From contig NZ_FOKL01000008.1 of assembly GCF_900112025.1 (NCBI RefSeq), positions 226,766 through 290,765 on the forward strand: a stretch of DNA of 64,000 nt, in the 5' to 3' direction. Position 1 is the stretch's first letter; every line of letters begins with the position of its first letter. Shown here piece after piece: positions 1-64,000 of this stretch. The stretch comes from Janthinobacterium sp. 344 (GTDB lineage Bacteria > Pseudomonadota > Gammaproteobacteria > Burkholderiales > Burkholderiaceae_D). Under the pieces are notes generated by a model. That model was not told where the DNA came from. It did not search any database and saw only the letters and a program-made list of their open reading frames with translations. The translations under genes and the position numbers were made by a program.

Positions 1-395
1 GTCCACATTTCCGGGCTGAATGGCTTGCCTTCGAAGCTGCCGGCCGAGGTGCCCGTGAATTTATGCTGGATATCGGTGAACGCTTGCACGTTCTTTTCCA
101 GGTAGGATCCCATCATGCCCTGCATGGCGTGGCCATAGTAGCGGATGATCTGCGACAGCACGCTGCTCGAGAACATGGGCGCGCCATTGGCTTCCTCTTC
201 CAAAATGATCTGCAGCAAGATGCTGCGCGTCAAATCTTCACTGGATTTGGCATCGACGACCGTAAAGACCTCGTTATCCAACACCAGCTGCTTGACGTCC
301 GTCAAGGTGATGTAGGAGCTGGTTTGCGTGTCATACAGACGGCGGTTGGGATATTTTTTAATCAGGCGGTCTATATTTTTTTTTGCACTACTCAT
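1..395 (-). CDS. phaR: Polyhydroxyalkanoate synthesis repressor PhaR (5' part, runs off the window)
   Basis: PhaR represses phasin and PHB-related promoters and is released when it binds nascent polymer. The visible 131 N-terminal residues carry the PHB/PHA accumulation DNA-binding domain, with KKYPNRRLYDT near residues 13-23 and ITLTDVKQLV near 28-37. The frame is still open at base 1, so the polymer-binding C-terminus is outside the window. The ATG is at 395-393. The gene lies 226 bases downstream of phaC on the same strand, and a TATAAT box in the gap suggests it also has its own promoter. The assignment is by recognisable family sequence and context. Confidence 0.93.
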   Translation of the reverse strand, partial: MSSAKKNIDRLIKKYPNRRLYDTQTSSYITLTDVKQLVLDNEVFTVVDAKSSEDLTRSILLQIILEEEANGAPMFSSSVLSQIIRYYGHAMQGMMGSYLEKNVQAFTDIQHKFTGTSAGSFEGKPFSPEMW

Positions 396-487
396 CACAA
401 GTTCCACTTATTGCGCCGCAGCGCGTACTGAGTTAATCCGAAAAAAAAGCGAACGTGGGTCCGCTTTCGCACCTGCCTACTTTTTGC

Positions 488-493
488 ATTATA
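488..493 (-). promoter_or_regulatory. Candidate -10 box upstream of phaR
   Basis: On the minus strand the sequence reads TATAAT, about 93 bases before the phaR start. No convincing TTGACA is found at 16-18 bases upstream (TGCAAT at 17), so this is only a candidate. It fits the known autoregulation of phaR from its own promoter. Confidence 0.4.
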
Positions 494-572
494 GAGTGGA
501 AAACGGCTCCATTGCACATCAGGGTAGTAGATTCCCGCATTTATTGCAACGCAACTAAAAGTAGATTCCTGA

Positions 573-598
573 CAAGACCGGAGATCACTGCGGTCTTG
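573..598 (-). terminator. Stem-loop between phaC and phaR
   Basis: Arms CAAGACCG (573-580) and CGGTCTTG (591-598) form a perfect 8-bp stem just after the phaC stop codon. No run of T follows it on the minus strand. It may therefore be an RNA-stabilising or partial termination element rather than a full intrinsic terminator. Confidence 0.3.
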
Positions 599-621
599 CC
601 CGGCCATCAGGCTGGTCCGCC

Positions 622-2358
622 CTATTCCGCCCTGACTTTAACATACCGGCCCGGCGCCGCCTCGATCGGCGCGTGGCGCTTGCTGCCGGGCTTGGCTGGC
701 GCTTTCACGTCGCTACCGCCATGTTCGGCCAGGAACGCCGCCCATTCGGGCCACCAGCTGCCAGCGTGTTCCGTCGCGCCCTCCAGCCATTGCTCGGCGC
801 TTTGCGGCTTCGACCGGGCCGTGCGCGGCGTATCGTTGCTCCAGTAGCTGCGCTTTTTCTTCGATGCGGGATTGATCACGCCGGCGATGTGGCCGGACGC
901 GCCCAGGATGAAACGGTTGGCTTTCGGCTTTTTCGGGTTCAGCAGGGCCGTGCTGGCGTACGCCGCCCCCCAGGGCACGATATGGTCCTCGCGCGAACCG
1001 TAGATGAAGGCGGGCGCGTCGATGCTGCTCAAGTCGACTTTTTCACCGGCCACCGTCAGCTTGCCCGGCACTTTCAGGCTGTTTTCCAGGTAGGTGTTGC
1101 GCAGATACCAGCAGAACATGGGACCGGGCAGACTGGTGCCGTCGCCGTTCCAGTACAGCAAGTCGAAGGCGGGCGGCTCCTTGCCCTTCAGGTAATTCGA
1201 CTGCACGTAATTCCACACCAGGTCGTTCGGCCGCAGGCTGGAGAACGTGCTGCCCAGGTCGCGGCCCGACATCAGGCCGCCCTTGGCCAGGGCCTGCTCG
1301 CGCAGCGCCACTTGCGGCTCGTCGATGAAGACGTCGAGCGCGCCCGTGTCGCAGAAATCGAGGAAGGTCGTCAGCAGGGTCAGGCTGGCGGCCGGGCTCT
1401 CGCCGCGCGCCTTGAGCACGGCCAGGGCCGTCGAGACGATGGTGCCGCCCACGCAAAAGCCGAACATGTTGAGCTTGTCCTGGCCGGAAATCTCCTGCAC
1501 CACCCGGATGGCCGTGATCACGCCCTGCTCCACGTAGTCATCCCACGTGACGTGCTGCATGCTCAGGTCCGGATTGCGCCAGGACATCAGGAACACCGTA
1601 TTGCCCTGCTCCACCGCGTAGCGCACGAGCGAGTTTTCTGGCTGCAAGTCAAGGATATAGAATTTATTGATGCATGGCGGCACCATCAACAGGGGCCGCT
1701 GGTGTACCTTGGGCGTCGTCGGCGTGTACTGGATCAGCTGAAACAGTGCATTCTCGAACACCACCGTGCCCGGCGTGGTGGCCACGTTGCGGCCCACCTC
1801 GAACGCCGATTCGTCGGACTGCGAGATGCGGCCCTTCTGCATGTCGGCCAGCATGTTCGTCAAGCCCTTGGCCAGGCTTTCGCCCTTGGTCTCGATCAGG
1901 GTTTGCTGCGCGTCAGGATTGGTGGCGAGGAAATTGGCGGGCGACATGGCGTCGACAATTTGCTGCACGGCAAACGCAATCTTTTGCCGCTGGTGCGGCG
2001 TCGCTTCCACGGCCGCGGCCATGGCGGTGAGAAATTCGGCGTTCAGCAGGTAGGCGGCCGCGTTGAAGGCCGACAAGGGGCTGGCGTGCCAGGCGGGCGC
2101 GGCGAAGCGACGATCCTTCAGCTCCGGCGTCTTGCCCGCCATGAAGTCGGCCCACAAGCCCGTCAGCTTGGCGACATAGGCATTTTTCAGCTGCTCGATC
2201 ACTTCCGGCTTGATGCTGGCACCGGCATCCTGCAAAATGCCGGCAATCGGATTGCCGGACGGCTGCGGTACCATGTTGAACCACGTTTTCCACTGCTCAG
2301 GATTGCTGATCTGCGCCATCCATTCCTTGGTCATCGCTTGAGGATCGGGCATATTCAT
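622..2358 (-). CDS. phaC: Class I poly(3-hydroxyalkanoate) synthase PhaC
   Basis: PhaC polymerises (R)-3-hydroxyacyl-CoA into PHB at the granule surface. The 578-residue length is normal for class I synthases. The N-terminal PhaC_N region is followed by an alpha/beta-hydrolase core with the lipase-like box GFCVGGT, whose nucleophile is Cys near residue 301. The Asp of SREDHIVPW near 456 and the His of GASGHIAGVI near 491 complete the triad. ATG at 2358 is the first good start. phaR follows downstream, and no phaA, phaB or phasin gene is in the window. The catalytic residues are seen directly and the family assignment is firm. Confidence 0.96.
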   Translation of the reverse strand: MNMPDPQAMTKEWMAQISNPEQWKTWFNMVPQPSGNPIAGILQDAGASIKPEVIEQLKNAYVAKLTGLWADFMAGKTPELKDRRFAAPAWHASPLSAFNAAAYLLNAEFLTAMAAAVEATPHQRQKIAFAVQQIVDAMSPANFLATNPDAQQTLIETKGESLAKGLTNMLADMQKGRISQSDESAFEVGRNVATTPGTVVFENALFQLIQYTPTTPKVHQRPLLMVPPCINKFYILDLQPENSLVRYAVEQGNTVFLMSWRNPDLSMQHVTWDDYVEQGVITAIRVVQEISGQDKLNMFGFCVGGTIVSTALAVLKARGESPAASLTLLTTFLDFCDTGALDVFIDEPQVALREQALAKGGLMSGRDLGSTFSSLRPNDLVWNYVQSNYLKGKEPPAFDLLYWNGDGTSLPGPMFCWYLRNTYLENSLKVPGKLTVAGEKVDLSSIDAPAFIYGSREDHIVPWGAAYASTALLNPKKPKANRFILGASGHIAGVINPASKKKRSYWSNDTPRTARSKPQSAEQWLEGATEHAGSWWPEWAAFLAEHGGSDVKAPAKPGSKRHAPIEAAPGRYVKVRAE

Positions 2359-2545
2359 AGATAGTTAAGTCCATTCAAGATTGAGGGACGCCGAACAAAA
2401 CCCGCTGCGCGTCGGTACAGGCGGCCTGCGATGCGCACCGTACCAAAGTCCGGTTGCGCTTCTTGGCCACCCCTGCCTTGCGCTTGCCAGGGTGTTGCCA
2501 GGCGTCGCAAACGTAGTCAAAAATACATATTTATGGAGCACCTGC

Positions 2546-2578
2546 ATGCACACTCTTACTCACTGCCACTACCAATGA
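2546..2578 (+). CDS. Possible 10-residue leader peptide coupled to the next gene
   Basis: An ATG at 2546 is preceded by GGAG (2535-2538) at a 7-base spacing. It opens a 10-codon frame, MHTLTHCHYQ, whose TGA (2576-2578) overlaps the ATG (2575-2577) of the following membrane protein. The downstream ATG has no visible ribosome site of its own. This looks like translational coupling through a short, histidine-rich leader. It may equally be chance, because an in-frame ATG at 2533 could start a longer version of the downstream protein. Confidence 0.25.
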   Translation: MHTLTHCHYQ

Positions 2579-2796
2579 TGCTCATGACCGCTGTTGCCTG
2601 GATCTATGTCGTCGGCCTCATGGCGCTGACGGAACCGTCCATCGTCGCCGGGGTGATGACCTTCGTGCTGTACTGCGTCATCCCGCTGTCCATCCTATTC
2701 TATCTGACGGGCTCGCGGCGACGCAAACGCAAGGCCGAACGGAAAGCGCGCAGCGTTGCCTCAACAGACGATAAAACAAAAACGGCAGACACATAA
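2575..2796 (+). CDS. Small two-helix membrane protein of unknown function
   Basis: This 73-residue protein starts MMLMTAVAWIYVVGLMALTE and contains two hydrophobic segments, about residues 2-20 and 25-46. A strongly basic tail rich in Arg and Lys (from SRRRKRKAERKAR) follows, which predicts an inner-membrane protein with a cytoplasmic C-terminus. I do not recognise a family. The start is uncertain: ATG 2575 gives a compact protein, while ATG 2533 adds 14 residues but has no ribosome site. The 3' end overlaps the terminator of the convergent pgeF gene. It sits between phaC and pgeF with no obvious functional link to either. Confidence 0.6.
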   Translation: MMLMTAVAWIYVVGLMALTEPSIVAGVMTFVLYCVIPLSILFYLTGSRRRKRKAERKARSVASTDDKTKTADT

Positions 2797-2807
2797 GTGC
2801 CTGCCGT
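2776..2807 (-). terminator. Intrinsic terminator of the rluD-pgeF operon
   Basis: On the minus strand, ACGGCAGGCAC and GTGTCTGCCGT form an 11-bp stem with a 4-base loop. It is followed by TTTTTGTTTT. It lies 6 bases after the pgeF stop codon and overlaps the last codons of the convergent small membrane-protein gene. Confidence 0.75.
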
Positions 2808-2812
2808 GCAGA

Positions 2813-3598
2813 TTATTTGCGCCAGATCAAACTGGCCTGTCGTCCCGTGACGCCGTCGCGCCGGTACGAGTAAAACTGCGCCGCATCGCTGACGGTGCAA
2901 TATTCCCCGCCCGCCACCTGCGCCACGCCATCGCGCAGCAGCATGGTGCGCGCCAGCGCGTAGATATCCGCCAGATACTTGCCCGGCTTGCCAGTGATGG
3001 CCGTGAACGCGGCCGACAGCACCTGCCGTTCGGCTTCGTCGCGCGCGCCGTCGCGGAACGCTTGCAGCACATCGTGTCCCACCTCGAATTGCTGCGGGCC
3101 AATAGCCGGCCCCAGCCACGCGAGGATCTGCGTCGCGCCCCGCGCCCGCATGCGCTCCACCGTCTGCCGCAAGACGCCGTTGGCCAGGCCGCGCCAGCCC
3201 GCGTGCGCAGCTCCCACGACGAGGCCGTCATGGGAGCAGAACAGCACAGGCAGGCAATCGGCCGTCATCACCACGCACACGGCGCCAGGCAAGCTGGCCA
3301 CGCTGGCGTCGGCGTCCGGCACGCAGCCAGCCAGGCTGGCCGCGTCCGCCACGTCCACGCCATGCACTTGCGACAGCCAGGCCGGCTGCGCCGGCAAGAC
3401 TGCCGCCAGCCGCGCCCGGTTGGCGGCCACGTGCGCGGGCTCGTCGCCCACGTGCGTGCCCAGGTTCAAGCCACCGCCGCCCTGGCCGTCCCCATACGGT
3501 CCCTGGCTGACGCCGCCCGCGCGCACGCTCGACAGCGCGCCCACATTGGCAGGCAAGCCGGGCCAATGGGGCAGAAGACAAGGCAACGGTGACGTCAT
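2813..3598 (-). CDS. pgeF: Peptidoglycan editing factor PgeF (YfiH/laccase-domain family)
   Basis: Proteins of this family (COG1496, once called polyphenol oxidase or laccase domain) correct wrongly charged UDP-MurNAc-amino acid precursors. The related LACC1 enzymes act on purine nucleosides. The 261 residues contain the family signatures MTADCLPVLF and AAHAGWRGLANGV, whose Cys and His residues bind the catalytic zinc. A second region is GPAIGPQQFEVGHDV. The start codon overlaps the rluD stop by one base (TGATG), a common betaproteobacterial pairing that indicates co-transcription. A strong terminator follows. Confidence 0.93.
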   Translation of the reverse strand: MTSPLPCLLPHWPGLPANVGALSSVRAGGVSQGPYGDGQGGGGLNLGTHVGDEPAHVAANRARLAAVLPAQPAWLSQVHGVDVADAASLAGCVPDADASVASLPGAVCVVMTADCLPVLFCSHDGLVVGAAHAGWRGLANGVLRQTVERMRARGATQILAWLGPAIGPQQFEVGHDVLQAFRDGARDEAERQVLSAAFTAITGKPGKYLADIYALARTMLLRDGVAQVAGGEYCTVSDAAQFYSYRRDGVTGRQASLIWRK

Positions 3599-4647
3599 CA
3601 GACCTGTTCCGGCTCGGGAATGCCGGCCGTGGCGATCAGTTGCGCGAAGTCATCGGCCAGCGGCACGATCCACTCGCACGCTTCCAGGGTACCCGGATGC
3701 ACGAGGCCCAGGCGGCGCGCCTGCAGCGCCTGACGCGAAAAGACCGTCACCAGGTGCTGCTTGCCGTACACATGGTCGCCGACCAGCGCAAAGCCCAGGT
3801 GCTGCATGTGCACGCGGATCTGGTGCGTACGGCCTGTTTCAAGGCGGCATTGCATCAAGCTCACGGGACGGCGGTCGAGTTCACCGCTGCCGATCAATTC
3901 ATAGTGCGTGATGGCCGGCTTGGCCGTGAAGTTTTCCGACACGGCCATCTTGACCCGGTCGCGCGGGTGGCGCGCGATGGAGGCGTCGATGGTGCCGGCC
4001 ATTTTCGGCGTGCCCCACACCAGCGCGAAATACTCACGCTTGACGGTGCGCGCCTGCAACTGGCGCACCAGGTCCGTTTGCGAGGCCAGGGTCTTGCCGA
4101 CGACCATCAGGCCGCTGGTATCCTTGTCCAGGCGGTGCACGATGCCGGCGCGTGGCACGCCGGCCAGCTGCGGGCAGTGGTGCAGCAAGCCGTTGAGCAG
4201 GGTGCCGGACCAGTTGCCGGGCCCCGGATGCACGACCAGGCCGGCTGGTTTGTTGATGACGATGATATGCTCATCCTCGTGCACGATGTTCAATTCCATC
4301 GCTTCCGGCTTAAAAGCCTCGTCTTCCGGCGCGCTTTGCGGCAGAATGACGATCTTTTCATCGCCATAGGCGGTCATGTTGCGTTTGGCAACTTTCCCGT
4401 CGACGGTCACGAAACCGGCTTCCAGCCACAATTGCAAGCGGCTGCGCGAGTATTGCGGCACCAGCTGGGCGATGACTTTATCGAGGCGGTGGCCGCAGGC
4501 GTCCGGCGTCAGTTCCAGTGTAATCGGGGCCATTTCCTCGAAGACGTCGTCGGCGGCGAAATCGCCGTCAAACGCCGCTTCGGCAGCATGGTCAGAAAGG
4601 GAGTCAAACGCGGGGTCAGCCAAATTAGGCTTCGGAGTTAATATCAC
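3598..4647 (-). CDS. rluD: 23S rRNA pseudouridine synthase RluD
   Basis: RluD converts U1911, U1915 and U1917 of helix 69 in 23S rRNA to pseudouridine. An S4 RNA-binding domain (about residues 50-110) precedes the RluA-type catalytic domain, with the catalytic Asp in GIVHRLDKDTSGLMV. The GTG at 4647 gives 349 residues with an acidic extension of about 38 residues before the conserved part. A shorter start at ATG 4533 would match typical family length. I keep GTG because GGGA stands 5 bases upstream. The gene is first of a two-gene operon with pgeF and is divergent from bamD, an arrangement known in many proteobacteria. Confidence 0.95.
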   Translation of the reverse strand: MILTPKPNLADPAFDSLSDHAAEAAFDGDFAADDVFEEMAPITLELTPDACGHRLDKVIAQLVPQYSRSRLQLWLEAGFVTVDGKVAKRNMTAYGDEKIVILPQSAPEDEAFKPEAMELNIVHEDEHIIVINKPAGLVVHPGPGNWSGTLLNGLLHHCPQLAGVPRAGIVHRLDKDTSGLMVVGKTLASQTDLVRQLQARTVKREYFALVWGTPKMAGTIDASIARHPRDRVKMAVSENFTAKPAITHYELIGSGELDRRPVSLMQCRLETGRTHQIRVHMQHLGFALVGDHVYGKQHLVTVFSRQALQARRLGLVHPGTLEACEWIVPLADDFAQLIATAGIPEPEQV

Positions 4648-4662
4648 AGCATTCCCATCGGC

Positions 4663-4668
4663 TATAAT
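4663..4668 (+). promoter_or_regulatory. Candidate -10 box of bamD
   Basis: A perfect TATAAT lies in the 65-bp divergent rluD/bamD gap, giving a predicted leader of about 38 bases. The -35 region is weak (AATATC at 17-bp spacing). Confidence 0.45.
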
Positions 4669-4712
4669 CAGCCTATTGTAAAATCTTGGTTAAAACCTTC
4701 TTGCAAAACGTC

Positions 4713-5516
4713 ATGCAAAAAAAATTATCGTTGGTAGTCGCTTCAGTCGTTCTGCTCGGCATGTCCGCTTGCAGCTTGTTGCCTGAAAAAGTGGATGAGA
4801 CCAAAAACTGGTCCGTTACGAAATTATACTCGGAGGCGCGTGAAGAAATGGCCGGGCAGCACTATGAAGCTGCAATCGGCCTGTTCCAGAAGCTGGAGGC
4901 TAACTATCCTTTCGGCAACTATGCTCTGCAAGCGCAGATGGAGATCGCTTACGCGTATTATAAGTCGGGAGACCAGGCGCAGGCACTGGCCGCCGTCGAA
5001 CGCTTCATCAAGTTGCATCCGAACCACGCGAATGTGGATTATATGTACTACTTGCGGGGCCTGATCAGCTTTAACGACCAGATCAGCTTCCTGAACTTCC
5101 TGTACGAGCAAGATCCGACCGAGCGCGATCCGAAAGCCACGCGCGAAGCGTTTGCCGCCTTCAAGCAACTGGTCGACAAGTTTCCAAATAGCAAATATGC
5201 GCCCGATTCCCTGGCCCGCATGAACTATCTGATCGATGCGATGGCGAAGTACGAAGTGCACGTGGCGCGCTATTACTACCGCCGCGGCGCCTACCTGGCC
5301 GCCGCCAACCGCGCGCAAACGACGGTGAGCGACTTCGCCGCCTCGCCGGCCATCGAGGAAGCGCTGTTCATCATGTACCGCTCGTATGACAAGCTGGGCT
5401 TGACCGACCTGCGCGACGACACCTTGCGCGTGCTGACCAGGAACTACCCGAACACGGCATTCCTCAGCCCGGAAGGGGTGAACAAGGAACGCAAGTGGTG
5501 GAAGTTCTGGCAGTAA
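4713..5516 (+). CDS. bamD: Outer-membrane assembly lipoprotein BamD (ComL)
   Basis: BamD is the essential lipoprotein of the BAM complex that folds beta-barrel proteins into the outer membrane. The chosen ATG gives 267 residues beginning MQKKLSLVVASVVLLGMSAC. This is a short lipoprotein signal whose lipobox MSAC puts the lipidated Cys at residue 20. An in-frame TTG at 4686 would add nine residues ahead of the signal and is unlikely. Five TPR-like repeats follow, including LYSEAREEMAGQHYEAAIGLF and LPNTAF-type capping sequence near the end. It is divergent from rluD, and a strong intrinsic terminator follows immediately. Confidence 0.96.
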   Translation: MQKKLSLVVASVVLLGMSACSLLPEKVDETKNWSVTKLYSEAREEMAGQHYEAAIGLFQKLEANYPFGNYALQAQMEIAYAYYKSGDQAQALAAVERFIKLHPNHANVDYMYYLRGLISFNDQISFLNFLYEQDPTERDPKATREAFAAFKQLVDKFPNSKYAPDSLARMNYLIDAMAKYEVHVARYYYRRGAYLAAANRAQTTVSDFAASPAIEEALFIMYRSYDKLGLTDLRDDTLRVLTRNYPNTAFLSPEGVNKERKWWKFWQ

Positions 5517-5520
5517 AATG

Positions 5521-5549
5521 AAAAAACCGGAGCTTGCTCCGGTTTTTTC
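5521..5549 (+). terminator. Intrinsic terminator of bamD
   Basis: ACCGGAGC (5526-5533) and GCTCCGGT (5536-5543) form a GC-rich hairpin flanked by A6 and T6. It begins 5 bases after the bamD stop codon. The flanking A and T runs mean it could work in both directions. Confidence 0.9.
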
Positions 5550-5567
5550 TTGACCCAACAACAGAAT

Positions 5568-5637
5568 CCGGGGTCAGTCGCTGCGCGATCGGAATGCGTC
5601 CCATTGGGACGCATTCCCCCGTCGGGTACGACCCCCG
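5568..5637. repeat. Nested palindromic intergenic element (REP-like)
   Basis: A perfect 12-bp inverted repeat, GGAATGCGTCCC (5591-5602) and GGGACGCATTCC (5606-5617), with a 3-base loop, is enclosed by an outer pair CCGGGGTC (5568-5575) and GACCCCCG (5630-5637, one extra C). It sits between the bamD terminator and the yaaA stop codon. Nested palindromes of this kind are typical of REP/BIME elements spread by RAYT transposases. Only one copy is in this window, so its repetitive nature is inferred. Confidence 0.5.
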
Positions 5638-5674
5638 CTTTTGCAGCTGGGGTGCTTTACTGATTCATTCGCGC

Positions 5675-6445
5675 CTACTCGCCAACCTTGCGCCGGAACA
5701 CCCAGCTCTTGTCGTTCGACGCTTCCGGTACGAAGCCATAGCCGTCGACGTCGAACTGCTTCAGCTGCTCGGGATCACGGATGGCGTTGACGGCCGCATA
5801 GCGGGCCAGCATGCCGCGCGCGCGCTTGGCGTAGAACGAGATGATTTTATACTTGCCGTTCTTCCAGTCCTCGAACACGGGCGCGATGACGGGCACGTCC
5901 AGCTGGCGCGGCTTGACGGACTTGAAATATTCTTCGGAAGCAAGATTCACCAGCACCTTGGCGCCCTGCTCTTTTGCCGTGCGGTTCAGGCCGTTGGTGA
6001 TGGTGTCGCCCCAGAACGCATATAAATCCTTGCCGCGCGCCGTCGACAGGCGCGTGCCCATTTCCAGCCGGTGCGGGTGGATCAGGTCCAGCGGACGCAG
6101 CAAGCCGTACAGGCCCGACAGGATGCGCACCTGCGACTGGGCGTAGGCCAGCTGGGCCGGCTGCAGGCTGCGCGCCTCGAAACCGGCGTACACGTCGCCA
6201 TTGAAGGCCATGATGGCCTGGCGCGCATCGTCGAGCTTGGGGGTCCAGGACGCGTAGCGGGCCACGTTGAGGGCCGACAAGGCGTCGGAAATACCCATCA
6301 GGCTGCCCACTTCGGCGGGCGAAAACTGGCGCATGCGTTCGATGAGCTGAGCGGAATGGTCGAGAAAATCGGGGGTGCTGTGCAACGAGGTTGTTGGCGG
6401 CGTCTCCAGGTCGAGACTCTTGGCGGGCGAAAGCACGATCAACAT
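5675..6445 (-). CDS. yaaA: Peroxide stress protein YaaA (DUF328/UPF0246)
   Basis: YaaA is a cytoplasmic DNA-binding protein that lowers intracellular free iron and limits oxidative DNA damage under hydrogen peroxide stress. The 256 residues begin [15 protein letters not shown], the family hallmark. They also contain [30 protein letters not shown] and [12 protein letters not shown]. The length is usual for the family. The gene is divergent from the PIN-domain gene across only 30 bases. No OxyR site was discerned. Confidence 0.95.
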
Positions 6446-6475
6446 AAATTATCACTACAGAATAGAATTGCCGAC

Positions 6476-6910
6476 ATGATACCTGCTCCACAAAAACTCG
6501 TCCTCGACACCAACGTTTGCCTCGACCTCTTCGTCTTCAACGACCCGCGCTGGGCGCCCCTGCTGGCGGCCATGGAAAGCGGCGCCGTGCACGCCATCAC
6601 GCGCCAAGATTGCCGTGAGGAATACCTGGTCGTGTTGCACTACAAGCATCTGCCCCTCGACGAGGCCAGCCGCGCTGTCGCCGCCGCCCGTTTCGACGCC
6701 CACATCACGGTGGTGGCGCCGCCCGTCTCCGGCGTGCGCCTGCCCGTCTGCACGGACAAGGATGACCAGAAATTCCTCGAACTGGCGCGCGACGCCAACG
6801 CCGACATCCTCATCACCAAGGACAAGGCCCTGCTGAAACTGGCCCGCAAGACGGCCAAGGCCGGCATGTTCAGGATCATGCTGCCGGAAGGCTGGGCATT
6901 GCCGGGCTGA
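6476..6910 (+). CDS. PIN-domain protein, COG1569-type putative toxin
   Basis: PIN domains are magnesium-dependent ribonucleases. The 144 residues show the acidic motifs expected: VLDTNVCLDLF near residues 9-19, CREEYLVVL in the middle and TDKDDQKFLELA followed by ADILITKDKALL near 90-120. This subfamily is often annotated as a putative toxin-antitoxin component, but no antitoxin-like gene is adjacent: yaaA is divergent and an aminotransferase follows. ATG 6476 starts exactly at the conserved N-terminus and lies 30 bases from yaaA. An orphan PIN nuclease role is as likely as a toxin. Confidence 0.85.
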   Translation: MIPAPQKLVLDTNVCLDLFVFNDPRWAPLLAAMESGAVHAITRQDCREEYLVVLHYKHLPLDEASRAVAAARFDAHITVVAPPVSGVRLPVCTDKDDQKFLELARDANADILITKDKALLKLARKTAKAGMFRIMLPEGWALPG

Positions 6911-6993
6911 GCCGCCAAAGCCCCGCACGCGACGGGGCGCGCTGCGCTAGAATGGGAAACGATTCCACTTTCCGCACCGCGACCCTACCGTTC

Positions 6994-8172
6994 ATGAACA
7001 GCCCGTCCCTGCCCTACACGACTCCCAGCCTGACCTCCCGCCTGCCGCTGGTGGGCACCACCGTGTTTACCCGCATGTCCAGCCTGGCGGCCCAGCATGG
7101 CGCCGTCAACCTGGGCCAGGGTTTTCCCGACTTCGACTGCGCGCCGGCGCTGGTCGACCTGGTCGCCGACGCCATGCGCGCCGGCCACAACCAGTATCCG
7201 ATGATGACGGGCGCCGCGCCCCTGCGCGACGCCATTGCCGCCAAGATCGCCAGCCTGTACGGCCACGCCTACGATGCGGGCACGGAAATCACCGTCACGG
7301 CCGGCGCCACGCAGGCCCTGACCACGGCGATTTTGTGCTGCGTGCATCCGGGCGACGAAGTCATCGTCATCGAACCGGCCTACGACAGCTATTTGCCCGC
7401 CATCGCGCTGGCCGGCGGCGTACCCGTGCTGGTGGCCATGGAGGTAGGCGAACAGGGCTACAGCGTGCCGTGGGACAAGCTGGCGGCCGCCGTCAGCGGC
7501 AAGACGCGCCTGATCATCATCAACACGCCGCATAACCCGACGGGCACGATTTTGCGCCCGGCCGACGTGGCCGCGCTGGCCGACATCGTGCGCGGCACGC
7601 AAATTTTGATTTTGTCGGACGAAGTCTACGAACACATGGTGTACGACGGCGTGCGCCATGAGTCGCTCGCGCGCCACCCGGAACTGGCGGCGCGCAGCTT
7701 CATCGTCTCCAGCTTTGGCAAGACGTATCACGTGACGGGCTGGAAAGTCGGTTATGTGGCGGCACCGAAGGCCCTGTCGGCGGAGTTCCGCAAGGTGCAC
7801 CAGTACAACGTCTTCACCGTCAACACGCCGATGCAGCACGGCCTGGCCGGCTACATGGCGGACCCGCAGCCCTACCTGGACTTGCCCGCGTTTTACCAGC
7901 ACAAGCGCGACCTCTTCCGCGATGGGCTGGCGGGCAGCCGCTTTACCCTGCTGCCGGCCGACGGCACGTATTTCCAGTGCGTGCGCTACGATGCCATCTC
8001 GCACGACACCGAAGCGCAGTTCGCCGAATGGCTGACAACGGAAATCAAGGTCGCCGCCATCCCCGTCTCCGCGTTTTATGCGCAAGGCAAGGAGTCGGGC
8101 ATCGTGCGCTTCTGCTTTGCCAAGAAAGACGAGACCTTGCGCCTGGCGCTGGAGCGCCTGCGCAGCATTTGA
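6994..8172 (+). CDS. PLP-dependent aminotransferase, methionine aminotransferase (YbdL) type
   Basis: This fold-type I class I/II aminotransferase has 392 residues from the chosen ATG. Visible landmarks are NLGQGFPDF near residue 33, the glycine-rich TVTAGATQAL, NTPHNPTGT near 175, LSDEVYEHMVYDG near 205-217 and the PLP lysine in SSFGKTYHVTGWKVGY near residue 243. The FPDF and SFGKTYHVTGWK motifs are those of YbdL-like enzymes, which transaminate methionine and other large amino acids to 2-oxo acids. An in-frame ATG at 6952 would add 14 poorly conserved residues. It stands alone between the PIN and HD-GYP-like genes. Confidence 0.9.
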   Translation: MNSPSLPYTTPSLTSRLPLVGTTVFTRMSSLAAQHGAVNLGQGFPDFDCAPALVDLVADAMRAGHNQYPMMTGAAPLRDAIAAKIASLYGHAYDAGTEITVTAGATQALTTAILCCVHPGDEVIVIEPAYDSYLPAIALAGGVPVLVAMEVGEQGYSVPWDKLAAAVSGKTRLIIINTPHNPTGTILRPADVAALADIVRGTQILILSDEVYEHMVYDGVRHESLARHPELAARSFIVSSFGKTYHVTGWKVGYVAAPKALSAEFRKVHQYNVFTVNTPMQHGLAGYMADPQPYLDLPAFYQHKRDLFRDGLAGSRFTLLPADGTYFQCVRYDAISHDTEAQFAEWLTTEIKVAAIPVSAFYAQGKESGIVRFCFAKKDETLRLALERLRSI

Positions 8173-8225
8173 TGGAATGCAGCACTGCCGCGCCCCGGCG
8201 CGGCAAATGACTGAGGGACAACAGC

Positions 8226-9329
8226 ATGGTACAGCGTCGCATCGGCCCGGCCGATCTGGTTCCCGGCGAACCCCTGCCCTGGGATTTATTTCTGGCCGAT
8301 CATAGTGCCGGCCCGCAACTGCGCAGGGGGCAAATCATCACGGATGGCGCGCAGCTGGGACGCTTGTTGCAGCTGGGCCTGTATGTGGGCGCGCCCGACC
8401 AGCCGTCCGTCCTGCGTCTGCTGAACGAGGCGGCGCAGCGCCTGGAGCGCTTGCTGCTGGACTTGCGCAGCGAAAACAATGCCGAGCGCGACGTGCGCGA
8501 CATCGCCCGCGAATTGCTGCGCGCCTTGGAACACGATGCCGATATCGCCCTGGCCAGCATCCTGCTGAACCAGATCGCCGGCAGCTACGCCGTGCGCCAC
8601 TGCATCGAAACGGCCTTGCTGGCCATGCTGGTGGGGCGCGGCATGCATAAATCCCACGATGAGCTGCTGCTGATCGGCGCCGCCGCCCTGACCATGAACG
8701 TGGGCATGCTGCGCCACCACGACAGCTTTCAGGACCGCCGCGGCCCCTTGAACGACGAGGAAATGCGCATCGTGCGCCAGCATCCGCAAGAAAGCGAGGA
8801 ACTCCTGCGCTGCGCCGGTGTCGACGACGAGGAGTGGCTCAGCTGCGTGCTGCTGCACCATGAAAACGATGACGGCAGCGGCTACCCGCAGGGCCGCACG
8901 GCCGATGAAATCCTGCAGAACGCCAAACTGATCGGCCTGGCCGACCGCTATTGCGCGCGCGTCTCGGCGCGCAACTACCGCCGCTCCATCGTGCCCGACC
9001 AGGCCCTGCAGCACATCTTCCTCGACCAGAATCTGCCCATCGACCCCTTGCTGGGCGAGCAATTCGTCAACCTGCTGGGCAAATATCCCCCCGGCACCTT
9101 GGTGCGACTGCGCAGCGGCGAACTGGGCGTCGTCACGCAACGGGGCGCCACCCACGTCCATCCGCTCAGCGACCCGCTAGGCGCCCCGCTGGCCGCCACC
9201 GAACTGTCACAGCTGTCCCCGCGCGACACGGCCGACAGCCGCTTTGCCATCGTTTCCTCGCTGCACGAGGACGATGCGGGCTTGCATTTCAGCATGCGGC
9301 ATGTGTGGGGCGATGAGGCGCGCTTATAG
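8226..9329 (+). CDS. HD-GYP-like protein with degenerate catalytic motif
   Basis: HD-GYP proteins are c-di-GMP phosphodiesterases. This 367-residue protein has the GYP half, HHENDDGSGYPQGR near residues 217-230, and HPQESEELL before it. The central HD motif (normally a LLHDIGK-like stretch) reads LIGAAALTMNVGML and lacks the His-Asp pair. Several metal ligands are therefore missing and the protein is probably not an active phosphodiesterase. It may bind a nucleotide or act as a scaffold. The N-terminal 110 residues are not a recognisable receiver domain. It has no partner gene next to it, but other c-di-GMP-related genes are elsewhere in the window. Confidence 0.85.
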   Translation: MVQRRIGPADLVPGEPLPWDLFLADHSAGPQLRRGQIITDGAQLGRLLQLGLYVGAPDQPSVLRLLNEAAQRLERLLLDLRSENNAERDVRDIARELLRALEHDADIALASILLNQIAGSYAVRHCIETALLAMLVGRGMHKSHDELLLIGAAALTMNVGMLRHHDSFQDRRGPLNDEEMRIVRQHPQESEELLRCAGVDDEEWLSCVLLHHENDDGSGYPQGRTADEILQNAKLIGLADRYCARVSARNYRRSIVPDQALQHIFLDQNLPIDPLLGEQFVNLLGKYPPGTLVRLRSGELGVVTQRGATHVHPLSDPLGAPLAATELSQLSPRDTADSRFAIVSSLHEDDAGLHFSMRHVWGDEARL

Positions 9330-9333
9330 TCTG

Positions 9334-9361
9334 GCGGGGCAAGGCCGGGCGCCCGCCCCGC
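9334..9361. other. GC-rich stem-loop between convergent genes
   Basis: GCGGGGC (9334-9340) and GCCCCGC (9355-9361) form a hairpin between the convergent HD-GYP-like and NTF2-like genes. No T run follows on either strand, so it is at best a weak transcription barrier. Confidence 0.3.
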
Positions 9362-9373
9362 AACCATGCCACC

Positions 9374-9832
9374 TCACGGCTTCGGCGGACGGATACCCGT
9401 GTACTGTGCGCTGACCAATAGCCATTGCTTGTCGATCAGGCGGGCGACATACCCGGCGCGCATGGCAAAGGCGCGGGCGGCCCCATCCTGGTTGACGCGG
9501 TAGGATAGCCGGGCCGAGATGAGCGCCGTATCGCCAAAGGTACGCACCACAGGCTCATCGATCTGGAGCTGGGGGCTCGGCCGCTTCTGCTCCGGCGCAT
9601 AGAAGGCGAGCATTTTGTCACGCCCGTCCACCTCGCCGACCGGTGATATTTCCACATAATTCTCGGCCGTGGTGGATCTCAAGGTGGCTTGATCGAAGCT
9701 GCTCTGCGCCTGCGCATGGCGCTGCACCAAAGCCACCAGTTCGGCATCGGCGGGAGCTGCGTGCGCGCTGCCGATCGCACCGAAGGCGCCCAGCAGGCAG
9801 GTGGCAAGGATATGTGGAAGGGTCAATTTCAT
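9374..9832 (-). CDS. Exported NTF2/SnoaL-like protein (DUF4440 type)
   Basis: The protein has 152 residues with a clear Sec signal peptide (MKLTLPHILATCLLGAFGAI, cleavage after SAHA near residue 25). A cone-shaped NTF2-like domain follows: an N-terminal helix (LVALVQRHAQAQSSFD), TAENYVEISPVGEVDGRDKML, and strands RTFGDTALISARL and KQWLLVSAQYTGI. Such domains are used as small-molecule binding or isomerase scaffolds, and no catalytic residue can be assigned. It is predicted periplasmic. The gene stands alone, convergent with the HD-GYP-like gene. Confidence 0.8.
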   Translation of the reverse strand: MKLTLPHILATCLLGAFGAIGSAHAAPADAELVALVQRHAQAQSSFDQATLRSTTAENYVEISPVGEVDGRDKMLAFYAPEQKRPSPQLQIDEPVVRTFGDTALISARLSYRVNQDGAARAFAMRAGYVARLIDKQWLLVSAQYTGIRPPKP

Positions 9833-10067
9833 GCGTAGTCATCCTGGTCGAGGTCATTGAAAAGCATCCGTTGATTACTGCGGCACCGCCGGTATCGGAC
9901 ACTCGCTTGCGGGCAACTCATCATGGAGAAGCCCAGCGTATGCTATCCCCTTGCCATTTCCTGGCGCATGCCATTGCGACAAAGCGCTTGAATCGGGGAT
10001 TGAAACGCCATTTCGCCGGCCCGGGATGCGCATGGCGATGCCTTCAGATACGCCCGCAAGCCATGCC

Positions 10068-10730
10068 TCAGTTCGCGCCCGCAGGAGCGTCCAGCAACGT
10101 CTGTTGCAGATCAAGGTTAAGCGCCCACTGCTCTTCCACCGGAATGGCGCGCCGCGAGCTGGTCTTGAGGGAACCTTCTTGCGTCCACAGAAATGGATAA
10201 AAATTCAGGCACAGGTCGCCGGGCAAGGGCAATTCGTCAAACTCCTGCGCATCGCCGGGCTGCCGGCCGTAAAACTGCCGCAACTGGCGAGTAAAGGCCC
10301 ATTCGATGAACGCCGTGAAGCCGATCTCCAGCGCTTCCCATGCCAGTGTCTCGGGCGCGAGGTAATACATCTTGCCCTGGTCGGCCCCGAGTGCGCCGCC
10401 GTTGATAGCAAAAAAGCCGCCGAGCACGTCGTCGGCCACCAGCAGAAAACCCTCGCTCTTTCCTTCGTTCCACGTAGCAATGTTCCGCTCCAGCTTGCCA
10501 TGTCCTGAGCCCAATATGCGCAGCCAGCCGTCATCGACGAGGATGCCGCCGGTTTCATAGGCGATCGCGCCGAGGGGAGAACGCGTGGTGACCTGCAGGC
10601 TCAGCAGAACGTCCTCCCTGCCGGCCGAGGGCGGCAGCAATTCCACCGGGATCCCGGCCTCGCCGGCCCACTGCCGGATCAGCGGAAACGCCGGGTCTTC
10701 ACTATCCAGTAATTCATTCAATGTACGCAT
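10068..10730 (-). CDS. DUF2625 domain protein
   Basis: This 220-residue cytoplasmic protein begins MRTLNELLDSEDPAFPLIRQ, the typical start of the DUF2625 family. It continues with LGAIAYETGGILVDDGWLRI, KSEGFLLVADDVLGGFFA and GKMYYLAPETLAWEALEIGF. The function of the family is unknown. I chose ATG 10730, at the conserved N-terminus, over an upstream start at 10859. It is monocistronic, flanked by gaps of 235 and 321 bases with no gene. Confidence 0.88.
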   Translation of the reverse strand: MRTLNELLDSEDPAFPLIRQWAGEAGIPVELLPPSAGREDVLLSLQVTTRSPLGAIAYETGGILVDDGWLRILGSGHGKLERNIATWNEGKSEGFLLVADDVLGGFFAINGGALGADQGKMYYLAPETLAWEALEIGFTAFIEWAFTRQLRQFYGRQPGDAQEFDELPLPGDLCLNFYPFLWTQEGSLKTSSRRAIPVEEQWALNLDLQQTLLDAPAGAN

Positions 10731-11051
10731 TACACCTGACCTTATCGATGACCGCTTCCGGCGGTCGGAGAGTTCATGACGACGCTGGCACTGTCTGGCG
10801 GACGGCGCCCGGCATTCCAGCGGCTCGCCCCTGGCGCGACCCAGTATCGCTGACGACACCTGGACGCTCCGTAAATTTTACACATACCCGCCCCAGCCCC
10901 CCCTGCACGCCTGCCAGCGGCCACGCAACGCCGGCCGGATGCCGCCGGCCGGCACGCCGCGCATCCCCCTGAATCGACCGTTCATCCTGCGCCTGGCGCT
11001 GTTCGTCGTCCCGCGCTCGCCCGTGCGGGCGGCCGCACATACCATGCCGAC
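10731..11051. other. Gene-free 321-bp divergent intergenic region
   Basis: This gap separates the DUF2625 gene from the AraC-type regulator. It holds a short AT-rich dyad GTAAATTTTAC (10871-10881), which on the minus strand contains TAAAAT and could be a -10 box or operator. Two CCGGCCGG palindromes (10931-10938 and 10945-10952) could pair with each other. No open frame with a plausible start and no RNA gene was seen. Confidence 0.4.
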
Positions 11052-11903
11052 ATGACCACTCCACTCCAGTTCAAGTCCGGCCAATTCTATGGCGACGTGC
11101 ATCACGGCGCGCGCGGCAGCATCTTCGATATCCGCCGCCTGAAGGCCACGCGTGGCGAGGATGAAGTCGCAACGCACCGGCATGACGATGCCCACTTCGT
11201 CTTTGTTTTGTCCGGCACGTATATTTCCAGCGCGCTGCACGCCCCGCCGCGCGCGCCGGCGCCCACCCTCGTCTTCAATCCTGCCGGCACGACGCACCGC
11301 GACCGCTTCGTCGATGGCAAGGGCAGTTTCATGACTGTATCGCTCGACCCTGCCCTGCTGTCGGGCGCCGAGGAGTTGCACGCGGCCCAGGAGTGCGCCA
11401 CCGTGTTGCGCGATACGGCCAGCGCGGCGGCCGCATTCCGGCTCGCGCGCGACATCGGCCGCGGCGGCGATGGCGCCCTGCTCGAAGCGGGCGCGTGGGA
11501 GATGCTGGCCAGCCTGCACAAGGCCCCCCGGCAGGCGTGCCCCGCCCTGCCCGGCTGGGCCCACCAGGCCTATGAAGCCGTGATGGACCTGGCCGACGAC
11601 ACGCATCTGCGCATCGCCGACGTGGCCGCCGCGCTGGGCGTGCATCCCGTGCACCTGGCCCGCGTATTCCGCCAGGCCTGGGGCTGCTCGCCGGGCGACC
11701 TGCTGCGCTGGCGCCGCGTCGACCAGGCCAGCGGCCTGCTGCGCCGCCCGGAACTGAGCATGGCCGACGTGGCGCTGAGCGTGGGCTTTGCCGACCAGAG
11801 CCACATGAGCCGCGCCTTCCAGGCCCGCTACGGCATGACGCCCAGCAACTATCGCCGGCAAATGTTTCAAACGTCCAAGACAACGCCCAATTTGCAAGAC
11901 TAG
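11052..11903 (+). CDS. AraC-family transcriptional regulator
   Basis: The 283 residues comprise an N-terminal cupin-like sensing part (HRHDDAHFVFVLSGTYISS near 38-56, FNPAGTTHRDRF near 76) and a C-terminal double helix-turn-helix. The latter shows LRIADVAAALGVHPVHLARVF and the second HTH in MADVALSVGFADQSHMSRAF, ending with the family signature YGMTPSNYRRQ. It stands 29 bases upstream of a serine hydrolase gene on the same strand, so the pair is probably an operon. The effector is unknown. Confidence 0.9.
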   Translation: MTTPLQFKSGQFYGDVHHGARGSIFDIRRLKATRGEDEVATHRHDDAHFVFVLSGTYISSALHAPPRAPAPTLVFNPAGTTHRDRFVDGKGSFMTVSLDPALLSGAEELHAAQECATVLRDTASAAAAFRLARDIGRGGDGALLEAGAWEMLASLHKAPRQACPALPGWAHQAYEAVMDLADDTHLRIADVAAALGVHPVHLARVFRQAWGCSPGDLLRWRRVDQASGLLRRPELSMADVALSVGFADQSHMSRAFQARYGMTPSNYRRQMFQTSKTTPNLQD

Positions 11904-11932
11904 ACTGCCCTTTTCCAACTCAGGAGCACACC

Positions 11933-12967
11933 ATGTTGCGATTCCTCCCCCTTCTTCTGGCCTTCGGCAGCAGCGTCCACGCGGGCGAACTGGACGGCGT
12001 TACCACCGCCATCGAAGCGGGCGACTACAAGCAGATCACCAGCGTCGTGGTGGCGCAGCATGGCAAGCTGCTGTACGAACACTACTTCGACAAGGATGGC
12101 GCCGAAAGCCTGCGCAACACGCGCTCCGTTGGCAAGACGGTGGCCGGCATGCTGGTCGGCCTGGCCATCGAACGCAAGCTCTTGCGCGCCGACACGCCCG
12201 TGCTGCCCTACTTTCCGGAACTGCGCCCGCTGGCCCATGCCGACCCGCGCAAGGACAAGATCACGGTCGAGGATTTCCTGACCATGAGCTCGCTACTCGA
12301 ATGCGACGACGACAACCAGCATTCGCGCGGCAACGAAGAGCGCATGTATCTGGTGGAAGACTGGAGCCGCTTCGTGGCGGACTTGCCGATCCGCGGCTTT
12401 CCCGAATGGCAGCCCCGCCCCGCGCAATCGCCGTATGGCCGCGCCTGGAGCTATTGCACGGCCGGCGTAACCCTGCTGGGGCCGCTGCTTGAAAAGGTGA
12501 GCGGCCAGGGCGTGCCGGACTTCGCCGCCGCCAACCTGTTCCAGCCGCTGGGCATCGACAAGGTGAAATGGCAATTCCAGCCCAAGGGCAGCGCCATGAC
12601 GGGCGGCGGCTTGCAGCTGCGCAGCGTGGACCTGATGAAGCTGGGCCAGCTCTACCTCGACGGCGGGCGCTGGCATGGCAAGCAGGTGATGCCGGCCGAA
12701 TGGGTCCAGCGCTCGATCACGCCCCATGCCAACGCGCGCGAAGGCATGGACTACGGCTACCTGTGGTGGCTGCAAGCGTTCACGGCCAATGGCCGCACCG
12801 TGCAAAGCTATGGCATGGCAGGTTCCGGCGGCAATAAAGTGCTGGTCCTGCCGGAACTCGATGCCGTGGTCGTCATCACCACGACCAATTTCCAGGTACG
12901 CGATGCCCATGGCCTCAGCGAAAAATTGCTGACCAAGCTGATCCTGCCGGCATTGATGCGCCCGTAA
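11933..12967 (+). CDS. Exported serine hydrolase, class C beta-lactamase/penicillin-binding-protein-like
   Basis: The 344-residue protein has a short signal peptide (MLRFLPLLLAFGSSVHA). The beta-lactamase class C fold follows. The nucleophile motif SxxK appears as SVGK near residue 65, a Tyr motif as WSYCTAGVTLLG near 182, and a late glycine-rich block as MAGSGGNKVLVLP. Proteins of this group are esterases or D-amino-peptidases more often than true beta-lactamases, and nothing here argues for antibiotic resistance. It follows the AraC regulator and is convergent with an esterase gene 7 bases away. Confidence 0.85.
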   Translation: MLRFLPLLLAFGSSVHAGELDGVTTAIEAGDYKQITSVVVAQHGKLLYEHYFDKDGAESLRNTRSVGKTVAGMLVGLAIERKLLRADTPVLPYFPELRPLAHADPRKDKITVEDFLTMSSLLECDDDNQHSRGNEERMYLVEDWSRFVADLPIRGFPEWQPRPAQSPYGRAWSYCTAGVTLLGPLLEKVSGQGVPDFAAANLFQPLGIDKVKWQFQPKGSAMTGGGLQLRSVDLMKLGQLYLDGGRWHGKQVMPAEWVQRSITPHANAREGMDYGYLWWLQAFTANGRTVQSYGMAGSGGNKVLVLPELDAVVVITTTNFQVRDAHGLSEKLLTKLILPALMRP

Positions 12968-12974
12968 GCGCCCT

Positions 12975-13877
12975 TTATTTTGCGGACGTCAAGTACGCCC
13001 GCAGTCCATGCGTGAGCACGAAAGGAAACACGCTCGCATGGTCTTCATCCTCGAAGACGCGCAGGCGCGTCTTCAAATTCGGGAACTTGTGCGCCTTCAG
13101 CTTGCCGTCGAACTCGCGCAAGTCCGCCACCATGTCGGCGTCTTCCTCCGAACGCGAACGCTTCTTGCCCGCCGCCAGTTTCTCCAGGCCACCGATACCG
13201 AAGAACACGGATGCGGGCAAGTCCTTGTGGCTGGCCGCATACGCCTGCTCGCGGTCGAACATCACGCCGGCGTCGTACCACAACGACGGGCTGCCCAAGA
13301 TGTAATGCTCGAAGGTGCGCGGTTCCGTCAGCAAAAATTGCAGGCCCAGCAGGCTGCCGTAGGAATGGCCGATGAACACCTTGCGCTGCATGTTGACGCG
13401 ATAGTTACTTGCGATAAAGGGAAACACTTCGCCCGAGATGAACTGGCCATACGCCTTCGCTTCGCCGAACGCCGGCTGCCGTCCCGGCATGTCCGAGCGG
13501 TAATCATGCTTGCGCGGCGTGGTGGGCGTGTAGTCGCGGCGCCGGCTGTAGACGCCGCCATCGCCATTCGCGTACGACAGGCCGACGACGACCACCTCTT
13601 CCATGCCCGCATGCTTGTTCAGGCGCTGCGCGATATTGCGCACGACGGGAAACGCATAATTGGCATCGACGACGAACAGCACGGGATAGCGTTTATTCCC
13701 CTGCCGGTAGGAATCGGGCAAGGCGACATACACCTGATAGTCGCGTTTCAGGGCTTGCGCCCGGATGTCGCGCACTTCCGTATTCTCAAGAACGTAGCTG
13801 GCGGGCGCGCTGGCGGGGGCGGCAAGGGCGCTGTTGGCCAGGCAGCACAGGGCGATGAGCAGATGCAGAGGCTTCAC
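12975..13877 (-). CDS. Exported alpha/beta-hydrolase esterase (Fes/IroE-like fold)
   Basis: The 300 residues start with a Sec signal (MKPLHLLIALCCLANSALA). The mature part is a putative-esterase fold: YQVYVALPDSYRQG, YPVLFVVDANYAFP, the nucleophile elbow GHSYGS near residue 170, SPSLWYD near 195 and a late acidic and His region EDEDHASVFPF. Related enzymes hydrolyse siderophore esters or acylated metabolites, and the substrate here is unknown. It lies 25 bases downstream of mshN on the same strand and could be transcribed with the pilus operon, though a functional link is not evident. Confidence 0.85.
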   Translation of the reverse strand: MKPLHLLIALCCLANSALAAPASAPASYVLENTEVRDIRAQALKRDYQVYVALPDSYRQGNKRYPVLFVVDANYAFPVVRNIAQRLNKHAGMEEVVVVGLSYANGDGGVYSRRRDYTPTTPRKHDYRSDMPGRQPAFGEAKAYGQFISGEVFPFIASNYRVNMQRKVFIGHSYGSLLGLQFLLTEPRTFEHYILGSPSLWYDAGVMFDREQAYAASHKDLPASVFFGIGGLEKLAAGKKRSRSEEDADMVADLREFDGKLKAHKFPNLKTRLRVFEDEDHASVFPFVLTHGLRAYLTSAK

Positions 13878-13902
13878 GCTGATTCTTTCATTGAGGTAAA
13901 AA

Positions 13903-14958
13903 TTACTTGGCAGCCGCCGCCGTCAACTGCACCAGCTTGCGCTCGACAAACGCCTGCAGCTGGGGCGATAACGTCTGCAAACCCCTGGCCCGCTCGAACG
14001 CCTGACGCGCCTGGGCCGGATGGTTGTCAGCCTGCAAGGCAATGCCCAGGCCCATCCACCAGACGCTGTTGTCGGGCGCCGTCTGCAGGGCCAGCTGGTA
14101 TTGCTCCGCCGCCTCGCGGTAGCGCTGTTCGCGCTGCAGCACGCCCGCCAAAAAGGCGCGGTAGTCGCCATTCTCGGCCGCGTATGGCAGGCTGCGCATC
14201 AGGGTATCGAGGGCGGCCGGGCCGCCGTTGGGCTTGTCCAGCTGCAAGCGGGCCAGCATCATCGCCTGCGCCGGCTGTTTCGGGTCGAGCGCCAAGCTCA
14301 GCTGCAACTGGCGGGCCGCGTCGTCGGGACGCTGCGCTTCCAGCAGCAGGCGCACGAGGGTTTCGCGCGCGCCCTGGTGGCGCGGGTCCAGCTGCAGGGT
14401 CTGCTGCAAGGCCAGCATGGCCTCGGACACGCGGCCGTCTTCCAGTTGGCCCAGCGCGCGCCGGTATGCATTCTCCACGCGCTGCTGCGGCGTGACTTGT
14501 TTGCCATCCACGATGCGCTCACTGGCAACGGCCGGCGCTGCCGGCTTCGCCACAGGCGCGGCGGCGGGCCTGGCGATGTTTTCCGCAGGACGGCGCGCCT
14601 TGGCGGGCGGCGAAGCGGCTGCCGGCGCTTCCTCTGCCTGGAATACCGGCTCGGGCGCCACCGGCACTTCGGCAACGGGGGCTGGAGCGGGCGCGGCCGC
14701 AACCGCCGGCGCGGGCAGCGGTGCAGGCAGCGGCGTGCCGGCCACGCTGACCAGCACGGGCGGCACGGGCGGCCGTTTCCAGTACACCCAACCGAGGGCG
14801 ATGGCGGCCGCCGTCAGGCCGGCCGCACCACCGAAGACCAGCGCGCGCGAGACGCCCCGTTCCCGTTCGGGCACGGAACGGATGCCGCCCGCGTCGGCGC
14901 GTCCGTCCGGGGTGCCGCGGGCATCGAGGTCTTGCAACATCTTGTTAATCAGGCTCAT
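13903..14958 (-). CDS. mshN: MSHA biogenesis protein MshN (TPR protein)
   Basis: MshN is a membrane-anchored TPR protein of the MSHA type IV pilus machine. Its 351 residues begin MSLINKMLQDLDARG, the typical start. A transmembrane helix lies near 39-60 (VFGGAAGLTAAAIALGWVYW). A Pro/Ala-rich linker to about 165 and a TPR array (RALGQLEDGRVSEAMLALQQ, ALGRGL-type repeats) follow to the end. It is the last pilus gene on this strand: mshM ends 17 bases upstream and an esterase gene follows downstream. Confidence 0.92.
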   Translation of the reverse strand: MSLINKMLQDLDARGTPDGRADAGGIRSVPERERGVSRALVFGGAAGLTAAAIALGWVYWKRPPVPPVLVSVAGTPLPAPLPAPAVAAAPAPAPVAEVPVAPEPVFQAEEAPAAASPPAKARRPAENIARPAAAPVAKPAAPAVASERIVDGKQVTPQQRVENAYRRALGQLEDGRVSEAMLALQQTLQLDPRHQGARETLVRLLLEAQRPDDAARQLQLSLALDPKQPAQAMMLARLQLDKPNGGPAALDTLMRSLPYAAENGDYRAFLAGVLQREQRYREAAEQYQLALQTAPDNSVWWMGLGIALQADNHPAQARQAFERARGLQTLSPQLQAFVERKLVQLTAAAAK

Positions 14959-14975
14959 CTACAGGCTCATCTTGG

Positions 14976-15878
14976 TCATCGGTTCAATAAAGTCCAGCTT
15001 GCGGCAGCGGCGACGGCCAGCACGCCGGCGCCCGCCAGCCACGGCCACGGGCGCGCCCAGACGCGCCGCTTGCTGGCCAGGGTATCGCTGGCCGCCAGCG
15101 CCACGTGGCGCCCGCTGACCTGCTGGCGGCCTTCGCCATAGGCCACCATCAGCGCCTTGTGCGCCATGATGTTGATCAGGCGCGGAATGCCGCCGGAAGC
15201 CTGGTACAGCTTGCTCACGCCGCCACGGCTGAACAGGCGCGCGCCATCGAAGCCGGCCACGCGCAGGCGATGCGCGACATAAAACTCCACGTCATCGCGG
15301 CACAAAGGCCCCAGGTGATAATGAAACGTGATGCGCTGCGCCAGCTGGCGGATTTCCGGCAGGGCCAGCTTGACGTCCAGCTCAGGCTGGCCGAACAGCA
15401 CGATTTGCAGCAGCTTGCGCTTTTCCGTTTCCAGGTTCGTCAGCAGCCGCAGCGCTTCCAGGCTGTCGATGGGGATCGCCTGCGCTTCATCCAGACACAG
15501 CAGCACGCGCCTGCCTTGCGCCGCCAGGTTGAGCAAGCGCAAGTTGAGCGACTTGAGCAGCTGATGCTGATCGGCATCCTTCTCCAGCAAGACATCGAGA
15601 TCGTCCGCCAGGGCCAGGATCAGCGACCGTGGCGGCAGGTTCGGATTCGGGATATACGCGGTGACGAAGTCCGGTCCCAGCGACTGCATGAACTTGCGGC
15701 ACAGAAAAGTCTTGCCGGTCCCCACTTCGCCAGTGATCTTGATGAAGCCCTCGCCATTGCGCGCCGCCACCAGCAGGGTGTTGAGCGCCTTTTGCGATTG
15801 CGGGCCGTTGAAAAAGAAACTGGTATCGGGCGTGAGGCCGAACGGCGCCTCGCGCAAGCCGAAATGGGCCTGATACAT
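14976..15878 (-). CDS. mshM: MSHA biogenesis protein MshM (ExeA-like AAA ATPase)
   Basis: MshM is an AAA+ ATPase related to ExeA/GspA, which helps assemble the secretin in peptidoglycan. The 300 residues start MYQAHFGLREAPFGLTPDTS. The Walker A is GEVGTGKT near residues 48-55, the Walker B is VLLCLDEAQA near 126-135, and sensor sequence NLETEKRKLLQIVLFGQPEL follows. A single transmembrane helix near the C-terminus (WLAGAGVLAVAAAASW) anchors it. The start codon abuts the mshL stop with no gap. A diverged homologue exists in the second cluster at 27963. Confidence 0.93.
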   Translation of the reverse strand: MYQAHFGLREAPFGLTPDTSFFFNGPQSQKALNTLLVAARNGEGFIKITGEVGTGKTFLCRKFMQSLGPDFVTAYIPNPNLPPRSLILALADDLDVLLEKDADQHQLLKSLNLRLLNLAAQGRRVLLCLDEAQAIPIDSLEALRLLTNLETEKRKLLQIVLFGQPELDVKLALPEIRQLAQRITFHYHLGPLCRDDVEFYVAHRLRVAGFDGARLFSRGGVSKLYQASGGIPRLINIMAHKALMVAYGEGRQQVSGRHVALAASDTLASKRRVWARPWPWLAGAGVLAVAAAASWTLLNR

Positions 15879-17672
15879 TTAGCGCCGCTCCGACGGACGG
15901 CGCGGGTCCAGCGCCTCGATGCGCTTGCCCGAATCGAGCAAGTCCTCGTTCCAGCTGTTGGCGCCATCGACGATGGTGGGCTTGATCAGCACCACCAGTT
16001 CGCGCTTCTGGATCACCTGCCCCGTGTTGCGGAACAGCGCGCCCAGCACGGGAATGTCGCCCGCGCCCGGCACTTGCGAGCGGTCCGCCGTCGTCGCCTG
16101 GCGCATCAGGCCGCCGATCGCGACGATGCGGCCATCCTGGCTGCGCACCATGCTGTCCATCTCGGACGTGCTGGAGGCGGCCAGCGGCAGTTTCAGGGAA
16201 CCGGCGCTGCCCAGGTCGATTTCCTTGCTGATGGTCGACACCTGGCTGACGGACGGGTGCACGTGCAGGATGATGTTGCCGTCCGCATCGATCTGCGGCG
16301 TCACGTCCAGCACCACGCCGGAAAAGAACGGCTGCAAGGTCACGTTGGGACTGGTGGTGGCGCCACTGGCCGTCGTGTTCGTGGTGGTCGACACGCCCGT
16401 CACGTAAAACTCGTCCGTGCCGATCTTCAGCACGGCCTTCTGGTTGTTCATGGTGGCGATGCGCGGGCTCGACAGCACGTGCACGGAGCCTTGCGATTCC
16501 AGGAAGGAAATCATGGCGGCAAAATTGGCCGTCTGGAACGCCAGGCCGAACATGGAACCGGCCGAGGTGGCCGCCGAACTGAGGCCAAAGCCGCTGCTGG
16601 CCGTCAGGCCGCTGCCATTCGTCATGTTGGGCGGCTGGCCGCCGTTGAACGGCAGCGGCGCCAGGGTGCCGCCCGGCTGGATGAAACCGGTCGAGATGCG
16701 GTTCGTGTGGCCGCTCTTGATCGAGGCAAACGAGGCCCAGTTGATGCCCGTCTGCGTGTTGTTGTTGAGTTCGACCTCGAGGATTTTCGCTTCCAGGATC
16801 ACCTGGCGGTCGACGGACAATTGCGTCGCCTTCAGATACATGTCGACATTGCGCAGTTCTTCCGGCATGGCGCGGATGACGATCACCCCAGATTGCGGGC
16901 TGAGCACCACCTGGCGGCCCCCTTCCGTGCTGCCGACGATGGCTTCCAGCGACAATTTCAGTTCGCGCCAGAAATCCGCGTTCGAGGTGGTCGTCAGGTT
17001 GCTGCTGTCTTCGCCCGGCACCAGGCTGCCCGGATTCTGCGTGGCGTTGTTATTGCCGGTGCCATTGTTGCCCGTGCCGCCCGAAGTGGTCGCGCCCACG
17101 GACGACACCGAGGTCGACGAGACGCGCAAGTTCGACGTGCCCTTGCGCGCGCCCGTCAGGTAATTGACGTGGAACAACCGCGTCTGCATGGTGAGGGGTT
17201 TGATATAGATCTGCGTGCCTTCGACCTTGTAATCGTAGCCATACAATTCGCGCACTGCGTCGAGCGCCTGGAACAGGGTCACATCCTTCAGATTCGCCGA
17301 AATCGTGCCGCCGATATCGGGGTGGACCAGCATGTTGTAGCGCGTGCCGGCCACGATGGAGGTGAAGAACTGGCGCGCCGGCACATTATTGAAGGCCACG
17401 TTGAAGCGCTCGTCGAGCGCGGCGCGGGCCTTCGGCAATTGCTGCGCCAGGGCCGCCACGGGCGGCAGCAGCGCCGCTTCCACGGCATCGGGCTGGGCCG
17501 CTGGCGTGGTGGTGGCCGCCGCGCCTTTCACGGCATCGGTAATGGCATTGTAAGTGTCGCGCTTGACGGGCGCGACATTGCAGCCGCCCAGGCCCAGGCT
17601 GACGCTGATGACTGCCGCCATCGTACTGATCTTGAACATGCTCGCCTTGTGTTGATTGAATTGCTTGGCCAC
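15879..17672 (-). CDS. mshL: MSHA outer-membrane secretin MshL
   Basis: MshL forms the outer-membrane channel for the pilus. From the GTG at 17672 it has 597 residues. That start has AGGAG 8 bases upstream and lies 5 bases after the mshK stop. An alternative ATG at 17639 would give a shorter signal. Either way a lipobox LGGC follows. Next come an STN/N0 domain (FFTSIVAGTRYNMLVHPDIG), a Ser/Asn/Thr-rich stretch near residues 185-230, and the C-terminal secretin core with LSSPRIATMNNQKAVLKIG and GRIVAIGGLMRQAT. The final motif is GDIPVLGALFRNTG. Confidence 0.94.
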   Translation of the reverse strand: MAKQFNQHKASMFKISTMAAVISVSLGLGGCNVAPVKRDTYNAITDAVKGAAATTTPAAQPDAVEAALLPPVAALAQQLPKARAALDERFNVAFNNVPARQFFTSIVAGTRYNMLVHPDIGGTISANLKDVTLFQALDAVRELYGYDYKVEGTQIYIKPLTMQTRLFHVNYLTGARKGTSNLRVSSTSVSSVGATTSGGTGNNGTGNNNATQNPGSLVPGEDSSNLTTTSNADFWRELKLSLEAIVGSTEGGRQVVLSPQSGVIVIRAMPEELRNVDMYLKATQLSVDRQVILEAKILEVELNNNTQTGINWASFASIKSGHTNRISTGFIQPGGTLAPLPFNGGQPPNMTNGSGLTASSGFGLSSAATSAGSMFGLAFQTANFAAMISFLESQGSVHVLSSPRIATMNNQKAVLKIGTDEFYVTGVSTTTNTTASGATTSPNVTLQPFFSGVVLDVTPQIDADGNIILHVHPSVSQVSTISKEIDLGSAGSLKLPLAASSTSEMDSMVRSQDGRIVAIGGLMRQATTADRSQVPGAGDIPVLGALFRNTGQVIQKRELVVLIKPTIVDGANSWNEDLLDSGKRIEALDPRRPSERR

Positions 17673-17677
17673 TTCGT

Positions 17678-18064
17678 CTACTCCTGCTTGCGGTCGGTCT
17701 TGGACCCGGCCTTGGACTGGTTTTCGGTCTTGCTCTCCGGGTACAGCTTGAAAGTTTCCAACGTTTTGCCACGCCGCAACAGCACGGCCGTGTCGCGGAT
17801 CTCCGTCACCACGGCGTCGCCCACCTTGCCGCCAACCCGGACCACCTGGCCATCGATGACGGCCACGCGGCGCCCGCCCGGCTTGTTGGAAATGAGCACC
17901 GATTGCAGTTGCGGCCGCGCCGGCCCGACGGGTGCGGCCGCGGCGGGCGCCCACAGGGCGGCAGGCGGACGCGTGGGGTCGTCCAGCGCCTGCGCCTGCG
18001 CGACGGACGGGGCCAGGCTCAGCGCCAACAGCGATGCCAGCAGCGGCGTCAAAGTGCGATCCAT
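17678..18064 (-). CDS. mshK: MSHA biogenesis protein MshK
   Basis: This small periplasmic protein of 128 residues is the counterpart of PilP/GspC-like linkers between platform and secretin. It begins MDRTLTPLLASLLALSLAPS with signal cleavage near AQA. DDPTRPP near residue 30 and LQSVLISNKPGGRRVAVIDG are typical of MshK. The last part, VRVGGKVGDAVVTEIRDTAV, forms the beta-domain. The start overlaps mshJ by 16 bases. The C-terminal tail is very rich in Lys, Ser and Gln. Confidence 0.9.
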   Translation of the reverse strand: MDRTLTPLLASLLALSLAPSVAQAQALDDPTRPPAALWAPAAAAPVGPARPQLQSVLISNKPGGRRVAVIDGQVVRVGGKVGDAVVTEIRDTAVLLRRGKTLETFKLYPESKTENQSKAGSKTDRKQE

Positions 18065-18732
18065 GTGTCGTCCATGCTCAAAGTATATAAAGTCAGGGTC
18101 AGCGTGGCGCCCGGATAGGTGTCGGCCGCGAGCTGGGCCTTGCCCCAGAACACCCGCGTCGGCATCGCCTGCAGTGCCTGCATGTAGTGCAGCATGTCCG
18201 CATAACTCCCCTGCAGCACCACTTCCACGCCATGCCGGTGCAGCACGGCGGCGGGCGCCTTGACGGCCTCGGCCTTGGCGGCGTCGCTGTCCGTGGTGCG
18301 GCGCTCGCCAACGGTGCCGCCCGCTAACGTTTTCAGCGACACCACGCGCAGACCGGCATGCCGGCGCAGCAAGTGTTCGAGCAAGGTGACCATGCGCTCG
18401 GGCGCCACCAGGCCGTGCTGCTGCTGCCGCAATTCCCGCTTCAGGGTGTCTGTTTCCGCCAGCATGGCGCTCAGGCGCGCGCGTGCATCGCGGTCGGGAT
18501 CGCTGGCGTGGGCCAGCATGACCAGCTCGATTTCCTTGTTGGTCGCCGTCAGCAAGTTTTGCTTCTGCGACATGCTGGCGGCCAGCGCCGTGCGTTTTGC
18601 CAGCAGCGGATTGAAGCTCATGAAATAAAACACGAACAGCACGGCGGCGGCGCCCGCGCCGAACAGCATCAGCCGCTCGCGCAGGCTGAGGGCATCGAAG
18701 GCGGCGGCCCATTTTTTCAGCAGGGGCAGCAT
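18049..18732 (-). CDS. mshJ: MSHA biogenesis protein MshJ (PilO/GspM-like)
   Basis: MshJ is an inner-membrane alignment-complex protein. The 227 residues have a cytoplasmic N-terminus (MLPLLKKWAAAFDALSLRER), one transmembrane helix near 22-40 (LMLFGAGAAAVLFVFYFM), a coiled-coil segment and a ferredoxin-like periplasmic domain with HRHGVEVVLQGSYADMLHYM near 160. The start overlaps the mshI2 stop by one base, and the end overlaps mshK by 16 bases, consistent with translational coupling through the operon. Confidence 0.92.
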   Translation of the reverse strand: MLPLLKKWAAAFDALSLRERLMLFGAGAAAVLFVFYFMSFNPLLAKRTALAASMSQKQNLLTATNKEIELVMLAHASDPDRDARARLSAMLAETDTLKRELRQQQHGLVAPERMVTLLEHLLRRHAGLRVVSLKTLAGGTVGERRTTDSDAAKAEAVKAPAAVLHRHGVEVVLQGSYADMLHYMQALQAMPTRVFWGKAQLAADTYPGATLTLTLYTLSMDDTWIAL

Positions 18733-19397
18733 CAGCGTGCTCCTCCGGCCGGCGCAGCCGATGCCGCTGGCGGGTTCGACGATTGCAGGCTGAACGCCAC
18801 ATAGGGCACGCTTGGCGCCTGGGACTGGGGCGCAGCGACGGCGGCCTGGGGCGGCGGACCAATGTCGAGGCTGGCGAAAGTCTTGCCTTTCAATACCTCC
18901 TGCTGGCCCAGGCGCGTGATGTAGGCCGGCAACAACGAGGCTTGCAAGGCGCGGCCCTGCAAGCCGATGGCGTTACCGGCGCCGGCGATGTCCACGCCCG
19001 TCAGCCACACGCCTTCCACGCGCGCTTGCGCCAGCGCGCGGAAATAGCCCGCATAGCCGCGCGTGTTGCCCAGCTCGCCGCTGGCCAGCACGGCAGAGGC
19101 GTCCTGCAGCAACTGGCGCTGCGCTTCGGCGGCAGCCAGCTCCTGCGCCAGCGCCGGATCCTTCTTGTGCGGCGGGAAGTCGCGCGCGATCTGGTCGCGC
19201 TTGGCTTCGAGCTGCGCCAGCGCCGTCGCGGTACCCGCTTCCCGCTGTTCCAGCTCCGCCAGCGAACGCTTGCCCAGCACGCTCAAGACCAGCAAGCCCA
19301 GCGCGAGTCCGGCCAGGGCCAGGCCCGCCGTGCGCGCCGACATATGGTGTTTTTGCGGTTCAAACTGGGGGTTGAACAGATTGATCTGCTGGCTCAT
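18732..19397 (-). CDS. mshI2: MSHA biogenesis protein MshI2 (PilN-like)
   Basis: This is the PilN-like half of the MSHA alignment complex. The 221 residues start MSQQINLFNPQFEPQ, where INLFNP is the PilN interaction motif that docks on the PilM-like partner MshI. A transmembrane helix lies near residues 24-43, followed by a coiled coil (LEQREAGTATALAQLEAKRD) and a small periplasmic domain with VEGVWLTGVDI. It overlaps mshI by 4 bases. Where mshI is a single gene in other species, here the cytoplasmic and membrane parts are separate genes. Confidence 0.9.
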   Translation of the reverse strand: MSQQINLFNPQFEPQKHHMSARTAGLALAGLALGLLVLSVLGKRSLAELEQREAGTATALAQLEAKRDQIARDFPPHKKDPALAQELAAAEAQRQLLQDASAVLASGELGNTRGYAGYFRALAQARVEGVWLTGVDIAGAGNAIGLQGRALQASLLPAYITRLGQQEVLKGKTFASLDIGPPPQAAVAAPQSQAPSVPYVAFSLQSSNPPAASAAPAGGAR

Positions 19398-20341
19398 GCG
19401 CCCTTCCCTTCGCTCTTGCCCTGCTCGCGCAAGGCCGCGCCGATGGCCAGGAAGTAGCGTGCCTGCATGGCTGGCTCGCGCAGTGCCGCGACCTGGGAAA
19501 AGTCAAGCACGCTGGCCAGGTCCAGGCGTTCGACCGGCATGTACAGATTGTCCGCCAGGTAGCCGTGCAAGCCATCGCTGCCATCCGTCATCAGCATCAG
19601 GCGCGCCAGGGAAATGAAATGGAACTGGCGGTCGAAGTGGTCGAACGAGCGCTGCAGTTCCAGGGTGACGCGGTCGTAGTACTGGCTGGCGTCGGGCGAC
19701 TGCAATTGCGCCAGGTTCACGTCGATGCGCCGCGCCTGGTACAGCTCGCCATTGAAGCTGATGGTCAGCAAGCCGCCGTCGCCGTCGAAGGACAGCACGG
19801 CGATGCCGCGTCCCGGGGTTTCCAGCAAGGTGGCGATATTGCGTTGCGCCATCTCGGGAATGTCGATGACGGACAGGCCGATCTTGCATTCGGCATACAG
19901 CGCCTGGCGCCGCGACACGGCGTTGTTGCGCGCGGCGACGGCAAACACGCTGCTGCCGCGCTGGGTGCCGTTCGGGTCGCCAGGGATATCGAACACGTCG
20001 ATGGTGGCCTCGGCCAGGGGAAAGTCCAGCATGTCCTTCAGGCGCCAGCCCACGGCCGTCTTGAGTTCCTCGCGCGGCACGGCAGGCGCTTCCAACGACA
20101 GCAGCTGGTATTCGCCGCCGGCCAGCACGGTGGTGCAGTGGCGCGACGCCGCCTGCAATTCCTTGCCCAGCCGTTCCAGCGCCTCGGCTGGCGCGGGCCG
20201 TGGCGCCGCCTGGTAGCCGGCGCCCAGCACGCGCGGCATGCCGTCGGCGGGACGCGCGACAACGACAGCGCTGACACCTTCGCGGCCAAACGCCGTCGCC
20301 ATCCAGCCATCGTATTTCTTTGCTCTTGCGAATAAACCCAT
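19394..20341 (-). CDS. mshI: MSHA biogenesis protein MshI (PilM-like)
   Basis: This cytoplasmic actin-fold-like protein of 315 residues is analogous to PilM. It starts MGLFARAKKYDGWMATAFGR. It contains LLSLEAPAVPREELKTAVGW and RLKDMLDFPLAEATIDVFDI near 95-115, and VIDIPEMAQRNIATLL near 165, where pairing of PilM-like subdomains occurs. FDGDGGLLTISFNGELY resembles the second half of the fold. It is the first gene after a 126-base gap that contains an inverted repeat, and overlaps mshI2 by ATGA. Confidence 0.9.
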   Translation of the reverse strand: MGLFARAKKYDGWMATAFGREGVSAVVVARPADGMPRVLGAGYQAAPRPAPAEALERLGKELQAASRHCTTVLAGGEYQLLSLEAPAVPREELKTAVGWRLKDMLDFPLAEATIDVFDIPGDPNGTQRGSSVFAVAARNNAVSRRQALYAECKIGLSVIDIPEMAQRNIATLLETPGRGIAVLSFDGDGGLLTISFNGELYQARRIDVNLAQLQSPDASQYYDRVTLELQRSFDHFDRQFHFISLARLMLMTDGSDGLHGYLADNLYMPVERLDLASVLDFSQVAALREPAMQARYFLAIGAALREQGKSEGKGA

Positions 20342-20416
20342 GCGAACTATCCAGTGTAAGTGCCTGCCCGGCCTTGCCGCGCAGATAATGCATCAAACCA
20401 ATTTTAATTCATGAAA

Positions 20417-20446
20417 CTAATTTATTGTGCATAAACAACAAATTAG
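20417..20446. repeat. AT-rich inverted repeat between mshP and mshI
   Basis: CTAATTT-A-TTG (20417-20427) and CAA-C-AAATTAG (20436-20446) form a long dyad with an 8-base loop inside an unusually AT-rich stretch. It lies between the pilin block and the assembly block of the MSHA operon. No T run follows on the minus strand. It may be an operator or internal promoter region, and I cannot choose between these. Confidence 0.4.
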
Positions 20447-20467
20447 CGCCGCTTTTCTCCACACCCC

Positions 20468-20911
20468 TCAATTTGCCAGCACCGCCTGCAGGCGGCGCTG
20501 CACATAGTCGGCGTTGTTCTGCGGATTCGGGCAGCCGGCAGCGCCCGGCCCGTTGCAGGCGGTGGCCGTGATGGTCCACGTATTCAAGGCGCCGGGACGG
20601 GTGGCCAGCGCGCACTGCACGGTAACGGAAAACGTCGACAGCGAGGTACCGGCCGGCAAGGCAAACGTGGTGCCAGGATCGCACTGTCCATCGATCAACT
20701 GCCGGTACACGCCCCATTCGAGGCCCGCGCGCGCGGCCTGCTCGGCGCGCGCGCCCTGCACGTCGAGGGCCGACTCCGTTTGCTGGAAGGTGGAAATATT
20801 CACCATCACGGCGGCCAGCGCGGCCAGCACCACCAGCAGGAAAATGGCCGTGACGAGGCTGAAGCCGCGCATGCGGCGCAGCCGGCGAGGGGAAGGCAAG
20901 CGATGTCTCAT
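20468..20911 (-). CDS. mshP: MSHA minor pilin-like protein MshP
   Basis: The 147-residue protein has a basic leader (MRHRLPSPRRLRRM) then RGFSLVTAIFLLVVLAALAA. This is a pilin-like helix in which the usual Glu at position 5 is absent (GFSLVT), as in PilX/MshP-type minor pilins. The later part includes QQTESALDVQGARAEQAARA and Cys residues that could form a disulfide. It overlaps mshO by 4 bases. No mshQ gene follows; mshI comes after a 126-base gap. Confidence 0.9.
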   Translation of the reverse strand: MRHRLPSPRRLRRMRGFSLVTAIFLLVVLAALAAVMVNISTFQQTESALDVQGARAEQAARAGLEWGVYRQLIDGQCDPGTTFALPAGTSLSTFSVTVQCALATRPGALNTWTITATACNGPGAAGCPNPQNNADYVQRRLQAVLAN

Positions 20912-21807
20912 GGCGTATTCCTTGCCTGCACCTGTTGCACCAGGCGCACGATCCCCGTGTTGCTGCCCGCCACGCCCAGGCTCAGGTCGACGCTCACGAG
21001 CCCCCGTTGCACGTTATCCAGGATGCTATAGCTGAAGCGGCAAGCGGCCACCTGGTTCGCCAGCAAGGCCCCCTTCGTCGCCACCAGTGGCGCCGTGCCC
21101 GCGGCGGCCGGCTGAATGGCCTGGATGGCATAGCCCGCATAGCGGGTCAAGGTGCGCGTGGTCGGGTTGCACGCATAGGTGACGGGCGTCGTCACCACAT
21201 GAAAACGGTTCGATGGCGATGGCAGCGGCGCCGGGTCCGTGGCAAACGGGTTGCTGGCCAGCGTGACCTCGTTGCCGGCCGCGCCCGTCACTTGCGCGCG
21301 GTTGCAGCCCGTCGCCGCGCTGCAGGCATACGCGTCGTTCGCCGTGTAGGCCGTGCCCAGGTTGTAGACGACGACTTGGTCGCCCACGCGGATCGCCTGG
21401 CGCGTGCCCAGCGCATCGGCCGGCGCGGCGCCAACGATGGTAAAGCTGAACGGCGCCGGCGGATTCGGCACGGCCGTAAAGCTGAGCACGTTGCCCAGGC
21501 CGGGCGGGTCATTCTCGCCCAGGTAGCGCCCGCCCGTGCGGGTCAGCAGCAGTTCCAGGTAGCGGCCATCCACCGACACGCGCACGCTGTTGGGCAGCGC
21601 CAGGCGCACGTCACGCGTCAGCCGGCGCGTGGCCGTATCGGCCGTATCGGCCAGCGCCGCGCGCGCCGCGACATCCACATAGCCCTGCACGGGCACGCGG
21701 ATGAAGACGGCGACCATGGCGCCGATGATGCCCGTGATGACGATCACGATGACCATCTCCACCAGGGTAAAGCCGCGCGCGCGCCGCAGGATGGCGGTGG
21801 TCTTCAT
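20908..21807 (-). CDS. mshO: MSHA minor pilin-like protein MshO
   Basis: This 299-residue PilW/MshO-type minor pilin has a short basic leader followed by the prepilin peptidase motif RGFTLVEMVIVIVITGII, with Glu at position 5. RVPVQGYVDVAARAALADTA and DTATRRLTRDVRLALPNSV follow, which are characteristic of MshO. The large C-terminal globular domain has several Cys residues (ACSAATGC). It probably takes part in the pilus-tip priming complex with MshC, MshD and MshP. It overlaps mshD by 4 bases. Confidence 0.92.
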   Translation of the reverse strand: MKTTAILRRARGFTLVEMVIVIVITGIIGAMVAVFIRVPVQGYVDVAARAALADTADTATRRLTRDVRLALPNSVRVSVDGRYLELLLTRTGGRYLGENDPPGLGNVLSFTAVPNPPAPFSFTIVGAAPADALGTRQAIRVGDQVVVYNLGTAYTANDAYACSAATGCNRAQVTGAAGNEVTLASNPFATDPAPLPSPSNRFHVVTTPVTYACNPTTRTLTRYAGYAIQAIQPAAAGTAPLVATKGALLANQVAACRFSYSILDNVQRGLVSVDLSLGVAGSNTGIVRLVQQVQARNTP

Positions 21808-22361
21808 GGGATATTGTTCGGTGCGTAGCGCGTACGGTAGCCATCGAGCACCACCTGCTGCTTGTCGCCATAGGCGACCGTGACCGTGATGCGCAAGCCG
21901 ACGAGAAGCGTGGCCGGGGCATGGTCCTGCAGCGTCGTCACCGGGCGGATCACCACGCTGGCCGCGTAGCCGGCCGGAAAGCCAACACCGGCCGCATCCG
22001 TGGTGTAGGAGGTGGGCGCGTCATAAGCGGCGACATAGTCGTTGACGTTGTCATACGGCCGCCCCACGCCGCCGGCCTCCTGGCCCGGCCCCTCCGGTGT
22101 CGCGCACTCGCCCGCGCTGGCGGCCGTCGCGGCGGCAGGATCTTGCGGATCGCAATACGTAAAGCGCGCCAGCTCGATTTCCTCCAGCATGCCTTCGGCG
22201 ATGGCCAGTGCCTGCTTGCGCAGTTGCGGATCGGCGCTGCGCTGCGTCGTCAGGCTCATCACGCCCAGGATGGCGGCCGACGCCACGCCGACGATGACGA
22301 TGAACAGCACCAGTTCGATCAGGGTCACGCCGCGCTGGCGCCGCCGCAGGCTAATACACAT
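21804..22361 (-). CDS. mshD: MSHA minor pilin-like protein MshD
   Basis: The 185-residue minor pilin has the leader MCISLRRRQRG and the cleavage motif RGVTLIELVLFIVIVGVASA with Glu5. Next comes LRKQALAIAEGMLEEIELAR, a conserved MshD/PilV-type segment, then FTYCDPQDPAAA. It overlaps mshC by 11 bases and mshO by 4 bases. It is probably a component of the tip complex. Confidence 0.92.
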   Translation of the reverse strand: MCISLRRRQRGVTLIELVLFIVIVGVASAAILGVMSLTTQRSADPQLRKQALAIAEGMLEEIELARFTYCDPQDPAAATAASAGECATPEGPGQEAGGVGRPYDNVNDYVAAYDAPTSYTTDAAGVGFPAGYAASVVIRPVTTLQDHAPATLLVGLRITVTVAYGDKQQVVLDGYRTRYAPNNIP

Positions 22362-22971
22362 AGCCCGTCTCCCCTTCCACCGTCACGCTGCGCGGGCTGC
22401 CGTCGCCCTGGATGGCGATGAGCAGCTGCGCCGGGAACGTCGATGCCGCCGGAAACACGTCGTTCAAGCCATACGGCTTGCCCAGCGCGTCGAAATAAAA
22501 ACCGCCGATGGCCGCGCCGCCAGGCAGGGTCACGCTGGCCGGCCGGCCCTCGCACAGCCAGTCGGTATGGCTGGCGCAATTGGCCAGGGTTTCCTTGCTG
22601 CCGCTATTGCTGCCCGTGGGCGGCACCACCCGGCTGGCGGCGGAATCGCAGGCGGACGTGAAGCACAGGGCCACCCGCTCGGCATTGACGAGGACAAACA
22701 CGGGACGGTTTTGCGCCACTGCCAGCTTTTGCCCGTAGCGCACGATAGTTGCTACCTGGTCGCGGAAACTGCGCGCATCAAAGCTGTCGCGCTGGAAAAA
22801 GCGGGCGGCGGCAAACGTGGCCAGCAGACCGGCGATCACCAGCACGGCCACCAGCTCGATCACGGTGAAGCCGCGCGCGCCACGGCGCCGCGGCCGGACT
22901 GGCGGCGCGGTGTCGGTGTGTGCGGATCGGGTCGGTGGCTGTGGCAAGGGATGGCCCGTAAAAAAGCCCAA
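22351..22971 (-). CDS. mshC: MSHA minor pilin-like protein MshC (start uncertain)
   Basis: This GspH/FimT-type minor pilin has the motif RGFTVIELVAVLVIAGLLAT, then FFQRDSFDARSFRDQVATI and a C-terminal domain with Cys pairs. No ATG or GTG occurs in frame ahead of the pilin motif. The only candidates are TTG at 22971, which lies in the 3' arm of the mshA terminator with AGG about 9 bases before it, and TTG at 22947. The 34-residue Pro/Arg/Thr-rich leader from 22971 is unusually long. The gene itself is certain; its start is not. Confidence 0.85.
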   Translation of the reverse strand: MGFFTGHPLPQPPTRSAHTDTAPPVRPRRRGARGFTVIELVAVLVIAGLLATFAAARFFQRDSFDARSFRDQVATIVRYGQKLAVAQNRPVFVLVNAERVALCFTSACDSAASRVVPPTGSNSGSKETLANCASHTDWLCEGRPASVTLPGGAAIGGFYFDALGKPYGLNDVFPAASTFPAQLLIAIQGDGSPRSVTVEGETGYVY

Positions 22972-22994
22972 CTGGCAAAGCCTGCGGTTGGGCT
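22960..22994 (-). terminator. Intrinsic terminator/attenuator between mshA and mshC
   Basis: On the minus strand, AGCCCAAC (22994-22987) and GTTGGGCT (22972-22965) enclose a 14-base loop and are followed by a run of T. It lies 58 bases after the mshA stop codon and overlaps the only possible upstream start of mshC. It probably makes most transcripts stop after the major pilin gene and lets a minority read on into the minor pilin genes. Confidence 0.8.
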
Positions 22995-23051
22995 GGTGGA
23001 GCGCAAGGAAGGTCGGCGTTGCCGGACATTCCTTGCAAATGACTTACAGGC

Positions 23052-23531
23052 TTAACCGCAATTGGTTGGGCTTGCTTTTACTGCGATAACCGGCGCCCCG
23101 CCTGCGCTGGCAGGTGCCGTGTACGTCACGGAGCAGTTGCTGCGGGTGGTGGCGCTGTCCACCGCGACGGTCATGACAGAACCGGCAAAGGTGATGTTGT
23201 AGTCATCGGCCGACAAGCCAGCTGCTTCCTGGATGCCATCCGCACTGGCTGCCGGGTAGCCAAACGCATCCTTGATGGTCTTGCCTTCCATGACGACAGA
23301 CTTGGCAGGATCACTATTGACCAGGTATTGCGCATGGTACAGCGCCGCCCCCGCCTTGACGGCGCCGGCGGCCGCCTGCATCTTGGCCACGCGCGCATCG
23401 GTCGACATGTCGATGAATTTAGGAATCGCCGTCGCCGCCAGGATGCCCAGGATGACGATGACAACGATCAATTCGATCAGGGTGAAACCCGCCTGGGCGC
23501 CGCTCTTCAGACTACGTAAGGATTTGTTCAT
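23052..23531 (-). CDS. mshA: MSHA major pilin MshA
   Basis: This is the major structural pilin, 159 residues, with leader [14 protein letters not shown] and cleavage motif [20 protein letters not shown] (Glu5 present). The conserved [20 protein letters not shown] and [18 protein letters not shown] are typical MshA/MshB sequence. Two Cys near the C-terminus (RSNCSV and SPTNC) would form the D-loop disulfide. GGAG stands 7 bases before the ATG, giving a strong ribosome site. The gene is followed by a terminator, consistent with high expression. Only one such gene is present, so mshB is absent or merged. Confidence 0.93.
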
Positions 23532-23584
23532 ACCAGCTCTCCAAAATCAATTAAAAACATCAAAAAACGTTCACTGCGCCGCAC

Positions 23585-24091
23585 TCAATTTGCTGCCGAG
23601 TCCGGCGTTTTCCACACCACGATATCGGGTTCCCGGGCGAGCTTTTCAATCTCGGCATCCGCACCCGGCAAGATTACCTTAAATTTCACTGCATCAACCC
23701 TCGCACTGGGAAAAATATTGCCTTCACTAAACAAATAAATGATTTTTTGTTCTTTTTTGTCGTACAGCCAATTCCCTGCCGGTAATTTATCGAGCGCCGG
23801 CTGCGCGAACTCGCCCAGATAATTGGCCGGCTTGTCGGCCAGCCAGTCGAACGGGTTCTGCCGCGCCAGCGCCGCGATATCCGCGCGCTGACCCGCCAGG
23901 TACAGCTGCAGCACCTGCACCCGCAAACTGGTGCGCAAGGCACCCAGGGTCCGTGCCATGGCTACCTGCTGCGCCTGCCTCTGGTAGTCGCCGACCCGGC
24001 TCAGCAGCACCGTCACCAGGATGGCGAACACGGCCGCCACCACCGCCAGCTCGAACAGGGTGAAACCGCGCTGGCGGACCGGTGTCGGCAT
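23585..24091 (-). CDS. mshF: MSHA pilin-like protein MshF
   Basis: The 168-residue protein starts MPTPVRQRGFTLFELAVVAA, a prepilin-type N-terminus with Glu5. It then has a helical segment (DYQRQAQQVAMARTLGALRT) and NPFDWLADKPANYLGEF, a motif typical of proteins in the mshF position. The C-terminal part (FSEGNIFPSARVDAVKFKV) forms the globular domain. The start overlaps the mshG stop by one base (TGATG). The symbol is by position and pilin-like character; the family is poorly conserved. Confidence 0.82.
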   Translation of the reverse strand: MPTPVRQRGFTLFELAVVAAVFAILVTVLLSRVGDYQRQAQQVAMARTLGALRTSLRVQVLQLYLAGQRADIAALARQNPFDWLADKPANYLGEFAQPALDKLPAGNWLYDKKEQKIIYLFSEGNIFPSARVDAVKFKVILPGADAEIEKLAREPDIVVWKTPDSAAN

Positions 24092-25326
24092 CAGTGCAGG
24101 GCCGCCCTGCCCAGGTCCCAGATCGGCAGGAAGATGCCCAGCGCCAGCACCAGCACCATGGCGCCGAGGAAGACGATCAATATCGGCTCGATCTGCGACG
24201 ACAGGGTCTTGAGCTCGTAGTCGACTTCGCGCTCGTACATGTCCGCGATCTCGTCCATCAGGTCGTCCAGCGAACCCGATTCCTCGCCGACGGCGATCAT
24301 CTGCAGCACCACGGGCGTAAACACATTGGCCGCCACCGAGGTGCGCAAGATGCTTTCGCCGCGCTCGACGCCGTCGCGCATCTGCTCCACGCGGGCGCTC
24401 AGATAGCTGTTGTCGACCGTTTGCGACACCACCGTCAGCGCCTGCACGATGGGCACGCCGCTGGTGCTCGACAGGGCAAAGCTGCGGGCGAAGCGGGCCA
24501 TGGTTCCCTTCAGGATGATCTTGCCGGCGACGGGCAGGCGCAGCTTGGCCCGGTCCCACTTGTACAGGCCCTCCTTCGTGCGCAGCCAGGCGCGCCAGCC
24601 AAAGAAAGCGCCGGCGCCCGCCAGCAGCAGGATGGGCCAGTATTCGACGGTGAAGCGCGAGGTGGCGATCAGGATGCGCGTCATCAGCGGCAGTTCCGCG
24701 TGAAAGCTGGCAAACACCTTCTCGAACTGGGGAATGACGAAGATGTTCACGATGATCATCGCCGCCAGCATGGCGATGACGACGAAGGTGGGGTAGCGCG
24801 TCGCCGTTTTCACGCGCGCGCGCATGTCGCGGTCGAATTCCAGGTGGTCGAACAGGCGCAGGAAGACTTCATCGAGGCGGCCCGTCATTTCACCCACGCG
24901 CACCATCGACAGATAGAACGGCGTGAAGACCGTGGGGTGGCGCGCCATGGCGGCCGACAGTTCGCGTCCCGCGTCGAGCGATTCGCGCACGTCCTTGATG
25001 ATGCGGCCAAAGGCGGGACTGATGGCCGACTCCTGCAAGCCGGCCAGGCCGCGCATGATGGGCACGCCCGCTTTCAGCAAGGTGTACAGCTGGCGGCTGA
25101 ACAGTTGCACGTCCATCGGCGTGACTTTTTTCTCCGTCAGCTTGTCCCACCAGTTCAATTGGCTGGCGCCGGCGCCCGTCACCGTCTGTTTGGTGGCGCT
25201 GATGTCGACGGGCGTGAGGCCGCCCGCCATCAGCTGGTCGGCCACGGCGCCGCTGTCGGCGCCTTCCATCACGCCGGTCAGCGGTTCACCGCTGGCATTG
25301 CGCGCCTTGTAAGCGAAGAACGGCAC
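24091..25326 (-). CDS. mshG: MSHA inner-membrane platform protein MshG (PilC/GspF)
   Basis: MshG is the inner-membrane platform on which the MshE motor works. The 411 residues show two repeated GspF domains. The first carries LFSRQLYTLLKAGVPIMRGL, near residues 75-95. The second carries MARFARSFALSSTSGVPIVQ, near 275-295. Transmembrane helices lie near 180-205, 230-250 and at the C-terminus (PILIVFLGAMVLVLALGIFL). The gene begins one base after the mshE stop region and overlaps mshF by one base. Confidence 0.94.
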   Translation of the reverse strand: MPFFAYKARNASGEPLTGVMEGADSGAVADQLMAGGLTPVDISATKQTVTGAGASQLNWWDKLTEKKVTPMDVQLFSRQLYTLLKAGVPIMRGLAGLQESAISPAFGRIIKDVRESLDAGRELSAAMARHPTVFTPFYLSMVRVGEMTGRLDEVFLRLFDHLEFDRDMRARVKTATRYPTFVVIAMLAAMIIVNIFVIPQFEKVFASFHAELPLMTRILIATSRFTVEYWPILLLAGAGAFFGWRAWLRTKEGLYKWDRAKLRLPVAGKIILKGTMARFARSFALSSTSGVPIVQALTVVSQTVDNSYLSARVEQMRDGVERGESILRTSVAANVFTPVVLQMIAVGEESGSLDDLMDEIADMYEREVDYELKTLSSQIEPILIVFLGAMVLVLALGIFLPIWDLGRAALH

Positions 25327-25327
25327 C

Positions 25328-27031
25328 TCAATCCTCGCTCTGGTTGCTGATGCGCATCGCTTCCATCACCGTCGTGCGGCCTTGCACCACCAGCTGCACG
25401 GCGTGGCGGCGCAAGGTTTCGCCCGCCATCTGCGCCGTCGCCACCTTCATGAAGTGGGACGGATCGGCATGGTTGGCGGCGTCCGCCACGGCGCGCGTGA
25501 TTTCCAGCAATTCGTACACGCCCGTGCGGCCCCGGTAGCCCATGCCGTTGCAGTGCGAGCAGCCCTTGCCGTGGAAATACTGGTTGCGCTCGACCAGCTC
25601 GCCCAGTTCCAGGCGCAGCCATTCATATTCGTTCGGCGTGGGCGCGTACGGCGTGCTGCAGCTTTCGCAGATCACGCGCACCAGGCGCTGCGCCAGCACG
25701 GCTTGCAGCGAACTGCCCACCATGTAGCGGGGCACGCCCATGTCCATCAGGCGCAGCGGCGTGCTGATGGCGTCGTTGGTGTGCAGGGTCGACAGCACCA
25801 AGTGGCCCGTCATGGCGGCGCGCAGGCCGATCTGCGCCGTTTCCTGGTCGCGCATCTCGCCCACCAGCACGATGTCGGGATCCTGCCGCAGGGCCGAGCG
25901 CAGCACGCGGGCGAAATTCAGTTCGATCTTGTCGTTCACCTGCACCTGGTTAATGCCGGGCAAGCGGTATTCGACGGGGTCTTCCACGGTAATGAGCTTT
26001 TTTTCCACCGAATTGAGTTCGGACAAGGCGCAATACAGGGTCGTCGTCTTGCCGCTGCCCGTCGGCCCCGTCACCAGCACCAGGCCGTTCGGGCGGCTGA
26101 CGATGGCGCGGAACTGCTGCACCAGCGCGGGCGGCATGCCGATGGCGTCCAGGCGCAGGGTGGTGCCGCCCTGGTTCAGCAGCCGCATCACCACGGATTC
26201 GCCGTACTGCGTCGGCATGGTCGAGATACGCACGTCGATGCGCTGGTTTTTCACGCGGATGGCGAAACGGCCATCCTGCGGCAGGCGCTTCTCGGAAATA
26301 TCCAGGTCCGACATCAGTTTCAGCCGCAGCGCCAGCGAACTGGCGATCTTGCTGTCCGCCTCCGTCTGCAGGTGCAGCACGCCGTCGATGCGGAAGCGGA
26401 TCTGCAGCCGGCCTTCCTGCGGCTCGATGTGGATGTCGGAGGCGCGCACCTGCGTGGCATCCTCGAACACCGATTGCAGCAGCTTGACGATGGGCGCCTC
26501 TTCCAGGCCCGGATTGACGGCCAGCGCGCCGAAGTCGACGGAGACGTCGCCCAGGTCCTGCTCCAGCTCGCGCGTCAGGGTGGAAATATCTTCCGTGCGG
26601 CGGTAGATGCGGTCGATGGCGGCCAGCACTTCCGTCTCGTTGACGACGGCCAGCTCGACCTGGCGCTTGACCAGGCGCGAGATTTCATCGTAGGCGAACA
26701 GGTCGGTCGGATCGGACATGCCGACCAGCAATCCCTCGCGGCGGTCTTCCAGCACCAGCGCGCGGAAGCGCCGCGCCTGGGTTTCCGGCAGCAGCCGCAC
26801 CAGCTCGGGATTGATGTTGAAAAATTTCAGATTGATGTAGGGAATGTCCAGCTGGCGCGCCAGCGCGCCGGAGATCTGCTCTTCCGTGACAAAGCCGTGC
26901 TCGACAAACACGCGGCCCAGCTTGCGTCCGGAGCGCTTCTGCTCCGTCAAGGCCTGGCCCAACTGTTCTTCCGTCAGCAGTTTCTGCTGCACCAAAATTT
27001 CACCGAGCCGGACTTTCTCTGGCCTTGCCAT
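25328..27031 (-). CDS. mshE: MSHA pilus extension ATPase MshE
   Basis: MshE is the hexameric motor of MSHA pilus extension and, in Vibrio, is directly activated by c-di-GMP. The 567 residues begin with two tandem MshEN motifs: VRLGEILVQQKLLTEEQLGQ from residue 7 and KLGRVFVEHGFVTEEQISGA from about 37. Arg8 of the first motif is present. The GspE core has Walker A GPTGSGKTT near 325, Asp box and Walker B (DPDIVLVGEMRDQET) and a zinc-binding tetracysteine (CESC and CSHC). GAGG precedes the ATG at 27031. It is the first gene of the MSHA operon. Confidence 0.95.
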   Translation of the reverse strand: MARPEKVRLGEILVQQKLLTEEQLGQALTEQKRSGRKLGRVFVEHGFVTEEQISGALARQLDIPYINLKFFNINPELVRLLPETQARRFRALVLEDRREGLLVGMSDPTDLFAYDEISRLVKRQVELAVVNETEVLAAIDRIYRRTEDISTLTRELEQDLGDVSVDFGALAVNPGLEEAPIVKLLQSVFEDATQVRASDIHIEPQEGRLQIRFRIDGVLHLQTEADSKIASSLALRLKLMSDLDISEKRLPQDGRFAIRVKNQRIDVRISTMPTQYGESVVMRLLNQGGTTLRLDAIGMPPALVQQFRAIVSRPNGLVLVTGPTGSGKTTTLYCALSELNSVEKKLITVEDPVEYRLPGINQVQVNDKIELNFARVLRSALRQDPDIVLVGEMRDQETAQIGLRAAMTGHLVLSTLHTNDAISTPLRLMDMGVPRYMVGSSLQAVLAQRLVRVICESCSTPYAPTPNEYEWLRLELGELVERNQYFHGKGCSHCNGMGYRGRTGVYELLEITRAVADAANHADPSHFMKVATAQMAGETLRRHAVQLVVQGRTTVMEAMRISNQSED

Positions 27032-27084
27032 GCTTACTCCTCGACAAATTCAACAGACGGCGCACGCCAGCGGTGCCCGAGAGT

Positions 27085-27113
27085 ATTTTATTCCAGAACC
27101 TGTTGTTTCTTAA
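27085..27113 (-). promoter_or_regulatory. Candidate sigma-70 promoter of the MSHA operon
   Basis: On the minus strand, TTAAGA (27113-27108) and TAAAAT (27090-27085) stand 17 bases apart, about 55 bases before the mshE start. Both boxes match the consensus at four or five of six positions. It lies in the 206-bp region shared with the divergent second pilus-like operon. Confidence 0.5.
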
Positions 27114-27237
27114 AGAGAATATGTTCCGCGGCTTGATTTTTGTGCATTTCAACACTGTACAAGGAAACACTTGCCGGGCACCCCCGCGCATGGCAATAAT
27201 GGAGGTCGTCCACCGCTTTTTTCACCCACCTCTTCCC

Positions 27238-27966
27238 ATGAACGCCAGCGCCATCGAGTTCGACAATGTGCACACGCAGCTGGACGGCATGGCCGTCCTG
27301 CGCGGCGTCGACCTGCACGTGCGCGCGGGGGAACTGTTCGGCCTGGTGGGCGTCAACGGTGCGGGCAAGACCACCCTGCTCAAATGCCTGCTGGACTTTT
27401 GCACGCCGCAGGCGGGCAGCATCGCCATCTTCGGCCAGCCGCACCGGCATAGCGCGGCGCGCCAGCCCCTGTCCTTCCTGCCCGAGCGTTTCCAGGCACC
27501 GTATTACCTGACGGGCGACGATTTCCTGCGCTACCTAGCGCGCCTGCACCAGGTGCGCCACGACGAACACGCGCTGCGGCAGATACTGGCGGCGCTGGAG
27601 CTGGCGCCGGAAGCCCTGCGCCGTCCCGCGCGCACGTTTTCAAAGGGCATGATGCAAAAGCTGGGGCTGGCCGCCTGCCTGCTGTCGGGCAAGCGGCAGC
27701 TGGTGCTCGACGAACCGATGAGCGGACTCGACCCGAAGGCGCGCGCGCAATTCAAGCAGGCGCTGCGGCAATGCCAGGCACAGGGCCGTGGCGCCCTGCT
27801 CACCTCGCATGCGCTGGCCGATGTGGAAGAGCTGTGCGACCGCATGGCCATCCTGCATGCGGGCCGCATCGTGTTTATTGGCACGCCCGCCGCCTGCCGC
27901 GCACAGCACGGCGGTGCGCCGGACGCCAGCCTGGAACAGGCGTTCTTGCATTGTATTGCCGCATGA
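27238..27966 (+). CDS. ABC transporter ATPase, first gene of the second pilus-like operon
   Basis: The 242-residue nucleotide-binding subunit has Walker A GVNGAGKTT near residues 38-46. The signature is TFSKGMMQKLGL, the KGM variant found in ABC-2 exporters such as NosF/CcmA types. Walker B is LVLDEPMSGLDP near 156 and the switch His is in LLTSHALADVEEL. Its likely partner permease lies 12 kb away at 40001 in the same operon. PilH/PilI in Myxococcus pilus loci are a precedent for such a pair. Its ATGA overlap with the next gene ties it to the operon. The substrate is unknown. Confidence 0.9.
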   Translation: MNASAIEFDNVHTQLDGMAVLRGVDLHVRAGELFGLVGVNGAGKTTLLKCLLDFCTPQAGSIAIFGQPHRHSAARQPLSFLPERFQAPYYLTGDDFLRYLARLHQVRHDEHALRQILAALELAPEALRRPARTFSKGMMQKLGLAACLLSGKRQLVLDEPMSGLDPKARAQFKQALRQCQAQGRGALLTSHALADVEELCDRMAILHAGRIVFIGTPAACRAQHGGAPDASLEQAFLHCIAA

Positions 27967-29429
27967 GCACCCACGCCCACCACCCTGTCGCGCCCGGCGA
28001 TCCAGAGCATCCCTATGCGCCGTCGCCGCACGGCATGTATCTGCGCCATTTCGGCTTGCGCACGGCGCCGTTCGGCATTACGCCGGACCCGGCCTTCTTC
28101 TATCCCGGCAATACGCGCGGCGAATTGCTCGCGGCGCTGCTGTATGCCGTCACGCAGGGTGAAGGCATCATCAAGCTGACAGGGGAAGTGGGCAGCGGCA
28201 AGACCATGCTGTGCCGCATGCTGGCCGAGCGCCTGCCGCCGCGCATCGACGTGCTGTACCTGCTCAATCCCAGCCTGGCGCCGGACGAAGTCATGCATGC
28301 CATCGGCGCCGAACTGGGTCTGGCACTGGCCGGCCATGGCGCCGATGCCGTGCTGCGCGCCCTGCATGCCGAACTCATCAACAGGCACGCGGCGGGCCGC
28401 CAGGTACTCTTGCTGGTGGAAGAGGGGCAAGCCATGCCGGCCGATACGCTCGAAGCGCTGCGCCTGCTGACGAACCTGGAAACGGCCAGCCATAAGCTGC
28501 TGCAAATCGTGCTGTTCGGCCAGCCGGAACTGCAGCACACGCTGGACTTGCCCCAGTTGCGCCAATTGAAGGAGCGCATCACGCACAGTTTTACGGTGCC
28601 GCGCCTGCCGCCCGCCTTGCTGAACGATTATCTGGCATGCCGGCTGGCGGCGGCCGGCCGCGCGGCGCCGCTCGTCTTCGCGCCGGCCGCCCTGCGCCTG
28701 CTGGCGCGCGCCTCGCAGGGCATCGTGCGGCGTATAAACATATTGGCGGACAAGGCCTTGCTGGCGGCCTACACCGACGACGCGCAGGAAATCCAGGCGC
28801 GGCACCTGCGCCTGGCCATCGCCGACAGCCCTTTCCGCCCCGCGCCATGGCATGCGGGCAAGCCGCTGGCCATCGTCCTCGTCGCGCTGATGCTGCTGCT
28901 GGCGGCCGCACTGCTGTGGCAATGGCTGGCGCCCGCGCACGGCGGCGCAGGCGCGGCAGCCGCGACGGCAACCGCCGCCAGCACGCCGGCCATGGCGACG
29001 GGCAGCAGGGCGCCACCGCCCGCGTCCGCGTCCGCGCCGCTGCTTGAGCGCAGCTTGCTGGAATCGCGCGGCTGGCTGGCGCGGCAAGACGCGCAGCAGC
29101 TGAGCGTGCACATTGCCACCCTGCCGGCCGCCGACAGGGCCGCGGCCGAAGCATTCCTGCAACAGGCGCAGCAAGCCATCGGCCTGCGCGATCTGCACGT
29201 CTTCCGCCTGCCGGGCGAGACGTCGGCAACCGGCCACGCCGGCATGCCGGCCGTCCTGCCGGCCAACGCCTCCGCGCGCCTGCTGTTTGTCTACGGCAGC
29301 TTCGCCGACCGGGCCAGCGCCGAGGCCTTGTGGACACGGCAACACAGTGCATCACCACAGAAACTATTGCTGATCGACATGGAGAGTATCCGCACGGAAA
29401 TGAAAGCCGTCGAACACGAAAATCACTGA
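27963..29429 (+). CDS. ExeA/MshM-like AAA ATPase with C-terminal periplasmic SPOR-like part
   Basis: This 488-residue protein is homologous to MshM: FGLRTAPFGITPDPAFFYPG near 32-51, Walker A GEVGSGKTM near 80 and Walker B VLLLVEEGQA near 151, where the usual Asp-Glu is Glu-Glu. ETASHKLLQIVLFGQPELQH follows. A transmembrane helix near 300-320 is followed by an Ala/Thr linker and a C-terminal domain (LLFVYGSFADRASAEALWTR) that resembles a SPOR peptidoglycan-binding repeat. ExeA-type proteins help insert the secretin through the cell wall, and the added domain fits that role. It overlaps the ABC ATPase gene by 4 bases. Confidence 0.88.
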   Translation: MSTHAHHPVAPGDPEHPYAPSPHGMYLRHFGLRTAPFGITPDPAFFYPGNTRGELLAALLYAVTQGEGIIKLTGEVGSGKTMLCRMLAERLPPRIDVLYLLNPSLAPDEVMHAIGAELGLALAGHGADAVLRALHAELINRHAAGRQVLLLVEEGQAMPADTLEALRLLTNLETASHKLLQIVLFGQPELQHTLDLPQLRQLKERITHSFTVPRLPPALLNDYLACRLAAAGRAAPLVFAPAALRLLARASQGIVRRINILADKALLAAYTDDAQEIQARHLRLAIADSPFRPAPWHAGKPLAIVLVALMLLLAAALLWQWLAPAHGGAGAAAATATAASTPAMATGSRAPPPASASAPLLERSLLESRGWLARQDAQQLSVHIATLPAADRAAAEAFLQQAQQAIGLRDLHVFRLPGETSATGHAGMPAVLPANASARLLFVYGSFADRASAEALWTRQHSASPQKLLLIDMESIRTEMKAVEHENH

Positions 29430-29551
29430 CGTGGTACACCCTGATTTTATTTCCTTTTATTCCCTCCGTGCCCTGCACAGACGATTGCTTTTAGAGGATC
29501 ATGGTGGTTAAAATTGCTAAAGCACAACACGACTTCAAGGGCGCACTTTTC

Positions 29552-31516
29552 ATGAATCAACAGCCTATTCCCGTGCTGGCCTCTCGCCTCGCCCTCGCCT
29601 GCAGCGCCATGCTGGCCGGTTGCGCCTCGCATCAAATGCCCTTGTCGCCCGCTCACCTGAATGAAGCGCCGCGCCCGGCAGGCGCCATTCCCGAACCCGT
29701 GCAGCAGAGCAGCGTGCTGCCCGCGCCGCTGCCGGCCGCCAAGGCGGAAACGTACAGCGTCACCGTGCACAAGGTGCCCGTGCAATCGCTGCTGTTCGCG
29801 CTGGCGCGCGACGCCGGCATGAACGTGGACATTCACCCGCAGATCGAAGGCAGCGTGACCCTGAACGCGCTGAATCAGACCCTGCCGCAACTGCTGACGC
29901 GTATCAGCAAGCAAGTCGATATGCGCTACGAAATCGATGGCAAGAACCTGCTGGTGCTGCCGGACGCGCCCGTATGGCGCAATTACAAGGTCGATTACGT
30001 CAACATGGCGCGCAGCACCAACAGCAGCGTCAATATCGCCACGCAGATTTCCACGGCCGGTGCCGGCAGCAACAGCAGCGCCAATGCGAATGCCCAGGGC
30101 AGCAGCGGCAATGGCAATAACAATTCGACGACGCTGGTGGTGAATCGTTCAGAGAATAATTTCTGGTACAGCCTGGAAAGGAATATCCGCGACTTGCTGC
30201 GCGAAACGACGCTCAACGACGCGCAGGTGGACCCGCTGGCGCAGCTGAACCAGCAGCTGACGGCGGCCCAGGGCAATGCGCCAGGCCAGCAGGGCCAAGC
30301 GGGCCAGCAAGGCCAGCAGCAGAACCCGGGCGGCAATGCGCCGCCCCCAACGCAAAATGGCGGCCAGTACGGCAATCAATACGGCAGCCAGGCGCCGATG
30401 CAGACGGGCGGCCAGCTTGCGCCGGGACAGCAGCAGGGCAACGCCAACCCGGCCCAGCCGGTCGATGCGAACGGCCTGCCCCTGCTGAAACTGGCCAACA
30501 AGGGCAGCCCGTCGTCGGTGGTGGTGAACGTCGAGGGCGGCCTGATCGCCGTGCGCGCCACGGGGCGCCAGCACGAGAAAATCGCCGAATTCATCGACAC
30601 GGTGCTGCACAGCGCCAAGCGGCAGGTGCTGATCGAGGCGACCATCATCGAAGTGCGCCTGAGTAACGAGTACCAGCAGGGCATCAACTGGTCGCGCCTG
30701 ACGGGCAACCTGCAGCTGCGCCAGCAGCAGGTGGGCACGCTGCCATCGGGCGTGACGCCCGGTGCCACGCCCGGCATCTTCGTGCTCAACTATCTGAAAG
30801 ACAGTTTCAGCACCACCATCCAGCTGCTGGAATCGTTCGGCAAGGTGAAAGTGCTGTCCAGTCCGAAGATCAGCGTGCTCAACAACCAAACGGCGATGCT
30901 GAAGGTGGTCGACAACAACGTCTTCTTCACCATCAAGGTCACGCCCGCCGTGATCAGCTCGACAGGCACCATCACCACGCCCGCCACCTACGAATCGAAG
31001 CTGGAAACGGTGCCCGTGGGCTTCGTCATGAGCGTCACGCCACAGATTTCCGACAGCGACGAAGTGACCCTGAACGTGCGCCCCACCATCACGCGCATCG
31101 TCGGCTATGAACAGGATCCGAACCCGGCCCTGGCCACGGCCAACGTGCGCAGCCGCGTGCCCGTGATACAGGCGCGTGAACTCGAGTCGATCATGAAGGT
31201 AGGCAACGGCCAGATCGCCGTGATGGGTGGCCTGATGCAAGATTCCATCGACAATCTCAAGGACGGCGTGCCCGGCCTGTCCAGCCTGCCCGTGGTGGGC
31301 AATCTGTTCACCTATCGTAGCGAAGCCAACAGCAAGACGGAGCTGGTGATCTTCATGCGCCCCGTGGTGGTCAAGGATGCTGGCATCGATGGCGACTTCC
31401 GCGACTACCGCTACCTGCTGCCAGGTCAGGCGCCGCTCAACAGCCAGCCGTACACGGAAGGACCGCCCGCGGCCGCCGCACCGCCGCAGGCGCGCGTGCA
31501 GGGAGACTTTCCATGA
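29552..31516 (+). CDS. MshL-like secretin of the second machine
   Basis: This 654-residue outer-membrane secretin starts MNQQPIPVLASRLALACSAM with lipobox LAGC, Cys near residue 24. An upstream ATG at 29501 would add 17 residues before the signal. An STN domain (VPVQSLLFALARDAGMNVDI) is followed by LLVLPDAPVWRNYKVDYVNM. A long Gln/Gly/Asn/Pro-rich insert spans about residues 230-310 (30240-30470). The secretin core ends with VKVLSSPKISVLNNQTAMLK, IAVMGGLMQDSIDNLKDGVP and LPVVGNLFTYRSE. It is clearly a paralogue of mshL. Its ATGA overlaps the next gene. Confidence 0.93.
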   Translation: MNQQPIPVLASRLALACSAMLAGCASHQMPLSPAHLNEAPRPAGAIPEPVQQSSVLPAPLPAAKAETYSVTVHKVPVQSLLFALARDAGMNVDIHPQIEGSVTLNALNQTLPQLLTRISKQVDMRYEIDGKNLLVLPDAPVWRNYKVDYVNMARSTNSSVNIATQISTAGAGSNSSANANAQGSSGNGNNNSTTLVVNRSENNFWYSLERNIRDLLRETTLNDAQVDPLAQLNQQLTAAQGNAPGQQGQAGQQGQQQNPGGNAPPPTQNGGQYGNQYGSQAPMQTGGQLAPGQQQGNANPAQPVDANGLPLLKLANKGSPSSVVVNVEGGLIAVRATGRQHEKIAEFIDTVLHSAKRQVLIEATIIEVRLSNEYQQGINWSRLTGNLQLRQQQVGTLPSGVTPGATPGIFVLNYLKDSFSTTIQLLESFGKVKVLSSPKISVLNNQTAMLKVVDNNVFFTIKVTPAVISSTGTITTPATYESKLETVPVGFVMSVTPQISDSDEVTLNVRPTITRIVGYEQDPNPALATANVRSRVPVIQARELESIMKVGNGQIAVMGGLMQDSIDNLKDGVPGLSSLPVVGNLFTYRSEANSKTELVIFMRPVVVKDAGIDGDFRDYRYLLPGQAPLNSQPYTEGPPAAAAPPQARVQGDFP

Positions 31517-32982
31517 GCTTGCTCATGCAGGCGCTCAAGAAGGCCGAGCGCGCCAAGCAGAACAGCCTGCCCGACGAGGAGCTGGAAAAGCCGTCGGAAG
31601 CCTACGACCAGGTACTGGCGCTGGCGCCGGCCGATGCCATGCCCGCCCGTCCCGCAGCGGCAGCAGCGACGCCGCCGCCCGTGCCGGCGCCGAGCACCCT
31701 GAGCCTGGAACCGCTGGGCGATACGCCCGCACCAGCGCCGGCGCCATCGTCCAGTCCGACGCCGGCGCCGCCGCCCGGCGCTACCCCGGCCCAGCCGGCA
31801 ACGGCGCAGGCCGCGGGGCCGCAGCCAGGCCCGCGCAGCGAGCCGCCGCGCGCGCGTCCCGAGCCGCCGGCCGCCAAGCCCCGCGCCAGCCGCAGCAACA
31901 CGCCGCCGAAAGGTCCTGCCGGCCCCATCAGTGTCGACCCTGCCACCGTGCGCCTGGCCGTCCTGCTGGGCGTCCTGCTGCTGGTGGCAGGCTCGATGGC
32001 GTACTGGTACTGGCGCGCCAGCACCAGCCCCGGCGCGGGCGCCAACCTGCCCGGCGTGCCCATGCCGCTGACCGATGCGCCTGGCGCAGCCAGTGCCGCC
32101 GGCCCCATCGTGGTACTGGCGGCCCCGGGCACAGCCACGCCAGCGGCTCCCGCGCCACTGCCGCCAGCCCTGCCGCCCGAATTGCAGCAGGCGCCGCGCC
32201 AGCAAGCCAGCGCGGCCGAACAGCAGGCGATGATACAAGCGGCGGCCCAGGCGGCCGTGGCGGCGCAGCTGGCGCAGATGCCGCCACCGGCACCGCCCAG
32301 CCTGCCGCCCGTCGCCGCGCCTGACAATAGCCAGATCCAGGTGCTGCGCAACGCGCCCGCGCCGCAGATCGCGCCCGGCGTGCAGCAAGCCTATCAGGCC
32401 CTGAACGGGGGCCAGCTGGGCGCCGCGCGCCAGCAATATGAAGCCGTGCTGCAGCAAGACCCCAACAACCGCGATGCCCTGCTGGGCCTGGCGGCCGTGG
32501 CCCTGCGCGACAGGCAGGGCGCGCAAGCCGCGGCACTGTATGTACGTTTGCTGGAGATCAATCCCGACGATGGCGAGGCGCTGGCCGGGCTGATCGGCTT
32601 GCGCCAGGGCGACGTGGTGCAAAGCGAAGCGAAATTGAAAGCCATCCTGGCCCGCTCGCCCGACAGCGGCCCCGTGCTGTTCGCCCTGGGCAATGTGTAC
32701 GCCAAGCAGCGCCGCTGGAACGAGGCACAGCAGCAATTCTTCCGCGCCTACAACGCCGTGCCAGGCAATCCCGACTATGCCTTCAACCTGGCCGTGGGCC
32801 TGGACCGGCTGAACCAGCCGAAGCTGGCCGCCACCTATTACCAGCGCGCGCTGGCCCTGGCGCAAACGGCGCCCGCCGCCTTTGACCGCGCCGTGGTGCA
32901 GGCGCGCCTGCGCGAACTGGGCATGCCGATGGCTGCCGCGCCAGGCAGCGACCCGGCCATCATCATTATCCGTCAGGAATAA
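31513..32982 (+). CDS. MshN-like TPR protein
   Basis: The 489-residue protein begins MSLLMQALKKAERAKQN, a motif shared with GspB/MshN-type anchors. An extremely Pro/Ala-rich region covers about residues 45-140, then a single transmembrane helix (LAVLLGVLLLVAGSMAYWYW) near 150-170 and a second Pro/Ala region. TPR repeats fill about 290-470 (AYQALNGGQLGAARQQYEAV, ALFALGNVYAKQRRWNEAQQ). It is probably a periplasmic scaffold for secretin or alignment-complex assembly. It overlaps the secretin gene by 4 bases and occupies the position mshN has next to mshE. Confidence 0.88.
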   Translation: MSLLMQALKKAERAKQNSLPDEELEKPSEAYDQVLALAPADAMPARPAAAAATPPPVPAPSTLSLEPLGDTPAPAPAPSSSPTPAPPPGATPAQPATAQAAGPQPGPRSEPPRARPEPPAAKPRASRSNTPPKGPAGPISVDPATVRLAVLLGVLLLVAGSMAYWYWRASTSPGAGANLPGVPMPLTDAPGAASAAGPIVVLAAPGTATPAAPAPLPPALPPELQQAPRQQASAAEQQAMIQAAAQAAVAAQLAQMPPPAPPSLPPVAAPDNSQIQVLRNAPAPQIAPGVQQAYQALNGGQLGAARQQYEAVLQQDPNNRDALLGLAAVALRDRQGAQAAALYVRLLEINPDDGEALAGLIGLRQGDVVQSEAKLKAILARSPDSGPVLFALGNVYAKQRRWNEAQQQFFRAYNAVPGNPDYAFNLAVGLDRLNQPKLAATYYQRALALAQTAPAAFDRAVVQARLRELGMPMAAAPGSDPAIIIIRQE

Positions 32983-32989
32983 GCATCAC

Positions 32990-34693
32990 ATGGCAGAACA
33001 GGCAAAACTTCCCCTCGGCAAGCTGCTGATCCAGAAGGGCGTGATCAGCGAAGACCAGCTGCGCATCGCGCTGATCGAGCAAAAGCGCAGCAGCGAGCCA
33101 CTGGGCAAGCTCTTGATCACCCTGGGCTTCGTCACGGAAGCCACGGTGCGCGAGGCGCTCAGCGAAAACCTGAAACAGGTGAGCGCCGATCTGTCGAGCC
33201 TGGTCGTCGACGCCATCGCATTGAAACTCATCCCGAAGGATGTGGCCAAGCGCTACCGCGTCTTTCCCATCGTCTACGAACGGCAGGCCGACAACCTGAT
33301 CCTGGCCATGGCCGACACGAGCAACATCGTCGCGCTGGACCAGATCAGCGCCATGCTGGTCAAGGGCATCACGATTTCCACCGTGCTGGTCAACGAATCG
33401 GATATTTCACGCGCCATCGACCAGTATTACGGCTTCGAGCTGTCGATCGACGGCATCCTGCATGAAATCGAAACGGGCGAAGTCAGCTATCAAAGCATGG
33501 CCTCGCCCTCGGACGAATACAGCCAGCCCATGGTGCGCCTGATCGATGCGCTGCTGGCCGACGCCGTGCAGCATGGCGCCTCCGACATCCATTTCGAGCC
33601 GGAGCAGTCGTTCCTGCGCATCCGCTACCGCATCGACGGCATCCTGCGGCAGATCCGCAGCCTGCACAAATCGTACTGGCCGGCCATGGCCGTGCGCCTG
33701 AAGGTGATGTCGGGCATGAATATCGCCGAGGCGCGCGCACCGCAGGATGGCCGCATCAGCATCAAATTTTCCGGCAGGCAAATCGACTTCCGCGCCTCGG
33801 CGCAACCGACCACGCATGGCGAAAACGTCGTGCTGCGCGTGCTGGACCGGCAAAAAGGCATCGTCCCGCTCGATGCGCTGGGCCTGGCCGAGGCGGAACT
33901 GAACCTGCTGAAACTGATGATCGCGCGGCCCGACGGCGTGATCCTCGTGACGGGCCCGACGGGCAGCGGCAAGACCACCACCCTGTATTCGATACTCAAC
34001 CATATCAATACGGAAAGCGTCAACATCATGACCTTGGAAGATCCGGTCGAGTATCCGATGAACATGATACGCCAGACTTCCGTCAACGAGTCCGTCAAGC
34101 TGGGCTTTGCCGACGGCATCCGCTCGATGATGCGGCAGGATCCGGACATCATCCTGGTGGGCGAGATCCGCGACCGCGAAACGGCGGAAATGGCCTTTGC
34201 CGCCGCCATGACGGGCCACCAGGTGTATTCCACCCTGCATACGAGCTCGGCCATCGGCTCCGTCTCGCGCCTGCTCGACATCGGCATCCTGCCCGACATC
34301 ATGGCCGGCAACATCATCGGCATCGTGGCGCAGCGCCTGGTGCGCCGCCTGTGCCCGCACTGCAAGGAAAGCGTGATCGCCGACGAGGTCGAGCGGCGCC
34401 TGCTGGGATTGGTTTCCGACGATGCCGAAGTCAGCATCTGCCGCGCCGTCGGCTGCGAGCGCTGCGCGCACCAGGGCTACAAGGGCCGCCTGGCCATCAT
34501 GGAAATCCTCAAGATGACGGCCGAACTCGACGAGTTGACGGCGCGCCGCGCGAGCAGCCGCGAATTGAAGAACGCGGCCCGCGCGGCCGGCTTCAAGGCG
34601 CTGGTCGACGACGGCATGCGCCGCGTGCGCGAAGGCGTCACCACGCTGGAAGAAGTGGCCCGCGTGGTCGACCTGACGGACAGGCTGGTCTGA
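32990..34693 (+). CDS. GspE/MshE-like assembly ATPase of the second machine
   Basis: This 567-residue motor ATPase has exactly the length of MshE. Two N-terminal MshEN-like motifs are present (LPLGKLLIQKGVISEDQLRI from residue 7, PLGKLLITLGFVTEATVREA from about 37). However, both carry Pro where the c-di-GMP-binding Arg or Lys stands in MshE. The core has SDIHFEPEQSFLRIRYRIDG, Walker A GPTGSGKTT near 324, DPDIILVGEIRDRET and HTSSAIGSVSRLLDIGI. A tetracysteine zinc site (CPHC and CERC) is near 455-495. It probably drives pseudopilus or pilus extension. No retraction ATPase accompanies it. Confidence 0.94.
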   Translation: MAEQAKLPLGKLLIQKGVISEDQLRIALIEQKRSSEPLGKLLITLGFVTEATVREALSENLKQVSADLSSLVVDAIALKLIPKDVAKRYRVFPIVYERQADNLILAMADTSNIVALDQISAMLVKGITISTVLVNESDISRAIDQYYGFELSIDGILHEIETGEVSYQSMASPSDEYSQPMVRLIDALLADAVQHGASDIHFEPEQSFLRIRYRIDGILRQIRSLHKSYWPAMAVRLKVMSGMNIAEARAPQDGRISIKFSGRQIDFRASAQPTTHGENVVLRVLDRQKGIVPLDALGLAEAELNLLKLMIARPDGVILVTGPTGSGKTTTLYSILNHINTESVNIMTLEDPVEYPMNMIRQTSVNESVKLGFADGIRSMMRQDPDIILVGEIRDRETAEMAFAAAMTGHQVYSTLHTSSAIGSVSRLLDIGILPDIMAGNIIGIVAQRLVRRLCPHCKESVIADEVERRLLGLVSDDAEVSICRAVGCERCAHQGYKGRLAIMEILKMTAELDELTARRASSRELKNAARAAGFKALVDDGMRRVREGVTTLEEVARVVDLTDRLV

Positions 34694-35898
34694 TGGCGCT
34701 GTATGTCTACCGCGCCATGGATGCGGCCGGGGCGATGATTCCCGGCAGCATGGAGGCGGCCAATGTGCCGGACCTGGAGGCGCGCCTGCACCACATGCAG
34801 CTCGACCTGATCGACTGCAAGATCACGGGACAGTATCTGGTGTTGCTGGGCAAGCGCGTGATCCACCGCCGCGACCTGATCAATTTCTGCTTCCACATGG
34901 AGCAATTGACGGGGGCCGGCGTGCCCATCCTGGAAGGCTTGAACGACTTGCGCGAAAGCACGGATCATCCGCGCCTGCGCGAAGTCGTCACGGATCTGAT
35001 TGAAAGCATCGAGGGCGGCCTGCCGCTGTCGGGCGCGCTGGCCCAGCATGGCGACATCTTCGACGCCACCTTCACCAGCCTGATCCTGGCGGGCGAACAG
35101 AGCGGCAAGATCGCCGAAGTCTTCAAGAACCTGTCGGAAAGCCTGAAATGGCAGGACGAGCTGGCGTCGCAGACGCGCAAGATCGTCATGTACCCGATCA
35201 TCGTGGCCCTCGTCGTGGCGGCCGTGACGTTTTTCCTGATGATTTACCTTGTGCCCCAGCTGACGGCCTTCATCCGCAACATGGGCGGCGAGTTGCCGCT
35301 GCATACGCGCGCGCTGATCTTTGTATCGAATGTGTTCATCGATTACTGGTATGTGCTGCTGGCCCTGCCCGTGCTGGCCTTCTTCGGCGGGCGCGCGGCG
35401 ATCCGCCGCAGCGCGCCGGTGCGCTATGCCTGGGATGGCCTGAAGCTGCGGCTGTGGCTGATCGGTCCCGTGCTGCACAAGATCATCCTGTCGCGCTTTG
35501 CCACGTTTTTTGCCCTGATGTATGCATCCGGCATCAGCATCCTCGAATGCATCCGCCTGTCCGAAGGCATCGCCGGCAACCAGGTGGTGGCCGCCGGCCT
35601 GCGCCGCGCCGCGCAGCTGATCAGCGAAGGCCACGGCGTCACCGCCGCCTTCCAGCACACGGGCATCTTTCCGCCGCTGGTGATCCGCATGCTGAAAGTG
35701 GGCGAAGCCACGGGATCGCTGGATACGGCCTTGCGCAATGTGAGCTATTTCTACAACCGCGAAGTGAAGGAATTGATTGAAAAAGTGCAGGCGATGATAG
35801 AGCCGGCCATGACCGTGATCCTGGGCCTGCTGCTGGGCTGGATCATGCTGTCCGTGCTGGGGCCGATCTACGACACCATCAGTACGATGAAAACTTGA
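34693..35898 (+). CDS. GspF/PilC-like inner-membrane platform protein
   Basis: The 401-residue platform protein begins MALYVYRAMDAAGAMIPGSM. It has two GspF domains (INFCFHMEQLTGAGVPILEG near 60-80 and RFATFFALMYASGISILECI near 268-288). Three transmembrane regions lie near 170-195, 215-235 and at the C-terminus (MTVILGLLLGWIMLSVLGPI). The glycine-glutamate signature LILAGEQSGKIAEVF is present. The start overlaps the ATPase stop by one base (TGATG). It is a paralogue of mshG at 24091. Confidence 0.94.
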   Translation: MALYVYRAMDAAGAMIPGSMEAANVPDLEARLHHMQLDLIDCKITGQYLVLLGKRVIHRRDLINFCFHMEQLTGAGVPILEGLNDLRESTDHPRLREVVTDLIESIEGGLPLSGALAQHGDIFDATFTSLILAGEQSGKIAEVFKNLSESLKWQDELASQTRKIVMYPIIVALVVAAVTFFLMIYLVPQLTAFIRNMGGELPLHTRALIFVSNVFIDYWYVLLALPVLAFFGGRAAIRRSAPVRYAWDGLKLRLWLIGPVLHKIILSRFATFFALMYASGISILECIRLSEGIAGNQVVAAGLRRAAQLISEGHGVTAAFQHTGIFPPLVIRMLKVGEATGSLDTALRNVSYFYNREVKELIEKVQAMIEPAMTVILGLLLGWIMLSVLGPIYDTISTMKT

Positions 35899-35919
35899 GA
35901 CCCGAGACCTGAGGCCGCC

Positions 35920-37485
35920 GTGTTCCGCAAACAACTGCTCTACATCACCAGCGATGCCCTGTGCGCCTACGACTGGCACCATGGCGCGCTGGGCCCCGGC
36001 CAGGTGTTTCCCGCCAGCGCGGCCGGGCTGGACGACTTCGCCGCCTGGCTGGAAGACCCGCAGGCGCAGCGGCTGGACGTGCCCGCCTACCTGCTGACGG
36101 ACTTGATCGAGGAAGATTTCCAGCACCAGCTCGTGCCGCACGTGCGCGGCAAGGCGGGCCGCGCGCTGCTGGAGCGGCGCAAGCAGCAGCTGCACCGCGA
36201 TACCCCCTACCGCGGCAGCACCCTGCTGGGCCGCGAAAGCACGGGCCGCCACGACGACCAGGTGCTGTTCTTCGCGCTGACCAATCCCTCGCTGCTGCAG
36301 CCGTGGACGGAGGCGCTGGAACACTTGCGCATTCCCGTCGCCGGCATCTATTCGACCAGCCTGCTCAGCATCGCCCTGGTACGCAAGCTGGCCCTCGCGC
36401 ACGAACACCTGCTGCTGGTGACGCAGCAATCAGGCGGCTTGCGGCAAAGCTACTATGAAAAGGGCCAGCTGCGCTTCTCGCGCCAGACGGCCACCATCGC
36501 GCTCGACGGCGTGGCCGTGAATATCGCACTGGAAACGGAGAAGACCCGGCAATTTCTCACCAGCACGCGCATGCTGGCGCGCGGCGAAGTGCTCAATACC
36601 GTCATCCTGGCGCCGGCCGCGCAGATCGCCAAGCTCGAACTGCTGTGCGATAACGACCTGGAAGTGGCCTACCACTTCATCGACCTGCAAGTCGCCAGCG
36701 AGCGCGTGGGCTTGCGGCAGACGCCGGCGCTGGCCGATGAGTTGCTGCTGACCTTGCTTGGCAAGCAGCCGCCGCCCAGCCATTACCCGCCGGGCGCGCT
36801 GGCGCGCTATTACCACTTCCAGCGCGCGCGCAAGGCGCTGTATGGCGCCAGCGCGCTGATCGGCGCCTCGGCGGCCCTGTGGTGCGTGATCAACGTCCTG
36901 GGCGGCATCAACGATGACGCGGCCGGCGCGCGGCTGCGGCAGGAAACGGCCTCCTACGAGGAACGCTACCGCAACATCATGTCCGGCATGCCGCCGGCGC
37001 CCGCCAAGACGCAGAACATGAAAGTGGCCGTCACCCTGGGACGCATGATCGCCAGCCAGGCGCCGGAGCCGGGCCGGCTGCTGGGCATGCTGAGCGCGGC
37101 GCTGGACCAGGCGCCGCAAGTCCAGCTGGGCCAGCTGCACTGGAACGCGGGACCGCCGTCGGCGCGCACGCCGGGCAGCGGGCAGGCGCCGCCGCAGGCC
37201 GGCAACAGTCCCCCGCCGGGCAGCAGCCTGGCCGGCATTCCCGTGCCGCCGCCGCAGGCGCTGCGCCTGGAAGCGGACGTGGCCATGCCAAACAATGACT
37301 ACCGCGCCGCGCTGGGCGCCATCACGGCCTTTGCGCAAACGCTGGCGCGCCAGCCGGGCATGCAGGTAGCCATCGAGGAAACGCCGCTGGACTTGCGTTC
37401 CAGCGTGGCCCTGTCCGGCAAGAGCGCCACGCCGGCGCCGGACAGCCAGGCCCGCTTTACCCTCCTGCTGGTGTGGCAGCCATGA
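35920..37485 (+). CDS. PilM-PilN-like fusion (GspL-type alignment protein)
   Basis: The 521-residue protein starts at a GTG with GAGG about 5 bases upstream. The cytoplasmic part, about 1-300, contains FFALTNPSLLQPWTEALEHL and RIPVAGIYSTSLLSIALVRK, reminiscent of the actin-like fold of PilM/MshI/GspL. One transmembrane helix lies near 307-327 (GASALIGASAALWCVINVLG), followed by a coiled coil, a Pro/Gly-rich linker and a small C-terminal periplasmic domain (ALGAITAFAQTLARQPGMQV) of PilN type. It would thus combine in one chain what MshI and MshI2 do separately. Assignment is by architecture and position. Confidence 0.78.
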   Translation: MFRKQLLYITSDALCAYDWHHGALGPGQVFPASAAGLDDFAAWLEDPQAQRLDVPAYLLTDLIEEDFQHQLVPHVRGKAGRALLERRKQQLHRDTPYRGSTLLGRESTGRHDDQVLFFALTNPSLLQPWTEALEHLRIPVAGIYSTSLLSIALVRKLALAHEHLLLVTQQSGGLRQSYYEKGQLRFSRQTATIALDGVAVNIALETEKTRQFLTSTRMLARGEVLNTVILAPAAQIAKLELLCDNDLEVAYHFIDLQVASERVGLRQTPALADELLLTLLGKQPPPSHYPPGALARYYHFQRARKALYGASALIGASAALWCVINVLGGINDDAAGARLRQETASYEERYRNIMSGMPPAPAKTQNMKVAVTLGRMIASQAPEPGRLLGMLSAALDQAPQVQLGQLHWNAGPPSARTPGSGQAPPQAGNSPPPGSSLAGIPVPPPQALRLEADVAMPNNDYRAALGAITAFAQTLARQPGMQVAIEETPLDLRSSVALSGKSATPAPDSQARFTLLLVWQP

Positions 37486-38165
37486 GCGGCCCCGTCAAGC
37501 AAACGCCGCTGCCAGGCATGAAAAAGGCCGCCGCGCCCGCCCCTGCCCTGCCCGCCTGGCTGGGCGAACTGCCGCTGATCCGCCGCGCCCTGCTGTGCTT
37601 TGCGCTGACCCTGCTGGCCAGCCTTATACTGCTGAGCCTGAGCGCCGCGTACCGCGAACGCGCGGCGCAGCAGTTCGAATTCGCCCGCCATGCGCGCGCG
37701 GCGGCGGCCAGCCTGTTCAACCACGCGGAAGCGGAAAAAGGCGAAATACGCCTGTACGAACCGCAATTTCTCGCCTTGCGCCAGCGCGGCCTGATCGGCG
37801 AGGAAAACCGCCTGGCCTGGATCGACGCCATCCGGCTGAGCCAGGAACAGCGCAAGCTGCTGCCCATCGGCTATGAAATCAGCGCTCAGCAAACGCTGCA
37901 AGTGCCCACGCCGATGGCCATGGGCCAATACCAGCTGCGCGGCAGCCGCATGCAGCTGCATCTGGACTTGCTGCACGAACTCGATTTGCTGAACTTGCTC
38001 GATGACTTGCGCCAGGCGGGCTATTTCGCCGTGCAGGAATGCACGCTCAAGCGCAATGGCGCAGGTGGCCCGCCGGCAGGCGCCACGTCTGCCCTCAGCG
38101 CCGACTGCAGCCTGCTGTGGCTGACCCTGGGCAGCGTCGCCGTGCCCGTGCAGGGCTTGCCATGA
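37482..38165 (+). CDS. PilO/GspM-like inner-membrane protein
   Basis: This 227-residue single-pass protein has a proline-rich cytoplasmic start (PVKQTPLPGMKKAAAPAPA), a transmembrane helix near residues 40-60 (LLCFALTLLASLILLSLSAA), a coiled coil rich in Ala and Glu, and a periplasmic domain (RGSRMQLHLDLLHELDLLNL, LDDLRQAGYFAVQECTLKRN) matching the ferredoxin-like PilO/MshJ fold. ATG 37482 overlaps the previous stop as ATGA. It is expected to form the alignment complex with the preceding PilM-N-like protein. Confidence 0.8.
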   Translation: MSGPVKQTPLPGMKKAAAPAPALPAWLGELPLIRRALLCFALTLLASLILLSLSAAYRERAAQQFEFARHARAAAASLFNHAEAEKGEIRLYEPQFLALRQRGLIGEENRLAWIDAIRLSQEQRKLLPIGYEISAQQTLQVPTPMAMGQYQLRGSRMQLHLDLLHELDLLNLLDDLRQAGYFAVQECTLKRNGAGGPPAGATSALSADCSLLWLTLGSVAVPVQGLP

Positions 38166-38575
38166 AGCGCGCCGTGCTCCTGTGCGCACTGTTCGGGGCG
38201 GCTTTCTGCGCGCGCGCCCAGGGGCCGCAGCTGGGGCGCCTGTTCATGACGCCGGAACAGCGCACCCAGCTGGATGCGCAGCGCTACGGTCCGCCGCCGG
38301 GCACGCCGGCCCCGGCCGTAGCGCCGCCGCCCCCGCCACCGCCACCGCCCCCGCCGCCCATGGAATTGAACGGCATGGTCGAGCGCAGCAGCGGACGCTC
38401 GACCGTCTGGCTGAACCAGACGCCGCAGCAGGAACCGCACAACCAGCTCGACCAGGCCAGGGGCGGCACCCTGACCTTGCGCCTGTCGAGCGGCCAGGTG
38501 GTGCGGCTGAAACCGGGCCAGCGCTACGACCCGGCCAGCGGCAGCGTCAGCGAAGCGCCGGAGGGACAGCCATGA
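38162..38575 (+). CDS. Small exported protein with a 12-proline tract (MshK/PilP position)
   Basis: The 137-residue protein has a signal peptide (MKRAVLLCALFGAAFCARA). Next come LFMTPEQRTQLDAQRYG and an uninterrupted run of 12 prolines near residues 56-67. A small beta-rich domain follows (MELNGMVERSSGRSTVWLNQ; LTLRLSSGQVVRLKPGQRYD). This domain and its place after the PilO-like gene match MshK/PilP/GspC linkers between platform and secretin. The proline run would stall ribosomes without EF-P. It overlaps both neighbours by 4 bases. Confidence 0.78.
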   Translation: MKRAVLLCALFGAAFCARAQGPQLGRLFMTPEQRTQLDAQRYGPPPGTPAPAVAPPPPPPPPPPPPMELNGMVERSSGRSTVWLNQTPQQEPHNQLDQARGGTLTLRLSSGQVVRLKPGQRYDPASGSVSEAPEGQP

Positions 38576-39288
38576 GGCAGATACCGTCGCAGCGCGGCGC
38601 CGCTTTGCTGCTGCTGGTGGCCGTGCTGGGCCTCGGTGCGGCCAGCCTGCTGATCGGTGCCTTTGGCCGCGATACGGGCGAGGCGGCGCGCCAGCAGCGC
38701 ACCCTGGCCACCCTGGCGCAGGCCCGCGACGCCTTGCTGGGCTTTGCCGTCACGCACGGCCGCCTGCCCCGTCCGGCCGCTTCCGCCCTCGATGGCCACG
38801 AGCGCGCCGCCGACTGCGCCAGCGACGCCGACTGCAGCGGCTTCCTGCCGTGGGTGACGCTGGGCGTGGCGGGCAGCGACGCCTGGGGCAAGCTGCTGCG
38901 CTACAGCGTCACGCCGCAAATGAGCCGCGCGCCCATCATCTCGTTTTCCGCCGTCGCCAACCGGGTCGTGCTGGCGCGCGACGGCAGCGGCGCCTTCGCC
39001 TATGTGGCGGGACAGGACCTGTGCGACGTCAGCGCCCAGTGCCTGCCCGCCGTGCTGTTCTCGCAAGGCAAGGAGCACTTCGGCACCACGGCCAGCGGCG
39101 TGGCGCAACGCAATACGGCACGCGGCAATATCGATGAGGCCAGCAACGACCACGCCAGCCGCAGTTTCATTTTCCGCCCCGCCAGCGCCAATGACGCGCT
39201 GCCGGGCGGCGCCTTCGACGACATGTTTACCTGGATTACCTTGCCTGCCCTGTATCAACGCATGCGCGCCGCGCGCAACCTGCCATGA
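38572..39288 (+). CDS. Pilin-like protein without the canonical Glu5 (first of a paralogous pair)
   Basis: The 238-residue protein starts MRQIPSQRGAALLLLVAVLG. It has a short basic leader and a hydrophobic helix as in PilX/GspK-type minor pilins, but no GFTLIE-like motif and no Glu5. The globular part parallels the next gene: ARDALLGFAVTHGRLPRP, GFLPWVTLGVAGSDAWGKLL and the end DDMFTWITLPALYQRMRAAR. The shared C-terminal sequence shows that the pair arose by tandem duplication. It may be a non-cleaved or tip-located partner of the following pilin. Confidence 0.85.
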   Translation: MRQIPSQRGAALLLLVAVLGLGAASLLIGAFGRDTGEAARQQRTLATLAQARDALLGFAVTHGRLPRPAASALDGHERAADCASDADCSGFLPWVTLGVAGSDAWGKLLRYSVTPQMSRAPIISFSAVANRVVLARDGSGAFAYVAGQDLCDVSAQCLPAVLFSQGKEHFGTTASGVAQRNTARGNIDEASNDHASRSFIFRPASANDALPGGAFDDMFTWITLPALYQRMRAARNLP

Positions 39289-40001
39289 GCGCCCGCCCGC
39301 CATCCCTGCGCCGGCAGCGCGGCTTTTCGCTGATCGAGATCGCCATCGTGCTGGTCATCGTCGGCCTGATGATCGGCGGCCTGGTCACGCCGCTGACGGT
39401 GCAGCTGGAGCAGCGCAAGGTGGCCGAGACGCAAAAGGCGCTGGACGAGGCGAAGGAAGCCTTGACGGGCTACGCGCTGCGCTATGGCTACCTGCCCTGC
39501 CCCGCCATTTCCGCCGTGAATGGCCTGGAAGACCGGCGCGGCGGCCGCTGCAACGGCGACAAGCGCGTGGGCTTCCTGCCCTGGGCCACCCTGGGCTTGC
39601 GCCAGGGCGATAGCTGGGACAAGCTGTTCCGCTACAGCGTGACCCCCGCCTTCAGCGACAGCGAACAGCTGTTCAACCTGGGAACGCCGCGCGACATCAG
39701 CATCGTCACGCGCAATGGCGGCCCGCTGCTGCAGGCGACGGCGCTGAACGACATCCCCGCCATGATCATGTCGCACGGCAAGAACGGTTTCGGCGCCACC
39801 AGCGTGCAGGGCCAGCGCCAGGCCGTGGCCGCGGGGAACAATGTCGACGAGCGCAGCAATGCTGCGAGCAGCAACATCTACATCAGCCGTCCCGCCAGCG
39901 GCGCGCAGCAGCCGGGCGGCGAGTTCGACGACATCGTCGTCTGGCTGTCGCCCAACATCCTGTTCAACCGCATGGTGGCCGCGCAAAGGCTGCCCCGCTG
40001 A
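39285..40001 (+). CDS. Pilin-like protein with canonical prepilin motif (second of the pair)
   Basis: The 238-residue protein has leader MSARPPSLRRQR and cleavage motif GFSLIEIAIVLVIVGLMIGG with Glu5. The body contains KALDEAKEALTGYALRYGYL, PCPAISAVNG, VGFLPWATLGLRQGDSWDKL and the ending DDIVVWLSPNILFNRMVAAQ, each of which aligns with the preceding protein. It overlaps that gene by 4 bases and the ABC permease start by one base (TGATG). It may be a major or minor pseudopilin. The fold of the C-terminal domain is not recognised. Confidence 0.88.
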   Translation: MSARPPSLRRQRGFSLIEIAIVLVIVGLMIGGLVTPLTVQLEQRKVAETQKALDEAKEALTGYALRYGYLPCPAISAVNGLEDRRGGRCNGDKRVGFLPWATLGLRQGDSWDKLFRYSVTPAFSDSEQLFNLGTPRDISIVTRNGGPLLQATALNDIPAMIMSHGKNGFGATSVQGQRQAVAAGNNVDERSNAASSNIYISRPASGAQQPGGEFDDIVVWLSPNILFNRMVAAQRLPR

Positions 40002-40780
40002 TGCTGATCTCCACCCTGGCTCCCGCGCGCACCATCGCCCGCTACACCGTGCTCGAAGCGCTGCGCAGCCGCCTGCTGTGGCTCTTCGTGCTGGCCGCCT
40101 GCGGCGCCGCCGGCCTGGCCGGCTTCCTGCAGCAACTGGCGCTGACGGAAAGCGGCGCCGTGCAGGCGGCCCTGCTGGCGGCCACCTTGCGCCTGGCCAG
40201 CGTCTTCCTGCTGGCCACCTTCATTGTCACCAGCATGGCGCGCGAAGCGGCCGACAAGGGCCTGGAACTGCTGCTGGCCCTGCCCATGCCGCGCGCCGCC
40301 TACCTGCTGGGCAAGCTGCTGGGGCATGCGGCGCTGGCGGCCGTTCCCGCCGCGCTCTTCGGCGCCTTGATGGCGCTGTTCGCCGCGCCCGCGCAGGCCG
40401 CGCTGTGGGCCCTGTCCCTGCTGGCAGAATTGTGGATCGTCGCGGCCTTCAGCCTGCTGTGCGCGGCCAGCCTGCAGCAGACGCTGCCCGCGCTGGCCGC
40501 CGTCAGCGGCTTCTATGTGCTGGCGCGCCTGCTGGGCAGCCTGCAATTGCTGGCGCATAGTCCCCAGGCGGGCCGCTCCTGGGCGCAGCAGGCCATGGCG
40601 GGCGGCATCGACGTCCTGGCCCTGCTGCTGCCCCGCCTCGACGATTTTACGCGCACGGAATGGCTGCTGTACGGCACCGGCGACTTGGCCGCCCTGGCTG
40701 GCATGGCGGCGCAAACGGCCATCTATGTCGGCTTGCTGGCTGCCTGCGCGCTGTGCGATTTTTACCGCAGGAATATCTGA
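40001..40780 (+). CDS. ABC-2 type transporter permease of the second pilus-like operon
   Basis: The 259-residue permease has six predicted transmembrane helices. It starts MLISTLAPARTIARYTVLEA. The first helix near 26-45 contains LLWLFVLAACGAAGLAGFLQ, and the conserved MAREAADKGLELLLALPMPR near 79-98 is the coupling segment typical of ABC-2 permeases. It probably pairs with the ATPase encoded at 27238, the only other ABC component in the operon. One-base overlaps bind it to the pilin gene before it and the TPR-like gene after it. The substrate is unknown. Confidence 0.88.
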   Translation: MLISTLAPARTIARYTVLEALRSRLLWLFVLAACGAAGLAGFLQQLALTESGAVQAALLAATLRLASVFLLATFIVTSMAREAADKGLELLLALPMPRAAYLLGKLLGHAALAAVPAALFGALMALFAAPAQAALWALSLLAELWIVAAFSLLCAASLQQTLPALAAVSGFYVLARLLGSLQLLAHSPQAGRSWAQQAMAGGIDVLALLLPRLDDFTRTEWLLYGTGDLAALAGMAAQTAIYVGLLAACALCDFYRRNI

Positions 40781-41493
40781 TGGCCGCCTCCCTGCGCCCC
40801 TGGTCCAGCGTGCCGCGCCCCGTGTGCTGGCTGCTGGCGGCCTGCCTGCTGCTGCAGCTGGGCTGGCGCGTGGCGCAACAGCAAGCGCCGGCGCAAGCGC
40901 GCCCGCTGCCCGCCGCGCCGCCAGCAGGCGTGGCGCGCCTGGCCAGCCTGGGCGAGCCGCTGGCCATGTCGAAGGCCATGCTGCTGTACCTGCAGGCGTT
41001 CGAGGACCAGCCCGGCGTCAGCCTGCCATGGCGCGCGCTCGACTATGAACGCCTGGCCGGCTGGCTGGAAACGGCGCAAACGCTCGATCCGCGCAGCCAG
41101 TACGCGCTGGTGGCCGCCAGCGAAGTGTATGCCGGCGTGGCCGATCCGCGGCGCGCGCGGCGCATGCTGGCGTTTGTCGCCGGCAGCTTCGCGGCCGACC
41201 CGCAACGGCGCTGGCCCGCCATGGCGCAAGCCGTGCTGGTGGCGAAGCACCAGTTGCACGACCTGCCACTGGCGCTCGGCTACGCGCGCGAACTGCGCCA
41301 GCTGGCGACGGGGCCGCAAGTGCCGCCCTGGGTGCGCGAAATGGAGGCGTTCATCCTGGAAGACATGGACCAGCTCGACAGCGCGCGCCTGGTGATCGGC
41401 GGCCTGATCGCCAGCGGCCAGATCAGCGACCCGCACGAGCTGGCATTCCTGGCGCGCCGCCTCGACGAACTTTCCGCAAAGAAAGCAAAGTGA
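40780..41493 (+). CDS. Membrane-anchored helical-repeat (TPR-like) protein next to the ABC permease
   Basis: The 237-residue protein has an N-terminal signal anchor (PVCWLLAACLLLQLGWRVAQ, near 13-32), an Ala/Pro linker and then paired helices. These include YERLAGWLETAQTLDPRSQY, ALVAASEVYAGVADPRRARR, QAVLVAKHQLHDLPLALGYA and MDQLDSARLVIGGLIASGQI, and look like divergent TPR or SEL1-type repeats. It overlaps the permease by one base, so it is probably a periplasmic partner of the ABC transporter, perhaps playing the role PilG has beside PilH-PilI in Myxococcus. That comparison is by position only. Confidence 0.7.
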   Translation: MAASLRPWSSVPRPVCWLLAACLLLQLGWRVAQQQAPAQARPLPAAPPAGVARLASLGEPLAMSKAMLLYLQAFEDQPGVSLPWRALDYERLAGWLETAQTLDPRSQYALVAASEVYAGVADPRRARRMLAFVAGSFAADPQRRWPAMAQAVLVAKHQLHDLPLALGYARELRQLATGPQVPPWVREMEAFILEDMDQLDSARLVIGGLIASGQISDPHELAFLARRLDELSAKKAK

Positions 41494-41610
41494 GCACCCT
41501 GACATGGCCGGCGCCGGCGGTGCGCAAACGCCATTCCCGCGCATGCCCATTTGCAGTAAACTGCCCGATAACCAGGCCCCCGCAGCCCACGCTTTTCACA
41601 AGGAATTCCC

Positions 41611-42183
41611 ATGCCCCCACGCCGCCAGCAAGGCTTTACGCTCGTTGAAATCGCCATCGTCCTGGTCATCATCGGCTTGCTGCTGGGCGGCGTGCTGAAG
41701 GGACAAGGCCTGATCGACAGCGCCAAGGTGAAAAACATCATCCAGCAGTCGAATTCGCTGACGGCCGCCGTCAACGCCTACCAGGATAAATTCCGCGCCC
41801 TGCCCGGCGACGATATCCAGGGTACCGTGCACGTGCCTAACTCGGCCGGCAACGGCAATGGCGACGGCCAGATCGGTGACGGCCAGCCGCGCGAATTCAC
41901 CTTGGCGCCGCAGCACCTGGCGCTGGGCGGCTTTATCACGGGCTCGTTCAACGGCACCTCGCAATTCATGACCAGCGCCCAGGGCGGCGCCGTCTACCTG
42001 TACAACGATGAAGTGGGCGGGCGGGCCGGCAACGGCATCCGTTTCGACAACTTGCCGGAAGGCTATGCGGAGCAGATCGACAGCAAACTCGACGATGGCG
42101 TGGCCAGCACGGGCAGCGTCCGGGCGAACATGCCATATGGCAATACCGGTGCTATCATCCCCCGCACCGCCGTGTTTTTCTGA
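41611..42183 (+). CDS. Prepilin-type protein, candidate major pilin of the second machine
   Basis: This 190-residue protein has a very short leader, MPPRRQQ, then GFTLVEIAIVLVIIGLLLGG with Glu5. KGQGLIDSAKVKNIIQQSNS and KFRALPGDDIQGTVHVPNSA follow; the LPGDD motif is widespread in proteobacterial pilins. The C-terminal domain is rich in Gly and Asn. AAGGA precedes the ATG at 6 bases. Unlike the rest of the operon it follows a 117-base gap, so it may have its own promoter and be made in larger amounts. No Cys pair is present. Confidence 0.9.
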   Translation: MPPRRQQGFTLVEIAIVLVIIGLLLGGVLKGQGLIDSAKVKNIIQQSNSLTAAVNAYQDKFRALPGDDIQGTVHVPNSAGNGNGDGQIGDGQPREFTLAPQHLALGGFITGSFNGTSQFMTSAQGGAVYLYNDEVGGRAGNGIRFDNLPEGYAEQIDSKLDDGVASTGSVRANMPYGNTGAIIPRTAVFF

Positions 42184-42210
42184 CAAGGCTGTCACTATCG
42201 AAGGAGTACC

Positions 42211-42576
42211 ATGTCGCTACATCGCAAAGTCATCATTTCCCTGGCCGCCGCCTGCGCCTTGCTGGCCGGCAGCGCCCAGGCCCAGTACGTGGGACCATCC
42301 ACCGGTCCTGAAGCGCCAAAGACCGTTGCCGCCATCCTGAAAAACCCCGTCGATGACCAGGCTGTCGTGCTGCGCGGCCATCTGCTGCGCAAGGTCGGCA
42401 ACGAAAAATACACGTTCTCCGACGGCACGGCGGAGATCCGCGTGGAAATCGACGACAAGGTCTTCATGAACCGCAAGATCGACGCCAGGACGCAGGTCGA
42501 GATCCGCGGCGAAGTGGAAAAGGACTTCATGGAAAGCCCGGAAATCGACGTCGACGTGCTGACCGTCGTCCAGTAA
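42211..42576 (+). CDS. Periplasmic BOF/YgiW-YdeI family OB-fold protein
   Basis: The 121-residue protein has a signal peptide (MSLHRKVIISLAAACALLAG, cleavage after AQA) and the bacterial OB-fold (BOF): TVAAILKNPVDDQAVVLRGH, LLRKVGNEKYTFSDGTAEIR and VEIDDKVFMNRKIDARTQVE. YgiW/YdeI proteins are stress-tolerance periplasmic proteins linked to peroxide, metal and cationic peptide resistance. AAGGAG stands 5 bases before the ATG. It begins 27 bases after the pilin gene and could be co-transcribed, but nothing in its family suggests a pilus role. Confidence 0.92.
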   Translation: MSLHRKVIISLAAACALLAGSAQAQYVGPSTGPEAPKTVAAILKNPVDDQAVVLRGHLLRKVGNEKYTFSDGTAEIRVEIDDKVFMNRKIDARTQVEIRGEVEKDFMESPEIDVDVLTVVQ

Positions 42577-42696
42577 GCTGCCCCGCTCTCCCGCCGCCAT
42601 GGCGGGATGAGCGCCTCGCCCGCCTGCCATCCGCGCAGCGCGGCGTTGTCTTCCCATGTTCCTGGCGCAACCTTTTTTCCACAGCAGAAACTAGGC

Positions 42697-42725
42697 TTGT
42701 CAGAACAATCAATTTCGTCTAGCAT
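42697..42725 (+). promoter_or_regulatory. Candidate sigma-70 promoter of the hybrid kinase gene
   Basis: TTGTCA (42697-42702) and TAGCAT (42720-42725) are separated by 17 bases, giving a start of transcription near 42732. It is the best match in the 178-base gap that precedes the kinase gene. A GC hairpin with arms CCCGCC and GGCGGG near 42590-42606 lies upstream of it. Confidence 0.5.
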
Positions 42726-42796
42726 CTTTTCATTCAACGTCAGCCAGCGCCAGCGTGAGCCAGCCTGTCGACTCATCCATTCTGGGAGCTTTCCGG

Positions 42797-45700
42797 GTGC
42801 AAGATTTGCCTTCGATACGCTCACGAATTTCATGGCTGGTGCTCGCCTGGGTCATTCCAACGGCGCTGGTGTTCATGCTGCTGGTGGCGCAAAGCTACAC
42901 GCGTGAACGCGAGCATGTCGTCAGCGAGACGGCACAGGCGGCGCGCGCCGTGGCCGCCGCCGTCGAACGCGACCTGAGCGGTGCGCACATGGCCGCGCGC
43001 ATCGTCGCCGGCTCGCCCATCCTGCAAAGCGGTGACACCAGCGCCTTGCGCACCCTGGTCGGCGGCCTGCTGCAGCCAGGCCTGGCCATCAGCACCTTCA
43101 TCGTTTCCGACACGGCCGGCAACCAGCTGGTGAATACCTCCCTGGCCGCCATCGAGGTGCCGCCGCCGCTGCCGCAGAAATGGGCCGCCAGCATGCAGCG
43201 CGCGCGCGAGCAAGGCAAGCCGCGCCTGACCAGCCTGTTCAACGCCCCCGACACGCCACCGCAACTGGCGCTGAACCTGCCGCTGCCCCGCGACAAGGGC
43301 GGCGCCTGGGTACTCACGGCGCTGTACCCGGCCGATTACCTGCCCATGCTGATGCGCGAACTGAACATGCCCGCCTACCTGGGCGCGGCCATCATCAATG
43401 CCGACGGCATCAACGTGGCGCGCACCCTGGCGCCGCAGCGCTATGTGGGCCAGCGCGCGTCGGCGCCGCTGCTGGAACAGATCCGCCAGGGCCGCGAAGG
43501 CGTGCTGCGCCATGCCACCCTGGAAGGCCTCGACGTCTACACGGGCTTTCACCGCGCCCGCGCCGATACCTGGACGGTGGCCGTCACCATGCGCACCAGC
43601 ACGGTGGCGGACGCGCTGCTGCGCTCGGTGGTGACGGGCTCCGTCATCCTGGCCCTGCTGCTGGGCGCCGCCTATGTGCTGGCCTGGCGCGTGGGCGGCC
43701 GCCTGGCGCGCACCTTGCAGGAACTGACGCGGCAGATCCAGGCGCTGGCGCACGGCAAGCCCCGGCTCGCGGGCAAGCACACGGACCGTGAATCGGCCGA
43801 CATGGCCGGCGCCCTGAACGCGCTGGAGCGCGACTTGCGGCGCCACCGCACGCAGCTGGAAAGCCTGGTGGCCGAACGCACGCTGGCGCTGGAAAAATCC
43901 ACGCGCCTGCTGGAAACCGTGTACGCGACGGCGCCCATCGGCATGCTGTTCGTCGACCGCGAGCTGCACATCGTCATGATCAACCAGTACCTGGCCGCCA
44001 TCAACGCGGCCAGCGTGCAGCAGCATCTGGGCCGCCGCGTCGGCGTCATGCTGTTCGACGACGCCGTGCGGGTGGAGGTGGAGCGCTGCCTGCGCCAGGT
44101 GCTGGAGACGGGCCAGCCCATCGTCGATATCGAACTGAAAGGCACCAGCGGCCAGCAGCGCGAACAGGCCAGCCACTGGATCGTTTCCTTCCATCCTATC
44201 TTCGGCCCCGAGCAGCAGATGCTGGGCGTGTCGGGACTGTGGCTCGACATAAGCGAGCGCAAGCGCAGCGAAGCGGAGTTCCGCCGCTCCAAGCATTTGT
44301 TCGGCACCATCATCGAAAATATTCCGGCCATGGTGTTCGTCAAGCGCGCCGACAGGCTGAGCTTTGAAATGGTCAACCGCCACACGGAACTGACCTTGGG
44401 CCGCTCGCGCGAACAATTACTGGGCAAGACCGACAGCGATTTCTTCCCGCCGCAGCAGGCGGCCGCCTTCGCCAGCGCCGACCGCAAGCTGCTGGCGACG
44501 GGGCAGATGGTGGAGATCGAACAGGAAGCGATCAATACGGCGGACGGCACCACGCGCCATTTCACCACGCGCAAGGTGGTGCTGCGCGACGATGCGGGCC
44601 GCGCCAGCCACGTGCTGGGCGTATCGATCGACGTCACGGACCGCAAGCGCGCCACGGAAGTGCTGCATGCCACCACCTGGCGCCTGGAGCAGAGCGAGCG
44701 CTTCATCCGCACCGTCACGGACAACCTGCCCGGCATGGTCTCGTACTGGGGCCACGACTTGCGCTGCCGCTTTGCGAACAAATTCTATAACGAATGGTTT
44801 GGCCGCAGCAGCGCCGAGCTGGCCGGCATCCACATGAGCGAACTGCTGGGCCAGGACCTGTTCGATGTGTATGCGCCCCACGTCGAAGGCGTGCTGGCGG
44901 GGCGGCCGCAAAGCTTCGAGCGCGACCTGCTCGACCCGACGGGCCAGGTGCGCCACACGTGGACCAACTACATCCCCGATTTCGACGACGGCGGCGGCGT
45001 GCGGGGATTTTTCGTGCTGGCCTCGGATGTATCGGAGCTCAAGCGCACGGAACTGCGCCTGCACGAGCTGAACGAACAGATGGTGCGCGCGCGCGACAAG
45101 GCCGAGGCGGCCAGCATCGCGAAGAGCGAATTCGTCGCCAACATGAGCCATGAGATCCGCACGCCGATGAACGCCATCATCGGCCTGGCCCGCCTGCTGG
45201 AAGAGTCGCCGCTGGAGCGGCGCGAGCGCAGCTATGTCGGCAAGATCCAGATGGCCACGCAGTCGCTGCTCAACATCGTCAACGACGTGCTCGATTTTTC
45301 GAAGATCGAGGCGGGCCAGATGGTGCTGGAACAGCGCCGCTTCCAGCTCGAGCGCATGCTGGGCAGCGTCGGCGTGCTGCTGGCCAGCAACGCCTGGGCA
45401 CGCGGCGTGGAACCCGTCTTCGTGCTCGATCCCGGCGTGCCGGCCGAGCTGGTGGGTGACGCCCTGCGCGTGGAGCAGGTCCTCATCAACCTGATGGGCA
45501 ACGCCGTCAAGTTCACGACGCACGGCGAAGTGGTGCTGTCCATCCGCCCCGTGGCCGACGATGCGGCCGGCGTGACCCTGGAGTTTTCCGTGCGCGACAC
45601 GGGCATCGGCATCGGCGCGGCCGAGCAGGAACACATCTTCGACGCCTTTTCCCAGGGCGACAGCAGCACCAGCCGCAAATACGGCGGCACGGGCCTGGGC

Positions 45701-47335
45701 CTGGCCATCTGCCGGCGCATGGTCGACCTGATGGGCGGCCAGATCAGCGTGCGCAGCACCTTGGGCGAAGGCTCGGACTTCCGCTTCACCTGCCGCTTCG
45801 CGCGCGTCGCCGCAGCGGCGGCCATCGAGACGCCCGCCCGGAGCGCGCCAAAGCCCCTGTCGCTGCTGATCATCGACGACAACGCCAGCGTGCGCGCCAT
45901 GCTCGAAGCGTGGTGCGCGGCACTGGGCTGGCACAGCCGCAGCGCCGACAGCGGCTCGGCCGGCCTGGCCCTGCTGCGCGACCACGCCAGCGGCGCCGAT
46001 GGCATGCCGCCGGCCGACCTGGTGCTGCTCGACGCGGCCATGCCGGACATGGATGGCATTTCCATGCTGACCGAGGCGCGCGCCGACGAACACCTGCGCC
46101 TGCCGCCCGTGATCATGCTGGTGGCCGACCAGGACAGTGAAAACCTCGAGCGCCTGGCCGACAGCCTGATGTTGGCGGGCATCGTCTCGAAGCCGGCCAC
46201 GCCGGCGCGCCTGCTGGCGGCCGTGACGGCCGTGCGCGACGGGCGCAACGGTCGCAATGCGCCGCCCATGCTGCCCGTCTCCACGCCACTGTCCGGCTTG
46301 CTGGCGGGCATGCGCGTACTGCTGGTGGAAGACAATGAAATCAACCAGGAAGTGGCGCAGTACATCCTGCTGCACTCGGGCGCCCGCGTGGCCGTGGCCG
46401 CCAACGGCCGGCTGGCCGTCGACATGCTGGCCCGCACGCCGCACGCCTGGGACGCGGTGCTGATGGATTTGCAGATGCCCGTCATGAATGGCTATGAAGC
46501 CACGCTGGCCATCCGCGCGCTGGGGTTGCTGGAACTGCCCATCGTCGCCATGACGGCCAACGCCATGGACGAGGACCGCCTGCGCGCCATCGCCAGCGGC
46601 ATGGACGCGCACGTGGCCAAGCCCATCGACGTCGATGACATGATCCAGACCCTGACACGGCTGGTGCCCTCGCTGCCTGCCGGCGCCAGCGACGGCGCCG
46701 TGGCCGGCGCGCAGGCGGGCGACGCGCTGGAAGTGCCCGCCACGATCCCCGGCATCGACCTGGACACGGCGCTGCGCCGTTTCGGCGGCGACTATGGCGC
46801 TTTCCTGGCCCTGCTCAAGCGCTTTGAAAATTCGCAGGGCGACGCCGTCGAGCAAACCCGGCGCCTGCTGCACGAAGGCCAGCAGCAACAGGCGGCGCAG
46901 CTGCTGCACCGCGTCTGCGGCGTGGCGGCCAACCTCGGCGCGGCCAGCATCGCCAGCCTGGCCAGCGAGACGGAAAAAGCCGTGAAAGGGGGGCGCGCAC
47001 ATGCCACGGCCACCTTGCTGGCGCAGCTGGAACGGGCGATGGCGCTCGTCATCGAAGGCGCGCGCACCCTGCCCTCGCCCCTGCGGCGCAGCGATGCGCC
47101 AGCGCAAGCGCCCGGCACGCAAAAAATCGACCTGCAGGCCGGCCTGGCCGAACTGCTGGTCACGATCCGCAACAACAACCTGAAGGCGCTGGCCCAATTC
47201 CACGCCCTGCACCCCGCCATGCAACAGTCAGACCGAGAAGCCGCTCTGGCGATGGCAAATGCGATTGAAACACTGAATTTTTCCGAGGCGGAAAAGCTCG
47301 TGCTCGATCAGCTGAAACGAGAGGAAAACAAGTGA
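42797..47335 (+). CDS. Large hybrid sensor histidine kinase (PAS3-HK-REC2-Hpt)
   Basis: From the GTG at 42797, which has GGGAG 8 bases upstream, this is a 1512-residue multidomain kinase. A GTG at 42755 would add 14 residues but has no ribosome site. Order: TM1, periplasmic sensor of about 240 residues, TM2, HAMP-like linker, three PAS-type domains with SERKRS and TDRKRA ends, HisKA with the phospho-His in [20 protein letters not shown] near 785, HATPase ([22 protein letters not shown]), two receivers ([24 protein letters not shown]) and a C-terminal Hpt with [15 protein letters not shown]. It is coupled to a diguanylate cyclase by a 4-base overlap. Confidence 0.93.
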
Positions 47336-48255
47336 GCTGGACCAACCTTGCCATGAACGGGCGCATCCTCATCGTCGATGACGCCATGGAAAACATCCAG
47401 ATCCTGCACCAGCTGCTGCGCGAGGAGCACGAGGTGCTGTTCGCGCTGAGCGGCGAAAAAGCGCTGGAAATCGCCCACAAGCAGATGCCGGACCTGATCC
47501 TGCTGGATGCCGTCATGCCGGGCATGGATGGCTATGCCGTCTGCAATGCGCTGCGCGAATCGGCCATCCTGAGCGCCATTCCCGTGATCTTCGTCACGGC
47601 CCTGAACCAGCCCGAGGACGAGACGCGGGCGCTGGAAGCGGGCGCCGTCGACTTCATCACGAAACCGTTCAACGCGGCCGTGGTGCGCGCCCGCGTGCGC
47701 AGCCAGCTGACCATCAAGCGCCAGGCCGACGCCATGCGCGAACTGTCGCTGACCGATTCGCTCACGGGTGTGGCCAACCGGCGCAGCTTCAACGACACCA
47801 TGGAAAGCGAATGGCGCCGCTGCGCCCGCGATGGCGTGGCCATGGCCGTCATCATGGCCGACATCGACCACTTCAAGGATTACAACGACACGTATGGCCA
47901 CCAGGCGGGCGACCTGTGCCTGCAGCAGGTGAGCGCCGCCATGCGCCGCTGCGCCGTGCGCCCGCCCGACCTGCTGGCGCGCTATGGCGGCGAGGAATTC
48001 ATCATCCTGCTGCCGCAGGAAACGCGCGACGGCGCCGAAGTGGTGGCCCAGCGCATCCTCGACGAAGTGCGCGCCCTGCACATCCCGCACGCCAGGTCCA
48101 GCGTCGGCCCGCACGTCACCGTCAGCCTGGGCATGGCCAGCGTCATGCCCACGGAAGGCATGGACGCCAGCGCCCTGATCCGCGCCGCCGACGCCCTGCT
48201 GTACCGCGCCAAGCATACGGGACGGGACAGGTATTGCGCGTCCGAGGGGGAGTGA
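47332..48255 (+). CDS. Response regulator with GGDEF diguanylate cyclase domain (PleD/WspR-like)
   Basis: The 307-residue protein starts at a GTG that overlaps the kinase stop codon (GTGA). It has a receiver domain (RILIVDDAMENIQILHQLLR, phospho-Asp in LILLDAVMPGMDGYAV near 62, ITKPF) and a GGDEF domain with SLTDSLTGVANRRSF, ADIDHFKDYNDTYGHQAGD and the active-site GGEEF. The inhibitory I-site RPPD stands five residues before GGEEF, so feedback inhibition by c-di-GMP is likely. The preceding hybrid kinase, with its C-terminal Hpt, is the obvious phosphodonor. Confidence 0.95.
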   Translation: MSWTNLAMNGRILIVDDAMENIQILHQLLREEHEVLFALSGEKALEIAHKQMPDLILLDAVMPGMDGYAVCNALRESAILSAIPVIFVTALNQPEDETRALEAGAVDFITKPFNAAVVRARVRSQLTIKRQADAMRELSLTDSLTGVANRRSFNDTMESEWRRCARDGVAMAVIMADIDHFKDYNDTYGHQAGDLCLQQVSAAMRRCAVRPPDLLARYGGEEFIILLPQETRDGAEVVAQRILDEVRALHIPHARSSVGPHVTVSLGMASVMPTEGMDASALIRAADALLYRAKHTGRDRYCASEGE

Positions 48256-48280
48256 TACGCGGCGTATTGACGTGGAAGGA

Positions 48281-48736
48281 TTACGGATAGCAGCGCATCA
48301 GAAACTCCGCCACGCACACGGGTTTCGGGTCGCCTTCCCTCTCCATGGTCACGGCCCAGTTTACCTGCGCCCCCGCCGGCAAGTCTTCCACGGAAAGTAT
48401 GTCGAGGCGCGCGCGCAGGCGGCTGCCCACGGGCACGGGCGCGGGAAAGCGCACCTTGTTCAAGCCGTAATTGATGGCCATGCGGATGCCGGCCATATTC
48501 AACGCTCCCGCCAGCATGGCGGGCAACAGCGACAAGGTCAGGAAACCGTGCGCCACCGTGCAGCCATACGGCGACTCGCCCGTGCAGCGCTCGGCGTCCA
48601 CGTGGATCCACTGATGGTCGTCGGTGGCATCGGCGAACGTGTCGATGCGCTGCTGGGTGATGGTCAGCCAGTCGGAGACGGCCACGTGCTGCCCCGCCAG
48701 GGCCTGGAAACCGGCGATGCCGGCGATGTCACGCAT
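48281..48736 (-). CDS. MaoC-family (R)-specific enoyl-CoA hydratase-like protein
   Basis: The 151-residue hot-dog fold protein has the MaoC hydratase signature: [20 protein letters not shown] with the catalytic Asp and His near residues 40-46, and [19 protein letters not shown]. It is similar to NodN/MaoC-type hydratases acting on acyl-CoA. It is the last gene of a four-gene operon with another MaoC protein and two acyl-CoA dehydrogenases, and overlaps the upstream MaoC gene by 8 bases. The acyl substrate is unknown. Confidence 0.9.
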
Positions 48737-49217
48737 GCTGCTCTCCCGCCGGGCGGCGGCCGAACATGCCCATGCCCTCTACCGTCGTCACCAGCTCGCC
48801 ATGCTGGTTGCGCACGCTCCAGACGGAAATGACGATGCCGCGGTCCGGCTTGCTGTTGGACGGGCGCACTTCCTTCACCTGATACGTCAGCTGCAGGGTG
48901 TCGCCCGCGCGCACGGGCTTGAGCCAGCGGATGCTGTCCAGGCCGGGCGAGCCCATGCTGGACGAATGCCTGAGCAGATTGTCCACCACCAGGCGCATCA
49001 TCATGCCGCACGTATGCCAGCCGCTGGCGATGACGCCCTGGAAGATGGTCTTTTCCGCCGCCGCGTGGTCGACGTGGAATGGTTGCGGGTCGAAATCCGT
49101 GGCGAAGGCGATGATTTCCTGTTCGCTCACGTGGCGCTGGCCCAAGTCGATTTCCAGGCCTTGCGTAAAGTCTTCGAAATACCAGTGCTTGGGGCTGATT
49201 CCGGTCAATGCGGTCAT
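48729..49217 (-). CDS. MaoC-family dehydratase
   Basis: This 162-residue hot-dog fold protein begins with [20 protein letters not shown] and the hydratase motif [20 protein letters not shown], with the catalytic Asp and His near residues 42-48. [20 protein letters not shown] follows. It is longer than the neighbouring MaoC protein and clearly a different subfamily. Its start overlaps the end of the acyl-CoA dehydrogenase by 4 bases. Two adjacent hydratases suggest a heteromeric enzyme or two steps of a side-chain degradation pathway. Confidence 0.92.
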
Positions 49218-50359
49218 GCGGTCTCCGTCGGCAAGAAGCCCGGCTGGGCGATAAAGCGCTCGATGTGGTGCTCCACGTCGCCCAGGGTCAGGGCGATCAT
49301 GGACAGGCGCTTGAAATGGTGGGCGGCGGGCAATTCATCGGTCACGCCCATGCCGCCGTGCAATTGCACGGCTTGCTGGCCGACAAAGGTGGCGGCCAGT
49401 CCCACCCGCGCCTTGGCGGCGGACACCGTGCGGCGGCGCTCCGCCGCGTCCTCGCTGTCGACCTTGGCGGCGGCCAGCATGGCCATTGAGCGGGCTTGCT
49501 CGACGTGAATGAACATGTCCGCCATGCGGTGCTGCAAGGCCTGGAACTTGCCGATGGGCGCGCCGAACTGCTGGCGCGTTTTCAAGTATTCCAGCGTGGC
49601 GGCAAAGAGGGCGTCCATGGCGCCCACGGCTTCCGCGCACAGCAAGGCGGCGCCATAGTCGAGCGCCGCGTCCAGCACGGGCCAGCCCTGCCCCTTTTGT
49701 CCGACCAGCGCGTCATGCCCCAGCACCACTTGCACGAGGGTGACGGTGGCGGCGCGCTGGCCATCGATGGTGCGGTAGTCGCGCACGGAAACGCCCGGCG
49801 CATCCACAGGCACGAGGAACAGCGAGATGCCCTCCGTAGCATCCTGACGGCCGCCGCTGCGCGCCGACACGATCAGGGAATCGGCCTGCGCGCCATGGAT
49901 CACGACGGTTTTCTCGCCGTCCAGCACGAAGCCGTCGCCTCGGCTTGCCGCCGTGGTGGCGATGTCATGTAAATCGTGGCGCGACTGGCGTTCGCCCAGC
50001 GCGCAAGCCAGTTTCAGGCTGCCGCCGGCAACTTGTTCCAGCACCGCATCGTGGCCGCCCGCCAGGGTCAAAAAGCGCGCGCCCAGCACGGTGGCAAAAT
50101 ACGGTTCGACCACCAGGCCACGGCCCAGTTCCTGCATCACCAGCAGCATGTCGACGGCCGTGCCGTCGAAGCCGCCCGCGCCGGCCGGCAGCGGCAAGGC
50201 CGTCATGCCCAGCTCGGCCAATGTAGCCCAGGCGGCGCTTGAGACGCCCGTGGCCGAATGGACGATCTGCTTGCGCGTTTCAAACGGGTAATCCTTGTCG
50301 ACCCAGCGCCGGAGCGCGTCGGCAAATTGTTGCTGTTCCTGATTAAATTGAAAGTCCAT
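49214..50359 (-). CDS. Acyl-CoA dehydrogenase family protein
   Basis: The 381-residue flavoprotein begins [20 protein letters not shown]. It keeps the acyl-CoA dehydrogenase layout: N-terminal helices, a middle beta-domain ([20 protein letters not shown]) and C-terminal helices with [20 protein letters not shown] and [20 protein letters not shown]. The catalytic Glu cannot be placed with certainty. It follows a second acyl-CoA dehydrogenase and precedes the two MaoC genes. Pairs of unequal acyl-CoA dehydrogenase genes often encode heterotetramers acting on bulky substrates such as sterol side chains. Confidence 0.92.
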
Positions 50360-50376
50360 GTCGTCTCCTTCTCGCC

Positions 50377-51567
50377 TTACAGGCCCAGGATCATCTGCGT
50401 GATGATGTTTTTCTGGATTTCATTCGAGCCGCCATAGATCGATGTCTTGCGGTAATTGAAGTAATACGCTGCCAGGGGCGCGGCCAGGTCGTCGCCGCCG
50501 GCGCTATGCGCCGCGCCGCCATCGAGATAAGCGGGGTCGAAGGGCAAGGCTTGCGGGCCGATGGCTTCCACCATCAGTTCCGTCAGTTGCTGCTGCAGTT
50601 CCGAGCCCCGCACCTTCAGCATGGACGCCTGCGGTCCCGGCCCCTTGCCCTCTTCGCTGATGACGCGCAGAACCGTCATTTCCAGCGCCATCAATTCGAT
50701 TTCCAGGTGGGCGACCTTGGCGGCGAACGCGGGATCGTGCAGCAGCGGCGCGCCGCGCTTGGTCTGCTGCATGGCCAGCTGCTTGAGGAACGTCAATTCG
50801 CGCTTGGAGCGGCCCACGGCGGCGATGCCCGTGCGCTCGTGGCCCAGCAGATACTTGGCATAAGTCCAGCCCTTGTTTTCCTGGCCGACCAGATTGCTGA
50901 CGGGCACGCGCACGTTGTCAAAGAAGACTTCGTTCACTTCATGCTCTTCATCGAGCATGATGATGGGGCGGACGGTGATGCCCGGCGTTTTCATGTCGAT
51001 CAGCAAGAAGCTGATGCCTTCCTGCTTGCGCACCGTGCTGTCCGTGCGCACCAGGCAAAAGATCATGTCCGCATGCTGGCCCAGGGTGGTCCAGGTTTTC
51101 TGGCCGTTGACGATGTAATGGTCGCCGTCGCGCTCGGCCGTGGTTTTCAGCGAGGCCAGGTCGGAGCCGGCGCCGGGCTCGGAATAGCCCTGGCACCACC
51201 AGTCGTCGCAATTCAAGATGCGCGGCAGATAGTATGCTTTTTGTTCGGCGCTGGCGAAGGCCATGATGACGGGCGCCACCATGTTGACGCCGAACGGCAG
51301 GATGGGGGGCGTGGCGGCGCGCGCGCATTCGTCCTCCCAGATGTGGCGCTGCACGGCCGTCCAGCCCGTGCCGCCGTATTCGACGGGCCAGGCCGGCGCG
51401 GCCCAGCCCTGCTTGGCGACAATCTTGTGCCAGCGCACGTAATCGTCGCGGTTCAGGCGCAGATGCTGGCGCACCTTGCGCTGCAAGTCCGCCGGCAGAT
51501 GGGTGTCGAGGAAGGCGCGCACCGTCTCGCGGAAAGCCGTCTCCCCGGCCGTGTAATGCAGGTCCAT
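50377..51567 (-). CDS. Acyl-CoA dehydrogenase family protein, first gene of the operon
   Basis: This 396-residue enzyme starts MDLHYTAGETAFRETVRAFL at ATG 51567, which has GGAG at a good spacing; an upstream start at 51612 is unlikely. The flavin and substrate regions are visible as CQGYSEPGAGSDLASLKTTA, YIVNGQKTWTTLGQHADMIF and LGHERTGIAAVGRSKRELTF, ending with YRKTSIYGGSNEIQKNIITQ near the C-terminus. The SEPGAGSD motif is strong. It leads the operon with a second dehydrogenase 17 bases downstream. Confidence 0.94.
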   Translation of the reverse strand: MDLHYTAGETAFRETVRAFLDTHLPADLQRKVRQHLRLNRDDYVRWHKIVAKQGWAAPAWPVEYGGTGWTAVQRHIWEDECARAATPPILPFGVNMVAPVIMAFASAEQKAYYLPRILNCDDWWCQGYSEPGAGSDLASLKTTAERDGDHYIVNGQKTWTTLGQHADMIFCLVRTDSTVRKQEGISFLLIDMKTPGITVRPIIMLDEEHEVNEVFFDNVRVPVSNLVGQENKGWTYAKYLLGHERTGIAAVGRSKRELTFLKQLAMQQTKRGAPLLHDPAFAAKVAHLEIELMALEMTVLRVISEEGKGPGPQASMLKVRGSELQQQLTELMVEAIGPQALPFDPAYLDGGAAHSAGGDDLAAPLAAYYFNYRKTSIYGGSNEIQKNIITQMILGL

Positions 51568-51651
51568 GTCTGTCTCCTTGTTCTTATGAGTTGCCGTGAT
51601 GCCTGCACGCAAGGAAGCTCAGCGCACAAAAAAGCACGACCGTTCTCAAGG

Positions 51652-51657
51652 ATTGTA
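51652..51657 (-). promoter_or_regulatory. Candidate -10 box of the acyl-CoA dehydrogenase operon
   Basis: On the minus strand TACAAT stands about 85 bases before the operon start. CTGGCG lies at 17-bp spacing as a weak -35. The match is moderate. Confidence 0.4.
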
Positions 51658-51804
51658 CAACAGAATGGGAGCGGCGCCAGGGGATTTACCAAGGCTGGCG
51701 AGGAAAGGGCGTTGACTGGAATGGGCCAGCCGCCGCAGGCGGCGAGCCGTGAGCGCATGCCCGATGGCCATGGCAGACACAGCCGCCATAGCGTCGCGAC
51801 ACAG

Positions 51805-52194
51805 TCAGGAGCGCATATCCCGCAGTGAGGGTATCGGCCAGAATGGCATGTACTCATGCCACCCCACGAAGAACGAGAAGACTGCGTGGATTGCCGGCGA
51901 CGAGGCAAAGGCCAGCAGCACATACCAGGCGAATTCAATGCGCCGCATGCGGAAGGCCAGCGGCGGAAGCGCCAGTGTTGCGGCGGCCGGGAGGCCATAG
52001 TAGAGCGGCCATGGAAACCCGGCGGTCGCACCGAACTTGGCAAAACACATGCCGACAACGACGACGATGAAAGCAATGCCGCACGTGAGGCCAGCGCTCG
52101 GCATCACCGGCCTGGCGCGCAAGGTCCAGCGCAGGATGCCGATGAAGACGAGCAATGAAACCACAATGAAGATGAAGAAACGCATCGGTGGCAA
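51805..52194 (-). CDS. Small polytopic membrane protein of unknown function
   Basis: The 129-residue protein has about four hydrophobic segments: FFIFIVVSLLVFIGILRW near 6-23, GLTCGIAFIVVVVGMCFAKF near 35-54, LYYGLPAAATLALPPLAF near 64-81 and FAWYVLLAFASSPAIHAVFS near 88-107. The start may be TTG 52194, which has AAGGA 6 bases upstream, or ATG 52185 three codons later. I recognise no family and no functional motif. It has no evident operon partner. Confidence 0.6.
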   Translation of the reverse strand: MPPMRFFIFIVVSLLVFIGILRWTLRARPVMPSAGLTCGIAFIVVVVGMCFAKFGATAGFPWPLYYGLPAAATLALPPLAFRMRRIEFAWYVLLAFASSPAIHAVFSFFVGWHEYMPFWPIPSLRDMRS

Positions 52195-52354
52195 ATTTAT
52201 TCCTTCAGTAGGTGTTCATTGCAGCCTGCTTTTGGCCGTTAGTCGAAGCGCCAAGGAGCCCAGCCCACGTGTGTCGGTATTTACTGCTTTATTGTCGATC
52301 GATAGCCGAAAAAATCATGGCCAGCATGAGTGCGCCGGGAAGCTGATCGCGCTG

Positions 52355-52570
52355 CTACGGGTGCTCCTGAATGCACTTGACGCCCTCGGCGACGTGCTCC
52401 GCCCAACCGGTTTTATGCGTTGCAAACCATGCCTCAGTTTGAGCCTTGGTCGCGCCGCAATCAAACGCAATTTTTTCAATTTCTTCCGGGGTCTTCCCAG
52501 GCGAGGATTCAGTGCATCCTGAAATAAACGAGACGAAAACTGCGGCTGCCAGGCATACATTATTCCTCAT
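52355..52570 (-). CDS. Small lipoprotein of unknown function
   Basis: This 71-residue protein begins MRNNVCLAAAVFVSFISGC. The lipobox ISGC puts the lipidated Cys near residue 19, and GAGGA stands 9 bases before the ATG. The mature part (TPEEIEKIAFDCGATKAQTE, AWFATHKTGWAEHVAEGVKC) has two further Cys that may form a disulfide. The family is not recognised. It is an isolated gene between the small membrane protein and the transporter. Confidence 0.65.
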   Translation of the reverse strand: MRNNVCLAAAVFVSFISGCTESSPGKTPEEIEKIAFDCGATKAQTEAWFATHKTGWAEHVAEGVKCIQEHP

Positions 52571-52717
52571 CAATTTCTTTCCTCTATCAGTGACGCCAGC
52601 CGCCCGTCCAGCTGCTTGAGCGGTTCCCGCGGAATGCGGCCCCAGAGCTTAACGAATTACCAGGAAGAAATACTCTCACATTGTCACGTTGACGCAAATG
52701 TCAACCGATGGCCGCCA

Positions 52718-54307
52718 TCAGCCGTACAGATGCAGCAGCACCTGCACGGCAACGATCTTGACGATGGTCATGCTGGGGAAGATCATCGCGTAGCCCAGGT
52801 TCGGGCGGTCCGACTTGGCCAGGCGGTTGGCGAACACCAGCACGGCCGGGTTGCCCGTGGCGCCGGCCGCGATACCGAGCAATTCGGGAAATGGCAGGCG
52901 CAGGAAGACTTTGCCGAGGATCACGACGAGGGCCACCACCACCAGCACCGTCACGGCGCCCAGCGCCAGCATGGGCAAGCCGTCGGCGCCCACTTGCTGC
53001 ACGAAAGGCAGGCCGGACGCCATGCCGACGGAGGCGAGAAAAATCGTCAAGCCATAGTTGCGCATCACCAGGTTGGCCGACAGCGGCAAGCGCCAGCTGA
53101 CCTTGCCGATACGGCCCAGGCGCCCCAGGATGAGCGCCATCACCAGCGGACCGCCGGCCAGGCCCAGGCTGAACGAGCCGATCCACGGCAAGGGAATCGG
53201 CACCAGCCCCAGCAGCACGCCCAGCACCATGCCCATGCCCAGCGAGACATAGCTGAACTCGGCCGTGGCCGTGATGGAGTTGCCGAACAGCTTGCGCACG
53301 TCGGCCGCGTGTTTCGCCGGCGCGATCGCCATCACCCGGTCGCCGAATTCCAGGGTCAAATACGGGTGCGGCAGGATCATGGCGTCGCCGCGGCGGATGA
53401 AGGCGATCTGCAGGGGAAAATCCTTGGACAGGTTCAGTTCCCCCAGCGGCACGCCGACGATTTCCGCATCCGACACAAACACTTCATTGCCATCGAAATC
53501 GCTGCGGTCCTTCATCAGCCGCCCCGGATCCAGATGGCCCAGCGCCGTGCGCGCCGCTTCCACGCCCTCGACCGTGCCTGACACCATCACGGCGTCGCCC
53601 ACGCCGATCACCATGGAGGGGTCGGGCAAGCGGTTCTGGTGTCCCTGGCGCACGCCGATCACTTGCACGCCGGCCAATGGGCCGTCGGCCAGTTCGGACA
53701 GGGTGGCGCCCGCCAGGCGGGCTTCGTCGATGGTGATTTCCGACACGATGATGGGCGCGGGCGGCGGCGCCAGCACGGGTTTCAAGATGCGCCCGGCCAG
53801 GTACAGGCCCAGCATCGGGCCGACGACGCCAAACGGGTACGCGACGGCATAGCCGACGGCCGCGTCGCCATTGCCGTGCGACGCTTCCAGCGCCGCCTGC
53901 AGGGCGGCCGTGCTGGTCATGGCGCCGGCAAACACGCCGCTGGCCATGCGCAGGGAAATGTCGATCCACTGCCCGCCCCAGATGGAGACGGCCAGGCCGC
54001 CCATGACGGCCACGAAAGCGATCAGATTATGCTTTTGGCCCGCGCCGCGCAAGCCGGCAAAAAACTGCGTGCCGTATTGCACGCCGATGCCATATAGAAA
54101 TAACAGCAAGCCGATGGAGCCGACCAGCGGCGGCGGCACGGAAGCAGGCGCAAACGCACCCAGCGCCAGCCCGGCAAACAGCACGCCGCCCACGCCCAGC
54201 GAAAAACCGAACACGCTGACACGCCCCAGCGCATACCCGGCGCCAATGACGAGGAACAAGGCCAGGATCGGCGACGACTCCAGGGTATGGCGGAAGAGTT
54301 CTAGCAT
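52718..54307 (-). CDS. AspT/YbjL-type putative transporter with two TrkA-C domains
   Basis: This 529-residue membrane protein starts MLELFRHTLESSPILALFLV. The duplicated AspT-type halves each have about five or six helices, including FGFSLGVGGVLFAGLALGAF in the first and YGLTIFLASVGMASGLPFVQ in the second. The hydrophilic middle holds two TrkA-C domains, VIGVGDAVMVSGTVEGVEAA near 240 and PHPYLTLEFGDRVMAIAPAK near 320. Homologues include aspartate-alanine exchangers and YbjL/YidE, whose substrates are mostly unknown. A longer start at 54505 would read through the small-RNA copy and is rejected. The gene lies 105 bases downstream of that copy's terminator. Confidence 0.9.
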   Translation of the reverse strand: MLELFRHTLESSPILALFLVIGAGYALGRVSVFGFSLGVGGVLFAGLALGAFAPASVPPPLVGSIGLLLFLYGIGVQYGTQFFAGLRGAGQKHNLIAFVAVMGGLAVSIWGGQWIDISLRMASGVFAGAMTSTAALQAALEASHGNGDAAVGYAVAYPFGVVGPMLGLYLAGRILKPVLAPPPAPIIVSEITIDEARLAGATLSELADGPLAGVQVIGVRQGHQNRLPDPSMVIGVGDAVMVSGTVEGVEAARTALGHLDPGRLMKDRSDFDGNEVFVSDAEIVGVPLGELNLSKDFPLQIAFIRRGDAMILPHPYLTLEFGDRVMAIAPAKHAADVRKLFGNSITATAEFSYVSLGMGMVLGVLLGLVPIPLPWIGSFSLGLAGGPLVMALILGRLGRIGKVSWRLPLSANLVMRNYGLTIFLASVGMASGLPFVQQVGADGLPMLALGAVTVLVVVALVVILGKVFLRLPFPELLGIAAGATGNPAVLVFANRLAKSDRPNLGYAMIFPSMTIVKIVAVQVLLHLYG

Positions 54308-54412
54308 CGGGACAACCTTATTCTGGGGACAACACAGTTTAGCATGCACAAAAGCAACACGATGGCGAGGATGACCAGCAAGCGCGCGCGGCTCTCCCAC
54401 GAAAATCCAGGC

Positions 54413-54499
54413 AAAAAAAAGCCCGCTGCGGGAGCGGGCTGAATCTATTTCCTGTGAGGAAGTAGAGGAGACAGGTGCAATGATGGCGCATTGCAGCAT
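54413..54499 (-). ncRNA. Multicopy anti-Shine-Dalgarno small RNA, copy 1
   Basis: This is one of five near-identical elements. Reading on the minus strand: a -35-like CTATCA (54528-54523), a 5' hairpin ATGCTGC/GCGCCAT (54499-54483), a pyrimidine-rich stretch with CTCCTC, a second stem TCTA-C-TTCC/GGAA-A-TAGA, and the terminator AGCCCGCT/AGCGGGCT (54440-54420) followed by T8. The transcript would be about 80-88 nucleotides. It lies 15-45 bases after the stop codon of the lipoprotein gene at 54547 and upstream of the AspT-type transporter. The exact 5' end is inferred. Confidence 0.7.
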
Positions 54500-54546
54500 A
54501 TTCATCCAATTCTATGTTGTGATGATAGAAATATGTTCTATCAATA

Positions 54547-55053
54547 TCACGTCCGGGCCGTGCCAAAAATGACGCGTCGTCGCTGCGATCCTGGTTCACG
54601 CGTCACCAGCACGCGGGCCTGCTCCACGGTAACGCAAGCCTGTGGCGTAAACCGCGCTGGCAAGGTCCGCGCATCGCGCGCGATGCGTTGCGGCTCATTG
54701 ATCACGTCATAATCGGCACGCTTGAAAAACAGTTGCTCGATACCGGCACCGGCGTTTTCCGCTGGCTGCGGCTTGACGACGATGAGCGACCAGTGGCCTT
54801 CATCCCCCAGAAATTGCTTTTGCTTCAGGAACGCATTCACGCGATCCGCCTGCGGCGCGGAGTCGCTCAGCTCGCTCTGATAAAGACCCAGCGGGCACAG
54901 CACAGTGCCCGCTGGCCACCCCATGTCTGGCAACGCTGCGATCGTGACCGGACGCAGCTGGGCCAAATGGCGCTCAAGCGGGTGCTGTTGCGCCGAACAG
55001 GCACCGAGCGCCATCAGCGCCAGCATGCCCACGGCGCGCAACAAAGGCATCAT
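54547..55053 (-). CDS. Lipoprotein of unknown function
   Basis: The 168-residue protein starts MMPLLRAVGMLALMALGACS. The lipobox is LGAC, with Cys near residue 19, and AAGGAG stands 8 bases upstream of ATG 55053. The mature part includes LRPVTIAALPDMGWPAGTVL, DRVNAFLKQKQFLGDEGHWS and ARVLVTREPGSQRRRVIFGT. No family is recognised. It is flanked on both sides by copies of the small-RNA element: copy 2 lies upstream of it, and copy 1 begins a few bases after its stop codon. Confidence 0.75.
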   Translation of the reverse strand: MMPLLRAVGMLALMALGACSAQQHPLERHLAQLRPVTIAALPDMGWPAGTVLCPLGLYQSELSDSAPQADRVNAFLKQKQFLGDEGHWSLIVVKPQPAENAGAGIEQLFFKRADYDVINEPQRIARDARTLPARFTPQACVTVEQARVLVTREPGSQRRRVIFGTART

Positions 55054-55136
55054 CAACTTGTCTCCTTATATGTTGGTCAAGCAAGGGGATCTTAAGCGAT
55101 GCAGCGGTGGTAGCCCGCCCGATAAGGCGCCACGGC

Positions 55137-55224
55137 AAAAAAAAAGCCCGCTGCAGGAGCGGGCTGAATCTATTTCCTTGGAGGAGATAGAGGAGACAGG
55201 TGAATGATGCCGCATCGCAGCATC
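55137..55224 (-). ncRNA. Multicopy anti-Shine-Dalgarno small RNA, copy 2
   Basis: On the minus strand the order is -35-like CTGTCA (55252-55247), the strongest of the 5' hairpins (GATGCTGC/GCGGCATC, 55224-55206), CTCCTC, TCTATCTCC/GGAAATAGA flanking the loop TCCAA, and terminator AGCCCGCT/AGCGGGCT followed by T9. The TCTCCTCC core is complementary to ribosome-binding sites. Its conserved block ends about 50 bases downstream of the metE stop codon and precedes the lipoprotein gene. Confidence 0.72.
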
Positions 55225-55308
55225 ATTATCCAATTGCATGTTGTGATGACAGAAATATGATTGTTCTATATCTCAGCCATACCTGACTCCCCGCCCTCTT
55301 CCTGCCCC

Positions 55309-57597
55309 TTAGACAACGTTATCGCCACGCAAGGTTTTCGCTGCCGCCACCATATTCGCCAGCGCGGGAATGACTTCTTTCCAGCCGCGCGTCTTCAGGC
55401 CGCAGTCGGGATTGACCCACAGGCGCCGCGCAGGAATGCGCTCGGCCGCCTTGCGCATCAGCTTGACCATCTGTTCCTGGCTTGGAATGTTGGGCGAGTG
55501 AATATCGTAGACGCCGGGGCCGATTTCGTTCGGGTAATTAAAATCGTCGAAGGCGTCCAGCAATGCCATGTCGGAACGCGAGGTTTCGATCGTGATGACG
55601 TCCGCATCCATGCCGGCGATCTGCGCGATGATGTCGTTGAATGCCGAATAGCACATATGCGTGTGGATCTGCGTCTCGTCCGCCACGCCATTGGCCGTGA
55701 TGCGGAACGATTCCACGGCCCAGCGCAGGTAGTCTGCCCATTGCGACTGGCGCAGTGGCAAGCCTTCGCGCAAGGCCGCCTCGTCGATCTGGATCACGCG
55801 GATACCGGCCCGTTCCAGGTCCCGCACTTCGGCGCGCATGGCCAGCGCCAGCTGGTGGCACGAGACGGAACGGGGCTGGTCGTCGCGCACGAAAGACCAG
55901 TTCAGGATGGTGACGGGGCCCGTCAGCATGCCCTTCATCGGCTTGTCCGTCAGCGACTGGGCGTAGGTGCTCCACTCGACCGTCATGGCGCGCGGGCGGC
56001 TGATGTCGCCAAACAGAATGGGCGGCTTGACGCAGCGCGAACCGTACGATTGCACCCAGCCGAACTGGCTGAAGGCGTAGCCGTCCAGCTGTTCGCCGAA
56101 GTATTCCACCATGTCGTTGCGTTCCGCCTCGCCGTGCACGAAGACGTCCAGGCCCAGCGCTTCCTGTTCCCTGACGCAATGGGCGATTTCCGCCTGCATC
56201 AGCTTTTTATAGCTGGCTTCGTCCAGCTGGCCGTTGCGGAACTGGCTGCGCGCCTGGCGGATTTCCGCCGTCTGCGGGAAGGACCCGATGGTCGTCGTCG
56301 GATACAGCGGCAGTTGCAACAGCGCAGCTTGCTTGACGGCACGCTCCGCATAAGCGCTGGCGCGCTGGCCCAGGCTGGCATCGATGAGGGCCACGGCCGC
56401 TTTCACTGCCGGATTGTGCACGCGGCTCGACTGGCGGCGCGCTTGCACGGCGGCATGATTGGCATCGAGCGCTGCCTGCACGGCGGCGCGGCCCTTATTC
56501 AGGGCGCCGGCGATGGTGTGCACCTCATCGAGCTTCTGGCGGGCGAAGGCCAGCCAGGAACGGATATCGGCATCGAGCTGTTGCTCGCTGTCCAGGTCCA
56601 CCGGCACGTGCAGCAGCGAGCACGACGGGGCGATCCACAGCCGGTCTTGCAGGCTGGCGTGCACGGGTTCCAGCCACGCCAGTACTTCCATCAAATCCGT
56701 CTTCCAGATATTGCGGCCATTCACCACGCCCAGCGACAGCACGCTGGACGTTGGCAATTGCGCGATCACCTGCTCTACTTCGTCGCGGGCATTGATCGCG
56801 TCCAGGTGCAAGCCTTGCACGGGCAGCTTGCACGCCAGCGGCAAATTGTCTTGCAGCTTGCCGAAATACGTGGCCAGCAGCAATTTGACGTGCTTGACCT
56901 TGCTCAAGGCCTCGTAAGCCGTCACCAGCGCCTGCCGCCAGGCACCGTCGAGTTCCGTGACGAGTATCGGCTCATCGATCTGCACCCATTCCACGCCTTG
57001 CGCGGCCAGTTCCTGCAGCAATTGCACGTAGACAGGCAGCAAGCCTTGCAGCAGCGCCAGCTTGTCGGAATCATCCTTGGCCTTGCCCAGCCACAAATAG
57101 GTGACAGGGCCGATCAGCACGGGCTTGGATTTCACGCCGAGCTGGCGCGCTTGCGCCAATTGCCGCAGCAAGCGGCTGCTGTCGAGCTTGAATTGCGTCT
57201 CGGCCGAAAATTCCGGCACGATGTAGTGGTAATTGGTGTCGAACCATTTCGTCATTTCGCCGGCATGGACGCAGCTGCAATCGCTGTCGCTGGCCGAGCG
57301 GCCACGGGCCACGCGAAAATAATTGTCGAGCGCGGCACCTGCCAGGCCGCGCACGCGCTGCGGCAGGTTACCCAGCGTAAAACTCAGGTCCAGCACCTGG
57401 TCATAGAAGGAAAAGTCGCCCACGGGCGCGAAGTCCAGTCCGTACTGGTCTTGCCAGTGGCGCTGGCGCAACTCGGCGCCCTGGCCTTCCAGCGCGTCCA
57501 GGCTGCTTTGGCCCTTCCAGTAGTCTTCCAGGGCGAATTTCAGTTCGCGTTTGGCGCCGATGCGCGGGTAGCCCAGATTGTGTGTCGTGACGGTCAT
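55309..57597 (-). CDS. metE: Cobalamin-independent methionine synthase MetE
   Basis: MetE transfers the methyl group of 5-methyltetrahydropteroyl-triglutamate to homocysteine. The 762 residues match the normal length. The N-terminal barrel starts [20 protein letters not shown]. The C-terminal barrel has the zinc ligands His and Cys in [10 protein letters not shown] near 640, an upstream motif [20 protein letters not shown] and the last Cys in [12 protein letters not shown] near 726. AGGAG precedes the ATG. Upstream are AT-rich sequences with TTCAT and ATGAA half-sites but no clear MetR box, and no metR gene is adjacent. No cobalamin riboswitch was recognised. Confidence 0.97.
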
Positions 57598-57822
57598 GGT
57601 AATGGCTCCTGGTGAAGTATGGAGTCATCATAAGAGGTTTCATCCATGAAAAATAATGGTAAAACTTCATACATCCATTATTAATATTCATGGAATGATC
57701 GTGCGGAATGGCTGGTGAGGCATGAAGAACCCACTTGCAGCTGCGTACTGTGCGGCAGAGCAAGGATGGTCTCTGCAAACATGTTTATCTCCCGTGTGAA
57801 TACACCGGCCAGTAACGCAGGC

Positions 57823-57909
57823 AAAAAAAAGCCCGCTGCGGGAGCGGGCTGAATCTATTTCCTTGGAGGAAGATAGAGGAGACAGATGCATGATGCCGCG
57901 TTGCAGCAT
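57823..57909 (-). ncRNA. Multicopy anti-Shine-Dalgarno small RNA, copy 3
   Basis: Same organisation as the other copies: -35-like CTGACA (57938-57933), the closest to consensus, then TTTTAT 17 bases further as a possible -10. The 5' hairpin is ATGCTGC/GCGGCAT (57909-57893). Next come CTCCTC, a TCTAT-C-TTCC/GGAA-ATAGA stem with a bulged C, and terminator AGCCCGCT/AGCGGGCT followed by T8. It lies 46 bases downstream of the alaC stop codon and about 225 bases upstream of metE. Confidence 0.72.
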
Positions 57910-57989
57910 ATAAAACCACTTTATATTCGTGATGTCAGAAATACGCAGCAGTGATATTACGGGCAATAGACAATTCCATATGGCAACTT

Positions 57990-59207
57990 TTATGCTGCCG
58001 CTTCCGCTTTCCCGTCGCCGGCACGCAACATATTCTTGATGCCACGCAAGGCTTGCCGTACCCGCGCCTCGTTTTCGATCAGGGCGAAGCGCACGTATTC
58101 ATCGCCGTATTCGCCGAAGCCGATGCCGGGCGACACGCTGACCCTGGCTTTTTCCAGCAGCAGCTTGGCAAATTCCAGCGAGCCCAGGTGGCGGTAGGCT
58201 TCCGGGATATGCGCCCAGATATACATCGACGCCTTCGGCTTTTCCACCATCCAGCCCGCTTCATGCAAGCCTTTCACGAGCACGTCGCGGCGGCGCTGGT
58301 ACTGCGCGCAGATGTCCGTCACGCAGCTCTGGTCGCCTTCCAGCGCGGCAATGGCCGCCACTTGCACCGGCGTGAAGCTGCCATAGTCGTGGTAACTCTT
58401 GATGCGCGCCAGGGCCGCCACCAGTTCCGCATTGCCCACCATGAAGCCGATGCGCCAGCCCGCCATGTTGTAGCTTTTCGACATGGTGAAAAATTCCACG
58501 GCCACGTCGCGCGCACCGGGCACCTGCATGATGGACGGCGCCTTCCAGCCATCGAAAGTGATGTCGGCATACGCCAGATCGTGCACCACCAAAATATTGT
58601 GCTGCTTCGCCAGCGCCACGACGCGCTCGAAAAATTCCAGTTCCACGCACTGCGCCGTGGGGTTCGACGGGAAACCCAGCACCATCATCTTCGGCTTCGG
58701 GTAGCTTTCGCGGATGGCCCGTTCCAGTTCGGCAAAGAAATCGACGCCCGGCCCCATGCGCACGGAGCGGATGTCGGCGCCCGCGATCACGGCGCCCCAG
58801 ATGTGGATCGGGTAGCTGGGGTTCGGCACCAGCACCGTGTCGCCCCGGTCCAGGGTCGCCAGCATCAGGTGCGCCAGGCCCTCTTTCGAGCCGATGGTGA
58901 CGATGGCTTCGCTATCCGGGTCGATGTCGACGTCGTAGCGCTTCTTGTACCAGTGGGCAATGGCGCGGCGCAGGCGGGGAATACCCTTGGAGGCGGAATA
59001 GCCATGCGTGTCGGGGCGTTTTACGGTATCGATCAGCTTGTCCACGATGTGGGCCGGCGTGGCGCCATCGGGATTGCCCATCGACATGTCGATGATGTCC
59101 TCGCCACGGCGGCGCGCGGCCATCTTGAGTTCGGCGGTGATATTGAAAACGTAGGGGGGAAGACGATTGATGCGCGAAAAGCTGCGCGGAGCTTGGCTGT
59201 CGGTCAT
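57990..59207 (-). CDS. alaC: Alanine-producing aminotransferase AlaC
   Basis: AlaC is a glutamate-pyruvate aminotransferase of the class I family. The 405 residues start [20 protein letters not shown], and [10 protein letters not shown] is characteristic. Key parts are [79 protein letters not shown] and the PLP lysine in [20 protein letters not shown] near residue 245. ATG 59207 is chosen over 59258. It is divergent from the pentapeptide-repeat gene, and a small-RNA copy follows its stop codon. Confidence 0.95.
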
Positions 59208-59298
59208 GGTTATCTCTGTACGTAAGCGCCCGGATCCGTCCGAGCGACGTTGGCGCAATGAGTGCGCCTGTGACGATACTAACCCGGGCGTGCGGAAA

Positions 59299-59328
59299 CT
59301 GGCAAGGCCGATTCGGACACGCTACAAT
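59299..59328 (+). promoter_or_regulatory. Candidate promoter of the pentapeptide-repeat gene leader
   Basis: CTGGCA (59299-59304) and TACAAT (59323-59328) are 18 bases apart and would start a transcript near 59335, about 180 bases ahead of the protein start. Confidence 0.45.
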
Positions 59329-59334
59329 ACGCCC

Positions 59335-59515
59335 AGATCGAAAATGAGCGCACCGGTTGGTAACCCGGTAAGTGCCCGGCACCGTCCGGCATGCTCCCGC
59401 CCACGCGGACCCACGGCGCTGACCCTTGGCTATGACCAGCCGGGGAGGTGTTCTGGTTCGTGCCTTTTCCCGCCGCGCCATCCCTCCCCTGTTTTTTACT
59501 TTAGGAATGAGACGG
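59335..59515 (+). promoter_or_regulatory. Long structured 5' leader with candidate attenuator
   Basis: The leader of about 180 bases is GC-rich and has many short self-complementary stretches (ACCGGTTGGTAACCCGGT near 59350; GGTAACCCGG; TGCCCGGCA). Near its end, GGGGAGG (59442-59448) can pair with CCTCCCC (59483-59489), followed at 59492-59497 by T6, which is a terminator-like arrangement just ahead of the ribosome site AGGA at 59503. This is the expected outline of an attenuator or riboswitch. I compared it by eye with TPP, ZTP, fluoride, guanidine-I and cobalamin consensus elements and found no match. Confidence 0.4.
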
Positions 59516-60199
59516 ATGGCAACACACGACACAGCAGTAAATGGCATGACCCTGGACCGCGCCGGCATGGAAGACCAGCTGGCGCAATCGGCGCGCCACT
59601 TCATCGATTGCGCCTTCGATGGCGAAGACCTGTCGCGCCTCGACTTGCAGGGCTGCACCTTTGAACGCTGCACCTTTGCCGATACCAACTTGTTCGCCAG
59701 CAAACTAGCGCGCAGCACCTGGCGCCGCTGCCGGGCGGGCAGCGCCGATTTCGAATCCGTCGACGCCGTCGACGCGAATTTCGAAGGCTGCGACCTGAAC
59801 AACACGAAATGGCGGCGCGCCAAGCTCGCTTCGGCCACCTACCGTGGCTGCAAGCTGACGGGCGCCTCGTTCGAGGAAGTGGCCCACCTGGGCCTCACCT
59901 TCGAAGACAGCCTGCTGGTGGGCGCCGACCTGCGCGGCTTCTCGTTCCGCAAGGCGATATTGAAGCAGCTGGATTTTTCCGACGCCTACCTGGCCGGCTG
60001 CGACTTCCGCGAAGCCGTCTTCGAAGGCGGCAGCCTGCGCAACGCGACCATCAAACTGGCGAAGTTCCAGGGCGCCGACCTGCGCGGCGCCGACATCGAC
60101 GGTTTCAAGCTGAGCGAAGCTGCGTTGCTGAAAGGCGCCGTCATCACGCATGCGCAGGCGGCCAACTTCATGCGGGCGCTGGATCTCGTAGTAATCTAA
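59516..60199 (+). CDS. Pentapeptide-repeat protein (Qnr/McbG-like fold possible)
   Basis: The 227-residue protein starts MATHDTAVNGMTLDRAGMED. It then consists of pentapeptide repeats of the A(D/N)LXX type forming a right-handed beta-helix: CAFDGEDLSRLDLQGCTFER, CTFADTNLFASKLARSTWRR and ADLRGADIDGFKLSEAALLK. The length is similar to Qnr and MfpA DNA mimics that protect gyrase, but many pentapeptide proteins have other roles and resistance cannot be inferred. It follows the long leader and ends with ITHAQAANFMRALDLVVI. ATG 59516 is chosen over upstream in-frame starts. Confidence 0.88.
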   Translation: MATHDTAVNGMTLDRAGMEDQLAQSARHFIDCAFDGEDLSRLDLQGCTFERCTFADTNLFASKLARSTWRRCRAGSADFESVDAVDANFEGCDLNNTKWRRAKLASATYRGCKLTGASFEEVAHLGLTFEDSLLVGADLRGFSFRKAILKQLDFSDAYLAGCDFREAVFEGGSLRNATIKLAKFQGADLRGADIDGFKLSEAALLKGAVITHAQAANFMRALDLVVI

Positions 60200-60225
60200 T
60201 TGGTATTGATTTAATGTAAAACGGC

Positions 60226-60311
60226 AAAAAAAAGCCCGCTATGGAAGCGGGCTGAATCTATTTCCTTGGAGGAGATAGAGGAGACAAGTGCATCTTGCGG
60301 CATCGCGGCAT
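60226..60311 (-). ncRNA. Multicopy anti-Shine-Dalgarno small RNA, copy 4
   Basis: On the minus strand: -35-like CTATCA (60340-60335), 5' hairpin TGCCGC/GCCGCA (60310-60296) with a C:C mismatch, CTCCTC, TCTATCTCC/GGAAATAGA stem and terminator AGCCCGCT/AGCGGGCT (60253-60233) followed by T8. The terminator loop differs (TCCAT) from the other copies while both arms are kept. It lies 33-70 bases after the MFS gene stop codon and is convergent with the pentapeptide-repeat gene. Confidence 0.7.
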
Positions 60312-60377
60312 ATCACGCCACTTTATATTCATGATGATAGAAATACCCATCAGTGATAATGAGCTGCCATCAGGGTT

Positions 60378-61604
60378 TCAAGCCGCGCGGCGCGTGGCTT
60401 GCGGCAAAAATTCTCCCAGCCACACCAACGCGGCCAGTCCCGGAAACGCCATGCCCGTCAACAAGGTTGCTGGCCAGCCGTAGCTGGCATACACCCAGGC
60501 GCCGATGGCCGAGCCGGCCGCGCCACCGGCAAAGAACAGGGCGAAATACAGGCCATTCAAACGGCCCCGCACTTCCGCGCCCAGGCTGAAGATGGCGCGC
60601 TGGCCCAATACCAGGTTGGCCGCCACGCCCATGTCAAGCACGATGGACGCCGCCACCAGCAAGCCCAGCGCCACGTGCTTCGACTCCGGCGCCAGCATCG
60701 GCAAGGCAAACGCAACGATGCCCAGCGCCAGCGCGGCGGCCGTGGCGGGCAAGGTGTGGCCCGCATCGGCCAGGCGGCCGGCGATGGGCGAGGCGACGGC
60801 GCCCGCCATGCCCACGAGGGCAAAGATGGCGATGCCCGTTTGCGACAGGCCGAACGCGGGGCTGGACAGCACCAGCGGCGTGACGGTCCAGAACAGGCTG
60901 AAGGCGCCAAACAAGCCCGCATGATAGGCGGCGCGGCGGCGCAGCACGGGCGTGCCCAGCAGCAAGTGCCACAAGGACGCCATCAGCGCAGGATATTTCA
61001 TGCTCGACACGGGCTGGCGCACAGGCAAGGCGCGGCGCAGCACCAGCGCCAGCAGCACCATCAGCACGGCGGCGCCGCCGAACACCACGTGCCAGCTGGC
61101 GTGCGCGGCCACCAAGGACGCCACGGGGCGGGCCAGCATGATGCCCAGCAGCAGGCCACTGACGACCTTGCCCACCGTCTGGCCCCGCGTCGCTTCCTGC
61201 GACAGGTGGGCGGCAAACGGCACGATCACTTGCGCCGCCACGGAACCGAGGCCGATGGCCAGCGCGGCGGCCAGGAAGACGATGGCGCCCGTGGAGAGGG
61301 CCGCCACCACGAGGGCCGTGGCCGTCACCAGCAAGGCCGTGACGATCAGGCGGCGGTTTTCCAGCAAGTCGGCCAGGGGCACGACAAACAGCAGGCCCAG
61401 GGTGTAGCCCACCTGCGTCAGGGTGACGATCAGCCCGGCCGCCTTGGCCGACAAGCCCGTGGAGGCGCTGATGGGCCCGACGAGGGTCTGCGCGTAATAC
61501 AGGTTGGCGACGATCAGGCCGGAGGCGATGGCCAGCAGCAGCACCATGGCGGGCGCAATGTCGTGGGGAGTGGATGCTGCTGCGCGGGAAGAGGCCTTGT
61601 TCAT
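60378..61604 (-). CDS. MFS transporter (YgaY/putative multidrug type)
   Basis: The 408-residue major facilitator has about twelve helices. Landmarks: ANLYYAQTLVGPISASTGLS in helix 1, the loop 2-3 signature GLLFVVPLADLLENRRLIVT, ARPVASLVAAHASWHVVFGG between the halves and VASPIAGRLADAGHTLPATA in the second half. The NLYYAQ motif is typical of a family often found beside LysR regulators. ATG 61604 has AGGAA upstream. It is divergent from a LysR-type gene, which probably controls it. The substrate is unknown. Confidence 0.9.
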   Translation of the reverse strand: MNKASSRAAASTPHDIAPAMVLLLAIASGLIVANLYYAQTLVGPISASTGLSAKAAGLIVTLTQVGYTLGLLFVVPLADLLENRRLIVTALLVTATALVVAALSTGAIVFLAAALAIGLGSVAAQVIVPFAAHLSQEATRGQTVGKVVSGLLLGIMLARPVASLVAAHASWHVVFGGAAVLMVLLALVLRRALPVRQPVSSMKYPALMASLWHLLLGTPVLRRRAAYHAGLFGAFSLFWTVTPLVLSSPAFGLSQTGIAIFALVGMAGAVASPIAGRLADAGHTLPATAAALALGIVAFALPMLAPESKHVALGLLVAASIVLDMGVAANLVLGQRAIFSLGAEVRGRLNGLYFALFFAGGAAGSAIGAWVYASYGWPATLLTGMAFPGLAALVWLGEFLPQATRRAA

Positions 61605-61679
61605 GTTGTTTCCTCGGTTCGATAGGGATGTCGCCATTCTAGGCAAAACCGGGGCAAAGATAATCAGCGCATAATTCGC

Positions 61680-61696
61680 TTATACTTTTCACATAA
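61680..61696. promoter_or_regulatory. Candidate LysR-type operator in the divergent region
   Basis: TTAT-N9-ATAA (61680-61696) is a dyad that contains the T-N11-A pattern bound by LysR-type regulators. It overlaps TAAAAT (61694-61699), a possible -10 for the regulator gene. It lies between the MFS and LysR genes, where autoregulation is expected. Confidence 0.4.
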
Positions 61697-61723
61697 AATG
61701 AACAATTAAACGGAAGCTATCCC

Positions 61724-62650
61724 ATGGACAAGATCAAGGCCATGCAGACCTTCGTGCGCATCGTCGAAGCCAACAGCTTTTCCAAGGCGGCCGAAACCTT
61801 GAATTTGCCCCGCGCGGCGCTGACGGCCACCCTGCAAAAGCTGGAAGCCTACCTGGGCACGCAATTGCTGCAGCGAACCACGCGCCGCCTGTCGCTGACG
61901 CCGGAAGGGGCCGATTACTTTCGCCACTGCATCGACATCCTGAAGGCAGTCGACACGGCGGAACTGGCGTTTCGGGGGCCGGAAGCGACAAAGCCGCGCG
62001 GTCTGCTGCGCGTCAACCTGCCCAATACGGTGGGCCGCCGCCTCGTCATACCGCATATCGCACAATTCCACGCCGCCTGGCCGGACGTGCAATTGCAGCT
62101 GAGCCTGACGGACCGCCTGGTGGACTTGACGCAGGAAGGCATCGATTGCGCCTTGCGCGTGGGCACCTTGCAGGATTCCGCCTTCATCGGCAGGCAGGTC
62201 GGCCTGATGCGCTTCGTCACGTGCGCCTCGCCCGCTTACCTGGCGCAACATGGCACGCCGCGCACCCTGGCCGACCTGGCCGCGCACCAGGGCATCATGC
62301 ATTACTCGGGCCGCACGGGGCGCGCCTTCGATTGGGATTTTCTACAAGACAATGAGGTGGTGCGCGTGCAGATGGCCGGCCCCATCGCCGTCAACGACGC
62401 GGACGCCAGCGTCGCTTGCGCGCTGCAGGGGCTGGGTTTGGCGCAGGCGGCGCAGTACCAGGTGCGCGCCCACCTCGACAGCGGCGCGCTGGTGGCCGTG
62501 CTGGCAGAGTATCCGCCCACGCCGATGCCCATGTCGCTGCTGACGCCGCAAGGCCGCCTGGCCACGCCCAAGCTGCAGGCATTCGCCGGCTGGATCACGG
62601 CCCTGCTGGCTGCGCAACCCGACGTGCAATGGCCGCCGCGCCAAATCTGA
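61724..62650 (+). CDS. LysR-family transcriptional regulator
   Basis: The 308-residue regulator starts MDKIKAMQTFVRIVEANSFS. The winged helix-turn-helix is AAETLNLPRAALTATLQKLE, and RTTRRLSLTPEGADYF completes the DNA-binding region. The effector domain includes GLLRVNLPNTVGRRLVIPHI and LVDLTQEGIDCALRVGTLQD, of the CrgA/DsdC-like subgroup. It is divergent from the MFS gene, which is its likely target. The stop codon is 3 bases from the terminator of small-RNA copy 5 on the other strand. Confidence 0.93.
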   Translation: MDKIKAMQTFVRIVEANSFSKAAETLNLPRAALTATLQKLEAYLGTQLLQRTTRRLSLTPEGADYFRHCIDILKAVDTAELAFRGPEATKPRGLLRVNLPNTVGRRLVIPHIAQFHAAWPDVQLQLSLTDRLVDLTQEGIDCALRVGTLQDSAFIGRQVGLMRFVTCASPAYLAQHGTPRTLADLAAHQGIMHYSGRTGRAFDWDFLQDNEVVRVQMAGPIAVNDADASVACALQGLGLAQAAQYQVRAHLDSGALVAVLAEYPPTPMPMSLLTPQGRLATPKLQAFAGWITALLAAQPDVQWPPRQI

Positions 62651-62653
62651 GGC

Positions 62654-62741
62654 AAAAAAAAGCCCGCTGCGAGAGCGGGCTGAATCTATTTTCTTGGAGG
62701 AGAATAGAGGAGACAAGTGCATTATGCTGCATCGCGGCATA
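62654..62741 (-). ncRNA. Multicopy anti-Shine-Dalgarno small RNA, copy 5
   Basis: On the minus strand: -35-like CTATCA (62769-62764), 5' hairpin ATGCCGC/GCAGCAT (62740-62724), CTCCTC, TCTATTCTCCTCC motif and terminator AGCCCGCT/AGCGGGCT (62681-62661) followed by T8. It lies downstream of prc, separated from it by prc's own terminator, so this copy at least must have its own promoter. It is convergent with the LysR-type gene. Confidence 0.72.
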
Positions 62742-62800
62742 TCAATCCAATTGATTGTTGGAATGATAGAAATACGCCATACGGATAACTGATCGGGGCG

Positions 62801-62834
62801 AAAAAAAACCGGCTCCGCAAGGAACCGGCTTTTT
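62801..62834 (-). terminator. Intrinsic terminator of prc
   Basis: On the minus strand GCCGGTTCC and GGAGCCGGT enclose the loop TTGC and are followed by T8. On the plus strand T5 also follows, so it may act in both directions. It lies 15 bases after the prc stop codon. Confidence 0.88.
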
Positions 62835-62848
62835 ACCCTGCAACAAGC

Positions 62849-64000
62849 TTACTTCGCTGCCGCCACCGGCGTCGCCTTGACATCGGCGGCATATGGCAAG
62901 ACCTTAGCCGCCAAGCGGGTATCGGCCTTGATCAGCGCCACTTCGTCGGCCAGGATGCGCGCCGATTCGTTCAGCAGCACGTCCTTCGCGCTCTTCGCGG
63001 CCGTCTCGGCATCGAGCTCGGCGCTCAGGGCGCGCTCGTCACCCTGCAAGCCATCGTCGGTGCGCAAGGCGCCTTTCACGGCGGCGATCTGCTTGGCCGT
63101 CTTGCTGGCCGCTTTCGCGCCTTTCAGCACATCTTTCGGATCAGGAATCACCACCAGGTCGTCGGACGGATTCGAAATCTGCGCGATCAGGCGTTTTTCA
63201 CGCGCCTTGGCACGCGCTTCCTGGGCATCGCGCTCCTTGCGGCGCACGGCTTCGTTCAGCGAAATCTGGTTTTCCTTGCGCTGCTTGACGACCAGGGCGA
63301 TGTCATCCTGCAAGTACTGGAAATCCTTGTCCTTGGCCACGCGCGCTTCATGCTTCTTGTCCAGCAGCGGCACGATATCCTTCAGGTCGCCCGTCGGCAT
63401 GTACGGCGCCGGCTTGATGGACACCCACGGCAAGGCATTGTCGTAGCTCGACTCGCCGAAGTTATCCGTGTCCGACATGGCCGGCAGCTTGATGTCCGGC
63501 GTGACGCCGCGCAATTGCGTGGTGCCGCCATTAATGCGGAAGAACTGCGCGATGGTCATCTTCAGCTCGCCGAAGCGGGCCTTCTCGCTGCCGCCGAAAC
63601 GGTCGAGACTGAACAAGGTTTGCACGGTCCCCTTGCCGAAGCTGCCTTCGCCGATGATCACGCCACGGCCGTAATCCTGGATGGCGGCAGCGAAAATCTC
63701 GGAGGCGGAAGCGGAACCACGGTTGATCAGCACGCCCATCGGACCATCCCAGGCCAGGCCCGCGTTGGTGTCGCTTTCCACGTCGACCTTGCCTTCGGCA
63801 TTACGCTGCATCACCACCGGACCCTTGTCGATGAACAGGCCCGTCAGCTCGACGGCTTCGTTCAGCGACCCGCCGCCGTTGTTGCGCAAGTCGATGAGGA
63901 CGTTGTCCACCTTATCCTTCTTCAATTCGGCCAGCAAACGGCTGACGTCGCGCGTGGCGCTCTTGAAATCCTTGTCGCCACGGCGGCGCGCTTCGAAGTC
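62849..64000 (-). CDS. prc: Tail-specific protease Prc (S41 family), C-terminal part; 5' end outside the window
   Basis: Prc (Tsp) is a periplasmic S41 serine protease that cleaves substrates at hydrophobic C-termini and processes cell-wall enzymes. At least 383 residues are present and the frame is open at the window edge. LIDLRNNGGGSLNEAVELTG is the S41 core. The catalytic Ser is in GSASASEIFAAAIQDYGRGV and the Lys is in EGSFGKGTVQTLFSLDR. The tail with ARVAKDKDFQYLQDDIALVV and KREN-type helices resembles the DUF3340 region of E. coli Prc, which distinguishes it from shorter CtpA. A terminator follows the stop codon. Confidence 0.93.
   Translation of the reverse strand, partial: DFEARRRGDKDFKSATRDVSRLLAELKKDKVDNVLIDLRNNGGGSLNEAVELTGLFIDKGPVVMQRNAEGKVDVESDTNAGLAWDGPMGVLINRGSASASEIFAAAIQDYGRGVIIGEGSFGKGTVQTLFSLDRFGGSEKARFGELKMTIAQFFRINGGTTQLRGVTPDIKLPAMSDTDNFGESSYDNALPWVSIKPAPYMPTGDLKDIVPLLDKKHEARVAKDKDFQYLQDDIALVVKQRKENQISLNEAVRRKERDAQEARAKAREKRLIAQISNPSDDLVVIPDPKDVLKGAKAASKTAKQIAAVKGALRTDDGLQGDERALSAELDAETAAKSAKDVLLNESARILADEVALIKADTRLAAKVLPYAADVKATPVAAAK

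Follow-up and report, generated by a model that had tools for sequence, protein, structure and literature searches.

Organization of the locus

The window, i.e., the whole 64,000-nucleotide stretch of Janthinobacterium sp. 344 DNA that was analysed, contains 14 plus-strand genes at positions 27238-42183, all of which inspection of the open reading frames found to be open at the coordinates given here. The locus combines a type IV filament (T4F) machine with genes for an ATPase and a permease of the ABC-2 type and for a TPR-like protein anchored in the membrane. The tight packing described in the first-pass annotation is borne out by the coordinates, with overlaps of 1-4 bp at nine of the 13 gene junctions, including 1-bp overlaps in the run of genes 11-12-13, and gaps of 122 bp (02-03), 7 bp (04-05), 21 bp (06-07) and 117 bp (13-14).

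The ATPase and the permease are encoded at opposite ends of the operon. Gene 01 (27238..27966) encodes an ABC-2 type ATPase of 242 aa (ABC_tran family) with the Walker A motif GVNGAGKT, the signature SKGM and the Walker B motif LVLDEP. Gene 12 (40001..40780) encodes an ABC-2 permease of 259 aa (ABC2_membrane_2 family), and gene 13 (40780..41493) a protein with an N-terminal helix (residues 13-33) and a TPR-like alpha-solenoid. The intact ATPase motifs together with the permease family match satisfy the definition of an ABC-2 transporter. That the products of genes 01, 12 and 13 form one transporter is inferred, as is its function; it has no known substrate, and no gene for one can be discerned in the operon.

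The core of the machine comprises an MshM-like AAA ATPase (gene 02, 27963..29429; AAA_22 family, single Walker A), an MshL-type secretin (gene 03, 29552..31516; Secretin family) with a lipobox-like LAGC close to the N-terminus, a TPR protein in the MshN position (gene 04, 31513..32982), the assembly motor ATPase (gene 05, 32990..34693; MshEN and T2SSE domains, Walker A GPTGSGKT and two CxxC pairs), an inner-membrane platform protein of the GspF/MshG family (gene 06, 34693..35898; T2SSF) and a GspL-type PilM-PilN fusion that begins with GTG (gene 07, 35920..37485). Genes 08 (37482..38165) and 09 (38162..38575) are assigned to the PilO/GspM and MshK positions, respectively, by place alone; no Pfam family reached its cut-off for genes 07, 08, 09 and 13.

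Three genes encode pilins or pilin-like proteins. Gene 11 (39285..40001; 238 aa, G/FSLIE) and gene 14 (41611..42183; 190 aa, G/FTLVE) encode prepilins with the N_methyl motif and sub-cut-off scores to the GspG/GspH models, whereas the homologous product of gene 10 (38572..39288) lacks Glu5 and has no N_methyl match, yet is 37% identical to that of gene 11. Gene 14, 95-97% identical in genus mates (L035-L040), is a candidate MshA-type major pilin, although no MshA profile was compared. As originally annotated, family searches detected neither a prepilin peptidase nor a retraction ATPase among the products of the fourteen genes.

Relationship to MSHA and other named systems

An MSHA locus lies in the same window (13903-27031, minus strand), and the core genes of the new locus had been described as its paralogues. 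This is correct only in a broad sense: relative to the MSHA neighbour, gene 02 shows 45% identity with MshM over 280 aa, the motor ATPase is 37% identical, the platform protein 30% and the secretin core 28%. MSHA motor and platform genes directly adjoin on the minus strand in 50 of the 80 named loci. According to Denise 2019 (PMC6668835), MshM, MshL, MshE, MshG and mshA in one locus are mandatory in the MSH model; homologues of the first four are all present in the new locus, with the reservation that its MshE is not MSHA by clade.

In the tree of motor ATPases (79 rows), 35 rows from the new loci form a clade of their own with support of 100, separate from the MSHA (16 rows, 99) and PilB (12 rows, 100) references and from a third reference clade (99) composed of 12 GspE rows and the T2SS ATPase of the same genome; in a larger tree of 87 rows, the 66 new rows likewise make up a single clade. 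In the secretin tree (73 rows), the new rows are sister to the MshL clade and need four label changes. The earlier view that the cluster does not fall inside a named system is thus upheld by both phylogenies, in the case of the ATPase with respect to the sampled MSHA, PilB and GspE sequences and in the case of the secretin with the caveat of a borderline score to the MshL model. These trees were built from thinned rows by a quick method, with SH-aLRT support only and no bootstrap; 15 of the 29 MSHA-like references entered the tree, and the label MSHA for L250-L278 stands for 55-65% identity to the MshE of the window, not for gene context. One row of the ATPase tree (own_C17) forms a long branch.

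The 20 secretin references were chosen with the MshL model, 17 of them above and three below its cut-off. Three of the former (L329, L331 and L332) were placed within the new secretin clade and one of the latter (L337) at its base; on the strength of these placements, without a check of gene context, we take all four as putative further members of the new clade. The secretin encoded by gene 03 reaches 248.9 bits against the NCBIfam MshL model TIGR02519 (cut-off 250.2), or 251.0 bits on a longer open frame, and four relatives (L065, L128, L131 and L138) pass the cut-off with 251.4-255.5 bits. Because the model so nearly accepts this secretin, others may simply name the locus MSHA.

The T2SS models are below cut-off (GspD 150 of 351.35 bits, GspE 518.3 of 630.25 bits), with GspF likewise far under, and so are those of T4aP (PilB 532.9 of 675.65 bits, PilQ 99.1 of 284.35 bits). 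The motor ATPase does not reach the cut-off of any NCBIfam model for the ATPases of named pili or secretion systems, and the sole model above cut-off is that of the c-di-GMP motif. In the window protein, both MshEN motifs begin with Pro instead of Arg; motif counts were made with a simple pattern, which was readable in 57 of 77 new rows and in 1 of 30 MSHA rows.

A predicted GspL-type fusion protein

The AlphaFold2 model of the gene 07 product (pLDDT 83.7, pTM 0.62) consists of an actin-like domain (residues 1-296), a long helix and a periplasmic-type domain (residues 381-520). The structural matches of the first domain are PilM and EpsL (5eou_B, Z 15.7, 4.2 A, 277 residues aligned; 1yf5, Z 14.9, 3.8 A, 230 aligned), with FtsA tying at Z 16.0, and those of the last are the periplasmic parts of PulL (5hl8_A, Z 12.1, 2.6 A, 81 aligned) and XcpY (6ghu_A, Z 11.9, 2.3 A, 78 aligned). 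A search of PDB sequences with the gene 07 profile gave no match. As modelled, the protein meets the description of the GspL architecture, i.e., an actin-like domain, a membrane helix and a ferredoxin-like periplasmic domain. In the neighbouring MSHA locus, the corresponding parts are two proteins, PilM_2 (26.8 bits, cut-off 27) and PilN (23.5 bits, cut-off 22.8).

The gene 07 profile has matches in 73 of the 369 genomes of the class sample, spread over 57 genera. Such a match is not everywhere proof of the whole machine, because two genomes (G184 and G329) carry gene 07 without the motor and platform genes although their DNA reaches far enough, and in a third (G436) the platform gene was found and the motor gene was not seen.

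Co-inheritance and loss of the ABC module

The class sample was a single even draw (400 genomes asked, 369 obtained) from a class that we take, by inference from the named relatives, to be Gammaproteobacteria in the GTDB sense. Genes 07, 12 and 13 were searched genome-wide; the ATPase gene 01 was excluded. Of the 54 genomes with the permease, 53 also have gene 13. Permease and gene 07 are both present in 50 genomes, with gene 07 alone in 23, the permease alone in 4 and neither in 292 (p-value 6e-39, kinship ignored). The permease family is rare in the absence of a gene 07 match (4 of 296 genomes), and one of these exceptions, G160, carries a secretin (L331) that belongs to the new clade.

Gene neighborhoods are in line with these counts. 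The synteny of the ABC genes with the cluster, on which the idea of a built-in transporter had been made to depend, recurs in other genomes: gene 01 is present in 53 of the 59 named loci whose DNA includes the 5' side, and the permease with gene 13 in 60 of the 66 that include the 3' side. Of the named loci, 54 are covered on both sides; the complete three-gene module is present in 48 of these, all three genes are absent in 6 and none has a partial set, and gene 02 is missing in 3. The locus also recurs in named Oxalobacteraceae genera and in Sulfuricella. In the family sample, 23 of 24 other genomes with the permease have the machine around it within the limits of their contigs; the single one without the machine (G029) was rejected as a relative, being a T2SS cluster that has a distant permease close by. 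Computation thus shows co-inheritance both among the three ABC-module genes and between them and the machine.

Regions were fetched for 60 of the 72 non-own genomes with gene 07. Genes 02-06, 08 and 09 are all present in 39 of these 60, and contig ends truncate many of the remaining regions. Gene 01 is found in 22 of the 28 class regions that contain the permease; three regions without it stop at a contig end (G272, G263 and G393), and in three others with enough DNA (G494, G398 and G285) no ABC ATPase of the gene 01 family was seen. In several distant genomes (G204, G458, G188, G366 and G402), the gene order is pilins-12-13-14-01, so that the ABC genes flank pilin 14.

Nevertheless, "built-in" is too strong a term for the exporter, since 23 of the 73 genomes with gene 07 have no permease anywhere at E 1e-15 and the module was lost in at least one lineage. 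The loss is apparent in L124, one of the six fully covered loci without the module, where a permease stub remains directly after pilin gene 11; the permease profile match in this locus is to the N-terminal stub only. Three loci of Massilia/Pseudoduganella (L114, L117 and L122) keep genes 02-11 and 14 and have no permease; the scores of their pilin 14 (282-286 bits) are hardly changed, compared with 284 and 302 bits in the ABC-positive L121 and L115, respectively. In yet other genomes (G350, G253 and G373), the permease and gene 13 lie far from the machine. Given the permease-free genomes and loci, the ABC exporter is not essential to the machine but is a co-inherited, dispensable partner.

A proposed distinct T4F class with an accessory exporter

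The second machine is clearly different from ordinary MSHA and recurs with its ABC transporter in many related bacteria, suggesting a poorly recognised T4F branch. It is of a known kind, T4F, it mixes MSHA-like with T2SS-like (GspL-type) parts, and its link to the ABC genes is real and conserved. We favor, with a probability of roughly 0.6, the interpretation that this is a distinct T4F class, sister to MSHA, with a dedicated ABC-2 exporter as an accessory in the same pathway. Under this scheme, pilins 10, 11 and 14 would form a pilus or pseudopilus that is led to or through the lipoprotein secretin, and the exporter, consisting of the ATPase (gene 01), the permease (gene 12) and the membrane-anchored TPR-like protein (gene 13), would act in the filament pathway as an accessory part, its ATP use aiding the handling of pilins at the inner membrane or supplying a periplasmic factor to the filament. 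By analogy only, and without a sequence comparison to PilH or PilI, one of these two roles, PilGHI-like pilin handling or periplasmic supply, appears most likely.

Alternatively, secretion could proceed in two steps, with the ABC-2 exporter, in place of the Sec/Tat step of T2SS, moving a specific peptide, lipid or glycan to the periplasm, from where it would be carried out by the pseudopilus and secretin. The GspL-type fusion, the GspG/GspH similarity of pilins 11 and 14 and the lack of a retraction ATPase among the fourteen genes are all compatible with this possibility, as are the solved structures nearest to gene 01 (ABCA lipid transporters, an unnamed bacterial ATPase and NosF) and the match of the permease profile to the peptide exporter PmtD. 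The latter match, however, is weak (E 0.005), the operon offers no visible substrate gene, and 23 of 73 genomes keep the machine but not the permease, so we consider this scenario rather unlikely. Similarly doubtful is a broader version, which may be called an "ABC-fed secretion piston", namely, an unnamed, widespread T4F class (Gammaproteobacteria, Betaproteobacteria included) in which a dedicated ABC-2 exporter, instead of or besides Sec, would feed the substrate for export or display by pseudopilus and secretin.

It is also conceivable, though likewise rather unlikely, that the ABC module works independently of the machine, as an envelope transporter that has its own task and is merely co-regulated with the filament, for example, in surface-attached growth. 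The module is dispensable and sometimes unlinked, and the G163 locus includes genes for a histidine-kinase-like protein and a class III cyclase on the opposite strand and therefore can collect regulators. Independence is hard to reconcile with the 1-bp overlaps that join genes 11, 12 and 13 in the window, the insertion beside the pilins in several gene orders and the near restriction of the permease to genomes with gene 07, with one exception encoding a new-clade secretin. Finally, an ordinary MSHA that was duplicated and diverged, with the ABC genes as passengers, could account for the MshM, MshL, MshN and MshEN parts, the adjoining MSHA genes and the secretin at the MshL cut-off but is very improbable and was rejected on the basis of the ATPase and secretin trees and the co-occurrence; against it stand the ATPase clade outside MSHA, the fusion of PilM and PilN that are separate next door and the tracking of the machine by the permease and gene 13 across 369 genomes, a local duplication being ruled out also because gene 07 matches span 57 genera.

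The preferred interpretation, a T4F class sister to MSHA with an accessory exporter, implies that T4F includes a deep branch, the marker gene of which has matches in about a fifth of the sampled class genomes (73 of 369). Since here an ABC-2 exporter is inherited with filament genes in bacteria other than Myxococcus, the long-standing question of PilGHI function becomes testable in easily grown species, with natural ABC-less relatives, such as Massilia sp. Root351 and Root418, as controls.

Comparison with known systems

No description of this ABC-linked filament system was recognised among the literature matches listed, as far as their titles and the beginnings of their abstracts indicate, and no literature on MSHA of Janthinobacterium was found. 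With MSHA, both that of Vibrio and the one at 13903-27031, the new locus shares MshM, the MshL-type secretin, a TPR protein in the MshN place, the MshEN ATPase and MshG, along with the organization in a single locus without a prepilin peptidase among its genes; it differs in the separate ATPase clade, the fused PilM-PilN, another pilin set and the ABC-2 module. T2SS is approached in the GspL-type fusion, with its EpsL, PulL and XcpY matches, and in the sub-cut-off GspG/GspH similarity of the pilins, whereas the motor ATPase lies outside the GspE clade and the GspD, GspE and GspF scores are far under cut-off.

Among ABC-2 class transporters, PmtCD and NosFY likewise consist of a separate ATPase and a small permease, but the similarity of the permease is only weak, as noted above for PmtD; we know of no T4F partners of either system. 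The likeness to the T4aP of Myxococcus xanthus is that an ABC transporter, PilGHI, is encoded with a type IV pilus. One paper (PMC3724824), citing Wu 1998, states that pilin translocation requires PilGHI; another (PMC6060248) describes experimental support for ABC transport by PilGHI as not available and genes similar to PilGHI as present in nearly all bacteria studied. The Myxococcus machine, however, is a T4aP, and the ABC module described here is dispensable.

Gene content of the cluster

The fourteen plus-strand genes that the first-pass annotation placed at 27238-42183 of the window are all confirmed as open reading frames, and 9 of the 13 gene junctions overlap by 1-4 bp. The first gene encodes an ABC ATPase (gene 01) and is followed by an MshM-like gene (02), a secretin with a lipobox-like start (03), a TPR protein (04), a motor ATPase with an MshEN domain (05), a GspF/MshG platform protein (06), gene 07 with a modelled GspL-type product, and genes in the PilO (08) and MshK (09) positions. 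These are followed by a pilin-like gene (10), a pilin (11), an ABC-2 permease (12), gene 13, with a predicted N-terminal helix and TPR-like solenoid, and a last pilin (14). The products of genes 10 and 11 share 37% identity across nearly their full length, with Glu5 present in the latter and absent from the former. The MshM-like gene is missing from four otherwise present clusters (L040, L073, L074, and L134), and is therefore dispensable.

Directly downstream (42211-47335) lie genes for a BOF (OB-fold) protein and a very large hybrid histidine kinase. The BOF gene was also seen in five of the six genus mates (L035-L039); L040 and the 18 other family loci found through the permease showed no such gene. 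In genome G163, the opposite strand within the locus encodes a protein with a histidine-kinase ATPase domain and a class III adenylate/guanylate cyclase (L191:1498-3285 and L281:5352-6659); look-alike reading frames occupy the same places in G271, and no genes of this type were seen in the window cluster.

Conservation of the ABC module with the filament machine

The ABC genes (01, 12, and 13) and the filament genes make up one machine and one co-inherited transporter module that is repeatedly absent. The permease was found in 25 of 145 family genomes, our own included; the machine surrounds it in 23 of the 24 other loci, as far as the contigs reach, the remaining one being a T2SS neighbourhood. 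Nineteen of these 24 loci also showed the ABC ATPase, and the five without it are three loci cut by contig ends (L038, L041, and L057), L054, and the T2SS locus. To avoid selection on the ABC genes, named genomes were scanned with platform gene 06, and the best 80 of 474 relatives were analysed, including Janthinobacterium, Duganella, Rugamonas, Massilia, Pseudoduganella, Undibacterium, Sapientia, and Sulfuricella. Among these 80, the ABC ATPase is present in 53 of the 59 loci that cover its site, and the permease with gene 13 in 60 of 66. The first-pass annotation suggested a check for conserved synteny in other genomes: among the 54 of these loci covered on both sides, 48 have all three genes and six have none (L114, L117, L122, L124, L129, and L131). 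No permease turned up in these six genomes by profile search, except for a 23-residue match in that of L124, where translation reveals an N-terminal permease stub right after pilin gene 11 (L124:15835-15903), with the rest gone, so that absence in this locus represents loss. Minus-strand MSHA motor/platform genes adjoin the cluster in 50 of the best 80 loci; of the remaining 30, nine extend far enough but lack these genes, and 21 are cut on that flank.

Across the class, gene 07 profile matches occur in 73 of 369 genomes (57 of 272 genera). Regions were fetched from 60 of these genomes: genes 02-06, 08, and 09 are all present in 39, many others being cut, and G184 and G329 have gene 07 without motor and platform. 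Of the 60 regions, 28 have the permease and gene 13 downstream, although one of these is cut before gene 13. The ABC ATPase, instead of heading the operon, comes after a gene-14-like pilin in many class loci. Genome-wide, gene 13 occurs in 53 of the 369 genomes and the permease in 54, together in 53 and the permease alone in one. Permease and gene 07 co-occur in 50 genomes, with 23 having gene 07 only, four the permease only, and 292 neither (Fisher p 6e-39, without correction for kinship). Among the 66 rows of the motor ATPase tree, 47 have the permease and 19 lack it, a distribution that requires at least seven changes. In some genomes (e.g., G350, G253, and G373), the permease and gene 13 are sited away from the machine; G366 carries two copies of the pair (G366:C146 and G366:C198).

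Possible role of the transporter

The motifs of the ABC ATPase are intact; among solved structures it comes closest to ABCA lipid transporters, an unnamed bacterial ATPase, and NosF. The only plausible relative reached by the permease profile is PmtD (E 0.005). Gene 13 is modelled (pLDDT 85.7) as one N-terminal helix and a TPR-like alpha-solenoid, and its structural matches are common repeat folds that are uninformative on function. We infer that the three products form a single inner-membrane exporter serving the filament, which might help pilin export, processing or release. We favour this role because the ABC genes sit between or beside pilin genes in several gene orders, and because of the Myxococcus precedent: pilin translocation is stated to require PilG, PilH, and PilI (PMC3724824). 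Against it, ABC transport by PilGHI is described elsewhere as having no experimental support available (PMC6060248), and the dispensability of the module argues against any step that is strictly essential. In the main alternative, the exporter supplies a substrate for the pseudopilus to move outward.

Relationship to known systems

We recognised no description of this ABC-linked class in the open literature searched. The phrase "ABC transporter" is absent from the main text of Denise 2019, so far as that text was accessible, and the single remark there on ABC transporters concerns platform protein profiles (PMC6668835). That survey leaves 884 systems generic and counts 191 MSH systems (PMC6668835), and members of the class may be among either set.

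The 6.44 Mb genome has nine secretin places, and the closest named relatives of the window belong to Janthinobacterium. Compared with MshE of MSHA, the motor ATPase shows only 37-41% identity. A 79-row tree that includes PilB and GspE references passing their curated cut-offs puts it in a single clade of 35 rows (support 100), separate from the MSHA (16 rows, 99) and PilB (12 rows, 100) clades and from a fourth (99) uniting 12 GspE rows with the T2SS ATPase of the same genome. This phylogeny, suggested by the first-pass annotation, leaves the motor outside the sampled named clades, with the branching order among the four unresolved. Two further secretin clusters with GspE/GspF-type genes in this genome, L154 (G000:C12:254000-273000) and L155 (G000:C20:186000-205000), have ATPases that group together (support 100) outside all four.

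Through its MshEN domain, the motor may be linked to c-di-GMP. The starting arginine of the MshEN motif binds nucleotide; at the N-terminus of gene 05 (33011-33169), proline replaces it in both motifs, making c-di-GMP binding doubtful. At the start of the first motif in the wider clade, arginine occurs in 31 and proline in 23 of 57 readable rows.

The secretin phylogeny, likewise suggested earlier, places the new sequences beside the MshL clade and not with GspD: the MshL clade (97) and the new rows with L337 (99) join at 99, away from GspD. Four references picked by the MshL model, three over its cut-off and one below, group with the new rows. The window secretin scores 248.9 on the NCBI MshL model (cut-off 250.2), or 251.0 with a longer open frame, and those of four relatives score 251.4-255.5, so that a labeller could call it MshL. 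Our own label for it is MSHA-sister.

Judged by its model (pLDDT 83.7, pTM 0.62), gene 07 has a GspL design: in structure comparison, residues 1-296 match PilM, FtsA, and the EpsL cytoplasmic domain, and residues 381-520 the periplasmic domains of PulL and XcpY. The neighbouring MSHA locus (13903-27031, minus strand) differs from this single gene in encoding its PilM-like and PilN-like proteins as two.
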